DNA from: Parachlorella kessleri
Lineage: Eukaryota; Chlorophyta; Trebouxiophyceae; Chlorellales; Chlorellaceae
Reading direction: 5' to 3'
DNA: 64,000 nt
Assembly (NCBI GenBank): GCA_001598975.1
Contig: BBXU01000292.1
Span: forward strand, 1-64,000
Of the stretch, positions 1 to 64,000 are shown in pieces (the stretch's first letter is position 1; each line of letters begins with the position of its first letter). The translations under genes were made by a program, and so were the position numbers. The notes beneath the pieces were generated by a model. It saw only the letters and a list, made by a program, of their open reading frames with translations. It was not told the DNA's origin and made no database searches.

Positions 1-298
1 TTGGTCGACGTGGTGGTGGTGGTGGTGGGGGCGGGGGGGGGGTAGTTTGGAGTGTGTAAGGTCCATCTTAGAGTTGCATCTTGTTTCTGGGAGGCCTTGG
101 CTGCAGGAATTTTCTTTCAGAATTTTTCTGCAGGAATCTTGTGCGTGGGTGTGCAGGTTAAGCCGCCAGTTTGATGGCGGACTGCATGGTAGGGTGTCGA
201 CTTTAGGAATGCGTCCATAACCCAAAAGGATTGCATTCTGTATAGCTTCTGCAGTGCGTCAGGTGGCCTGCAACTCTCTGCCTGGGGCGTGACTGCAG
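1..298. other. intron/upstream sequence of the ligase gene
   Basis: I see no supportable exon here. Positions 10-42 are a GTG-rich and G-rich run with several G tracts. The sequence ends in a good acceptor (GACTGCAG at 291-298), so it is most simply an intron of the ligase gene whose donor lies outside the window. Confidence 0.5.
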
Positions 299-3200
299 GC
301 GAGCCCGCCCCCTACCTGCACTTGGCCCGGGCTTTTGAGGCGATGGATGCCACCACCAAGCGCCTGCGCATCTCAGGCAAGGGCACTCCAATGGGGGGGG
401 ATGATGTTACAAAGCTGTAACAGAACAGGGAAGGCGGTGCGGGGCAGTCACAGGGCCGCTGAGCATTTAGGATGCAGTCCAGAGCAGAGCACTTTTTATG
501 CAAGGTGGTGGTTTTACATGCCCCTAACCCTGCCTGGCTACTCCCCTTGTGCCACAGTCCCGTGCACACAGCCTAGGCCATTCCCTGGCTCGCGGTGCAG
601 ATGTGCTGGTGAACACCTTCCGCTCGGTGCTGGCGCTCAGCGCGGCGGACCTGGTCCCCGCGGCCTACCTAGCCACCGGCAAGGTGGCCCCCGACTACGA
701 GGGGATGGAGCTCAATGTGGGTTGGGCAGCGGTGGCGGTGTGAAGACATGGGACCCGCATGACGAAGAATGTTATACTGTGCAGCGAAGGCTTGTTGTGG
801 CCACAGGCACGGCTTGCTGGCTGGCTTGTGGTTGGCACCCTCTCCTTCGTAAGGGGAGCACCAAACCTTCATATCCTGAAGGAAGGTAGAGGTGAAGGTG
901 CAACTGCAGCCCCATGGTGAGACAGTGGCTAGTGGCGGCAATACCCTGCAGAATGCTTTCTTTGCCTGCAGGTTGGCGGCAGCACCGTGTCGGCTGCCAT
1001 TGTGGAGGCCACAGGTGTGAGCAAGGGCCGGCTGCGAGACATGCACAACCAGCTGGGCGACATTGGCGATGTGGCTCAAGCCTGCAAGAGAACACAGGTG
1101 AGGCAGGGGGGGCGGTTCGGTTTGTAGCGGAGGCCTGACGAAGTGGCAGCGCCTGGATGTGCAGCGGATCATGTGCCAGTTAACATAATGTCAGCCCCTG
1201 GCATTCAAGCTGCCTCAACTCTGCTTGTCTTGTATGTGTCCAGGCCACGCTCCAGCGCCCGGCCCCGCTGACGGTGCAGGGCGTGCTGGGCACGCTTCGC
1301 AGCCTGGCGCGCGAGAAGGGGCAGGGCGCGGCGGGCCGCCGCCAGCGCAGCGTGCTGGGCCTGCTGCGTGCATGCAGGGAGAGTGAGACCAAATATCTGA
1401 CGCGGACGCTGGTCCAGGTGTGGTGCTTGATGCTAGGCTGGTGTGTTTACAGTTGGCTGCACGCTTCAAAGGTTGTATGTAGTAGAGATACGTTGTGGCC
1501 ACTTGTTGCTCAGCAGCTGCAGCACGGGACTGCGTGGTTGCTCGTCTCAGCAAGTCTGCGGCCCTCAGCAAGTCTGCGGCCCTTTTGTGGTAGCATGGGG
1601 TAGGGGAGTTTCCTGCATAACGATAGAGAGGTTTGCCCTCGCAACACGTAGAGGCCGTGGAATGTTTGGAACAGGCTGGTTGACGTCGTGCAGGCTCTGC
1701 GAGTTGGAGCCAACTGGCGGAGTGTGATCCCTGCGCTGGCAAAGGCGGTGCTGCTGCACAGGGAGGGGCCCAAGGTTCCCAAGGCGCGAGAGGCCCAGCT
1801 GCCCTGTTTTACCACAGGAGCATCAAAGCAGCATCTCATCATCTTGCCTCCCCTGCATCTGACCCCACCATGACTGGGGGTTATTATATTCTTGCATGGC
1901 TGCCCCACTTGCTGTAGCCACCAGAGCTCTGTACTCATCATCACAAGGAGTCGCTAAGCACGGGCAGCATTGTCTTGCAATGATGGCTGGTGGCACCTTC
2001 CCTTTGCCTTTGTTGCGCCCTGCTCTGCGCTCCGGCTTTCAGGCCACCGGTCCAACCACTCGCTGCTTGCAGGCCCGGCTTGATGCTGTGGGTGCTGCGG
2101 CCACCTCAGCTTTCCATGTGTGCCCCAACCTGGAACAGCTGGTGGCCGCCATGGTGGAGGGGCCACTGGAAGAGTTGGAGGCGCGGTGCACAATGACGCC
2201 AGGTCGGTTGTGCGGGTTGGCGGGGGAACACTGGTTTGTCACGGGTTGAGTGCAGGGGGCGCAAGGAATCGTTTGGAGGTGGGGCCCATCTGCGCCTGAG
2301 GGTTGCCAGTTATGTTGGCTTGAGTCACAAAGCGGTGCCCCGTTATGTAGCGAGCATCCTCGAGGGGTTGGCTTGTACAACTGAAGCTTGGAGAGTGCCT
2401 TGGTAGAATTAGGTCTTGCGCCACATGTGCAGGCGTGCCAATCAAGCCAATGCTTGCCAAGATTACGGAGGGCATCCCCGATGCCATCAAGCAGCTCAAG
2501 GGAGCGCCCTTCTTGGCAGAGTACAAGTACGATGGTGAGCAGGGCTTGTTAGGGGGGCTGAACGGCGAGAAACTGCCCTGGAGGGAGCCGTGAAAAATCC
2601 TACGGACCTGGTAAATACACAGGTCCTGTCGACAACACGGATCAGCATCAATTGCTATGTTGTGGGAAATCCGTTTGGAGTATCCATGACTGACCAGGAT
2701 CTCATGATAGGATGGTGGGAACAGGCAGGGCAGCTTGGATCTAGCTGTGGTAGGTGAAGCCAGCGTAGTTCTCGCAGACATGAACAGCAACATACAACAC
2801 GGCCAGCCAGCTTGCTTGATGATGGACCCACGCGCTCTGCTGGAGCATGAAGATGGCGAACTGTGTGGTGCAGGTATGCGGGCGCAGATACACATGCTGC
2901 CGGGCGGGCAGGTGAGCGTAGGTGCATGGCCAAGGTTGTTTTGCCACATGCAGTGGCATCAAGCAGAAGATATCCTTGCTGACCATGCTCTGAACATAGC
3001 ATGCCCACAATAGCATCTTTAAGGGCCTTACGCTGCTGCTACTGTGCTGCTGCTGCCCTGTGACGTGCAGGTCAAGGTGTTTTCTCGCAACTGCGAGGAC
3101 CGCAGTGCCGCCTACCCAGACGTTGCCGTTCACATTAGGGAGGCGGCGCAAGGTGAAGCAGTTGGGACTCGCCTGTAAATGGCTAGATTGAACCAGCTGC

Positions 3201-6200
3201 ATATGTGCTTGCACTGGCAAGCACAGGCGCCTGTAGCAGCTCCTCAGAGACATGGACGGCCTCCAACCACTGCAGCGCTCCTTTCTGTGCCCTGTGCTGT
3301 GCTTCCAGCTGGTGTTTGATTCTTCTCCAAGCGCTTGTCGGCGCGCTGGCGCCACCAGCCCATCTTTCGCAGCGCGCCTAAGCATGCCCAGCACTGCCCT
3401 GGCCTGCAGGCGGCTCCACCTCCCTAGTGGTTGATGCGGAGCTGGTGGCCATCGAGAGAGACCCCGAGGGCGGCCCCCCACGCATCCGGGCATTCCAGGT
3501 GCGGCCCGGGATGTGCAGCCTTGTCACACCAGAGCGGCACAGAGCTGCAACCTGCAAGCTTGCCAGGGAGCTCCTGCGCAAGCCAGCGCCCTTTTGGTAC
3601 CTGCGCGGTGGATGCCTGGATTCACACAGGCTGACGCACTGACCTACAGAACAGACGGTCGTCAGGAGTGAACTTTGGATATCGTGGGGTTGTGTGTAGG
3701 TGTGCTTGTTGGCAGCAGCTCACCTTGGCACGCATCACCCCTGCCCCGCCAGCTGAGCACATTGTTACCTGGGCAGGTGCCAGGACAGCGGGTGTCAGCG
3801 CCCCTCTCCCTCCTTCCCCTCGTACGGGGGCGTGTTGAGCATGCCTCTCTCTTGTGGGTGCAGGAGCTGGCTACCCGGGCGCGGGGGGATGTCGAGCTGG
3901 CTGCCATCTCTGTGGCAGTCTGCGTCTTTGTGTTTGACTTGCTGTACCACGATGGCCAGAGCCTGGTGCGACAGCCACTGAAGGAGCGGAGACGAGCGCT
4001 TCTGCAGGTGAGCACAAGCAGCACTAGGAGACCTGGGGAAGGGCCTGAGGGCAAGTGCCTATGGAGTCTGCAAATAGCAGCGGGGGTTTTGGGACATGTC
4101 TGAGGGCTGACAGAAAAAGTTTGTGAGTTGCACAAGTGCTGCTAAGGCTGGGATACTGAGTGCGATGAACAGGTAGTAGTAGTGGCGCCGGCGCCAGTAG
4201 GCATGTGGCGCAGCCCTTGCCAGCCAAGGCATGGAATGCTACCCGGCTCTTGCTACCAGACTGCCAGGCGGCTGGGCTGGTGCTTTGTGCAGGCATTGCC
4301 ACACATGCGGCCGGGGTATGTGATGCTGGCGCAGTCAGAGGAGTACCACCCTGAAGCCAGCATCCCAGGGCTAGCCACAGGTTCTGACGTGCCTCGGGAG
4401 GAAAGGGAGGCCGGCGGCGAGGGCATCGTTGATCTGATGGACACAGAAGAGGCAGCGCTTGCAGGGCATAATGAGGTTGGGCATGCAGGCTCGCAAGCAG
4501 CAGCAGCAGCAGTGGCGGCACTGGACTGGGAACTGGGCAGGGTAGCCCCAGCAGAAAATCTGTCGGCAGCCTCGGTGCCATCTACGCCACTTGAAGCCAG
4601 CCCTGCAGCGGCACTGGCAGCGGGGCCAGCAGAGGGCGGCGCCGCGCTGTTGGCTGTGGAGGCCCGGGTGCATGAGGCGTTGCTGTGGGCGATTGCTGCG
4701 GGCACGGAGGGCTTGATGCTGAAGAGTTTGGCGGGGGCTTATGAGCCCAGCAGGCGCTCTGACCACTGGGTCAAGCTCAAACGGTGGGTGGGTCGGGGCC
4801 AGAGCTGAGCAGTGTGTGGCGGATGGGTGCAGTGGTGGTGGGCGGCAGGTGTGCTGTTGTTCTGTGGGCGAGGGTTTACCGTGGCGCTTCTGTGGTAGCT
4901 TCATCAAGGGAGCCTGGGACGTAGTGGAGCATGCCGGATGAAAGCTTGCAAGAGGCGACAGGCAATCCATGCTGTTGGGGGTCAGCTCTTGGTAGTGCAG
5001 GGCATGCTTGCTAGCCAGTTACCCTACGCTCCGCTGTGCTGCGCTGTATAGCTCGTCAGCTCCGTCGGTTGGCTTGGAGGCTCACCAGGCGTTCGCCTAG
5101 TTGGTTGTGCCTAGGTTTTGGCTGCCCTTCCCGCTGGGCTGCAGGGACTATGTGGAGGGCATGCATGAGACCCTGGACCTGGTGCCCATCGGGGCTTGGT
5201 ACGGCAATGGCCGCAAAGTGGGGTGAGTGCCCAGGCACAGGCAGCAAGAGGAGTTGTCATCAAGGAAAATGCCAGGGACGTTTATAGATGGTCAAATGTC
5301 AGAGAATGCTTACCACACTCGTGGGACACAACTAATGCTTGTCTGCGTGCCCATCAAACGCAGCAGAGGCGAACAAATGTAGCCGATCATGCGGTCTTGC
5401 ATTCATACAGCCCCGTTTCAAATGACGAAGCATAAGGTCTCTCAAGAACCATCCTTCGCGACAAAGCCTTGCAAATGTGCCGCTCTGTGGGTGGCCTAAG
5501 AGACCGGGTGTCGCAGCTGCTTCTCCCCCGCCTTGCGTTCCCCTCCCTGTCTGCTGCAAGCAGCTGGTCCTCGTCCCTCTCATGGCTCGTTGTGACCTCG
5601 ACACTGAGGAGCTGCACAGTAATGAGAAGCCAAGGTCGTGCTGATCCCCATTTTCATAAGCTATCCTGCAGGTGGTACTCGCCCTTCCTCATGGCCGTGT
5701 ATGACCCGGACACCGAGGAGCTCCAGAGCCTGTGCCGCTGCATGTCTGGCTTCTCAGACCAGTTCTACAAGGAGGCAACCGCCAGGTGGGGTGCTGCTTG
5801 CTGGCTGGGTGGCAGGAGGGCTGGTTGTGTGATGGTTGGGCCGCTGCGCTTTGATCTTCTCAAACCAGCTCTCGAGGAGCCCACACCTGCCGGTTCGCAT
5901 TCCGCATGTCAAGACTTTAGCATCCCTGTTGCAGGCTAAAGGAGCGGATCCTCCCTGGCCCAAAGCCGTACTACCGCACCAACGAGGTGCCCGACGTGTG
6001 GTTTGAGCCTCTGGAAGTCTGGGAGATCCGTGGGGCCGATCTTACAATATCCCCTGTAAGTGGGAATGGGTGCATGTGTGTGTGTGAGTGTGCGCGCGCG
6101 CGTGTGCAGTGTGTCCGGGGCGAGGGAAATGGGTGTGTCCTGCGCGCGCGTGCTGGATGTGATCAGGACTGAGTGTGCTTGTCAGGGGTGGCATCAGATG

Positions 6201-7267
6201 GTGAACAGGACCATCTCAGCCCGCTGCTGTTTATCATGCGTGTTTAGTCAGGGTGGCTGGTCGTGCGAACAGAGGTGACGGCAAACTGTGGTGACAGGGG
6301 CAATGCATATGCTTTGGGGCTTGCCTTGCGTGTTTGTTTGGGAGCCTGGCAACGTGTTTGTTCAAAGAGGTAGCGGCGATACAGTAATCTTCTCACTCAC
6401 TGGGCTTGCATGCTCCTTGGTGCAATGAAGGGTGTCTCGGGGCAGATTTGGCTGCGTTGTCTGTAAATCGTCAAGGGATTGCTCAAAAGCGGGGCTAAGC
6501 TATTGGACTATTTGCAGCTCTAGCATTGCTGTGCGGGCGTTAGCCCCTCTCTACGTAGTGTCCGCCGATGTTGGTATATCAACTGTGCAGGTGCACAAGG
6601 CCGCGGTGGGGAGGCTGGACATGGACAGAGGGGTGGGCCTACGCTTTCCGCGCTTTGTCCGCATCAGGTGCTTTGGGGGAGCGAGGCTGCCTGCTGGCAG
6701 TATGCGGGGGCTGGGGGCTGCCATGGCGGGGTGGCGGCAGGCTGTGAGACTGACCAGCTACACTGGACAGCTGGCCTGGGGCAGTGGAGAGCACCAGTGG
6801 GTCGCATGAATTACTGCCCTTGTCTGATGTTGTGATTTTGGCATGAAAGCAACTCAAGGATGCCTAGAATAATCGGTTGGGGCTGCTTGCAGAAAGCTGC
6901 CTGGACACGTGGTCAAGCTGTGCCCGACGAGGCTCCCCACGACTGTGCTGCTTGCTTGCACCCACACTGCTGTGCTGTGCTCAGGGACGACAAAGCGGTG
7001 GAGGACGCCACCGCTGCTGGCGCCATCGTCCAGCTCTATCACGCCCAGACCCGCAAGGTGGAGCACGCTGGCAGGCAGCTGGCGGCAGCAAGGGGAGCGG
7101 CAGGGGCGCAAGCGGGGGAAGCGGGGCCTGGCAGAGGGGGTGGGGGGGAGGCGGACAGCGACCCTGATGGTGGGCGGGGTGGGGACGAGGGCTTGCAGCT
7201 GGGGGATGGGAGTGAGTCTGGAGACGAGGAGGGCGGCGGCAATGAAGGCTGGGAGGAGGGAGACTGA
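299..7267 (+). CDS. LIG1: ATP-dependent DNA ligase I, 5' end outside window
   Basis: Seals nicks in duplex DNA using ATP (Okazaki fragment joining, excision repair) in the nucleus. Seventeen exons: 299-376, 601-716, 972-1097, 1244-1417, 1694-1774, 2073-2202, 2433-2534, 2874-2911, 3071-3152, 3410-3498, 3864-4007, 4293-4783, 5145-5222, 5672-5785, 5935-6055, 6591-6667, 6985-7267; phases agree and give 773 codons plus stop. The first six exons match the helical DNA-binding domain (RSVLALS, LLRACRESE). Motif I is AEYKYDG-MRAQIH with the nucleotidyl lysine, split by an intron; motif III is VDAELVAIERD; VCVFVFDLLY follows; motifs IV/V are EGLMLKSL and SDHWVKLKR. The OB domain contains DTEELQ and GLRFPRFVRIR. 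The acidic Gly-rich tail resembles the acidic tail of other LIG1 proteins. The intron after 376 uses a GC donor. The N-terminal PCNA-binding region would lie upstream. Confidence 0.95.
6244..6326 (+). repeat. dispersed repeat, copy 1 (ligase intron)
   Basis: About 83 bases inside the last-but-two ligase intron match, in inverted orientation, a segment at 13264-13346. Shared blocks include TCAGGGTGGCTGGTCGTGCG, AACAGAGGTGACGGC, GTGGTGACAGGGGCA and GGGGCTTGCCT. Flanks outside the block do not match, which suggests a small mobile or dispersed repeat rather than a gene fragment. Confidence 0.7.
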
Positions 7268-7789
7268 GGGAGTGGATCGGTTCACGAGGCATGCAGAGCG
7301 GTCTAGGGTGATTTGTATGTTGAGCCTGGCAGGGGTGGCGGCAGGGAAAGAACTGGTTGTTAAACGGGCGGGAACCAGTCGTGACCAGCACTTCATTGGT
7401 GGGTCGGTATCTGTATACGAGGGGACCAGTACATGCAAGAGACAAGGTGGCACTGTACGATTGTCCCAGCCTGGCAGAGACGGGCATGGGCAGGGAGAAA
7501 GGCACCTTGTAGGTCCTCACTCAGCCGCAAGGGGCGACCTATCCCTTCATTTTAGCTACCTGCACAAAACTTGGCTTGCTTGCTAACTAACAAAAGGGTA
7601 GCCAATATACCCCTATGCCACCAACCACATCATACATCGTGCCCCAGCAAGCCCTCAAGCAGGGTGACGATCTGCGCCACTGCTCTCCTGCGGCGGCGGT
7701 CTGCTTACAAGCTGCTAGGTATCCAATGGCAGTTGCAAACCTCTCGCCTCACTTCGCCTCGCCTCGAAGCACATCTTCGCATGCTGTCG
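7268..7789. other. tail-to-tail spacer between ligase and tautomerase genes
   Basis: No gene is seen. The ligase gene (+) and the tautomerase gene (-) converge here, so both 3' UTRs must lie in about 520 bases. A TGTAA signal is visible only for the minus-strand gene. Confidence 0.5.
7705..7709 (-). terminator. probable TGTAA polyadenylation signal of the tautomerase gene
   Basis: TGTAA on the minus strand, 81 bases past the stop codon; this pentamer is the usual green-algal poly(A) signal. Confidence 0.4.
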
Positions 7790-8855
7790 TTAGAACGTTG
7801 AGGCGTTCCAGCCAAAGTCAGTCCTCCCAACATCATAGAACTGCAGCAGATGATGTACAAGGCCACCTCACCGAAGCTTGGGAGGCTTGGTTTGTTGTGA
7901 AGCCAGGACATGCTGCGCTGCTGTGCAAGCCACTCAGACCATGAAGCCTTGTCCACTGCTTTGTAGCAGGCTGGGTCTTAGACCACGTTTCATAAAGCAA
8001 GAAGTCCCAGGGGACGGGAGCAGGGTACCGAGGTGATCCGCAGCTGACCAGCCCACCTTGATATAAAAGCGTGAAGGCGGCACGCCCAGGTGCCGCTGCA
8101 CGATCTCTGCAAGGGCCGCGCTTATCTTCTTGTTCTTGTCGCCGCCTGTGAGGGTAGCAGTCGATGGTAGATATCAGCCGGTGCTGCTAGGAAGGCGAGC
8201 CAGGGCACTTATCCAGTGCTGCGGCGCTCTCAGGTGCAGAGGCACTTGTTGAGGGAACTCCAAACTTACCAATGGCGCCAATGGAGATTAATTCTCCAAA
8301 AGCACAAGGCTCCTCCGTTCCAGCATAGCACATCGGCTTGCCCGCGTTCAAGCTGACCATGACATACTGCTCAGGCTTGCCGGTTGCCTGCATGGCCGAC
8401 AGCAGGATGCTGCCTGCCGCATGGTACTATTACCAACATATAGTGCAAGTGCAGCAGTAAAGTAGGGCCCTCACCCTCTGCCTGTTACTTGCAGCCAGGC
8501 CCTTGCCTGTCAGCAGGGCTCCCCTGGCCACGCCGGAGGGCTACACAAACTGGGTTCTCAGCCCTGGGCCTTTACTAAAGACGGCCCTGTGGACCAGATG
8601 CTCACCTTTGCCACTGCCTTTGAAAGGTCCTGAATGAGCTGGCTGGAGGACACGCGGTCTCCAGGCACTGCAGTAGTGCATAGCAGGATGCAAGCCTGGG
8701 AATGTGAAGCAGTGGTGAGAGTGCTGCCAGAGAGCCTCCTCAAGGTTGGCATGTCGACCAGGCGCTGCGGGGATCAGTTATTGCCTTGGGTATACCTGCT
8801 CTGCTAGGAGCTACGTTGTTGCCTTACCATTGGTGGTCAGGTTGAAGGTGGGCAT
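7790..8855 (-). CDS. MIF: MIF / D-dopachrome tautomerase-family protein
   Basis: Small trimeric tautomerase-superfamily protein, homologous to animal macrophage migration inhibitory factor and plant MDL proteins; the known reaction is keto-enol tautomerisation with Pro2 as catalytic base. Five exons on the minus strand: 8855-8828, 8667-8606, 8387-8270, 8145-8057, 7840-7790. They total 348 bases, giving exactly 115 residues, the typical MIF length. The product begins MPTFNLTTNVPGD, so Pro2 is present. It continues with SKAVAKATGKPEQYVMVSLN, where the Lys of ATGK matches MIF Lys32, then YAGTEEPCAFGELISIG, and ends FYDVGRTDFGWNASTF. The animal CxxC oxidoreductase motif is reduced to CAFG, with one Cys only. 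Another ATG at 8752, in the intron, gives a shorter MPTL start but does not keep the family N-terminus. No signal peptide is seen, so cytosolic location is likely. All donors are GT. Confidence 0.92.
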
Positions 8856-10608
8856 GTAATCCTGCTGCTGTAAGCCTGCTGAACGGCTGACTAGTGCACG
8901 GGCTTTGCCTAGCAGAATGTGCAAGTGAGTGTACGTCCAGGCAAAGGAAAGCTCGTGTGGAATTCTGGGATTCAACCAAGTAGGCGGGAACTCCAACTAG
9001 GTGATGGACCTGGAAAGCACCTCCTCTGCCAACACACAGGAGTATTGCTGGTAACAGGCAAACCACCCTCTGTGACAGCCCGCAGTACCCATCTGGCAGC
9101 ACAGGGGCTTGATCATGTCTCGCTTGGCAACGGGGAGCCCTGCGCTGAGGAACAGTCAGGGACCTGCCTGCCCAGGGCATTTCCTGCAACTGGGACTGTT
9201 GAAGTAGTCTTAGCTGTGGGAGGTATGTAGCCTTACACCGGCGGCGTTTTCGGACGCTCCGCAACAGCTATCAGCTCACTTTGGCGGTCCTGGCTGATCG
9301 ACTTACCACGCACGGGGACACTTCTGTAAACAACCACCACAGAGCAACTTGCTGTGACGCAGTGATTGTCAGGAGGACAGCAATACCAGCGATACCCCCA
9401 GGCAGGCCTGACCACGTCCGCGGCTTCGAACGCGCCTTCGAACGGAAATACTCCTCTGCCAGTAGCATGTCGGCTTGGTGTCACCTCCGAACCACACCAG
9501 CAAGGGTGAAGGCCACCTCCAGCCTGAAAACCTGCGACATGAAACAGCAATACCCTTTATGCACATGATCAGGCGTGCATCCTTGCGGCTTTCTCAGAAA
9601 TATCTTCCCGTGCGCCCTCACCACGGGAGAGAAGACGCTTGATTTGCTCGCGGTACGCTGTTGTCATCCGCCCAGCAGCTGGCCAACTGTACCCCTCCGA
9701 AAACTTCCCCTCGGGGCGGTACTTCAGGACCATTTTCCAAGTGTTCTCAGTACAGCACCGGCCTCAGCCTGTCAAGTTTTACCACCAAGCAACTGTGCAA
9801 TCATCGCCTGACGAGTGTCGCGCTTTGAGGCTAGCTTGAAAAGGCAAGACATCCCTGTATATACAGCGTATGGAAGTCGGCGGTGTTGGTGGCGGCTGTC
9901 CGGAAAGGGCCGCCCTGTGTGTTCTTCCTATTTGCAGCGCACGCTTTGCGTCGAATTGATGCTACGTCACATTCTGGTCGTGCCGTGAAGGGGTGGTTTG
10001 GCCTTCCGCCCTGCGGGAATCGGTGAAGTACCACTGGCGGGAGATGTCAGTTTACTGGATAGGTCTGGCTCGTGCACTTTGCCGCTCACATCCCAGCAAT
10101 TACGACCTCTGTGAGCCTCCGGAAATCTCTGGTCACGCGAAGCGAGGCCTACGTAGCTGACGCCCTGTCACGGTACCTTGAAGGTGGGGTTTGCAACACA
10201 GCTATGACTTGTCACTCACCGCTGTAAACGGCGCCGCGAGGATCTTGGCAGACGAACCTTTTCAGGCCTGAGTGGTGCTCGCTTCTTAGTGAGTGCTTGG
10301 ACGGCTGCAGGAGCCGCCCGGAGTCCGTTCCCCATCACACCAACCCGGACCGAAGCAGTCAAGGTGAGCACACTGAAGATGCCTCAAAAACAAGAAAAGG
10401 GCGCTCTGTTTTTGGAAACAGCAGCCGGGGAAGGGGGACCATGCCGCAGGGATGCCCTGACCGGGTGTTGCCCGGGACCTGCACGCCAGAAGACAGCAAC
10501 TGGCACACAGTGCATTACTGCAGGAAGAACTGCCCCTTTTCTAGCTCCTGGGGCGGGATATATCCTCACGGCTTGCTGTGCTGTCACACAACGTGCAGGG
10601 TGGCAAGT
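8856..10608. other. spacer between two divergent genes, including a small open frame
   Basis: This lies between the minus-strand tautomerase gene and the plus-strand gene at 10609. It should hold the tautomerase promoter; a TATATA element at about 9857-9862 is a candidate, but far from the ATG. At 10364-10598 there is a well-formed intron (AAG|GTGAGC to GTGCAG|GG) that would sit in the 5' UTR of the downstream gene. The minus strand also carries several exon-like pieces, one listed separately. Confidence 0.4.
9569..9733 (-). CDS. possible small ORF or first exon, 54 codons
   Basis: A minus-strand ATG opens a 54-codon frame beginning MVLKYRPEGKFSEGYSW and continuing RMTTAYREQIKRLLSRG. A good donor (CGTG|GTGAGG) lies inside it, so it may be the first exon of a gene whose later exons I cannot place. 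The basic, helix-like composition is unlike random frames in this window, but I recognise no family. It may equally be a chance frame in the tautomerase upstream region. Confidence 0.2.
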   Translation of the reverse strand: MVLKYRPEGKFSEGYSWPAAGRMTTAYREQIKRLLSRGEGAREDISEKAARMHA

Positions 10609-11319
10609 ATGGCTACACGCAAGCTGCTGCTGCTGGCGGAAGTCAGTAAGCAGCACAGCCAGCTCCTTGGAACAGCCTCTAGCCCGTGCACGCCTGGCAC
10701 GCTGCGGCCCCCCAGCAGTGAGGCCACGCTGACGCCGCCCTCCTCAGGCTCCTATTCTCAACAGCTGCATTACAAGTCGGCTTTCCGCCCATACAGCGAC
10801 GCTGCAGCCCAGCAGCCGCCTGTAATTGTGCGCCAGCCCGCCTCGGGGGCCAAACCGCCCCTGCCCTTTCTCCGCCCCGCCGCCCCGTCCAGCGTCATTG
10901 TCCCCACCACGCCCCTCTACACCGCCAGCCACCCCGCCCTTCCACTGCAGCCCTCCCTTTCCCCCCGCACCTCTACCGCGCTGCCTGGGTCTGGCTCGTC
11001 TGAGAAAAGGAAGGAGCCTGAGGGCGAACTCTTCTTGGCTCTGTCCTCCGCTTGGGAGCAGCCGCCAGCCAAGGTGCAGAGGCTCGCCAGGGCCCCCAGG
11101 CTCGATGGGGCAGCTGCAGCTGGAGCAAGCCACAGCAGGTCCTCAGCCTTGCCTCGCCCGGTCGTTTGGGCGCTGCGGGTGTACATGCAGCAGTACCAGC
11201 TGCGCCGACTGGGGCTGCAGGACAGCCGGGGCGAAGGGCTGCTGCCCGTAGCTCTTGCCATCCTGACGAGCCAGCTGGCTGGCGCAAGCAATATGTCAGC
11301 ATGTCCGGGGCACAGCTGA
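10609..11319 (+). CDS. Pro/Ser-rich protein of unknown function
   Basis: An uninterrupted 236-codon frame starts at an ATG (context AAGTATGGCT) just 11 bases after a probable 5' UTR intron. It begins MATRKLLLLAEVSKQHSQLL, then has about 120 residues rich in Pro, Ser, Ala and Leu (for example PPLPFLRPA) that look disordered. A Lys/Glu patch (SEKRKEPEGE) follows, and a more structured C-terminal part contains VVWALRVYMQQYQLRRLG. No signal peptide, membrane segment or catalytic motif is seen and I do not recognise a family. The frame upstream of the ATG is also open back to 10297, so a longer product is possible if the intron is not real. A strong pyrimidine tract and acceptor at about 11777 could mark a further exon with EWSEWVKDSCGG; I could not connect it in frame. 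Confidence 0.55.
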   Translation: MATRKLLLLAEVSKQHSQLLGTASSPCTPGTLRPPSSEATLTPPSSGSYSQQLHYKSAFRPYSDAAAQQPPVIVRQPASGAKPPLPFLRPAAPSSVIVPTTPLYTASHPALPLQPSLSPRTSTALPGSGSSEKRKEPEGELFLALSSAWEQPPAKVQRLARAPRLDGAAAAGASHSRSSALPRPVVWALRVYMQQYQLRRLGLQDSRGEGLLPVALAILTSQLAGASNMSACPGHS

Positions 11320-11371
11320 CCTTCAGGGTGAGGCAGCTTTTGCCTCCAAGAGCAGTTGCTTGTGATTGGCT

Positions 11372-11403
<32 letters not shown>

Positions 11404-13434
11404 GTGGTTGATCATCAGGAGCTGCCTGGATGTCCAAACTGACCGCGCGTTCTTGGCTGCTGTGTCGGCAAGGTAAACCCCTATACTGTCTGCCAGATGA
11501 GGAAGCCTGAGTCTGCCTGCAAGGTTTTCGATGACTTACTGCAGGTTTCTGAGAAGGGAGGGCCACCATCGCGTGAGGAAAGCCAGCCTGTAACGATAGA
11601 AGGCTCCCCATGATAGCAATTGTTTTCTCCTGCTGAGCGACAGGTCAGGTATGGTGACAAATCCAAGCATGTATTCTGTCGCCGCGGTAATTTTCTTTCT
11701 TTCAACTCTCTCTTTTTTCTTAGAACTGGTGGCAGTAAGGGGGCATCTTTCTTTCTTGTTTGTTTTCTCTCCCCAGGAGTGGTCCGAGTGGGTTAAGGAC
11801 AGTTGTGGGGGTGCCGATTGGTCAAGCACTGTTGCTCTGCTTCATAGTCAGGGTGTGCGTGCAGTGGTTTTGCCAGTGGAGCTGTGTGTGAAATGCGGCC
11901 TTTGGGCATCAACACTTGTTTTCTCTGGCAGCAAATCTATGTTCCGAATGCGGCCACAAGTGCCATCAATTTTTTTTTCATGTTCTTTACATGTTTTGCC
12001 ACACATTGTGCAGTCCAGGACTTTGGTCTTTGCTTGGCTAGCAGCGTCACTACTGCCAGTCCTGTGTTTTTTTTTCCCTTGGAGAAGTTGTGCTGAAGAG
12101 ACAAGCCCAGTGTCCAGGAGTTAGCCCGGCTTGCTAGACTCTCATCCACGGTTGGGTGGAGATATAGAACCCGTGAGGCGCCCACTTCCTTTTATAATAG
12201 CCATGCTAGTGGACGCCTGAACTGGTGATCTTGCCTGTTGTGCTCGATTATGTTTTAATTCTTTACTATATAGCTTGTGACGTTGGCAGTGCTCCAGGCA
12301 GTGAAACCTTGGTTGCCTCTGATAACTGCATTGTGGGTCCCATGTAGTTCTGGTGCTGGTCAATTGGGGTACCACACGTAAATGTGATGTCGCTGCACCA
12401 TGTCAATGTAGTTGCACTGACGATTTTGTTTGTCATGTGATTTTATGCTGCCTGGCTATGTTGCTGTACTACAAGTCTGCACAGGGTTATGTTTTTCCAA
12501 TGTAGTCCTTGGGGCCTGGGATGCCCAAACAGTACGGGGGCTAAGGTTTGACTATGTCTTGTGTTTTCCAATGATCAAATGCATGTACTTGGGGAAGTCT
12601 GCACATAGATAGCTACTGTATCGTAGTCCTGGGGGTTTGGATCTTCCCTGAAACAGTCTGGGGGATCGGGGGTTGTATCACATGTCTAGCTTATGTACGG
12701 GGCGGGGGGGTTGCGGGGCATTGTTTAGTTTTCTTTCATCCTACATCAGCGATGCTGGACTGCCGGTGCGTTCCAGATCTGCACCCTGTAGGACATCAGC
12801 AAACAAGTTTGCAATTCTTGGGGAAGGCTTACAGTGCCCCGGCGCCGGGAGCTTCCTCCAAGGTGCCAGACAGGGCTGCGTGCACAGGCTAGTACTGCTG
12901 AACTGCTGTTCCAAAGCCTGGCTCTTTAACTAAGGCTGACGAGTGCAGCCCTCAGGCAATGCGCTGATCTACATCAGGTCTTGACAGCCGGAGAGCTATG
13001 TGAAGTAGTTCACAGCACTTACGCTACATGACATCATGGGTCTGTGGTTTGGGATTATGTTCTCGTGTTAGGACCTACCCAGTGACATTTGGCGGCCTTC
13101 CACCAGCAAGCAGCTCTAACACATGGTACCTGCAGTCCATTAACCCCGAAGCCCTCACTGCATGCCAGAAGCGAGGGCTTGCAAGAGGCGACCAGGCTTG
13201 CCACCCTGGTAGCCTTGACAGAGCTGGCTCTAACAGGGGACAATAGTAACTGGATCAGGACTCAGGCAAGCCCCAGAGCATAAGTGCACTGCCCCTGTCA
13301 CCACAAGTTCGCCGTCACCTCTGTTCGCACGACCAGCCACCCTGAATAAATAGTAACCCCCAGCTACTGTGATTCAGCGTAAAGTTAGCATGTACCCCAG
13401 CACCACCAACGCCACGCACTGTGACTGCTTCTCT
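11320..13434. other. 3' UTR and intergenic sequence
   Basis: No gene can be supported over most of this stretch. It opens with a (CTG)n run at about 11372-11400. Positions 11680-12080 are T-rich with a long pyrimidine tract and oligo-T runs. Frames of up to about 157 codons occur but have UTR-like composition. The right end contains one arm of a dispersed inverted repeat, listed separately. Confidence 0.4.
13264..13346 (-). repeat. dispersed repeat, copy 2 (intergenic)
   Basis: Inverted match to 6244-6326 with a few substitutions and short indels. It lies in the spacer before the ankyrin-like remnant. No terminal inverted repeats or coding capacity are visible. Confidence 0.7.
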
Positions 13435-13893
13435 TTACCAGCATCTCCAACCTCTGCCCCCATGCATATCAGCACCCGCATGCACAGCCTGATACTCTAA
13501 CTCCACCCCTAACCTGACCACTTGGGCCTTGCCGTGTGCCGCCGCTGCCGCCAGGCACCTCCTGCCCAACAGGGTAGCATCCCACCCTCCACCTTCAGCC
13601 AGCGCTGGCTGCCCTATTGGCCCCAAGCCTCCCTCGAATGCGGTCATATCGCCAAGTGCTTCCTTCACCACGTCAAGTTGACCTTCCTGCCAGCAGCCAC
13701 AAGGCGGCCGTTCTCTGCTGAACACACCAAGGCAGCCAGGGCGCTCAAGTTCACCAAGCACAGCTGAAACCAGCAATGTCCATACCATCCATGGGCAGGC
13801 CACTACACCTTCCACAAGCAGCAGCCTACAGCCTCCCCTCCAGCCTTGCGATGTCACATACCAATCCCACAGCACAGCAAGTAATGGCTGCAC
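13435..13893 (-). pseudogene. probable decayed ankyrin-repeat fragment
   Basis: The minus strand has an open frame that contains ankyrin-like helix pieces in the right order: EGQLDVVKEAL, then about 40 residues on AAAAHGKAQVVRL, then AGADMHGGRGW. These match the repeated pattern GHLDVVKxL / AAxxGHxxVVRLL / GADVHA common in algal ankyrin proteins. The spacing between helices is irregular and conserved repeat positions are missing, so it is not an intact ankyrin protein. The evidence is pattern memory only; composition bias could mimic part of it. Confidence 0.35.
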
Positions 13894-13997
13894 AGTGCCC
13901 CTGAAGTGGTTGAGGTTGCAACAGGGGGGGGAAGGGTGACTAAAAGCTCACCGATCTATTGCTCACCGACCTCCCCAACCTCCCGCTGCGGAAAGAA

Positions 13998-16900
13998 ATG
14001 TGCTCTGCTGCCACATCTATCAGTCCCATGGACTGGTCGCCAGAGTGGTCGGCAGACGAGGATGAGGGTATGCTCAGGTGTCTTAGATATTTCGTTAGTC
14101 AAAACCTTGCTAAGGAGCCAGAACGAGCATGTTCCTCCTCTGCCAAGGAGCGCTTTGCTTGTGCTGCAGGATCCCCACTGGGGTCCCCAGGTCTTGAGCC
14201 AGCAGGCTCACTTGCCACAGACACGGCTGACTTCCTTGGTGACCGCGGCTTCAGTGTAAGGCTTGGACCTTCCTAAGCTGTGTGTTTTGCATGTAATCTG
14301 AAACCCATATACATAACCCGGTCTTTTGCTTTGTATCGCAGACGAGCTTCTTTGGCGCAGGGCGGCCTCAACTGCAGGCCTTACCAGCGCCATCTGTGGT
14401 GAGTGTCGTCTCAAGGCACTTACTGGCTAAGGCTCCACACTAGCTAGCCCTGGATTAGTGGCTGTGAAGCCTGATTCAAAACAAGGCGAAATGCGGTGCA
14501 GTGTAGTTAGTTGAATCAGGTATTGGTATCAGGTAAGGAGCTGGGCGGGTGCCACCTGTGAGTGCTCGCTGTGTCACACGTTCAGGGGCAGCTTGAGGCG
14601 CTGCAAGACCAGCTGCGCAGCCAGGCATCGTTCTACCTAGAACAAGGGGTAAGCCAACGGCAGGCGCTAAGTGGAGCAAGGGCATCGTCCTGGCTTGTAA
14701 CAGCTTGCAACCTGCCGCTGCGCTGTCTTCGTCTACTATTTTCGCCTGTATCATATATATTGTATTGTGTAATGTGCCCTAGGAACGCTGTCTGAAATTG
14801 GGGAGTGAAGCCGTCTTGTGCCGTTGGCGCCACTGCAGCTCTTTAGCAGCCCACCACCGCGACAGGGAGAGCGCGTGTGGGGTGGGGAGGAAGAAGAGGA
14901 TGTGCTTAGTGAGGTGCTGGCGGACTTGGACGTGAGAATAGGTCGGCCGCAGGGAGGCTCCATAGACTATGTGAGTGACATTCACCAGACCTTGCCGTGG
15001 CGGGGGATAAGGCTGAGTATGAACGGCAACAGGGAGGAGGGAGGCTGGCTAGGCTGTGGCTTACAGTGTGACAGGTTGGTTGCATGGCTTGTGGTGATTA
15101 GGTGCCTCCGTTCCCCAGGAAAAACTTCTAATCACTGCTTGCGTTTCGTGCAGTCCTGCTAATATGGCATCTGCTGGCAGGGAGGCTGCATTATTTGCCA
15201 AAGCCCACCGTGCCTGCAGTTGAAACACCAGCTGCAAAAGCTGCGCTGGTGGATGTATTCATGGCGGCATCGGCCACAAACCTGAGAACCCAGCGAGCTA
15301 AGCATGGGTGGATGCTCGGCTTTGAGCAGCCCATGTTGCCGCTCGAAAGGTCTTTTGTCCAGCCATGGCTGCCTGTTGCTACAGGGCCCGGCTGCTGAAC
15401 CCAGCCTTGCGGATAGCCTCTCCCGCCTTCTGAGTCGTATGCTCGGCCTGGGTGGTGAAGCGGCCTCAGCAGCCGATGGAGGTGCTCCTGGCGGCGGCAA
15501 CGGCAGCGGCGACGTGGCCGCATGGAATGCCGCCGTGGGTGGCGGGCCCCCTGACGTGGGTCACCGCCTGCGCATGCTGCAGCTGGGGTTCCCGACGGCG
15601 GTGGAGGCCAGCAGGCATGCTGCGCTAGCTGCTGAGGGGGTGCCCGCTAACCGCATGGTGGGTAGTTGTGGGGAGTGGGGGCCCAGGGGCTGCAGGTCAT
15701 GGTGATGGGTGCCCCCCAAGGCGGTGGGCAAGGTGTTGTGGCTGTGGGGCCTACTATGCCTGCTTAGCCAGCATAGTGCGAAAGGTGAGCCACATGTCAA
15801 TGTGGGAAAGGAGGTGACGAGGTTACATACTTTGGGGCACTATTCTCGTTGCGAGTGGAACTTGTGTAATCGAGGGCAACTGGCTTGCATGGGACTGGTG
15901 GGAGCAGCAGTGAAATGAAGATTGCGGCTGCATGTTGTGCAGGCTCCGGAGCCAAGGCAGACCGTTGGCCTGTTACCCGCTGTGGCAGGACTGTGGAGCT
16001 TGACAGGGGACGATTTGGAGCCGAGGGCACCAGGTGACTTAAGGCACGGTAGTTCTTAGTAGCTAACTGCCCTGGTAGCTAACAGCCTGAGGCCTGCCTC
16101 AGGTCAGCTGAGAGGCAGTTGGCAGCAGCGGGTTGGTACTAGCCGTGGAGGTGTTGTTTGTCCTTGCGATTTCCAGCTATAGGGGTTGCAGTGGAGGTGA
16201 TCCTGCACTGTTTGTGCACATGCTGGGACACAGACTGCCACAGGGAGGGAGTGACACCGGGTTGTGGCTTGTTTGCAGCCCAGCAGCACCGCATGCGGCG
16301 AAACTTTGCTTTCAACCACCTGAGGGAGGGGCTGGCTATGGCTGGCACGAGGCGACCAGAGCCTTCCGACTCCGCGGTGCTCTGGTCAGTGCCTCTCACT
16401 TCTTGCCGGTTCCTTGGTGCCCTGCCTGGCACAGATCACCTTGCAGACATGCGTAGACGGCGGCATTGCACTAATACCAGTGCATAGGATGAGGGGTTAC
16501 TGGAGGGCAGGTGTAGAATACACTGTACAACTGCAGACTTCTGTGATATTTGGGGATAATCAAGCCTGCAAAGCCTTGCTGGGGTGTTCTGATCTAGTTG
16601 GACAGGCAGTCCTGTCTCACAGCCTCCTATGTTCTGGTGTTGCGCAGGCTGTCAGAGCCAGAGAGTGATGGGTCTGATGGGTTGCGGCATGCAGCATGGC
16701 AGACGTCCGGCCGTAGGAGACGGCGAAGCCGTCGAAATGAGCGGCCAGCAGTGCCAAGCAGTAGAGCAAGTACGAGGCATGCAGCACGTGGAGCGGCAGC
16801 TGAGGGCGTGTCTGATGATGACATCCCAGACTTAGTTGAGGACGCGGACTCCAGCAGCTCAGACTCAGATGAGGTGATGCCTCTGTTGGTGCACGAGAGA

Positions 16901-18597
16901 GCAGCATGGCAGCCGCAACCGCCCCGCAACCCCGCCACGGGTGGCAGCACTGGCATGGGCTTCGGGCGGTCCCCAAGCTCCTGGGATGAGCCGCCCCCGC
17001 TCGTCAGTGACGGAAGTGATTGGAGTGGAGAGGACTCGCTTTCCAGCCTAGTCAGCATCTTGCGGCATGGTGCGGATGCCCACTCAATGCGCGGACTCGC
17101 AGCTGACATTGCTGCGCCGCTGCGGCCGCTGCGCACTCTCAGGCACAGCAGGCAGCAAGGGCAGGAGGAAGGCGGCGAGCCACCACCATCAAGGAGGAAC
17201 GGCGAGCGGTCACCAACGAGGAGGCGGGAGCGCCGCGCCGCCATCTTTGGTCAGCTGCCTGGGTTGGGAGCAGGGCAGCTGTCGGCGTTGCTGGAATATG
17301 GAGATGGCAGCCGCGTCGAAAGCGAAAGTTCTAGCGACGGACTGCCTGATTTGGTGTCGGTTGATGACTCTGGCTCTGAGGCCTCCTTTAGCGGCAGCTT
17401 GGCCAGCCTTGGGTCGCCGCCCGGGCTGGAGCCTTACCGCGACTATGACACCATGGCGAGTTCGAGCAGCAGTGGCGATGGGATCGAGGTGGGTGGTCGT
17501 AGGACACATGGTCAGCTGCCCAGTAACAGAAGACGTGCGAGTGTGTGCTGCAGCCCGGCTATTCCTGACCTGGAGGGCCACGCTTTTGGGTCTCTCTTAG
17601 AGCGCCTGTGATGAGGAGGTCCCGCGTTATGCTAGGGAATCTTGTACCTACGGTTGCACGTGGCGGGGCTTATGGGATTATCTGCGATGTTTGCAGGGCA
17701 AGGAGGCATCACTGTGTTGCAAGGCGGGTTTCACAGTCAGGGTAACCCACAGAGCAGGGTGCCTCACAAACTTGATCCTGTGCATAGTGGTGCATGTCCA
17801 CTGCAGGATGACAGGCTGAGCGAAGGGTTGGCAAGGCCGGGTTTTGGGTATCAGCAAGACGGCACAGGAGGTATGCCGTTACCCCTCCGAAATGTTACTG
17901 GCTGCAAGCCGGATCTGCGCAGTGCAGCATGCTTTGTGTAGGCAATGAGAATGCCTCCCTTGGCAGAGTATGGCTGTAAGAAATCAGTGTATCCAGGAGC
18001 TTCATACTGTTTTGCATGTGCGGCACAGGACAATTCCAGCTAACCCAGGAAAGGATACCACCTTCCCATCTACGGTGCAGGACGTGTTGTGCCAGACGTG
18101 GAGCCGCCCTTGATGGCCGTGCACAGCTTGCAACAGCTCGAGGCAGCGTCACAGCACCACATGCAAGGGCACTTCTCACAGGAAGCTGCAGCCCTTGCTG
18201 GCCTGGCAGAGGCTGGACCCGCTTTGGGTGTTAGTGTGGCAGCCAGCGTGACAGGGGCTGGCGGGCTGGCAGCAGCCAGCGGGCCCCCGCACAGCGCCGG
18301 CAACCCTTTCAGCCCCTCAGAGGTAGCAGCTGCTGTTCGGCAGGCTGTGGGGGTTGCAAGTGCCAGCAGTGAGGCAGCCGGGCAGACGGCGCCGCATCTG
18401 GCTCCGCCTGCGGAAGGGCCTAGCGGAGACCGCAAGCCAAGTGCTGCTGGGTTGGCATCAGGCTCTGGCAATGCGGGCGCTGACCAGCCTGCCGCTGGTG
18501 ACGCGACCGTCAGGATAGGGTTGGCCGGGAGGCTCCTGGGGGCGGGAGCGGGGCTACTGCGAATGCTTACGGGCCAGGGCAGCGCCGGTGCTGGATG
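13998..18597 (+). CDS. large disordered protein with PDLV/acidic-Ser repeats
   Basis: Supported exons: 13998-14255, 14342-14398, 14586-14648, 14839-14970, 15385-15657, 15943-16033, 16279-16384, 16648-about 17490 and about 18082-18597, all with good splice sites and matching phases up to the last junction. The start is the first ATG after upstream stops (MCSAATSISPMDWSPEW). Visible parts are an acidic N-terminus, a short helix (GQLEALQDQL), a basic block (GRRRRRSRRNE), and then repeated short motifs embedded in acid/serine runs: DDDIPDLVEDADSSSSDSDE, DEPPPLVSDGSDW, SDGLPDLVSVDDSGS and AIPDLEG. The final exon is Ala/Gly-rich. The last intron is uncertain: donors at about 17488-17495 or near the stop at 17609 both exist. 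I recognise no family. The repeats resemble SUMO-interacting motifs, suggesting a nuclear scaffold, but this is inference. Confidence 0.6.
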
Positions 18598-19378
18598 AGG
18601 CCCGTTGCCCTTCCATGCAAGAATATGCTCTGCATCTGGGTGTTGTACAGTGTTAGGTGTTTGGAGAGGACGGTGGTTGTGATGCTATTTATGATGCCCA
18701 GATGACCAACCGAGTTTGTGGGTCGGACATTGTTGAAAACTGCCGAGGGCTGTGCGCTATTTATTATGTTCCTGCTGTGTGTGTTATATTGCTACTCATT
18801 CTTTGGGGCATGGGACCCTTGCTCATGCTGCGGCGCAGCTTCCTGCGCTCTTTTGATATCTGAGGTGCTGCATGTGTCAGTTCTTTGCGTTGCTTGCTTA
18901 CAGCTGGAAGGCCAGGCAGGTGCACATATGAAATGCTATGGCTAGAGCTAGCAATAGTGTACAAGCTAAGACATATGAAGCTTGTGGCAACCCCCGTGTC
19001 GCAGTGGCTTACAGCTTGTAGGAGAGGAAAGATGTGCGCTTCAACCTGCTCAACATTGCAAAAGTGTGCAAGGCAACACAGGAAGAAGACTGTCAAAAAG
19101 CCCCGAGACGCCTTACACGGGCGTTTAAACTAAGATAATGAAAGACGGAGTGCAGTATGAAGATCAAGATGATATCCAAAAGTGACTGCACAACAGAGAG
19201 TCAACCCTCCTAAGCAGACGCAAAGACCATGCTGGCTCTGGCATATGCCACATATGCCACGCTCATGGGGCCTTGTGGCGATTATAACTTATCATTGTTG
19301 CAGTACGCTGAAAGTAAAGAATTTGATGTCTAAAGCCAGACTCCAGAATCCCACCCCTATCTCGGCCATCCCTGGCCC
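18598..19378. other. tail-to-tail spacer
   Basis: Holds the 3' UTR of the PDLV-motif gene (+) and of lipase copy A (-). No further gene is seen; short open frames here have UTR-like composition. Confidence 0.5.
19113..19117 (-). terminator. possible TGTAA polyadenylation signal of lipase copy A
   Basis: TGTAA on the minus strand, about 260 bases past the stop codon of copy A; it is the nearest one downstream. Confidence 0.3.
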
Positions 19379-22300
19379 CTACTCACCCACGCCGCTGGAA
19401 CTCCTTGCCCGACTGGCAAATGACCGCAGCCTGCCCAGCGTCCTGCCCCTGCTCAGCCTCGCTTCGAAGCTCGGCGGCTGGAGCGGCCGCCCGCTGGCCA
19501 CATGCATGTCGCCCACCTCCTCCTCCAAGGGCGCCCCTGGGCCCACGTCCCCAGCGGCTTCACCCAGCAGCTGCCCCTCTGCCGCCTGCGCTGCCTCTGC
19601 CTGCCCAGCCGCCTCCCAGGTCTCCTGCTGCTGCTCTGGGGGCGGCGGCGGAGGCTGTGAGTCCAGGTGCCCGCCGCTGAGAGCTGCAACCTCTGCATCC
19701 ACTGGTGCCGCCTCCTTCTCAGCCGTGGCGCGGGGTGAGGTGGGAATGCTGCCCTGCTCAATCATCTCATAAATGCTGGGCTCCTTGCTGCTGCAGCGCT
19801 TGAGGTGTGCACGCGAGTGCTCGTGCTGGCGGCTAAGCCGGCTGCCCAGCATTTCCTGCCAAGAGAGGGGCCAGCAGTGCACAGCCCTTAGCTGACAGTG
19901 CTAGATGGGCAGCGGTGAATTACCCTGTGTCAGGGTGCTTACACTGGCAACATGGCAAACAGCACGATGGTGCACAAGCCAAGGCCCAGCAACGCACGCC
20001 CTACATCCAAAGCGCAAACAACCTACCCAACCCCACCCTTATAAATTGCTGCTGAAGACTAGTTTTGGTGTAAGGGGCGTCAGTCAAATAGAGCCTGGCG
20101 CCCAGCAATGCCCTCATTACGCCTCCTTGCTGTTGCAACGTCCCTCACAGCCTCCCATCAGCAGAAAGGTAACCTCAGCGCCATTGCCGGCCAGGCAGCC
20201 TTGTCCCACTCATGCACTCATCGCCCAAGTAGGCTATACACTAAGGATCTCAGGACCCACCTAGCGGCCCAACCCACAGGCATACACACCCGAAACACGG
20301 CCCAGCGGCCCACCTTTGGACCCTACCCAACATTACACCCATGGCCTCACCCGCACAAACTTCTCCCCAAGCAGCATGCGCAGCGCGTCCCTGCTGGCCT
20401 CGCCCTGCGCCTTGCTCTTGAACTGGCCGCGGATGACGGCGGCAAAGCTGCGGGCGTATGCCCGCAGGAGGTGCAGCTTGATGGAGCTGCCGGGCCCGCG
20501 CTGAAGGGAGGACTCCAGGAACGAGGGTCGCGGCAGGATGTCGCCTGCCAGAATGTGGGGGGGCTGGTTGGTGTGCCTGGCATATGGAGTGAAGCTTGTT
20601 CCCCTCATGCATGCGTATACAGGTCTCTTGCGAGGGGAGGAGGGGGGGGGGCTGTGTTGCAGAATGGAAAGATAGAACCAAGTGAAACTGTACAGCAGTG
20701 CATCAAGGTACTCCCATTAAAATGGACACACATCCCTGACCCCTGTCAAGCGGCCTGGCGTCGGCAGTGCAAGGGCAGTCATGCAGTTGTCTTGCCTTCA
20801 GCTGTCACCAGCACGCGGTTGGCCGCCCGCTTGTACATCACATAGAACTTGCCTGCAAACCCACCCAAAAACATATATCATGGTAAGTCGACATAACGGC
20901 TGCAGTGGGTTGACATCCTACCAGGCAGGACCAGGAAAGGAGCGGGTGCGGCGACAGGAGGCACCGGCACGCCATATTCAGGTTGCAAGCTACTTGCGAC
21001 TGCCGAAACGTAGCATCGACCGCAGCTTTCAAGCATGGCAGTGCGGCACGCTGGAAGCAGCTGATGCCGAGGCGGCTACTCACCATTCTTGGCCACTGCA
21101 TCGTTGGAGTGGATCACATCCCAGCCGTCGGCAACTACCCGCTGGAAGTCCTTAGCAAAGGCGTGGTTCCCCGGCCTCGGCGATCCAAACGTGTACAGCT
21201 GAACCTGAATGCCAGCAACACACCCAGGAACTAAGCATCGCCCTTCAGCCCCACAGCATGCCTTGCACCCAATGCTCTCCGCCCACAACAATCTATCCCC
21301 TCTGCTGGCAATCCCTGCCACTATTTGACAGGAAGTCCAGTCTATGGGGGCTTGCTTCCCTGCTACTTTCCTCTTGCCGACTCACACCCTTCATGTGCCT
21401 GCCCTGGACTTTGCTGGCAGGACAAGTAGAACAAGGATGCACACCCCCTCAGCATCCAGCAGTGGAAGGATGGCCAGCCCGGGCTGACTTAGCTTTAAGA
21501 CGCGTCTGTGGGGCCCACCTGCACATCCAGGCCCCCAGCCCGCAGCCGCTCTGCCTCCTTGGCCACGTCATACGAGGCAAGCGTGGCCAGCGCACCCCCT
21601 AGGCTGTGCCCAGTGCACAGCACCCGCCACCGCCGCCGCCGCCGCCGCCCGCCGCCGCCCTTTCCAGCAGCCTCTCCCGCCTCCAGGTCAGCACTGCCCT
21701 GCTTGTCGGCGGGGCTGTCCTCGCCACTCCCAGTGCCATCTGCACCGACGCTGCAGCTGTTTAAATCCTCGCTGGCAATGTCGGCACCAGAGGTGCTGCT
21801 GCCCGGTGGGCTGCCACCGCCTACGATCTCCCGTACCCGCTGCAGCAGCCGCTGGTTGAGCCCGCCAGCCTTGTAGGCGTCCAGGAAGCCCTGGTGCACC
21901 ATGGGGCACCGCCACAGCCAGTAGTTGCCGCGCTGTGGGGGGTGCACCGCCCTCCACAACTGCAGCACCAGAGCAGGGAACGCCCGAAGGGTGCCGTGCC
22001 TACGCTCGCAGGAGATAGCATGACGTCGCAGGAACCATCACTTCGACAAACAAAGCAGCCCAACAGAAGTCGTGAGGCTAGGACAGACGCGTGCTCTTAA
22101 GCCTCGACTATGATTGACAGATGAGTAGTCATTGACAGATGAGTAGTCATAAACCCTTTCCAGCTCTATGCCTCAGGACAAGACCAGTGAGGCAGGGTCG
22201 AGATTGCTGTCTTAATGCACGCCCGGCACAACAATCGGCCATAGGCTATCACAAACACGAGCTGGTGCATACAGGGACTGAGTTGTTAGGCATAGTATGC

Positions 22301-25300
22301 CAGCAGCGCACCTTGATATCCGCTAACACATTGGCCATTGACGCGGTGCCCCTGAATCCGATGACAATGATGCCATCTCCCTGTGATGAATGAAGAAAGT
22401 ATTCCATTACCAAGCCTTTCCACATGCTCAGCATGTACCCCGGAGCGCATGCCACATGCAGTGTCGGGGGCATGGCCAAGCACACACCACAGTACGCACC
22501 AGGATGCCACACTCCAAAGAACACAAAGAGCATTCGTACCCATGCCAAGAGGCACTTGGTATCAGTAGGCTCCTTCTGCCACAACATCTCGGTGTGCTTG
22601 AGGTCATACAGCTCCAGCGCTGTCTCCAGCGTGAAGGGCGCATCCTCAATCTGCACAAGCAGACGGGCAGTGGTTTACAGTTGTTGGCAGTTGCCGCTAG
22701 CAGCAGCTGTCAAGGGCGGGAGGTCAATTGAAGCCAGGGCTCTTACCGGTGCAAGGCCCCCAAGGCAGGCTTCCAGTCACTGATGTGCTCGTTTACTTGC
22801 TTAGCTGTGCTACTTTGAAACGTGCACTAGCTCCATTGAATTTGAGAGGTTGGGTGTCACGGCGAGGAAGTGGCAGGCGTGTAGGTACAGGCTAGCCCTT
22901 GCCCAGAAGCAGCAAATCTATGGCAAGGCCATCAAACCCATGTGGGCAGCATAATATGGGTAGATTTAGCCAAGCGCCAACTGCAGGTAGTGCTACCCAC
23001 CTCCTTATGGTAGTACATCAGGTTGGAGAAGTACATCGCCTTAAGCGCCGTCTCAAAGCAGAACATGGGCTCTATGGGCTCCTCCGCCCCTGCCGCCCTG
23101 CCCAACAACGCCGCTGCCGCGGCTCGGACCGGCGCGGTTGCCGCCGCCGCGGTAAATGCGGCGGCGCCCGCCATCGTGCCCTCCTCGCTGCCCGCCTTCT
23201 GCGCCTGCCGCTCCCGGGCGGCTGAGTCCGCCCTCATGGCGGCGGCTGCCTCCATGGCCGCCTCGGCGTCCTGCTCTCTCCAGGCCACCTGGGCGCAATG
23301 TCATGACACGGATCGCTCGGTGCAGGGCTTGAGTAGATGGCCTCCACCAGCACAGGCAAGGCGGTTTCTCCCGCGTCTGACTCGCTACAAAGCACGGGGC
23401 ACGTGCTGCAACAGGTAGTGCCGGTCAGTGGGGCCCAGCTGGGGCTGTGCACACCCAAAATGAACCACCGCCACAGCAGATCCTGCCGCAGTGCTGTCCG
23501 CTACTGCCCAGCAGAGTAGCAACAAGCCCACGCTTGTTCACAGACCGGAGGCACTCATTGTACATCCCGGCCAAGAGGGCACAGACCCCCTCCCTAGGTG
23601 CCAAGGTGGACCAAAGGCAGGCAGAGATTTGTCACCTCTTGGAGGCACTGGTGGTGGTGGAGCTGGCGGGGGGAGGGGTCCACGGGGGCCAGCATGACTA
23701 CGTTGATGACCGCCATGCTGGTCATCGACAGTTGCATCGGCAGCAGGCCAAACCACGTCAGTATGTAGGAGTTGCAGGTGCCTGTACGAATGTACCTGCA
23801 TGCACACAGGCGGTGGGCAGTCAGCATGTCAGCTGTGGGCTGTGTCGTGCCACGCAAGGGGGCCGGGGCAAGAGCGACACATGCACTGCGCTCAATGCAT
23901 GCTGACCCTGGTCATGAAGCGAAGTCGTTCACTGTCCCGCAAATGCCACACTGCATGGGCGCTGCCATAAGATCCATCCCCTATACAGTGCCAACCCGAG
24001 CATCTAACTTCATTTGAGCAGTGAGAGTAGAGAGGCGTACGAAGACTTACCACATGAAAGTGAGGCAAAGGAAGAAGATGCCTGCGTTGATCACATGGAT
24101 GCGTTTGAGAAGCTTCATGCCCACGTTTGGCACCCGATACTTGGTATATGGTAGCTTGGCAAGCTCCCGCTGGGCAATGTACATAAATCCCAGGTAGACC
24201 ACAATCATGAGCAAGAAGAAGGCCGTCATCGTTGATGTGATAGCATAGTATACCCCTATGTCCTGCAAAGAATTACAGGCAAAGATTGAGACGGGCACTG
24301 GGCTTAGAAATAGATGCACACATGACCTAGGAACCGCCCTGTCTCTCTGCGGTTGAAGGGGAAGTGCACCCAGGATGGTGTTTTGCCTGCCATGACGCTT
24401 GCCATCTATCACAAACCACTACATTCTAACCATCAGTCTGTGAGGTTGCTTAAGGGCTACTGCGCACCGAGCCTCCACAACGGCGATGCAAAGAGATTAG
24501 CCAGCTGCCGATCAAGCAACGCCACCAGATCAGGCTCACCCGAAGCTTGCAGGACCAGCCCCACTCTCGGCATGGCAGGCCAGCCTTTGCAGGCAAAGCA
24601 TCGGCAGGGTGACACCCCTCCTCATAGATGCTAGTACACATCGGCATTGGTCCTGCAGGCCCACTTGCATCTCCTATTATGCTACATGTCAGGCACAGCA
24701 AGACATGGCATCCTGCTTGTCTCAGCAACATGTGGCACCCTGCTCGTCTCATGCCACAAGAAGCTGAGCCAGGCCTTGAGAACTTATCCAGAGGAAACCA
24801 TGCCTCCGATGGCATGCAGAGTAAGGCAGGTGGCGGTCCCTCGCTAACAGATCACTTCTCAGCATGATGCAGCATCACAGCAATCTCTTAATCTTCACCA
24901 CTCACCTATGCCCCCCGTCAACCAGAGCAGTAGCACGATGACAGATGCCTGTGCAGGGACCCATAACAGCAGCAGCTCTGGCAGGAGCGCCCAAAAAGGG
25001 AGGTCGTAGCCCATGAGGCCTTCCATGGGTGGCGGCGGCGGCCAGCGCTTGGCGAAGGCCCAGACCAGGGGCTTCATGAGAGGGTGAGTAAGGATGACGT
25101 GAGCGGGGAGCATGCTGTGCGCTTGGATAACAAAGAGGAAGAAAAGCTGCAGGGCAAGGGAGCATACACACTGAGCGTCAGATCGTCACAAGCTGCAACA
25201 CGAGCACCACAACGCCTCGCAAAGCCCATGCCTCAATACATGTCCCATCTGCATAGGGCCCAGCCCAAAAGCCACCATGACGTCCCCACATGCATGGAAG

Positions 25301-26211
25301 GGCACCGGGTGATCGAGGCATCTGCCAGGCACGCTGTGGCCACCGAGCTGCAACAGGTGCTGTGCATGGGGCGATCCTCTTCGACACCCTACCACAAAGG
25401 GCCCCCTAGCAAGTACAAACTCACCGCAGCCCAGCAGGTCCATCGGATGAACCCGAAAACATTAATCGGCAGCAGGTGCCACGGACACGACTCATAGTTT
25501 ACCAGGTAGTAGGCATTGGGTGCCAGGTAGAAGACCGCATTGACCAGCTGGATCACCAGCTGTGTGCACATGAAGCTCACAATGCGCTTCTGTCGGGACC
25601 ACCACCTCTTCCCCGCCCGCTTCACTTTGTACAGCCGCCAGCTGAGGATGGAGCCCGACACAAGCAAAGCTCCCACACATATCGAGCTGACAATCGTATT
25701 CAACATGGTGATTCGGTTATGGGTGTACAGATAATCCTCTTCCTGCAAGGAGCTTGGGCCAGCAGCGGCTTTGGGCAGCCCCGACTCCAAATATTGCCGG
25801 GGATAGGTACCTTTCTACGGCTTTGCCAGCGTTTGGCCCGCAGGTGCACATATACAAGATGGCAGCCAGGAAGGCCCAACATGCTCACCCAGGAGAGCTT
25901 GGCTACCAACTCATAAATCAAAAAGACCCCGGAGGCTACCGAGGTGGATCTGCCCACAAAGGCCGCCACCTGCAACACATGGAGCCAAATGCAAGCTTGG
26001 TGGGGCAGCCGTGACCAGACTGCTGAGTGTTGTTGCTTCGGGACCTGCACCGTCTGCAGTATCAACTTACCCTCGTCACCTTGTCGCTCATATATTGGAG
26101 GCGTAAAGTAACGGTGTCAGGGCTGTAGTGGTTGGAGTGAGGAATGGGCATAGCACCGGGGCCCTCCTCCTCAAGTGTGCTGGCCTTGGAGCCTTCCATG
26201 TCCCCGCTCAT
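19379..26211 (-). CDS. membrane-anchored class 3 lipase, copy A (intact, 15 exons)
   Basis: Predicted polytopic membrane protein with a C-terminal alpha/beta-hydrolase lipase domain, likely acting on acylglycerols or phospholipids at a membrane; substrate unknown. Exons (high to low): 26211-26071, 25969-25889, 25742-25425, 25146-24906, 24652-24540, 24262-24051, 23795-23636, 23288-23001, 22650-22540, 22380-22312, 21959-21519, 21204-21084, 20852-20796, 20544-20351, 19855-19379; 1007 residues. Eight hydrophobic segments lie in exons 2-7; exon 5 is a Cys-rich loop. The lipase part has IVIGFRGTAS (oxyanion region), VLCTGHSLGGALATL (nucleophile Ser), VIHSNDAVAKNG (candidate Asp) and IKLHLLRAY (candidate His). 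The start MSGDMEGSK is the first in-frame ATG. Exon 12 equals exons 12+13 of the other copies fused without an intron. The intron after exon 14 has a GC donor. Head-to-head with copy B. Confidence 0.88.
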
Positions 26212-26826
26212 AAACTGGCAGTCAGTGAACTCGTCTAGGGTACCCGATAAGCACAAGAGGCTGAGTCGTAAAGGGACAAGCTAAGCTGGTAGCACGCTGC
26301 CCTTTGTGCACTGAGTCAAGAGATCCGTGCTAACTCGAGTGGTGGACACCTCGAGCACACAATGCATGTGACCTGGGTTGCACATAACTGACGGTAGCGC
26401 AGCACTTTCCTAATTAATTAATTGCAAAGATACGTTCATGCTGGAGCTGCAGGGGAACAGAAACATAAAACCCGACCAGGGACAGACTGCACACCCACAA
26501 GACGACAACCCTTGGACTACTGCTTGCGTAGGACATTAATGTCCCTATTTCTCTAAGCTGTCCGTTTCCCCAAAGTTTGGCTATGTCCCGTAATGATCAC
26601 CCTTGATCACTTAATTCTGACACGACGCCAGGTGTTGAGCTAGCTCTGCTTTCACGTGCAGTTGCATGCAGGAACTTGCGTACGTGACTTTGCTGAGCCC
26701 GAGCTAGGGCCCAGGCCGCGAATTTGGAGCAGTAGCTAGGCATCTTTGGGGCCACTCAACACTGCCTAGGGCCCCAGTGTAGCAGAGGAACCTAAGACAA
26801 GCTAGCATAGCTCGCTGCTGAAGCTG
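26212..26826. promoter_or_regulatory. bidirectional promoter region of lipase copies A and B
   Basis: 615 bases separate the divergent start codons. Two TGATCA palindromes lie 10 bases apart at 26594-26599 and 26604-26609; the same pairing occurs in the other two divergent promoters of the array. An AT-rich TAATTAATTAATT element lies at 26411-26423. No coding sequence is seen. Confidence 0.45.
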
Positions 26827-29800
26827 ATGCCGATCAGTGAGGAAAGCTATGAGCTAGGCGTTTCAAGCTCCAGCAAGAGGCATGTTTGCTTTGCTGTGCA
26901 ACTCCTCAGCACTGAGGCCACCAGAGTGAGTTGCCTGGTGCAGTGATATCACGCACTGATGCCAGGGAAGCCCATCCTCTGTAGTGCCACAAAAGGCTTG
27001 ACAAATGCATTGGCCGCTGTGCACCGCAGGTCGGCGTCCTTGTGGTGCGGTTTGTCGCAGCAGCCTCCCTGGCCCTTGTAAACTATGTCTTCATCGCAAA
27101 GCTGTCATTTGTGAGTGATCTGCCCCGCTCCTTCTTCAAGACTGGCCACTAATGGGTGCGAGTGGGGTCAACCGCTGAGGCAGCCGCTTTATCGAGCTAC
27201 CTGGCCCACATTCCCCTTGAACTCACTGCTGCCCGTCTTGCTTTGCAGGACGATGATAAGTACTTCATGGAACATGACCACCTTATGATTGCAAACACAG
27301 CGGTGGCCTCCCTCTGTGTAACTGCTTTGCTCATTGCCGCTGTCATCCTTCTCTGGCGTACGACCCATGCCTGTCAAGCTGGCCTGGTCTGGTGGCCACG
27401 CCAGACACGGGTCTTTGTGTTCGCATCCGTACAGCTGGTGTTGCAGCTGGTCAATGCCGCCTTCTACTTGGCTCCCAATGCTTACTATCTGGCAAAGCGG
27501 GAGTGCTCCTGGTTCTTGCTGCCGATTAATGTCTTTGGTTTCATGCGGTGGAGCTGCTGGGCGGCGGTGAGTTGCTGGGCCCGATCCCTGTTCACAAGGC
27601 AGGCTTTTTTACGCCGTTGTGTTATGCATGCCGGAGTATACTATTGGAAGCTGTACTATGTGTTGGGTGATCCAACTTCATCGCATGGTGGGCTGGCTTT
27701 ACTGGGTGATGTTGTGCAGTATGTTGTCCAGTACCATCTGCACATATCTTGATATGCTTGCAAAGAAATCTACACACTTGGCAAGCGTGCTGAAGTGGGT
27801 TATGCCATCATGGTCGATCCACTGCTGCACTCCACAACACACCCACCGCTTTGATGTGCAGCTCTTCTTCCTCATGGTGGCTCAAGCTCACAGCCTACTC
27901 CCTGCACATATCATCCTGGAACACACAATAATAAAGCCCTTCATCTGGGCCTTTGCCAAGCGCTGGCCTCCACCGCCGCCGGCAGAAGGGCTCATGGGCC
28001 ATGACCTGCCGGTGTGGGTGCTCTTGCCAGACTTGCTGCTGCTGTGGGTGCCTGCCCAAGCTGTGGTCATCATGCTCCTTGTGTGGCTTGTGGGGGGCAT
28101 AGGTGGGTTGTCCTATAGATGCACTTCTTCGTTGCGAAGGGCGCACTTGCAGGTGTGGCTCTACTGGCTGGAAGCAGTACACAAGCCCGCAACTCGTATC
28201 TGCTATGTACAAACCCTCGGAGGATTGACCAGCACACAGTAGGTTGCAGAGAGCAAGCATGCTAGCCTGCGCAGGACATAAGCTTCGATGGCGATTCCAT
28301 GCTAATACTTCATTTTTATTTGGGGCGCTACAGGCTCCTGGAAGAGTTGCACCAGTGTCTACCAGCCAGGGTGCCACCCTGCGGGTGCGCTCCCTGCAAA
28401 AGCAGGCCTGCCCTGCGAAGACTGGGGCTGGTCTTGTAAGTCACAAGTAAGCCAGTTCAGCCAGACACACATAGCCGTAACCCGTGATGGTTAGACCCAG
28501 CAGACTCTTCCTAGTCTTTGGCTAGATGCCACTTTCTGGTTTCATGCGGTGCAGTGTCAAGGCAAGCTTGGACAAGGGTGCAAATGCAGACGTCTTTCTT
28601 CGTGATGCATGACGACCAACTGTTGCTGCTCACTGCAGGTTATGAGCATTGACTACGGTATGCCTTCGGCTGTTGCCGGCATTATCCTTGTCATGATTGC
28701 CGTGTATTTTCTCTATATTTACATTGCCAGCCGGGAGCTTGCCAAGCTGCCATATCTGAAGTATCGGCTACCCAACATAGGCCTCAGACTTCAACTTCAC
28801 ATACAAGTCATGATGGCAGCCATCTTTTTCCTTTGCATTGTTTTCTTGTGGTACGTGACCACGACTGGAGTGATGTATATACCAAGCAGTTGCCTCTGAG
28901 TTGTTTTGTTGACGAGTGCGGTGCGTCATGTGCCTTGCCAACTGATGAGCATCCCTGTTGACCCGTTGTGCAATGCAATGTACCATACACGAGGAGTGCA
29001 TGGTTGGCTGCATTGAGATCAATGAGTGTTAGACCTGGTGGAGGTGCCTGCGTGCAGGTTCATAGACCCAGGCACTTGCAACTCCTACATTGTGTCTTAG
29101 TTCGGTATTCTGCCTATGCAGCTCTCGATGAGCTTCATTACCGTGATTAATGCCTATTTAGTGACCCCGCTTGACGCTTCTCCAAGGCAGCTTTATCATC
29201 ACCAGTGCCTTCAGGAGGTAAGGGCTTGCGGTGCTTTGACACGTCACTCCAGGGACCATGGTCGGTCACAGGGAGCCCATACTACCCCGCTACCAGCGGT
29301 CTGATGACTCCAGGTGCCACTTGGGCCATGCCCAACCTGGCTCCTCTGGTTCATGGACATGAGCTGCACAGCATTGTGCTAGAATACGTGCTGGGTTGTG
29401 CAAGCAAGTATACCTAGCTTGCATGACCGTAGGGAAACTGGTCAAATGCTAAGTATGCCCTTGCTGGAGGCGTGGGGGCATATTGCACCCTGCCCTGCTT
29501 ACCAAGTGGCATGACTGTGCACTGGCCACAGGTTGCCTGGCGGGAGCAAGGTTCCGATGTTGCCAAAGAGGTAGCGGTAGCTATGAAGGCGGCCTCTGCC
29601 AAGCGGCTTTTGGCAGGGGTTGCCCATCGAGGCGTGGCAGGAGCGGCGGCGGCAGCAGCTGTGGCACCAGTCCGAGCTGCAGTAGCACTGGCGGCAGCTA
29701 CGGCCAGGGCGGCGGCAGCAGCTGTGGAAGGGAATGAAGAGGCTGGAGAGCAAGGGTTGGTGCCTCATAATCAGATGGAGCCCATGTTTTGCTTCGAGAC

Positions 29801-32800
29801 AGCTCTCAAAGCGCTGTACCTTTCCAACCTCGTGTACTACTACTTGGAGGTATGCCGTGGAGCAGCAGCTTGCCAGACATGGTCAGGAGGTGCTGCTGAT
29901 TCCTAGGCACTGGGAGGTGCTGAAGTGTGCCAACCTTCCGGCTGATATCGAGCAAGCCAAGCTGTACTCATCTGTTGGGTGTACATATTGCTAGCAGCAT
30001 TATGTGGTCCCTGCTGCGTGCCCTGCTGGACACTTGCTGTGGATAACAAATGCTACCATATGTGTCTTGCCTTTGATTGTGGATGCAGAATGAGGGCACA
30101 CCTTTTCGCATAGAGACAGCCTTGGAGACGTACAATCTCCAGCACTTCGAAGTACTTTGGGAGAAGCACCCTTCTGATACGAAATGCATACTAGCATGGG
30201 TAAGTCATGTCATTGGGCATCTTGGTACTGCTCTGCTGCTCTTATCGTGGTAGCACGTCCTTCTCCAGCTTGAGCAAAAGTATGAATGTGGAGGGTCAAT
30301 GTGTGGTGCTGGGCCGTGGGTTGACAGATCTAGTGGCTGCAGGGAGATGGCATTGTTGTCGTGGGCTTTAGAGGCACAGCATCACTTGCCAATGTACTGG
30401 CGGATTTGAAGGTAAGTGGGGTTCAAGCCTCTGGCTATTAGCCCTGCTAACCATCACTCAGCAGTATGCAGCGTAGGTATGCGTCCAGAGGCATGCAAAA
30501 TTGTAGGCTTGTTAGGTACTGTGTACCTAGCTCTGCTGTGTTGTAGTTATTTGTCGCATGGATGGACCATTGATACAAGGTCGCATTAGTGTGCATTCCC
30601 TATCCGATTGTATATAGTTGGTTCCAGCAACATCAGCAAGCCATGACGTAAGCTGCCTCTAGTCGCGGACGTTGTGACCCACAGGTTTGGCGGGCCGTGC
30701 ATCCTCCCAAGAGAGGCAACTTCTGGCTATGGGGCTGCCCAATGGTGCACCAGGGCTTCCTGGATGCCTACAAAGCTGGCGGACTGAATGAAAAGCTGCT
30801 TCGGCGGCTGGGAGAGATCATTGGGGCGGAGAGCCACCCCAGCACTACTTGGAGCGGCGGCGGTGGTGACAGTGGCATAGCAGCACTGCAGGGCCAGCCC
30901 TCTGGCACTGGTAACATCCACGCAGGGAGAGGCTGCAGCGGGCAGCAGCGGTGGCGGGTGCTGTGCACTGGCCACAGCCTTGGGGGTGCGCTGGCCACAC
31001 TCTTTTCCTATGATGCCGCTAACGAGGCGCAGCGCCTGCGGCAGAAAGGCTTCGATGTGCAGGTGTGTGTGCGGGGAAGGGGGGCGGGGGGTATCAGTCA
31101 AGGCCGTTTGTATGGCAGATGTTACGCCTCCATGTTATGCAAGGCTTGCTCAGTGCATGCAATCTGGCTGAAGACGAGGCGCTTAGTGATATGCATTCTT
31201 ACCTGTCTGGTGTGCTGTGCAGGTCCAGATGTATACTTTTGGGTCACCTAGGTCAGTGTCATACGAAGGTGGACCGCTATGCAGTTGCAGATTTATCGTA
31301 GTTACATGACTGAAACAGCCTGGGCAGCGTAATGTAGTCGGGCAGTGCCTGAGACCAGGACTGCTCTGAATGTTGGGATACGGGTGCAGGCCAGGAAACC
31401 ACGCCTTCGCCAGGGACTTCCTACGGGCAGTACCTGACTCGTGGGACTGCATACATTCCAACGATGCAATTGCTAAGGGAGGTAAGATAGGGTTTGCTTC
31501 CCTGACGAAGTGTGTGCTGACCAAGAATGTCATTGGAAGCTGCTGCTGCTTTCGCTGCCCAGTAAGTTCCCGCCATTCCCACGCCTGGGCTCACAGTCCC
31601 TACTTCATTTAGGCCATGCCCGTTTATAGTTAACCTGCCTTGCAGGCAAGTTCTTGCTGTTATACAAGCGAGCAGCAAACCGTGTGCTGCTGACAGCAGA
31701 AGGTAATGCACCAAGCCAGCAGAAAGTATGCCACCTGTCGGCTGCAAGCTTGTGTGGTCCCTTGGACCAAACACTGACAACCTTACTGTCACACACGCCC
31801 GGCCTTCCTAACAAACAGATCATGTGACCCATGGAAGGCAGTGCCCCTGGCATGGGTTGCTGTGAGTACAAGCTTTAGTTCCTAGGAGCCTTATGAGTGT
31901 GACTCTGTCCCTTGGAGTTGGTGTTATGTTATTGCCAATGTGTTACGTTTGCAAACCGTTCTGCACTCTGGCTGCAGGCGACATCCTGCCACGGCCCTCA
32001 GTGCTGGAATCCTCCCTTCACCGAGGTCCCGGCAGCTCCATACGCCTGCACCTGCTGGGGGCTTACCACCGCAGCTTTGCCGCCGTCATCCGCGGCCAGT
32101 TCCAGAGCAAGGCGCAGGGCGAGGCCAGCAGGGACGCGCTGCGCATGCTGGTGGGGCAGAGGTTTGTGCGGGTGAAGCCCAGGTGCTACATTGAATGATG
32201 TTTGGTCATGAGAGCGTCCCTCTTCGTCCTGCATGTGGCTGTAGATGAAGGAGTGGTGCGGGTGCTGCCAGGAACTGCTGGAGGAATGGAGGCTAATGGA
32301 GCCACTCGAAGCACGTGGCTGGGAGTTCAGGGTGGATCTTTGGGGGTTCTTTGTATCACGGGATGGTGGCTGGGAGTTCAGGGTGGATCTGCGGATATAC
32401 TGTGTATCACGTTATGGTGGCTGGGAGCTAGGGGTGGTCTCGGCTAGCAATATGTATAAAGGCAGAAGCTGCCTCGTTGGGAATGCCACAGCTTACACTA
32501 CTATGGATAAGGAGGAGACGAGCGCTTGGACCAGCCACCCAGGCTGGCTGCTGCGCTATTACACCTGTATGGCTCACCGCGGCTTATAGAAGGGGGGATC
32601 ACATTGTTGTCGCGCAGCTCAATTTCCCTTCCCCTAACTGGCGGCTGTGGCATGCTGCAGGAAATGCTGGGCAGCCTGCTGAGCACCCGTCCACAGCCTT
32701 TGCTGTCCCGCCTGCGCGACCGTTCGGGAAGTCGGGCCCCAAGCATCTACCAGTTGATAGAGCTGAGCACCAGTCCTCCCTCTCCCCAGGCCATCCCAGA

Positions 32801-33236
32801 CGAGTCCGGCACAGCCGCAGCGGAGGGTGGCTTCGTTGCCACAGGCATCAATGCTTCGGAAACTTCCAGCAGCGTGCCGGCTAGCTCACAGGAGGAACAG
32901 CACCAGCCGCCGCCAATGCATTTCACCCGCCTGCACCCAAACCAGCAGCAGCAGCATCAAACAAGCTGGGAAGCTGTTGGGCAGGTAGGGGCGGCACAGC
33001 TGGCAGAGCAGCAGCAGCTGGGTGGCGAGGGGGCTGCTGATGTAGAGGAGGGAGGACCTGCCTTGGAGGGCGTGGCCGATGTACATGTGGGCAGTGGGCA
33101 GCGACTGGAGCGGCGGAGTTGTCACTTGCCAGCAGGTAGCCGCTGGATGCTCAGCCGGCAGCAGGCTCGGGAACTGCGCTTTTTCACCAGCCTGACAGGG
33201 AGGCGGAGGGAAAGCTCAAGTGGGACTGCAGTTTAG
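26827..33236 (+). pseudogene. membrane-anchored class 3 lipase, copy B (one in-frame stop)
   Basis: Same architecture as copy A. Exons: 26827-26925, 27030-27110, 27249-27566, 27862-28102, 28334-28446, 28639-28850, 29058-29217, 29532-29849, 30089-30199, 30343-30411, 30685-31062, 31223-31251, 31390-31481, 31646-31702, 31978-32171, 32661-33236. They total 1016 codons with all splice sites and phases kept. The start is MPISEESYELG. The only lesion seen is TAG at 29098-29100 in exon 7, in the block NSYIVS-stop-FGILPMQLSM, where all full sister copies have Trp (TGG). It falls in the eighth membrane segment, so translation would give a membrane part without lipase. GHSLGG, FRGTAS, IHSNDAIAKGG and the LHLLGAY His are all intact. 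Either a very young pseudogene, a readthrough gene or an assembly error. The tail is long and Gln-rich. Confidence 0.85.
32315..32436 (+). repeat. 51-base tandem repeat, about 2.4 units
   Basis: Intron 15 of copy B holds units starting at 32315, 32366 and 32417 (partial), each opening GTGGCTGGGAG. It is a local minisatellite with no coding role visible. Confidence 0.8.
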
Positions 33237-33976
33237 GCTGCTGGGGCTGGTGGGTAGGGATGTGTAGCAGTTGCATCCCAGCAATCCTGACCTGACCCTG
33301 GCCTTGGTGTACCTGGCACCACTTCCTTGAGTGGAGTGTCTGAAGCAGTGGCGACTTGCCGACATTGCATTGGCACCTAGGAGCACAGTTAAAACAATGT
33401 GGAGCATATCGCTTGTGCTATTATGGCCTGCACACTACTGCTCTCTATTTGTGCTGTTCTTCCAAGCAGTCACCCAAGCTCAGTGCTGATGCTCACTTCC
33501 TGTCATGTTACATGTGCTTTCTGAAGAGGCCTCGAGTAACTGCCTTCTTCTTGTCCAAGCCAGCAATAGAACAGATCATCAATGCTGGAAGTTAAGGCTG
33601 GGAAGTGTAATGTTGTCGGTACAAACCTAACAAGTGCAACCAGAGGGAGAGAACAAGTCTGGAAAGGTGAAATATCATGATACCCTGGTCAGATCATGGT
33701 GCTGCTGAGGGAAGGCTTTACCTATGCGTCAGTACTCAGTGCTTCAGGATGCTGAACGGTCCGGCACAAGTACTGGTTGTGTAACATACAGTCAAGGCTA
33801 ACGATGCAGAAGGCCTAGTCATATCACACCCTTCAGGGTGTCGCTCCCCTTCCCCACCTGACCCACTGGGGCCGTCCTCTAGCCCTCCCAGCTTGGCTGC
33901 TGAACATGCGCAGCCCTCTCGTTCATTGCTTGCCCAGCGTCCCACTCTTGCCTACAGGCAAGTGGCAACTACCTTG
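33237..33976. other. tail-to-tail spacer between copies B and C
   Basis: No gene is seen. Blocks here (for example AATGTGGAGCATAT near 33399 and GTCAGTACTCAGTGCTTCA near 33728) recur in the spacer at 42576-43345, showing that the two spacers are duplicates. Confidence 0.7.
33606..33610 (+). terminator. possible TGTAA polyadenylation signal of copy B
   Basis: TGTAA about 370 bases after the copy B stop codon. Confidence 0.3.
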
Positions 33977-36900
33977 TTACAGGCGCTGCCCAGTGGCGAC
34001 ATGCATGTCGCCCGACCCCTCCAAGGAAGGCGCAGGCCCCAAGCCTGCCACTTCTCCGACCAAGCGCTGCTCCCCTGCCGCCTGCGCTGCCCCCACCTGC
34101 CCAACTGCCTCCCAGCTGGGGTGCTGTCGCTCCTGGGGATCCTCCTGCTGCCCTTCTTCCATCCGACGCGAGCTGGACAGCACGTCAGCAGCCGCGCGTG
34201 TCGCAGGGGCGACCTCTGCAGCACCTCAAGCGCTCCCCTCTGTTGCCGCCTGTGGGGGAGCAAGGCTGGGCTCCAGTGCTCCATCTAAGCCGGGCTCCTT
34301 GCTTCCCAGGCATGTAGACAGTCGGGAAGGTCCCGAGCGGCGGCACAGTCGACTCGAGGGACGCTGTTTGGTGAAGCTCAGAAGGCTGCCCAGCATCTCC
34401 TGCAGGCAGAGTATGGCTGGCGGTTGCATATTCCTACAACCGACAGTTAGGTGTCGGGTTGCTGCCAGCTGACGTGGTTGGCCTGAAAGTGATGTGCGCA
34501 GCCAGAACACCTCCTCGCCGGCGCTGTGCGCTGCTATTCGCCTTTATGGCTGCCCTGAACCAGGCATCGTGCGTGCAGCAGCACACCCAGCACAACACCC
34601 ATCCTGCTTGCCTATACCAGGGCCTCCTGTGCAGACTTCACTGCAAACACTGGAATGGAAGGGGAAACTGACTAGCTCAGACGCTTGGCAAGCCTAGAGC
34701 CTCCCTTACATCCTAACAGCTGTGCCTCCATTGCTCACACCACCTGCCACTATTTAGAGATATAACCAGGTGCAGCCCCACTAACTCAGCCCGCCACCAA
34801 TCGTACTCCTTACCCGGACATACTTCTCCCCCAGCAGCGTACGCAGCGCCTGCCTGCTGGATTCGCCCAGCGCCTTGCTCTCAAACTGGCCCTGGATGAC
34901 GGAGGCAAAGCTACGGGCATAGGCCCCCAGCAGGTGCAGCTTGATGGAGTGGCCGGGGCCGCGTTGCATGGAAGATTCGAGGAATGAGGGCCGGGGCAGG
35001 ATGTCGCCTGCAGGGAGAAAGCACGGGGAAAGCAGGTGCTGAAGTGGGCAGGGCCCAGGTGTTGACGACCATTTCGCTGTCTACAAGCAGTCAATCAATG
35101 GAGAAGTGCAGCCTGACAACTTCAACAAGGGATTCGATGGGGCGGACATTGAGGCAGTGCAAGGGGCCCTGAGAAGAGTTGCCGATTTCAGTAACGTCTT
35201 GCAGCCATCTCCAAATCTTGTGCATGAGGGGTATTAGGCTACGCAGCAGCCTGCAACCTCTTTATTTGCTGCTGCTGACGGTACATAAGAACGAGCCAGC
35301 TTGGCTGCCTCACCTTCAGCGTTCACCAGCACGCGGTTTGCAGCTCGCTTGTACAACAAAACAAACTTGCCTGCAGGGCAGACAGCGACGGCCATGACAC
35401 CTTTGGCAAGTGTGGTCTCTCCCTCAGTAGCTGCCTAGTGAATGGCGCCTACCTACTCCTATATGATCTGAAAGGAAAGCACCACCACAGGCGGTGCTAT
35501 ATGCAAATGGTTTGCCAGCTTTTGGCAAAAAGTGAGGCACGGCGAGGACTTACCTCCCTTGGCGACTGCATCGTCCCCATGAATCACGTCCCAGGAATCC
35601 GGCACCGTTCGCAGGAAATCCCGCGCAAAGGCGTGGTTCCCTGGCCTGCACACCCACCGCAGCAATCACACAGCAGCCCAGGCCTCAGGTCCGTCTCGCT
35701 GCCTAATGAGTGTCTGCTGCCCAGGTTGGTTCCTAAAAACGAGCTAGCAGTTATGAAGTGCAACAGTGTGGCGGTACACCCTACCTTGGCGCGCCATAAG
35801 TGTAAAGCTGGACCTGCACAACAGGAACACGCCGTGGCACTGAGAAATAGTGCTGCAGCGTAATGCAGTCAGGTGTTATGACTGACCCGCAGGGGACGAA
35901 CAAGCCATATAAACAGGCAAGCCTAGCATCCTCTGGGGGCAGGCTTACCCCACATGTCTTTGATTTGCTGCCACATGCCCCCTGCATGCCTGCACTGAAC
36001 TCGGTAGTGGCATACGGGCCCAGGAATGCAACCCTTACTAGGTGTACCCAGCATTGAAGGGTGGCCAGACCTGGCTGACCTAGTGAGGTTGGCTGACAGG
36101 CCCACCTGCACGTCTAGGCCCGCCGCCCGCAAGCGCTCTGCCTCTCTGGCTACGTCATACGAGGCCAGCGTGGCCAGCGCACCCCCCAGGCTGTGCCCAG
36201 TGCACAGCACCCGCCACCGCCGCTGCTGCTGGGTCCCGCCAGCGTCCTCGCTGGCACCGACGCCCTTCCCCGCCTCCACATCAACACTGCTGCCCGACAC
36301 GTCTCTGAAGCCCTCCTCCCAGCCATCTTTGCCGTCCTTGCCCGTGTCACGGCGGCCACCCAGGCCTCCGACTCCCATGATCTCTCGCAGCCGCTGTAGC
36401 AGCCGCTGATTGATGCCGCCGGCTGTGTAGGCGTCCAGGAATCCCTTGTGCACCATGGGGCGCCGTGACAGCCAGTAGTTGCCACGCTTTGGGGGATGGA
36501 CTGCGCGCCACACCTGCAGCACATGACAGAACCCGCAACTTCCAGCCAGCTCATGAAACGGATGGTCCAGTAGGCCTTGCTATCATGATAACCCTGTGAC
36601 ACTGGAGACATTAACTTTGCATGGACATATTCCAAATTTTCACCCTGCACCCACGATTTGTTTCTCTCAGCAGATGCCTGTCAACATGAGCGCCGCGAAA
36701 AGATATTTGGCAGTGTGGTGCTTGCATGGGCTGTGGTGAGAGATGAGCCCGAGCAGCAGCACATAGGCATAGAGCAGCCAGCCGCTTGCCTTGATGTCAG
36801 CCAACACGTTGGCAAGAGATGCTGTGCCCCTGAAGCCCACCACAATCGTGCCATCTCCCTGCAGGCACAACCCCGACAGCTCAGGCGACTTCAGTAAGTA

Positions 36901-39900
36901 TGCCAATTGCGACCATTTGCTGGACAGCACTTGCAAAGCTTAGAAGAAGGGACATGTGTGGCCTTGGGGAAATCTAAAGGTGCTGTGCAAGATACGCCAG
37001 GGGCAGTTAAGCCTCTCACCCAGGCCAGCAGGCACTTGGTGTCAGTTGGCTCTTTTTGCCACAGAAGCTCGTAGTGCTGCAAGTTGTACAGCTCCAGCGC
37101 CGTCTCCAGTGTGAATGCTGCGTTCTCCTCCTGCACATATAGCAGTATCAGTGATGGGGAGATCTGCATAGCTTTACAAGAACCAGTCAAACGGCCATAG
37201 GGCCCCCAAAGATATTGTGACTTCTGGGGACTTGCGCAACTACGCCGGCTGCATGGTAGGAACCCATGCCGAGCCACACGATGAGCTCTGGAGAGGCAGC
37301 GGGTTCCACCATGTGTAGGACACGGCCGTGGCAGGACGGCTCAAGTGTCCAGCCTTCACAAAATCAAGGCACAGCATGCGCCCAGCGGGCAATGGCCGCA
37401 CCTCTTCATGGTAGTACATAAGGTTGGAGAAGTACAGCGCCTTCAGCGCCGTCTCGAAACAAAACATGGGTGGCTCCATTTGTTCCCCCCGCCCCGCCCT
37501 TGCCACCCCCTTGCCTCCCCTTCCACCACCAGCGCCGCTGCCGCCGCTCGAACCGGTGCGCCCGCCGCAGCCGCCGCAGCGGCGACACCGCCCTGGTACT
37601 CTGCCCCCCCTGCCAGCAACCGCTTGGCGGAGGCTGCTTTCAGAGCCGTCCCTTCCTCCCTGGCTGCCTCGGCATCTCCCTCCCGCCACGCCACCTGCAC
37701 CACCCACACCGCAAGCCGGTGGTGCCTCGGGCCTTCAGAAATTAGAAAGTGTCTCGGCATGCGTTGGTGCGTAACGGTGCTGGGTGATATTTGTGATGGC
37801 CGCTCATTACAACAAACCTGCTCTTGCGGACGGCAGTCGGTCTTTTGTGTATCCTTGCGCCCACTTCCATGGTAGCAACATTGGATTGTGAACCTTGTGG
37901 CATTTTGACTGCAGGGTCGGTAAGCCCGTGGGCGGAGGATAACGGTGATGAGAGAGCTATAGACACAGCCACCCCTGGCAAGCGCACAAAGGTGGTGTAT
38001 GTCCACTACCCACCTCCTGCAGGCACTGGTGGTGGTGGACCTGGTCGGGGGAGGGGTCCACTGGGGTGACCATGACACAGCTGATCACGGCCAGGCTAGT
38101 CATGGAGAGTTGCATGGGCAGCATGCCAAACCACACGAGCACATAGGAGTTGCAGTTGCCCAGGTGGACAAACCTGCACCAAGGCAGCAGAACAGCTAGC
38201 CAGAAAGACAGAGCATACGGGCACTACATGGCTGGGGTGCGGGTGGGTGGGTTTGCAGACGAGGCCGTGCAAGGCTCGAAGCAGGTACTGCACAGGCGGA
38301 TGGGAGCTGCAGTCCAAGGTGGTAGCAGGTGGTGCAGAGAGCATGCCGGCTGCCAGCATGCTTGGCAAGGGAGCGGCAGCGCATCAAAAGCAGATACCAG
38401 GAGGTTGAGGGCCTGCCCAGCGAGCAGGCGACACTGCAGTGAAGTGTGTGTAATGTAGTGACACACCACATGAAGGTGATGCAGAGGAAGGACACAGCCG
38501 CCATGATGAGCTGTGTGTGGACCTGCAGCTTGAGGCCCAGGTTGGGCACCCGGTACTTGGAGTAGGGCAGCTTGGCAAGCTCCCGCCTGGCCAGGTACAT
38601 GAAGAGGAAGTAGGTGGCAATCATGATGAGGAAGATGCCGGCCATGGTGGATGTGAGGGCGTAGTAGATGCGACTGTCCTGCATGGGACAGCAGGCACCA
38701 GCAGGCTTCTTTAGGTATGACAAGGTGGGAGGCGCTCCCCCAGCTTGCTGGCCCTCTCCGACCTTGATATGTGAGGAGGCGTCCCAACTCCGAGGATACA
38801 TGTCCCCAGATAATCCAACTGCTGCTACAAGTAGCCGCCCTCCGTGTGTGTCTGACAGGCAGCATCGAGCCTGACTGCAAGGGGACCTCTCGCTAGGCAC
38901 CAGATCGAGCGCCTCTTGGGTCACGCCCTCACATGTGCAACCCGCGCCACCCAACTGCTTGCCTTGAGAGTGCAAGTCCAGCCCCACTCTTGACATGGCA
39001 AGGCCGCCTTTGCGGGGAGAGCACCGTCTGGGGCACACCCGGGGTCCCAGATGCTCCCACAGCTTGGGAGGGTGCCTGAACAGCAGAGTCAGCGTGGAAG
39101 AAGGGCGGCCAGCGTGAGAAGGGGGTCAGCAACCTCCCCATTTTCCAGAAACTCCTCTGGTCTTACACACCCACTCAATTTGGACAAAGAGTCACAAGCC
39201 TGAACCTTCGCTTGTCAGTGCGGAGGCTGGGTCTGCCTTCACAGCATGTATACATGTACAAAGCCCCCGGGTCCCACAGGAGGTGCTCTCCGGCAGCAGG
39301 AACAACCCGCCCTCCACACACAATTCTCAGCAGACCACAAGTATCACAGCGGGTGGCTCACCAATGCCCCCGGTGGTCCAGACTAGCAGTACGGTGACGG
39401 CCGCCTGGGCAGGCAGCCACAGCAGCAGCAGGTCCGGCAGGAGCACCCACAGCGGCAGGTCGAACCCCATCAGGCCTTCTGTCGGCGGTGGCGGCGGCCA
39501 GCGCTTGGCGAAGGCCCAGACCAGGGGCTTCATGAGAGGGTGAGTCAGGATGACGTGAGCGGGCAGCAGGCCGTGGGCTTGCACCACCAGCAGGAAGAAA
39601 AGCTGCACGGCAACCAGCATGTTGCTTGGGTGGGCAACAAGTGAAGGCGCAGCTTCGGCTGCGCACTCTTGACGCTTCCTGGCTGCGTCTTCACAAATGA
39701 CAGGAGCAGGAGGATATACCAAAGAAATGCCGGGGCATGTTCTTTGTGGATAGAGCGCGCTAGGGAAGGACATGTCGTTATAGAATGACCCTGGCACGAG
39801 CGTCCTACCAATAAAAGACACGCTCTGCCCATCTCGTGCAATGTGGCCAGTGCTACAATGCAACCTCCTCACCACCTGCCCTCCACCGTAGACACCGGAC

Positions 39901-40816
39901 ACTTGACTGGCACAACCTCACCGCGGCCCAGCAGGTCCAGCGTATGGACCCAAATACGTTGACGGGTAGCAGAAACCAAGGGCGTGAGTCTTGGTTTGCC
40001 AGGTAGTAGGCATTGGGCGCCAAGAAGAAGGTTGCATTGACAAGCTGCACCAGCAGCTGTGTAGCCATGAACGCCACCACCCGCTTCTGGCGTGGCCACC
40101 ACCTCTTGCCAGCTCGGTTGACGTGGGTGACGCGCCAGGCAAGAGCGGCAGCGGCGGCAGACAGCGCGGCCACACACAGTGATCCCACCACAGTATTTGC
40201 AGTCATGAGATTGTCATGTGTGAAGTAGTAGTTGTCCTCCTGCACAGCGAAGGAGGGTAGGAGCGCTGCCAGCACCCAGGTGTACACTGCTATCCAGCAC
40301 ACTTGCACTTTCAGGAGCACAAAGAACAACAAGCCCCAACATAGGTTTTGCAATGCAGCATGGGACACCACCAAACAGCACGCTGCCTAGAAAGTTGGCC
40401 ATGTGCGTCATACTCACAAACGTCAGCTTCGCAACAATCTCATATATCAGCAGGGCCAGGGAGGTTGCCGCGGCAGAGCGTGCCACTAGCGTCCCCACCT
40501 GCAAGCATTGCAAGGAGGCAGCATCGCCCAGTGGACCCAAAGCAGCACTTGTGCACAAGTGTGCAGCTGGAGTGTATTTCAGCAGGTGGCATGTGCGCCG
40601 CCAGCCTGGGCTCACCCTGGTAGCTTTGTCACCAAGGTACTGTAAACTGAGAACAACGTGCTTATCAGAGTAGTAGTTTGAGGAAGGAAGGACTGCGACC
40701 TCGACAGGGCCGCTGCTCTGCTCCCTAGCTGCTCCAGTGGCTACAGAGCTGGCCTTGGAGGCCTCCCTCTTCCCCAGCTCCCAGTCTTCCGAATCATAGG
40801 TTTCGGATGCCAGCAT
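33977..40816 (-). pseudogene. membrane-anchored class 3 lipase, copy C (frameshift and early stop)
   Basis: Same family. Exons (high to low): 40816-40616, 40498-40418, 40239-39922, 39602-39362, 39075-38963, 38678-38467, 38173-38014, 37694-37402, 37130-37020, 36858-36790, 36513-36106, 35813-35785, 35645-35554, 35370-35314, 35007-34814, 34399-33977. The start is MLASETYDSEDWE. Exon 8 is 293 bases where the sister copies have multiples of three, and the frame changes between the Ala-rich linker and EQMEPPMFCFETAL, near a C-run at 37485-37490. The last exon has an in-frame TGA at 34226-34228, after which the homologous tail continues to 33977. All lipase motifs are otherwise present (CTGHSLGG, HGDDAVAKGG, LHLLGAYARS). 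Introns 5 and 10 have GC donors. The exon 8 lesion in a homopolymer could be a sequencing error; if so only the disordered tail is shortened. Confidence 0.85.
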
Positions 40817-41529
40817 TGCTACTAAGGCCTTCTCCAAGGGCTTCCAAGGCTATCTCCCAGGCGCCCCAGGGCAAGGTGGGCCCATCCGAGTACGGTGACC
40901 TTAACGCCAGGCGCCTTAAACAAGACGTGTACGGTATCAAACGGTTTATGAGCAGATAAACCCATTACAGATGAACCTCAGGTCTGCGACCCCTAGCCGC
41001 CTGGTCACTTAGAGCTCACTAAGAGCACTAGCACTCGGTGGGGGGCGGTTGCTACGACTCAGTTGGGCCAACATAACATAACCATTGTTGGTGCGCGGCT
41101 CGTCTTAGGTACGCCCAATGATCACAGTGTTTGCCGGTGCATGATCACACCCGCAGCACACCGCAGGCAGTTACGGAATGGTTTTCTTCAGTCCCGGCCT
41201 TCCACTTGTACGCGAACGAAGCACGATAATTCACGCAACGCAGTAAGTAGTAACTATGCACTCCTGTCTACGCTTGTCGACGTTTACGAAACTGTTTGGT
41301 TTCCTGCTCGTACTTTTTCCTAGCCGCTTGTTCCATCCGACCTAGTTAGCAGAACATTATACGGCTGCATCACAATGCCTTTTCATGGCGACCAGGGTCC
41401 CTGCCACGGTCGTGTGCACACACACGTTGTCTGTGTGTTAGACAGTGGGTTGTTGGTCCATTTGAAACGACCTATGAAATGGTATAAATGACGTCTGCAA
41501 AATTCCCTGACTGGGAGAGGGGTACGGCG
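40817..41529. promoter_or_regulatory. divergent promoter region of copy C and the truncated copy
   Basis: 713 bases between the divergent starts. TGATCA occurs at 41119-41124 and 41142-41147. A TATAAA box lies at 41483-41488, 42 bases before the truncated copy's ATG. The stretch GCAGTAAGTAGTAACTATGC and the following GTCGACGTTTACGAA block recur at about 51009-51069 in the D/E promoter, so the two regions are duplicates. Confidence 0.55.
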
Positions 41530-42572
41530 ATGGAAGGCCCCAAGCCCACTGCACCTCGGGGAGAAAACACACTGTAGTTGAACCCTTCCCTTCCTCCATC
41601 CACTACTCAGAGCAGCACGTCACCCTTCACTTGCAGTTCATCAGCGACCAAATGACCAGGGTGAGCTGCCTGGAGCCTGCTCTGGATGCAGGCGGTGCCC
41701 CCCGGCGGGCGGGGCTGCCACCTCTCAGGCTGCCACTGTGTGCAGTGCAGATGGTGGCCTCTGTAGGCAAGCGGTTGCGACAGCCGCCCTGGCCTTGTTG
41801 ATTTATGATATAGTTGCCAAGGTCTCATATGTGAGCACACTTTGGATGAATGCACGTGACCCAAGCACCCGCTCTATAGTACAGCGAAGTTGTTACATTC
41901 ATAACACCTCAGTCCGCCCACTTGCTGGGCTAGGAAATGGTAATGCATAGCTGCCACTGCCTTGACTTCTGCAGGGCAGTAACTACTTCTTCATGCACGA
42001 CACTGTCATAGAACACAGTGCTGGGTTGCTCTGCATGGCAGCCCTGTTGGACGCCGCCACTGCCCTCTGCTGGCGCATCACCCATGTGAATCGGGCCGGC
42101 AATGCATGGTGGTCCCGCCAGAGGCGGGCCGTCACCTTCCAGTCGGCGCAGCTCTGGCTACAGCTGGCGAATGCCACCTTCCACCTGGCGCCGAATGCCT
42201 GCTATCTATCCACCCGCAGCGAGTGCCCCTATTCCTGCTACCTCTGAATGTGTTTGGGTTCATACGGTGGACCCGCTGGGCAGCGGTGAGTCCTGAGAGG
42301 GTAGAGCACTGCGCCCCAGCTGTTGTAGGGGCGGCACAGCTGGCAGAGCAGCAGCAGCTGGGTGGCGAAGGGGCTGCTGATGTAGAGGAGGCACCTGCTT
42401 GGAGGGCGTGGTCAATGTGCATGTGGGCAGCGGGCAGCGACTGGAGCGGCGGAGCTGTCACTTGCCAGCAGGTAGCCGTTGGCTGCTGAGCAGGCAGCAG
42501 GCCCGCGCATTGCGCTCCTTCACCAGCCTGACAGGGAGGCGGAGGGCAAGCTCGAGTGGCATGGACAGATAG
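41530..42572 (+). pseudogene. truncated, chimeric lipase copy (psi)
   Basis: The head is nearly the same as copy E (MEGPKP...) and the tail is nearly the same as the last exon of copy B. It keeps exons 1-3 (41530-41655 area, about 41753-41830, about 41976-42284), then passes directly from the exon 3 donor into B-like tail sequence at about 42328. The membrane segments 5-8 and the whole catalytic domain are absent. Further lesions are a TAG at 41575-41577 with a 5-base insertion after it, a 1-base loss in exon 2 (GGCAAGCGG for GGGAAGGCGG) and a 1-base loss in exon 3 (CCCCTATTCCTG). It is a clear pseudogene and, by its junction, a recombination product between two plus-strand members. Confidence 0.85.
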
Positions 42573-43345
42573 GCTGCTGCGGCTGCTAAGTAGGGTATGG
42601 GAAGCACTTGTCATGCTAGATTGCTTACCTAACCCTGGCCTCCTGAACTTGTACATGCTTCAATTGAGTGTCAAACACAGTGGCAACTTGCCAGCACTGC
42701 ATGCCACCCAGGAGCCACAGTTGAAACGATGTGGAGCATATTGCTTGTGCTACACATGAATGGCCTGCATACTATTGATCTACATAAGTACTAGTGCCCT
42801 AGCTCAGTGCTGGAGCTCGCTTCCTGCTTTGTTACATGTGCTTGCTGAAGAGGCCTCGAGTAACTGACTTAACTTGTACAGCCAGCCAAATCAATTCAAC
42901 ATTGACTTAAGTGAAGGTTGGAAAGTGTACTGTTGTAAGTATTAAGCATACACGCGCAACCATTGGAGAGAACCGAAACCAGTCTAAAGGTGATCCCCTC
43001 TGGGCCTGATTAGTTCATGGTGCTGCTGAGGGAAGACTTTACATATGCGTCAGTACTCAGTGCTTCAAGATGCAGAACAATATCAGTAGTGTGTTTGTAA
43101 AGTACAGGCAAGACTAGTGTTCCTAAATGCCTAGTCATACACACCCTTGCGGGTGTCAACTCCCCTTCAACACCTGACCCACTGGCGCATCCCTGGCCCA
43201 TCTGACGCGGCTGCTGTGCTGCGCAGCTCTTGCGCTTACTGCTGGCCCAGCATCCCTCTCCTGCCCACTTGCCAGTGGCAGCTCAACCGCTGCAAGCACC
43301 GTCCGGTGGCATGTCAGTACAGTTCGCCTATCACTCATCGTTCGT
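42573..43345. other. tail-to-tail spacer between psi and copy D
   Basis: No gene is seen. It is homologous to the B/C spacer, including the block GTCAGTACTCAGTGCTTCA at about 43050-43068. Confidence 0.7.
43039..43043 (-). terminator. possible TGTAA polyadenylation signal of copy D
   Basis: TGTAA on the minus strand, about 300 bases past the copy D stop codon. Confidence 0.3.
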
Positions 43346-46300
43346 CTACCTGCCACCCTTACTGGCAACATGCATGTCGCCTGACCCCTCTATGGAGGGC
43401 ATAGGTCCCAAGCCTGCTACTTCTCCGTCCATCCGCTGCTGCTCTGCAACCGGCGCTGCCGTAACCTGCCCAACTGCCTCCCAGCTGGGCTGCTGCTCCT
43501 GGGGGCGCTCCTGCTGCCTTTCAGTCTGAGGCCAGCCGGGCAGCATGTCAGTAGCAACGCGTGCCGCAGGGGCAGACTCTGCACCTGCTGCTGCTTTCCT
43601 CTCTAGGGTCGCCTGGGGGCAAGGACTGCTGCAGCTGGGATCCAACGCTTCATCGAAGCCGAGCTCCTTGCTTCCCAGGTTTGTAGAGAGTTGTGAAGGC
43701 TCCGAGCGTTGGCACCTGCTCGAGGGAGCCTGCTTCCCAAAGCTCAGCAGGCTGCCCAGCATTTCCTGCAGGCAGGGTCCTTTGGGGCAGTTGCATTTCC
43801 CACAACCGACAGTAAGGTGTTAGTGTGATAACAGCTGTCAAGGTTGGCCTGATGGTGCTGTGAGCAGCCAGGACACCTCGGTGGTACAGTGTGCTGCTGA
43901 TAGGCCTCCATGGATGCCCTGGACCAGGCATTTGGTGCGGTGGCCTGTTAGGACACCCATTTTGCTTGCCTGCACCAGGGCCTGCTATGCCCACAGTCTG
44001 GTCTGGCTGGCTCAACCCTGGCAGCACCCTCAAGGATATTCTGCACATGCTCAAGGAGCACACCCATGAACATCACCACACCCCGCCACCCACCCACTTG
44101 CCAGCCCTAGGTTTTACCTCCACCCACCCAAAACCGCACTGTGTGGCCCAGCTTCCCCCAGCACTCGCTACCAGGAGGGTCCACCTCAGTAACACCCGCA
44201 CACCACCAAAGCTGCCGGCCCACCCACCCACCTACCCCAAGACCCTCCCTTGCCCGCATGGCCTTGGTACAACCCGCAGACATCTTCCTTGCCAACCGCA
44301 AATTGGCCATGCATTCATACTCATACCTCTCACCCAAGCCTTATATGCACAATCCTAGGACCCATCAGTTCCTCAAAGTCTACTTCATACAGCTAAACAG
44401 TTAAGGAGTGTGAGACTGGCTGGCTCAGACACTTGGGCAAGCCAGAGCATCCCTTACATCCAGCGTGTCAGGACAATCGAAGATATGCCTCCATTGCCCG
44501 CACTATCTGTTAGCCATGATAAATGTAGTACGCGCACCCCCGCATTGACTTAGCGTTGACTTAGCACACTTTTTAAGATACTCCGCACCTGAGCATACTT
44601 GTCCCCCAGCAGCGCACGCAGCGCCTGCCTGCTGGCCTCGCCTTGCGCCTTGCTCTCGAACTGGCCTCGAATGACAGCAGCAAAGCTGCGTGCATAGGCC
44701 CCCAGCAGGTGCAGCTTTATAGAGTGGCCCGGGCCTCTTTGCAGCGACGACTCTAGGAAGGAGGGCCGCGGCAAAATGTCCCCTGCAAGAAAAAAGGAGG
44801 CGGGAGCCAGGGCAGCAAGTGGACAGACCGAAGCACTGATAAACATGTCATTCCAGTGTCATGGGGGCAGGAGAGGGGGAGGGGCAGTGCAAGGGACCGA
44901 GACAGGAGTTGCAGATGCGACCAGGCATCCTGTAGCCATGCTCCAGACCTTGTGCGTGAGGGTGAGAGGCATCACCCAAGCCTGCAACCCCCTATTTCTG
45001 CTGCTGCTAACAGGACATGCTGATCTGCTAGCTGGCCCGCCTTACCTTCAGCTGTCACCAACACACGGTTTGCTGCTCGCTTGTACAACATAACAAATTT
45101 GCCTGCAGGGCAGACAACGGCGGCTATGTTGCCCACAGCGAGAGCGCTCTCCCGCAATGACAGCAGCAGCCACCTTGCCATTGGCATTCCTGTTTCCGCA
45201 CGAGCTGAGCAGGAAACACCGCCACCGTGAATGCTATTGGTACTTGATTTTGGCAACCTGGCATGGCGTGAGGCATGGCCATCACTCACCTCCCTTTGCC
45301 ACCGCATCGTCACTATGGATCACGTCCCAAGCATCTTGTACCATCCGCAGGAAGTCCCGGGCAAAGGCGTGGTTCCCAGGCCTGTACACCCAACTCAGCA
45401 CTCACTGTATGCCAGACCAGGGTCACAAAATGCTATCCAGGCCCCCATTCTGCAGCAAGCTAGCTGGCATATAGTGCATTTAAGATGGAATGCCCGTGAC
45501 AATAAAGAGTCAGACAGCAGCGTGGCGGCTGCCACTTGCGTCAGCAAGCAGTTAGCAAAGCAGCAAGTATCGAAAGCAAGCGACAACTGAGGCCAGAAAC
45601 AACATTTGTGCATGTGTGTAGCGGTACTCTTTACCTTGGGGCGCCGAAAGTGTAGAGCTGGACCTGCACAATACATGATGGCAGTGAAACCTAGTGTTGA
45701 GTATCAAAGCTGGTAATGCCGTGACTGACCCTAGCACACTAGGAGGTATGCTGGAGGCCTAGCATGCCTCCCACATGCGAAGAGGGGTTTAAGGGCAGAA
45801 CCAAGCTGAACGGAAAGCCTGGAGTGGTATCCTCTGGTGCGCAAACTTACCCCACATCCCTTCTCTGCTGACCCATGCATCATGTGCCCTCCCTAAACTC
45901 GCTAATGGCCCAAGTACAACATAAATGCACACCTCACCAGCGCAATACAGCCCCAGATGACCTAGCTAAAACGTCCTCGCTTGCATGAGGCCCACCTGCA
46001 CATCCAGGCCCTCACTCCGCAGGCGCTCTGCCTCCTTGGCCACGTCATAAGAGGCCAGCGTGGCCAGCGCACCCCCCAGGCTGTGCCCAGAGCACAGCAC
46101 CCGCCACCGCCGCGGCCGCTTCCCGCCGGCACCCTCGCTGGCACTGACGCCCTTCCCCTCCTCTACATCGTCATTGCTGCCCGACATCTCCCTGGAGCCC
46201 TCCTCCCAGCCGTCCTTGCCAACATTGCCACAGCTGCCCATATTGTGGCTGCTAGTATGGCCCTCTGCTCTCATGATTTCTCGCAGCCGCTGTAGCAGCC

Positions 46301-49300
46301 GCTGGTTGATGCCACCGGCTGTGTAGGCATCCAGGAAGCCCTTATGCACCATGGGGCGCCGTGACAGCCAATAACTGCCCCGTTTTGGGGGGTGCACTGC
46401 CCGCCACACCTGCAACAGCCACATTCTGGAAGCTCAAACCAGGTTGTGTAATAGAGGTGGTCCAGCAGGGTGGAGTGTTCTTGATAACAATCCTATGGCA
46501 CCAAAGAATACTTCATGAGCCATGCATGGCATTGTCTGAACCTCACCCTGCACCCACGACTTGTTTGTTTCTGCAAAGCTCTGCCCAGATGGGTGCCGCA
46601 TGATAATTTGGCGAGGTGGCAGGTGCGGTGCAACGGGCTGAGGCAAGAGATGCGCCCAGCAACAGCCAATTTGCATGAGGACAGCCAGCCTTGCCTTGAT
46701 GTCAGCCAACACGTTGGCTAGAGATGCTGTGCCCCTGAAGCCCACCACGATGGTGCCATCTCCCTGCAGGAACACACCATGGCTGTAGCAGCTTCGATAC
46801 CCTTTTTATGTGACATGCATGCAGTGCTGTCACTATGTCCCAGATGGCAATTCAAATGCAGCGGCAGGACCTGCTTTGATGCATGCTGTGCCAAGGTGAC
46901 TGAGCAAGGCGGGCGGAGAGCGCAGTCCAACTCACCCAGGCCAGCAGGCACTTGGTGTCACACGGTTCCTTCTGCCAAAGTAGTTCGAAATGCTGGAGAT
47001 TGTACAGCTCCAGCGCCGTCTCCATTGTGAAAGCCGCGCTTTCTTCCTGCATACAATGCAACTCCAGCCACATTGGTTTTTTGCTATTTATAGGCTGGAA
47101 ACGGCCAAAACCAAACAGCAATCCATAGATCACCAAGCACATGTTGAGGCTTGCTGGGAACTTGCACAACTACATCGCTCAGGCTATGCTCCCAAGCAGA
47201 ATGCCTACATAGTGGGTGGGCCGGTGGGGTCTGATAGAAACCCAGGGCTTCCCCGGTGGCCAGGAAACAGTTGGGCATATAGGACGGCACATGGTCTTGA
47301 CCCCCCCACAACACCCAGGCACAACATGCACCCAGCAGCCAACGCCGCTACCTCTTCATGGTAGTACATAAGGTTGGAGAGGTACAGCGCCTTAAGCGCC
47401 GTCTCAAAACAGAACATGGGCTCCATCTGGTCCCCCTGCTCCAGCCCCTGCGACCCGCTTGGCTCCCCTTCCCCAGCCAGCGCCGCTGCCGCTGCTCGGA
47501 CCGGTGCCCCCGCCGCCGCCGCCGCTGCAGCCACAGCGCCGCCCTGGTACCCTGCTGCACCCCCTGCCAGCAGCCACTTGGCGGAGGCTGCCTTCATGGC
47601 TGCCTCTTCCTCTCTGGCTGCCTCGGCGTCTCCCTCCCGCCACGCCACCTGCAGCCCACACCGGCAGATGGTGCTGGGTGCACTCCACCCTGCAGAACTT
47701 GCAAGCTTGTTGGTAGGAGGGCAATGGTGAAGATGGAGTGATGCACACTCAACCTTGGCAGTCACACAAGCGTGGTATGTCCACGACCCACCTCCTGGAG
47801 GCACTGGTGGTGGTAGAGCTGGCGGGGGGAAGGGTCCACGGGTGTGACCATGACGCAGCTGATCACCGCCAGGCTGGTCATGGTGAGTTGCATGGGCAGC
47901 ATGCCGAACCACACAAGCACATAGGAGTTGCAGTTGCCCAGGTGAATGTACCTGCGCTCAGCCAAAGGAGTACGGACATCTGCACAATAGACAGCGGGCA
48001 GGAGCATGTGGCTTTCCAGACAAGACCGTACATGGCTCGCAGCAGTTTGTTGTCTACAGGCGGATAGGCCACCACAGGCCTAGGTAGCAGGGGGTGCAGA
48101 GCACATGATTGCTGCTAGCATGCATGGCGAGGCAGCAAGAGAGCATCAGCAGCAGGTTCCCAGGGGGCTGGGAGCACGCTCAGCAAACAGCTGACATTGC
48201 AGCGACGCACCACATGAAGGTGATGCAGAGGAAGGAGATGGCCGCCATGACCAGCTGTATGTGGACCTGCAGCTTGAGGCCCATGTTGGGCGCCCGGTAC
48301 TTCGAGTAGGGCAGCTTGGCCAGCTCCCGCCTGGCCAGGTACATGAACAAGAAGTAGGTGCCAATCATGATCAGGAAAACGCCGGCCACCGTAGATGTGA
48401 TGGCGTAATAGATGCGCCTGTCCTGCAGGAGGGCACCAACAGGCCCCTTCAGGTGTCCCGAGGCTATTATTTGGGACATGAGTTAACTTAAAATTACACA
48501 AATTTATTCAGTTTTTATTACAAGTGGGATTCCGTGGTTGGTTTATCGAAAACTGATATACAGGTGGGAACCGCTTGTAGGTGCTCGGCAGGCATACAAC
48601 ATGTCAGGGGGCACTGGAACTCAATTAGTAGGGATCCCCAACCTAAATTCAGCGCTGCTATGAAGGTCCGCCCACCTTGTGCGTCTGACAGTTGGCATCA
48701 AGCCTGACTGCAGAGGGATCTCTTGCTAAGCACCAAATGCAGCGCCTCAGGGCTCACGCCCTCGCACTATGCAACCCCCGCCGGAAACCTGCTTGCCTGG
48801 AGGTCGCATGTCCAGCCCCACTCCTGACATGGCAAGGCCGCCTTTGCAGGGAGGGCACCCTCTGGGGCGCAGCCGGGGTCATAAATGCTGACACAGCTCG
48901 TGATAGTGCCTGTAGGGCAGCGCCAATGGGAGCACGGCGGCCAGGTGCGGAAGCGGGTCAGCAACCAGCATCAAAGGCGCCGCCTTGCTTGGCCTTCCAT
49001 ACCTACCTAGTTATGGACACAGCAACGCAATCACTAACAAGCCTGCACCACCGCTGGTCAGTGTGGAGGCTGCAGCTGCCTCACAGCATGTGTGCAATGC
49101 GGGCCATGGGTCCCCAAGGAGGGGGACCCCAACAATATCAACCAACCACCGCGCGTACACATCTTCTGCAGCCCCCAGAACCAGGTGCAGACTCACCGAT
49201 GCCCCCGGTAGTCCACACCAGCAGAATGGTGACAGCCGCCTGTGCCGGCAGCCACAGCAGCAGCAGCTCTGGCAGGAGCACCCAGAAGGGGAGGTCATAG

Positions 49301-50620
49301 CCCATCAGGCCTTCCTGGGGCGGCGGCGGAGGCCAGCGCTTGGCAAAGGCCCACACTAGGGGCTTCATGAGAGGGTGAGTCAGGATGACGTGAGCTGGGA
49401 GCAGGCAGTGGGCTTGCGCCACCAGGAGGAAGAACAGCTGCAGGGCAGCCAGCATGCCGGGGTGGGCGACCGGCGGCAGCACGGCTGGCTGCTCACGCTG
49501 TGGCTTCTCTCTGGCAAGCCCCCGCACAATCACAGGAGCTACGGACGAATACACACCTACTCAGGCAAAGCAACAGAGTACGTATAGGCATGTCATTCAG
49601 GCCAAGAGCGCTAGGCCCCATGTGCCTTCATACAAGGCTAGCCTGGGGCCTTATAAGACGGAAGGCACACTTTTCCCACACAAGCATTGCCAGTGCCATC
49701 ACGCACCCAGTCCACCGTTTTAAGCACACAGATGATTAAGCAAGCCTCACCGCCGCCCAGCAGGTCCAGCGTATGGAGCCAAACACATTGACGGGCAGCA
49801 GAAACCAGGGGCACGAGTCTCGGTTTGCCAGGTAGTAGGCGTTGGGTGCCAAGAAGAAGGTTGCATTGACAAGCTGCACCAGCAGCTGTGTCGCCATGAA
49901 CGACACGACCCGCCTCTGCCGTCGCCACCACGTCTTGCCGGCTCGGTTGACTTGGGCGACGCGCCAGGCAAGGGCGGCACCGGCCGCAAACAGCGCAGCC
50001 AGGCACAGCGACCCCACCACCGTGTTTGCAATCATGAGGTTGTCATGTGTGAAGTAGTAGTTGTCCTCCTGCGCAGCGAAGAGGGTAGCAGTACTGCCAA
50101 CAACCAGGTGTGCACCAGGGCTGTCCAGCACACTAGCTTTGCCGGGCGCATGAGAGACAGCAAGTTGTGTAACAGGTTTCACGATCATGGGGCAGTATCG
50201 CCAGCCTGCTTTTGAGACACCTTAGGAGAACACTTACAAACGTCAGCTTTGCGACAATTTCATAAATCAAAAGGGCCAAAGCGGCAGCGGCGGCGCAGCG
50301 CCCCACCAGCGCCCCCACCTGCAAACAATGCACCGCGGCAGCCCTGAACTTGCGGATTCACCATAGCACCTGTGCAGAAGCACGCAGTCGCATGTTACAA
50401 GCGCCACCAAGCTGAGGCTCACCCTGGTAGCCTTGTCACCGAGGTACTGTAGACTGAGAACAACGTGCTTATCAGAGTAGTAGTTTGAGGAAGGTATGAC
50501 TGCGTCGGCGGCGGGGGTGCCCTGCTCCTTAGCTGCGCCCACGGTTCCAGAGCTGACCCAAGGGGCCTCTCTCTTCCCCAGCTCCCAGTCTTCGGAGCCA
50601 TAGGTTTCAGGAGCCAGCGT
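43346..50620 (-). CDS. membrane-anchored class 3 lipase, copy D (start codon lost)
   Basis: Same family, reading frame open throughout. Exons (high to low): 50620-50423, 50318-50238, 50068-49751, 49437-49197, 48909-48797, 48422-48211, 47951-47792, 47648-47352, 47046-46936, 46763-46695, 46409-45996, 45663-45635, 45381-45290, 45102-45046, 44782-44589, 43765-43346; 1002 codons. At the place where the closest sister (C) has ATG CTG GCA, D has ACG CTG GCT (ACG at 50618-50620). An in-frame TAG lies upstream, and the next in-frame ATG is in exon 3, after the first membrane segment. Use of ACG or a nearby CTG, or a damaged gene, are the options. VLCSGHSLGGAL, HSDDAVAKGG and LHLLGAYARS are intact. Introns 5 and 10 have GC donors. 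Divergent from copy E. Confidence 0.85.
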
Positions 50621-51319
50621 TGCTATCAGCCTTGACCAAGGCTATCTCCTAGGCGCACAAGTGGCGGGCCCACTATCTATTTGGTGTACCTCAACGCCAT
50701 AAAGGGAACACAAGTAGAATACCAAAGCGTCGTGTAGCAGCTGAAGCTGTGACTTTGCCTCTATTCGCTAGCTGCGTAGGGACCTTCTTAGTGTACGACC
50801 AGCAGCATTGCTTGGGAATAGTTTCTGCGGCGACTCATATTAAGCACAACGCACAACCATGGCCGAGCTAGCTAGCAAATACGCTAGCAAATTCACAGGT
50901 GATCACATAGGTGATCACAAAGAATTGCGGAGTTCACCTGGGTCCGGATGTATTTCTTCAGCACGTCTTCACTTATCTAGGAACTCTGCACATTAAGTCT
51001 CGCAAGACGCAGTAAGTAGTAACTTAAGTAACTATGCAACCCTGTCCATTGTCTGTCGACGTTTACGAAGCTATTTGGTTTGCTGCTCCGTATTGTTTCT
51101 AGCTTCACGTTCCGTCAAATGATATATAGCGATTTATTCAGCAGCGCTACCATGCCATATGATGCTGGCAAGGGTCCCTGCTTTGGTGGTGGGCTTTGGT
51201 GGTGGGCACGATAGCTCCTCCGTAAGTATTGTGTCACACAGTGGGTTGTTGACCCACTTGAAAAGTGCTAGACTCTGATATAACGCTGCACACACCCTGG
51301 CCGGAAGAGGGGGGCGACT
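50621..51319. promoter_or_regulatory. bidirectional promoter region of copies D and E
   Basis: 699 bases. TGATCA occurs at 50900-50905 and 50912-50917 within a short direct repeat (AGGTGATCACAT / AGGTGATCACAA), beside a second direct repeat CTAGCAAAT at 50872-50880 and 50884-50892. A TATAAC element at 51279-51284 lies about 40 bases before the copy E ATG. The region is homologous to the C/psi promoter. Confidence 0.6.
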
Positions 51320-54300
51320 ATGGAAGGCCCCAAGCCCGGTGCACCTTGGGAGGAGAACGGCATGGAACCCTTCCCTTCCTCCAACCACTACTCAGAGCAG
51401 CACGTCACCCTTCACTTGCAGTTCATCAGCGACCAAATGACCAGGGTGAGCTGCCTCTGATCCTGTTTCGGATATAGTGGTGCCCCAGTGGCGGGCGGGG
51501 TGCCATCTCTTATGGTGCCGCTTGTGTGCAACGCAGGTGGTGGCCTTTGTAGGGAAGGCGGTTGCGACAGCCGCCTTTGCCTTGTTGATTTATGAAATAG
51601 TTGCCAAGGTCTCATATGTAAGCACACTTTTGATGAAAGCATGTAATCCAAGCACCCGCTCTGCAGTATAACAAAGTTGTTTCGTGCATAACACCCTAGT
51701 CCGCCCACCTGTTGGGCTTGTATTTGTTAATGCATAGCTGCAACTACTGCCTCCACTTCCTGCAGGGCGACAACTACTTCTTCATGCACGACACTGTCAT
51801 AGTTGCGAACACAGTGGTGGGGTCGCTGTGTCTGGCAGCACTGTTGGGCGCCGCCACTGCCCTCTGCTGGCGTATCACACATGTCAATTGGGCGGGCAAA
51901 GCATGGTGGTCCCGCCAGAGGCGGGTTGTGATCTTGCTGTCGGCACAGCTCTGGCTACAGCTGGTGAATGCCACCTTCTACTTGGCGCCTAATGCCTATT
52001 ACCTAGCCAACCGCAGCGAGTGCCCCTACTTTCTGCTGCCGATGAATGTCTTTGGGTTCATACGGTGGACCTGCTGGGCCGCGGTGAGTCATGAGAGGTT
52101 AGAGCACTGCGCTGACGGGGCATCCACCTCCAGAGGAGCCTGCTGGGTGTCCCACAGTGCCGTGTTAAGGTTCTGGAAGGAATGTGCTGACTTACATGAA
52201 CTGAGTGTTGTTTACAGCATGGCAGCAGTGTACTGCACCTTTGACAACACTGGCATTGTCAAGCCATGCCACGGCCGTACCCCACCCTAGCCTGGTTGTG
52301 TGCCTCCGCAGCTGTTCTTCCTGCTGGTGGTGCAAGCGCACAGCATGCTGCCCGCTCACGTCATCCTGACTCACCCCCTCATGAAGCCCCTGGTCTGGGC
52401 CTTCGTCCAGCGCTGGCCTCCGCCACCACCCAGCGAAGGCCTGATGGGGTATGACCTGCCACCGTGGGTGCTCCTGCCCGACCTGCTGCTCCTATGGGTC
52501 CCCGCTCAGGCCACAATAGTTGTGATGCTGGTGTGGCTGACCGGTGGTGGCATAGGTGAGTCGCTGTATCGCTACGCACAAAAAGCATGTCATGCATCTC
52601 CATGCACGGGGAAAAGCTGTGGTTGGTATACCAACCTGGCTCACTGGTGGCGACATTGGTTACTCCCTGTAGACGAGAAATTGCATGCAGGAGGGGTGTC
52701 CGAGGGCAGCGGCTGTTGTAGAGTACCGGCGTCCGCTTGACTGGAAATGAAAGAGGGCCGTGTGGTTCCTAACCCAGGTGCTTTCCCGTTGCCCTCCCGA
52801 CGGATGACGTGAGTGACGGGCCTCAATGGCTGGCGCATCAAGGGTCTGCATGCCCGATTTTGCAGGCACGCGGACAAGCTGCACCAGCATTTATGACCCT
52901 GGCTGCGCCCCGGAGGGTGCGCTCCCCGCTAAGGCTGGCCTGCCCTGCCAGGACTGGGGCTGGTCTTGCAACCTGGCGGTGAGCCTGCGGGCGGGTTGGT
53001 GGGCAGTTGAAAGCAGCCATGGCAGCAGGGTGCCAGCTTTGACAGTGCTCCCTGGCCACCAGCCAGTCCTCTGCTGCAGCCACAACTGTCTAGCCTACTC
53101 TAGCGGCAATTTGCCACTTGGCCATGCTGCCGTGGGTGCGGCACAACAGGACTACACAAAGCCGACATATGTGGCTATATCAGCACCCCGAGACGCGCCA
53201 TCCTTGCTGGGCTCGAACCCAAGGCACCCACACACATGGTATGTGCGGACCAAATGAATATTGCCTTCCTACTCTGCCGGCTGTCTCATGCAGGATATGG
53301 GCATCTACTACGGGATCACATCCACCATGGCGGGCCTCTTCCTCATCATGATTGCCACCTACTTCCTCTTCATGTATCTGGCCAGGCGGGAGCTGGCCAA
53401 GCTGCCCTACTCCAAATACCGGGTGCCCGACATGGGGCTGAGGCTCCAAGTGCACATCCAAGTGGTCATGGCGGCCCTGTTCTTCCTCTGCGTGATCTTC
53501 ATGTGGTGCGCCGGCTACTCATCCCTGGGCCAGTCTTCCCTGCTAGCCGTGTTGTCAAGTGCACGACAGGCCTGGTTAATTGCATGGAGTTCAAAGCTGG
53601 CTGCATGACTGCTTGGGCCAAGCATCTTGGCTGGTCTATGGTCGAACCAACCCCTTGCGCATTCCCTCCTTCCACCATGCCATGCGGTCTGTGATGGGCT
53701 TGCATGCACACTGTGGCTGGCCATGCTGACCGTGGGCTCACACCTTGGCCTTCAATTCTGAGGACCACATCCTTGCCCTCACTTTTTACATGCAGGTTCG
53801 TGCACGCAGGCACCTGCAACTCCTATGTCCTGGCTTGGTATGGCATGCTGCCAATGCAGCTGGCAATGAGCAGCCTGGCTGTCATTAATGCGGTCATGGT
53901 GTGCCCTGTGGACCCCTCACCCCGCCAGCTGTACCACCACCAGTGCCTGCAGGAGGTGCGAGCATGCTAGCAACAAGTGTTTACAGCATGCTTCCCAACA
54001 ATGGCACCATGCCAAGGCTTGCTAGGCTGTTGCGGCCCTTGAAACCCTGCACTAATTGCAGGGGGCTTTGTGCTCCACAGGGCAAAGAAGGGCCTGGGTG
54101 CCCAACCCACTCCGGGCGGCCCCTATGTCTTTTGCATTGTCACGCAAAATCGCTGCACGCTGTGATGGCTGCAGCTTGCAGAAGCCTGGACCGTGTCATA
54201 TGTCCTGAGATCCTTGCCGATAACGGGCTGAGGGGCCTGGCCCTGGGCTGCAGGTAGTGTGGAGTGAGAGAGATGCCGAGGCGAGTAGAGCGGCAGCGGC

Positions 54301-57300
54301 AGCCATGAAGGCAGCCTCGGCCAAGCGGCTGCTTGCCGAGGGTGCAAGGCTCAGGAATGGGGGGACCGTGGCCGCCGCCGCCGCAGCTGCCGTAGCACCA
54401 GTTCGGGCAGCAGCAGCTGCCGCAGTCGCCACGGCTAGGGCGGCAGCTGGGATCCTGACTGGGGATGGGGAGGCTAGGGAAGAGATGGAGCCCATGTTTT
54501 GCTTTGAGACGGCGCTCAAGGCGATGTACTTGTCGAACCTGATGTACTATTACAAGGAGGTGAGCTGATATGTCTGGAGGCCTAAATGTGCAAGGTGCCC
54601 TTGGCCTTCTGGTAAGGTGACGTATGCGGCAAGCTTGTGCATGCGCGCTGTGTGTGTACCCATGGGCGCTGCGCCCTGCTGTCTTCTGTGGATGCTGACT
54701 TTGACCTGTGATCATGTCCTCTCCTGCTTGCTTGTGGGTGAGGCAATCAGCCCTGATTAGGGGCATCACCCTTGTTGGCAACCCCAGCCTCTCTGCCAAC
54801 GCGTGCAGTCTGCTGGAGTATCGTCGACCGCATGACAGCATCTCAGCTTGCACCTGCTCTGTGTGCATGATGTTGGCTGGAGGTGCCCCACAGGAAGTTT
54901 GATGGTGGCAAGTAGGCAAACAGAGCAGAGCTGGGGGGTGGAGTGTACTGACAAGGCTAAATGCAGTTATGCTCTGTTGCCCTGTGCTCAACTTCACAGG
55001 ATGAAGGCACACCTTTTGTGCTGGAAACGGCCCTGGAGTTGTACAGCCTCCAGCATTTTGAGCTTCTGTGGCAGAAGGAGCCGACTGACACCAAGTGCCT
55101 GCTGGCCTGGGTGAGCCGGGTGACTTGCAACCACTGTGAGACTTGCTTTGCACCCTTGGATGCTGTAGCATGTCTCTGCTGCTGACCTGCAACGCTTCCC
55201 ACCAGGGGGGTGCGGAGGTGCATGCCGTGCACGCCGTGCGGTGGGCAAGGTGGTAAGGCTGGCTACTAAATCTGCCTCAGCACTTTGGGTGTGTCTGCAG
55301 GGAGATGGCACCGTCGTGGTGGGCTTCAGGGGCACAGCGTCCCTCGCCAATGTGCTAGCGGATATTAAGGCAAGCGGCTGGCTGACTGCTGTATTGCTAG
55401 TTCCGCAGCGTCCTCCTCCTTTCTTCTGACCAGCCCAGCCAAACTGCACACACAGTGTCGCGCCAGTCCTCTGTGGTGCCTTGTGTAGGGAGGCCTTCTG
55501 CGGTCATATTGATCTGCACATATTGCTCTTCATCTTTGTCCAGTGTCCCTCCCTTGAAAAGCCCAGGCACTGCCCTCCATACATCCTGTACAGTCGTGCT
55601 GGGGGCAGTCCTTGGAACAGTGGTGCCCTGAAAGGCTGCAGGGTATGAGGACCGCTGATTCTTCCTCCCTGCTGGTGACAGACAACAGTCCTGCACTGCT
55701 GCCGCAATTTTACCCATCACACCACCAGACTTGTGCTCCCAATTCCTGCCTATGGCAGGTCTGGCGGGCAGTGCACCCCCCAAAGCGTGGCAACTACTGG
55801 CTGTGGCGGTGCCCCATGGTCCACCAGGGCTTCCTGGACGCCTACAAGGCTGGCGGGCTCAACCAGCGCCTGCTGCAGCGGCTGCGAGAGATCATGGGGT
55901 CGGACGACAACATATGCACAAGCAGCGGCGAGGGCTTGGGAAGCGGCGGCGGCGGCAGCAAGGGCGGCATGCGAAGCCAGTATTCAGGCGGAGGCGATGT
56001 GGAGATGGGAGCGAGCAAAGGCGCCCAAGGGGGCGGCGGGAGGCGGCGGTGGCGGGTGCTGTGCACAGGGCACAGCCTGGGGGGTGCGCTGGCCACGCTG
56101 GCATCGTATGACGTGGCCAAGGAGGCAGAGCGCCTGCGGGTTGGGGGCATAGATGTGCAGGTGGGTATGGCAGGTAAGACAGCATAGCTGGCTGGCTGGC
56201 GGGTGGGCTGGCTGGCTGGCTGGCTGGCGGATACGCACCAAGCCAACCGGTGCTTTTCCAACTAACCTGGATTTGGCCATGTCACCTCCAAGGCTGGTGC
56301 GCTGGACGGCAGGGTGGCGTTGGTGTTGTCCGACATGATGGAGTGGAGCAGCTACTGGCGGCTCAGGGCTGCTATGTGGTGCTCAAAGCGGGGTGCAGGT
56401 GCAATGCAACTGTTTATTTCCGATGCAGTGCGAAGCTTGATATCGACGGTGTGTTGCTGCTGTGCAGGTCCAGCTGTATACTTTCGGGGCACCAAGGTAA
56501 GCTGTACTGCTGCATAGTTGCACTGCATGACAGCTAGCTGGCAGTGGGCCGCAGTGTATGATCTGGCGGTGCCCAGGTCTGGCGTGCTGTGAGTGCTGAG
56601 GTGATTGTGCAGGCCAGGGAACCACGCCTTTGCGCGGGACTTCCTACGGACGGTACAGGATTCCTGGGACGTGATTCATAGTGACGATGCTGTGGCTAAG
56701 GGAGGTGAGTGGATGGCTTTCGCTGTAAGACCTACCAGGGTGCTGCATGGTATGCAGTATGCAGTCTACCTGTGCTTGCACACCACGAGGGTAGGGATGG
56801 CTGGAAGCACCGGCTCGGAGCTGGTGCATCTGTCTGGAGCAAGAAGTGCAAGTGCTAGGAGCTGTTATCATGTCCGAACGGCTCAGAGGATGGCACTTGT
56901 GTCCTGCAGGCAAGTTTTTTCTTCTTTACAAGCGTGCGGCAAACCGCGTGCTGGTGACAGCAGAAGGTGAGCTGGCCCTCAGACCAGAAAACAAGGCTTC
57001 CACAGTGTACTTGTCGGCAGCAAAAAGAGCAGGGGTTTGCAGGCTTGCAGGTGGCGTCATGCCAAATCACCCTGCATGGAGTCCTGCAGTGGGACATGCT
57101 CTATTGCCTAGCACGGTGGCTGAAGGCCTCTTAGTGCCTCCAAAGTTATTACATTCCACTTTCTTTGCTGCACAGAGGCCAGTCCGTCCTCCACACACCC
57201 AACCCACTGGGCACTCCTCGCCACTCCACTGGCCCCCCACCTCCCGCCTCATGTCCTGCAGGCGACATCTTGCCCCGCCCCTCCTTCCTAGAGTCCTCGG

Positions 57301-58451
57301 TCCAGCGCGGTCCCGGCCACTCCATCAAGCTGCACCTGCTGGGGGCCTATGCCCGCAGCTTTGCCTCCGTCATTAGAGGCCAGTTTGAGAGCAAGGCGCT
57401 GGGCGAGGCCAGCAGGCAGGCGTTGCGCGCGCTGCTGGGGGAGAAATACGTTCGGGTGAGGAAGGTCTTTGGTACCAATAGACAGGGGTGGGCAGGTGGG
57501 TGAGTAGGTCTACTGTTGGTTGCGATTGGCACTGCATTGGAGTTATGACTAAATCTGCCTTAGGGCAGGGCACAGAAGTGGTCAATCTCCTGTCACTAGC
57601 TGGAAGGATGTAAGCGTGGCAGAGTGGGGGCTAGGAGGCCAGTAGCACAGATTTCATCAGTACTTGTTGCTCATCGTTTTAGAAGGAGTGCGGTGGGCAT
57701 GCCGTCCAGCCCTGAGGCAACCTGTTCGTGGCTTTCTCCTCATATATATCTTGCTGCAGAATCCGAGCTATACCTCGCATGGATTGTTGGTACACGCTTT
57801 GCACACGGCATGGCCAGGCACCCTTCCCACACCATCACGGATGGCTCTTTGATGCTCCTGCACCTCTTTATCTAAGCAAAAAGCCTCCCTACCAGACGTG
57901 TTGAGTCGCCGAGGACATCTTTGCAGTCTGCCGAATCCGCGCGTTGTATGCGCAACAAGCTAGGCCAGAGCAAACCCTTCCGTGACTGAGGCCCGTGCTG
58001 TGCTGTGCTGCAGGACATGCTGGGCAGCCTGCTGAGCTTCCACCACCAGCAGCCGCTCCTTTCCCGTCTGCGCAGCCACCTGCCGCACGCAGGGCCCTCC
58101 TTGCACCTGGACAGCAAGCAGCCCAGCGACATTGATATCCTACACCAAAACAGCCAGTCCTCGCCTGCGGCAACAGGCAGCGCAGGACTTCTAGCGAATG
58201 GTTCTGCAGGTGCTTCTAACAGCATGATGGTCGGCTCGCCGCCGCAGCAGCCTTCGCTGCCGCCGCAGCAGCAGCATGGGAGTCTTGGAGAGCAGCTTCC
58301 CACTTGGGAGGCAGTTGGGCAGGCAGAGGCAGCACAAGGAGAACGGCGGAAGCTCCAAGGCGGCAAAGAGGCTCAGGGCTCTGAGCCCGGGTCTCCAGTG
58401 GCGGAGGTCGGCGACTTGCATGTGGCCAGCGAGCAGCGGCTGCAGGGGTGA
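51320..58451 (+). CDS. membrane-anchored class 3 lipase, copy E (intact, 16 exons)
   Basis: Best reference copy. Exons: 51320-51445, 51537-51617, 51766-52083, 52312-52555, 52866-52978, 53294-53505, 53796-53955, 54254-54559, 55000-55110, 55301-55369, 55759-56160, 56468-56496, 56613-56704, 56910-56966, 57262-57455, 58014-58451; 983 residues. The start is MEGPKPGAPWEENG. Predicted membrane segments lie at about 43-65, 79-106, 124-150, 157-195, 222-248, 299-325, 343-364 and 370-398. The loop at about 257-294 has several Cys plus DWGWSC. An Ala-rich linker spans about 430-490. Lipase domain: VVVGFRGTAS (about 560-569), CTGHSLGGALA with Ser about 686, VIHSDDAVAKGG with Asp about 749, and IKLHLLGAYARS with His about 798. 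The tail is disordered. The fold and triad are inferred from the class 3 lipase pattern; substrate is unknown. Intron 10 has a GC donor. Confidence 0.9.
56186..56230 (+). repeat. GGCT tetranucleotide microsatellite
   Basis: About ten near-perfect GGCT/GCTG units just after the exon 11 donor in copy E; absent from the same intron of the other copies. Confidence 0.75.
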
Positions 58452-59021
58452 GGTTGTCATATGCCACTGGGCAGGAGCGGGAGGCTGGGCATGCTTCGCT
58501 CAGTGACCAGTCAGTGGGGACGGTGGGGACATGCACAGTGAGCTGGGCATGTAGGGAGGGTTGTGCATGTGAACCTACCCAGATGCGGTTCTGGGATCTG
58601 TGGCTAAGTTGTGATGCTGCCAGCCGCTCACCTGTCTGACACATTTCGAAGTTGTGCCCTGTGCACTGCACGCTGAACAACTGTCCCCATCCAGGGGCAT
58701 GGGATCCAATTGACTCGATGCTTCGCCTGACTGTGGGTGCGGTTTTCTCCATCCTTGCCGTCCGTCAATGCATGCTGCTCCGCTCCAGCAAGGCTTATCG
58801 TCAGCTACTTGACTATCGCTCCAAGGCTGGGCCTCTTGCAGCTTGCGGTCTTGCAGCGTCCGGGAGTTCCTGGCGCCTTTCAGACTTGACCACCCTTACC
58901 TCTTCTTTTGAATCTTTGACCTATCGCCGCTCAGATCTTACCCAGCGCTGCTAGCACTGATGAACTGTATCTGTTTCTGTTTTAGATTGACTACCTGCCA
59001 CCGTACTTGGTTAATCGGTTC

Positions 59022-59026
59022 TGTAA
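59022..59026 (+). terminator. possible TGTAA polyadenylation signal of copy E
   Basis: TGTAA 570 bases past the stop codon of copy E; the distance makes it uncertain. Confidence 0.25.
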
Positions 59027-59319
59027 ACCAAGAACATTTGCTGGTGTGTTGGGTTTGGGTTGGCAGGCTGCGGTACTCGGATAGGTTTCCATGCTGCTAA
59101 TATCACATTACACGAGCACTCGCACTCTGTCAAACTGACAAGCTTTACAAGTGTTATTGGCTTTGTTGGCTTAGGCTACTACACCTGTCTGTGTGAACAT
59201 CGTTGAAGGCTATCATGAGCTCAACCTAGCCAAGTAAGAGGATATGGTGTATGCCTAGGGACACCTCGCGCTCTTGCTACAAGGGAACCTAAGCTACACT
59301 GAGCAGTTTAGACTTAACG

Positions 59320-59324
59320 TTACA
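59320..59324 (-). terminator. possible TGTAA polyadenylation signal of the coiled-coil gene
   Basis: TGTAA on the minus strand about 100 bases past the stop codon. Confidence 0.35.
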
Positions 59325-59425
59325 AGACGCTTAACTAAACTTAGAGCCGACCATCTCAAGGGACTGACAGCCACCCCCTTGCTGCTGCCTCAGCCACCAT
59401 GCTTCAAGACTTGTGTGCCGCCTAG

Positions 59426-62400
59426 TCATCCACTGGAGGTCCAGGGGCTCGGCTGCTGCCTGGCTGCCGCAAGCACACCAGCCTCCTGGTGCGCAAAAGG
59501 TGACCCGGCATCGCTTGCCGCAGACCCGGCCACTGGCAGGCTCAGCCCAGTGGCAGCCAGCAATCCACCCGAGTCGAAGCTTGCGCTTCCAAGCGCACCG
59601 GCCAAGGGCTGGCCCTTGAGGCTAGCCAGCAGGCTTGGTGAGGGTGCCGATGGCACAGCAGCGGCTGCCGGCAAGTAGTCAGCAATAGGGTGGAACGCGG
59701 GAATGCCAGGGGAGTGAGCAACATCGTCCAGCAGGCTGCTGGAGAAGAGACTGCCGCCACCCCAGTGGCTGTACACAGAGTTGATGCTGCTGGGAGCGCT
59801 TGCCGCCACCTCCTGGGGCCCTGCAGATGCGTACGCGCCTTCTCCCCCAATGCCAAATCCCAGGCCGCCAGGGCCGGCTTGCAGGCCGCCTGCAGACAGC
59901 GCAACAAAGCCGGCCGGCAGCTCCGCCATGCCGCTGCTGTACTTGGCACGAGCGTGGGCTGCGGTCGCCGCTGCGCTGGCAGCCATGGCATGCTGCACCT
60001 GCTGCCGTGTGGCTGCCAGCTGTGCCAGCGTTTCTGCCAACTCAGCACGCGTGGCGTGCAGCTCAGTGCACAGCTCTGCTGCGGCGCTGGCGCTCTGCTC
60101 TGCCTGCTGCGCCCGCTGGACCCGACTGACTTCCAGCTCGATCTTGCAGGCGTCCAGGGACTTCTGCACAGAGTCCTTCTCCACAGTAAGAGCCTCCGCC
60201 TGCATGGGGCAAGCAAGAGGATTAGGTGGACGACTTGGCAGGGGCTTACGTGCCCATGTGCGCATGTAAACAAAGGAGAGAGATTTAAACAGCACAGGAC
60301 ACCAAGGTGCAAGGTTCGTAGAAGGCCTCGCGGGGCACAGTAGCATACCTAACCACGTCCGCCGCCCTTCCAAAGCATAATGTGGTGCTGTCACTACCAC
60401 GTCTCACCTTGGCTTGTGCTGCACGCAAGTCTGCTGCCATCTGGGCTTCTGTTGCCTGCGCCGCCAGGACTCTCTCTTCAGCCTGCTGCTGTGCCAGGGC
60501 TAGGGAGGCTCGCTGCTTCTCCAGCTCCTCGGCCCGCGAAGCAGCTGCACGCACCATTTAGGTGCTTTGATGAAGTGACGACAAGTCAGGAGCCAGGCTG
60601 CCACAAGCTACCACCAGTCAACTGCTGGTAAGCAGAGCAGCACCCACTTGCTAAGGAGGGTGCATGATGTGTGCATTGTATGCGCCTCTGGAAGGCTTAT
60701 AGCTGCATCCAAGCAGGGTGCCTCCTCACCTGCGCCTGCCAGCTCTGCGCGTTCCTTCTCCTCCTTTCTACTGCGAGCCTCAGCTGCTTCGCGGCGCTTG
60801 GCTTCTTGCTTCACTGCGTGCTGCAGCTGCTGCACCGACTGCTGCAACTCCTGCAGCACACAGGGTGCCTAACCGGTTTAGCCTCCAGCATTATTGTGTG
60901 TGGATGCGCCGGGTGCTCTGACAGGTGTGCTGCATGCCGACACACAACACATGCAAGCATAACTACTACACAAGACGCACATCGAGTTCACAGGCGTGCA
61001 GATTCTCCGTGCGTCGTTCCCCATGCCCAAAGGCTTGCGCGCCATGAGTCACCTTCCCAGCATGAGAGCTGACCTGCAATCCCCCCGAAGTATCGATCTC
61101 ATGGGCTATCATCCAAGATGCCCCTGAGGGCTCCAACCAACCTGCTCCCGCAGCGAAGCGGCCTGTGCCTCTGCCTCAGCAGCCGCAGCGCGTCGCTCCA
61201 AGTCTCGCTTATGCACGGCTTCCTGGTACGAGCACTCCTTCAGGCGGGCCAGGCTCTTCTCAAAGTCCCGCAACCGCTTCTCCATGCCCTCTTTCTCCGC
61301 CTGCATGAGTGATGCAGCATGTGTGTGAGGGAGGCTGGACAAAGCGAATGTTCGACTGCTATGAGTGCTTGCCAGCACCCAAGGCAATTGAGGCTATGCA
61401 ACTTTCCCACTTCATATCTTAACGCTGGCTGTATGTTATAACTCTCACATGCGCCTTGGAGGATCCCTGATAATGGTATTTGGACCACACCCCAGCAGAA
61501 ACTTCAGGCTTACATTTGCACAATGGCATGCCATAAGCCATGCAAGTCCATGTACACCAGCGCCAACACTGCCAGCTCACCCGCAGGCCCTGCACCTCGG
61601 CTGCCAGCTTGGCCGCTTCTTCCTTCACAGGCCTCTCTGTCTCCCCGACACGCCGGATGAGCTGGCCAATGCGCTTGTCCGCCCACTCTCGGTGAACCTG
61701 CAGGCTGGCAAGCTGTTCCTGCAGCCGCTGCCACTCAGCTGCCCAAGGCTCTGGTGGCGCGCCAAGGCTGGCCGCCACAGTTGCCGGACAATCCTTCAGG
61801 CTTGCCGCCGCCACACTGCTAGCTGCTTGCAGTGGCTGCGCTGCTTCTCCCGCATCGCTGCTAAATGTGCCGCTGGCGGCTGAGCAGTCGGGCATGGCTT
61901 GGCTGTCTGATGCTGGCTGCCTTGCTGCAGCGTTCTGCTGCCTCTTGCTACTAGCCTCTTGGCTGAGGCCAACTCCTGCTGTCTCCACTGCTGCTCGCTC
62001 GCTGGAGCCGCTTTCCACACCACCCGCCTCAGAGGCTCCTGCTCCTGCCAGCAGAGCAGCCTCAGAAGGCTTGGTGTCGCATGCAGCGGCTGCAGCTACT
62101 GATGGTTGGGAACCACCCAGCGGCGAAGATGGTTGGCATGGTGACGCCAGCTCGTGAGGGACAGCGCCTGAACCAGAGGCCGCCACCTGGTCTGCAGGGG
62201 TGGAAGATGCCCGCCGCAGGTTGGCCAGCGTCTGCATGGCCTTGGAGAGCTGGCCCTGCAAGGCAATGCCAGGTATGCCTAGGACGCGATGCATTTGAAT
62301 GTTTTGCCGTGCAGGGCTGCCCTGATGGCAGATGGTACACTCTTTTCAAAAACAACAGATGATAACAACATTCATGCACCAAGAGGGTCTCATGGCCCTG

Positions 62401-63975
62401 TGGTGCAATGGCACCCACACTAAAATTGCAATGTCATGCAGTGCCTGCCAGCAGGATGAGCTGCTGCACCTCCGAACAGCAAAATTTCACCTGAAGGCCA
62501 GCCATCTGCTGTGCCATGCGCTCTGTGAAGGAGTTCTGGCGGGCAGAAGGCCTGGGCTCATCCTCTTTGGGCTCCTCTGCTTCCCTGCTGTCTCCGAGAG
62601 AGCTGCCACTGCTGGCATCATCGTGGAGGCCTTTAAACTCCTGCTGACCGGCTGTATGGCCCAAGATGCCCTGGCATGCTGCCGGTGCATCAGTAGTGAC
62701 AGCAGCTGGTGCAGCAGCATCTGTCAGTGCCGCACTGCCTGCTGGCAACTGGGGAGTGCTCTCGTCAAGCAAGGCTGCTGCTGCTGCTGGACCTCCCTCC
62801 TCGCCCTCGGCCACCCGCCAGTACCAGCTCAGCAGCTCATCTGCAGTCATGCTCGCTGGCCCCAAAAACGCTAGTAGCTCTGGCCTCCCGCAAACAGCTA
62901 GCCGTGCAAAGCTGCTTGATGCGCTGCCTTTGCTGACAACGCTGGGGCCGTTGCTACTGCTGTCAGCGACAGCATTGCTGGGACTGCCAGGGGTGATACC
63001 TGCATCCGCCTCGCCGCTGTCGCTGCCACTGCTGGCTGCGCCGGCATTTGGTGCCGCCGCTGCTGCTAGGGCGGCGGTCGCGCTGGCCAGCGGTGCGAAG
63101 GTAAGGTCGAAGGCTGTGAGCAGGGTGGAGGTACTGCTTGGGTCCATGGCTGGCCCATCCGCTCCTTCCGCCTTTGGCAGCCGTTCGACAAGGCCCACTA
63201 CAATCTCACTCAGGTACCGCAGAAGCTCAAGTGGATGCAATGGCCTGCAGGAACAGCGAATTCTGTCTGCCACTATCAAGGTGCCCACAAGCACTGACGA
63301 TAAAGTGCTTTCTCAGACAGCCACAACACCACGTTTGGGCATCGCCAAACAACCGTTGCACCCCAACGTGCCCGAACACCACCTGCCTGTCAATTGAGCG
63401 AAGGTCATGCCGCCGCACCCATTTCAGGGCTGAATCTGCATTGCATAGAAGGCGGACAGCTATGATGCAATATGTTCCATCAGCTGTAGCAGCGCATGAA
63501 CCAAAGGTGGAAGCAGCACAACCTCTCGACAGGCAGCACCAAACAGGCCTTAAACCTCAAGACAGGCACAGTCCTTACCTAGTGTGACTTCTTTCTTCAC
63601 GTTATGGACCTCCAAGCACGCGCGCTGTGCCACATAATCGCTGTAGCCATGAGCTCTCAGCCGCTCCAGCACCTGTCTGGCTTTGACAGCCTCCAGCAAC
63701 TCGTTCACCCGCTGCAACCAGGGAAGAAGGAATGGGAGGGTTCTCTGAGCCTGTGTCTAGCTTGCCAAAGTGCCTGTGAAGTTCCCTAGCACGTACTCAG
63801 AGCTTCAAACCCTGGCACAAGGCAAGCAGTGGGGGGTTCTGGGCGTCGGTTGTGCATGTCCAAGGATCAGGCTCGCCAGGGCAGTCACCTCTACCAGAGC
63901 TACTTCGTCACTTATCGCCACGCCAGGTCTAGTAGAAGACGTTGTCGACACAGGCTGCTTTCTATGCTTGCCCAT
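59426..63975 (-). CDS. UBA-like, coiled-coil protein of unknown function
   Basis: Nine exons (high to low): 63975-63889, 63711-63579, 63435-63387, 63244-62491, 62255-61581, 61300-61142, 60850-60730, 60544-60408, 60199-59426. They total 963 codons in frame. The start MGKHRKQPVS has a good ATG context. Residues about 30-90 (ALVERVNELLEAVKARQVL, LRAHGYSDYVAQRACLEV, DSALKWVRRHDL) have the three-helix pattern of a UBA-like domain, with a Gly-Tyr turn where UBA has Met-Gly-Phe/Tyr. An Ala/Ser-rich region follows. Exons 5-9 encode heptad-like coiled coils (EWQRLQEQLASLQVHREWA, EKRLRDFEKSLARLKE, ELQQSVQQLQHAVKQEA, RAEELEKQRASLALAQQQ). The last about 170 residues are disordered. There are no RING cysteines, so a MIP1/RF298-type E3 ligase is not supported. 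The exon 3 donor appears to be GC (ACAG|GCAGGT); the alternative GT site is weaker. I do not recognise the family. Confidence 0.75.
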
Positions 63976-64000
63976 GCTTGCTCTGATCAAACAAATCTAG

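What the first reader, a model, noticed from the sequence alone, without database searches (positions are those of the whole stretch)
19379..58451. Array of six membrane-lipase genes in three head-to-head pairs
Six related genes occupy 39 kb in the strict order minus, plus, minus, plus, minus, plus. Exon boundaries and lengths are the same across full copies. This is a local expansion by divergent-pair duplication, with some copies still open (A, E) and others at different stages of decay, so dosage or rapid turnover is implied.
Basis: seen in the sequence. Interest (0 to 1): 0.8.

Follow-up and report, generated by a model that had tools for sequence, protein, structure and literature searches.

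The report
Algal membrane-lipase gene array, reinterpreted
A green alga carries a cluster of five related genes plus one broken hybrid for lipases built into the membrane; the last growth step copied a stretch with its ends inside two genes rather than one facing pair, so it is a real but fairly ordinary gene-family expansion with an unusual protein design.

Summary
Confirmed with corrections. The window is Parachlorella kessleri (NIES-2152 or near-identical). Five full-length 15-16-exon genes (A-, B+, C-, E-, F+) encode ~1000-residue proteins: eight membrane helices, then a class 3 lipase. The sixth 'gene', D, is not a decaying full copy: its 5' half matches F, its 3' half matches B and B's downstream DNA. 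That is the junction left when a 9.3-9.8 kb segment (B's last exon, all of C, F's first exons) was duplicated in direct tandem. So the last step was not duplication of a divergent pair; for earlier steps the evidence is mixed and weak. The expansion is old: dS 0.46 for C/E, 0.79-1.16 for the other pairs. A, E and F are open here (E without the expected ATG); C's frameshift is absent from a second assembly that holds B, C, E and F under consecutive locus tags, so these are no artefact. Only B (one stop codon) and D look broken. Sequence exchange between copies is likely. The membrane part is predicted to resemble a seven-helix receptor: the most novel lead, unproven.

The parts
19379..26199 (-). 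Gene A, 15 exons, open, 1003 aa; lacks intron 12
   Evidence: gene model; no transcript evidence
26827..33236 (+). Gene B, 16 exons, one in-frame TAG (codon 369, 29098-29100, exon 7), otherwise open (1015 codons)
33977..40816 (-). Gene C, 16 exons; frameshift in the G-rich linker part of exon 8 (37694-37402) and a TGA in the tail exon (34228-34226)
   Evidence: frameshift absent from N2152v2_003100
41434..42314 (+). D, 5' half: F-like upstream DNA and exons 1-3, frame broken
   Evidence: 83.7% identity over 869 aligned columns with F 51230-52112
42325..43116 (+). D, 3' half: end of a B-like last exon plus B-like downstream DNA
   Evidence: 77.1% over 785 aligned columns with B 32985-33800
42315..42324 (.). 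Junction between the two halves of D, no long homology at the joint
43346..50620 (-). Gene E, 16 exons, open for 1001 codons; ACG at the position of C's ATG
51320..58451 (+). Gene F, 16 exons, open, 983 aa
   Evidence: N2152v2_003102 99% identical, differences only at exon edges in the 767 residues compared
32985..42314 (.). First copy of the direct tandem duplication (end of B, C, 5' half of D)
   Evidence: aligned with the second copy: 73.5% over 8916 columns of 32900-42330 vs 42250-52130; local blocks in the same order
42325..52112 (.). Second copy of the direct tandem duplication (3' half of D, E, first exons of F)
   Evidence: the B-C spacer has one other match in the held genome, 42536-43283
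31252..31389 (+). Intron 12 of B (also in C, E, F; absent from A and from the C168 paralogue)
20351..20544 (-). Exon 15 of A: likely conversion tract with B (31978-32171)
   Evidence: pS 0.22 in this exon against 0.59 for the whole A-B pair; corrected P 0.003 on all and on third positions, not significant on silent codons
41600..41671 (+). 72 identical bases shared by D and F (51385-51456): likely conversion
   Evidence: 0 of 2000 column shuffles reach it

Best explanation
A Parachlorella array of membrane-anchored class 3 lipases. Well supported from sequence: (1) an earlier array held A-, B+, C- and an F-like gene; (2) a 9.3-9.8 kb segment beginning in B's last exon, spanning C and ending just after exon 3 of the F-like gene was duplicated in direct tandem; this made E, kept F whole, and left D as the junction chimera. 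Likely: copies have exchanged short tracts since. Inferred, with mixed evidence: earlier copies arose one by one by inverted local duplication, A first, then B, then F and C. Each intact protein would sit in a membrane by eight helices with a Ser-Asp-His lipase domain on the cytosolic side, hydrolysing an acyl ester of a glycerolipid (substrate unknown). A, E, F and probably C are plausible working genes; B probably lost function late; D is a fossil.
Against: The order of A, B and F is weakly supported and trees conflict: the 11-row protein tree joins A+B+F against C+E (83/77), the DNA tree joins F to C+E (77.7/76), the 18-row tree joins A to C+E (36/79). The C168 paralogue also lacks introns 5 and 7, so it may simply lose introns, and intron 12 may have been lost from A. 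The alignment is a forced global one and has windows at 0.48-0.51 identity. On silent codons only A-F conversion reaches 0.05, and no run survives a tenfold correction. Two further predicted inner stretches (loop 3-4, after TM7) are not positive. No expression or enzyme data. Gene A has no annotated counterpart in the second assembly in two capped searches.
Confidence: 0.78

Rival explanations
1. Divergent-pair duplication: a head-to-head pair was copied twice as a unit, giving A/B, C/D, E/F.
For: Strand order and 627-713 bp head-to-head spacers (A ATG 26199 to B ATG 26827; C 40816 to D 41530; E 50620 to F 51320). For the step A/B to C/F the 18-row protein tree weakly puts A with C+E (36/79), and B+F is a branch of the 11-row tree (65/38).
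Against: D joins F-like and B-like halves, so the last unit started and ended inside genes. AU test p 0.033 against A+C+E; DNA tree joins F to C+E (77.7/76); GC donor of intron 10 in C, E, F only; intron 12 absent from A only among the five.
Confidence: 0.12
2. Assembly artefact: one or two loci written several times.
For: The held genome is a fragmented draft (1642 contigs).
Against: Blocks differ by roughly 10-34% and introns of A, B, C and F mostly do not align; a second assembly has B, C, E and F under consecutive locus tags, each on a contig of 3,067,154 bases, with differences only at exon edges in the stretches compared.
Confidence: 0.02
3. Birth-and-death cluster in decay: most copies are pseudogenes.
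For: B has a stop, C a frameshift and a tail stop, E has no ATG at the expected place, D is broken.
Against: dN/dS 0.22-0.29 in 10 of 10 pairs; simulated free drift gives a mean of 30.5 stops in B for its whole branch and 5.5 for 0.05 substitutions per site, 1 or fewer in 3% of 500 runs; C reads through in the second assembly.
Confidence: 0.15

Closest known systems
Class 3 (fungal-type) lipases, Pfam PF01764, e.g. Rhizomucor miehei lipase
   Same: Domain match, GHSLGG motif, invariant Ser/Asp/His, alpha/beta-hydrolase model
   Different: Here behind eight membrane helices and an Ala-rich linker, with a long low-confidence tail
Membrane-module lipases of Chlorella vulgaris (Lip_4551, Lip_2999; PMC7910983, passages read)
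   Same: Predicted N-terminal transmembrane module plus lipase domain in another green alga; in print
   Different: No array or receptor-like fold is mentioned in the passages read; sequences not compared here
sn1-specific diacylglycerol lipases (DAGL alpha/beta; recalled)
   Same: Membrane helices followed by a class 3 lipase domain
   Different: Recalled to have four helices; these have eight
GPCR-bigrams of oomycetes and others (PMC5784254, PMC6033456; passages read)
   Same: Seven-helix receptor domain with, in most types, a C-terminal enzyme predicted inside the cell
   Different: The types in the passages are kinase, phosphatase, cyclase, phosphodiesterase and protease fusions; no word beginning with 'lipase' occurs in either main text; one extra helix here and no sequence match to a GPCR family
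Yeast CUP1 tandem arrays (PMC4232551; title and abstract start seen)
   Same: Title ascribes the arrays to unequal nonhomologous recombination; the joint here also lacks long homology
   Different: Here the unit ends lie inside two paralogous genes of an older cluster of both orientations

Membership tests
Class 3 lipase (PF01764) | Profile match over the curated cut-off | tested here: met
   19 of 19 members of A2 match at E up to 1; P0002 78.8 bits, cut-off 22
Class 3 lipase (PF01764) | Ser-Asp-His triad with GxSxG | tested here: met
   S659, D722, H771 of P0001 invariant in 14 of 14 and 19 of 19; that the Asp and His are catalytic is by position and recall
Class 3 lipase (PF01764) | Lipid ester hydrolysis | not testable with these tools
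   no enzyme data
sn1-diacylglycerol lipase (DAGL) | Four N-terminal membrane helices (recalled) | tested here: not met
   eight hydrophobic segments in E and F, nine in A and B of which one lies in the lipase part; eight long helices in the model of P0002 by my reading
GPCR-bigram | N-terminal seven-helix GPCR fold | tested here: inconclusive
GPCR-bigram | Sequence match to a GPCR family | tested here: inconclusive
   no GPCR family among the 22 Pfam families listed at E up to 10 for 19 members; Wntless-like TM in one member at 0.12; HMMER filters drop weak matches
GPCR-bigram | Catalytic domain on the cytosolic side | tested here: inconclusive
   loops 1-2 and 5-6 net positive in 18 of 18 and 19 of 19 rows, but loop 3-4 and the stretch after TM7 in only 9 and 7 of 19; topology not measured
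Direct tandem duplication | Two collinear direct copies meeting at one junction | tested here: met
Divergent-pair (head-to-head) duplication unit | Unit boundaries outside the pair of genes | tested here: not met
   for the last step only: the unit starts in B's last exon and ends just after exon 3 of F

The most novel reading that the evidence does not exclude
These proteins are receptor-enzymes: a GPCR-type seven-helix sensor (plus one leading helix) joined directly to a cytosolic lipase, a lipase counterpart of the GPCR-bigrams, present in several green algae and locally multiplied in Parachlorella. The rows listed by three searches and passages of three GPCR papers show no such fusion. No G-alpha match was found in the held draft (limited sensitivity, so absence is not shown), which would fit direct coupling of sensor to lipase.
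Probability: 0.25. Interest if true: 0.75.

Novelty: new member of a known kind. Interest (0 to 1): 0.42.

Why it matters
The locus is a readable case of how a mixed-orientation gene cluster grows: a junction chimera records the ends of one duplication step, splice changes hint at the order of others, and likely conversion tracts show copies exchanging sequence. P. kessleri is studied for lipid production, so several probable membrane lipases of unknown substrate are practical targets. If the membrane part is truly receptor-like, algae would have a lipase wired to a sensor in one chain.

Tried and rejected
Assembly artefact: rejected for B, C, E, F. Recent expansion: rejected on divergence. 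Search for a mobile element behind E's extra ~390 bp in intron 15: no second match in the held genome (common words are skipped). RNA families at gathering threshold and tRNAs (bacterial code) in the window: none. The galactolipase ckGL of Chlorella kessleri (PMC5794828, passages) is a 53-kDa enzyme; its sequence was not compared. NCBIfam gave only matches far below their cut-offs for four proteins. G-alpha and RGS searches of the held draft found nothing, but the draft is fragmentary, exons are searched apart, the G-alpha control rang only in Thermotoga under the cut-off and the RGS control nowhere, so absence is not shown; one GOST-type TM exon exists elsewhere (C412, 26.8 bits, cut-off 25.2). 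In the viral structure library the best rows are class 3 lipases, with weak receptor rows further down the 50 listed. DAGL is not among the rows listed; that excludes nothing. A first dN/dS run masked the wrong G run in C exon 8 and is superseded, except for the A-B exon-15 value, which does not involve C. The two structure models are of paralogues on overlapping alignments (14 and 19 sequences), not independent; P0001 lacks the exon-2 helix and P0002 the exon-5 loop. A simple count of hydrophobic segments before the lipase gave 4-9 in the 14 other proteins tried, so eight is not a fixed number by that measure.

Full report
What and where. The window is contig C180 of a 50.86-Mb, 1642-contig draft. 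Model F is 99% identical to N2152v2_003102 of Parachlorella kessleri, and a paralogue on contig C168 matches N2152v2_002969 at 100% over several stretches and nearly so elsewhere, so the source is P. kessleri NIES-2152 or very close. The 2016 NIES-2152 draft used pyrosequencing, has 58.3% GC and lists 1643 contigs over 10 kb (PMC4724957, passages); that the held genome is this draft is my inference.

Gene models. I aligned the copies exon by exon, read the ends and built models by conserved frame and splice signals, without transcripts. A has 15 exons, B, C, E and F 16. By construction every intron ends in AG; of 74, 68 begin GT and 6 GC. A (1003 aa), E (1001 codons) and F (983 aa) have no internal stop. 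B has one TAG at codon 369. C has a frameshift in exon 8 and a TGA in the tail exon. E has ACG where C has ATG; the protein annotated for E in the second assembly begins differently (P0002).

D is a junction, not a decayed gene. D 41434-42314 matches F 51230-52112 (83.7% over 869 columns) including upstream and intron DNA; D 42325-43116 matches B 32985-33800 (77.1% over 785) including DNA downstream of B's stop. C and E align across introns for 6306 bp in total. A global alignment of 32900-42330 with 42250-52130 gives 73.5% identity over 8916 aligned columns; it is forced end to end and has windows of 0.48-0.51, but the local blocks lie in the same order. The B-C spacer has one other match in the held genome, the D-E spacer, 73%. 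One direct tandem duplication of a segment from B's last exon to just after exon 3 of the F-like gene explains this at once. The joint shows no long shared sequence, so a nonhomologous origin is likely (inference).

Age and constraint. Pairwise Nei-Gojobori dS is 0.46 for C/E and 0.79-1.16 for the other nine pairs; dN/dS is 0.22-0.29 in 10 of 10 (C's odd codon and the stops masked). The expansion is therefore old. If B had drifted freely along its branch (0.38 substitutions per site in the DNA tree) a mean of 30.5 stops would be expected, minimum 17 in 500 simulations; at 0.05, 5.5, with 1 or fewer in 3%. B's stop is thus late. Tblastn of P0001-P0004 on the window, keeping matches over 90% identity in the right copy (767, 880, 679 and 390 aligned residues), shows 52 mismatches and 2 gap positions, by my reading all at exon edges. 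P0003 reads through C's frameshift; a pyrosequencing run-length error is the likely cause (inference). P0004, annotated for B, runs from exon 4 to exon 8 and so avoids the TAG. A has no annotated counterpart among the 26 and 7 proteins returned.

Order of duplications. The five genes form one clade (100/100) and C+E are sisters (99/100 in 18 rows, 95/93 in 11); the rest is unresolved and conflicting. The 18-row tree puts A with C+E (36/79); the 11-row tree puts A+B+F together (83/77); the DNA tree joins F to C+E (77.7/76). AU tests: A+C+E p 0.033; F+C+E 0.387; A+B 0.466; A+F 0.118; B+F already a branch, 65/38. Intron 12 is present in B, C, E, F and absent from A and from the C168 paralogue, which also lacks introns 5 and 7. 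The intron-10 donor is GC in C, E, F and GT in A, B and C168. The splice changes favour (A,(B,(F,(C,E)))) over duplication of a divergent pair, without proving it.

Exchange between copies. A fragment test with codon-block permutation gave, after a tenfold correction, A-B exons 15-16 (0.003), A-F exon 11 (0.003), C-F exon 6 (0.003) and A-C exon 4 (0.047) on all polymorphic sites; A-B 0.003, A-F 0.010, C-F 0.037 on third positions; only A-F (0.05) on silent codons. The longest-run test found nothing that survives correction. D and F share 72 identical bases (0 of 2000 shuffles), B and D 44 (1 of 2000). Conversion is likely, its extent uncertain.

Known or new. Membrane-module class 3 lipases are in print for Chlorella vulgaris (PMC7910983, passages). 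GPCR-bigrams are in print, with no word beginning 'lipase' in the main texts of PMC5784254, PMC6033456 and PMC12716839 (passages). Among the rows listed, no title or abstract start concerns this array or a receptor-lipase fusion; the library holds open-licence papers only. I file the array as a new member of a known kind (a lineage-specific local gene cluster).

Noticed in passing
window 4146-5936 (+): Two open stretches of an ATP-dependent DNA ligase gene (PF01068 32.0 bits, cut-off 26.2; PF04679 25.8, cut-off 27.5) lie left of the array.
   Followed up: no
introns 5 and 10 of C and E, 10 of F, 13 of A: Six of 74 modelled introns use GC donors, all reading GCAAG, shared by C/E and by C/E/F; useful as rare markers if transcripts confirm them.
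   Followed up: partly
G000:C168:9800-16500 (L021): A paralogue (N2152v2_002969, about 130 locus tags from the array and on a contig of the same length in the second assembly) shares several splice sites but lacks introns 5, 7 and 12.
   Followed up: partly
window 43982-44381: About 390 extra bases in intron 15 of E relative to C, no second match in the held genome.
   Followed up: partly
window 32315-32427: A 51-base tandem repeat, 2.2 copies, in intron 15 of B.
   Followed up: no
P0021, P0022, P0029: Proteins of Aureoumbra, Pyropia and Scenedesmus also carry six to nine membrane-like segments before a class 3 lipase domain, so the architecture may be widespread in algae.
   Followed up: partly
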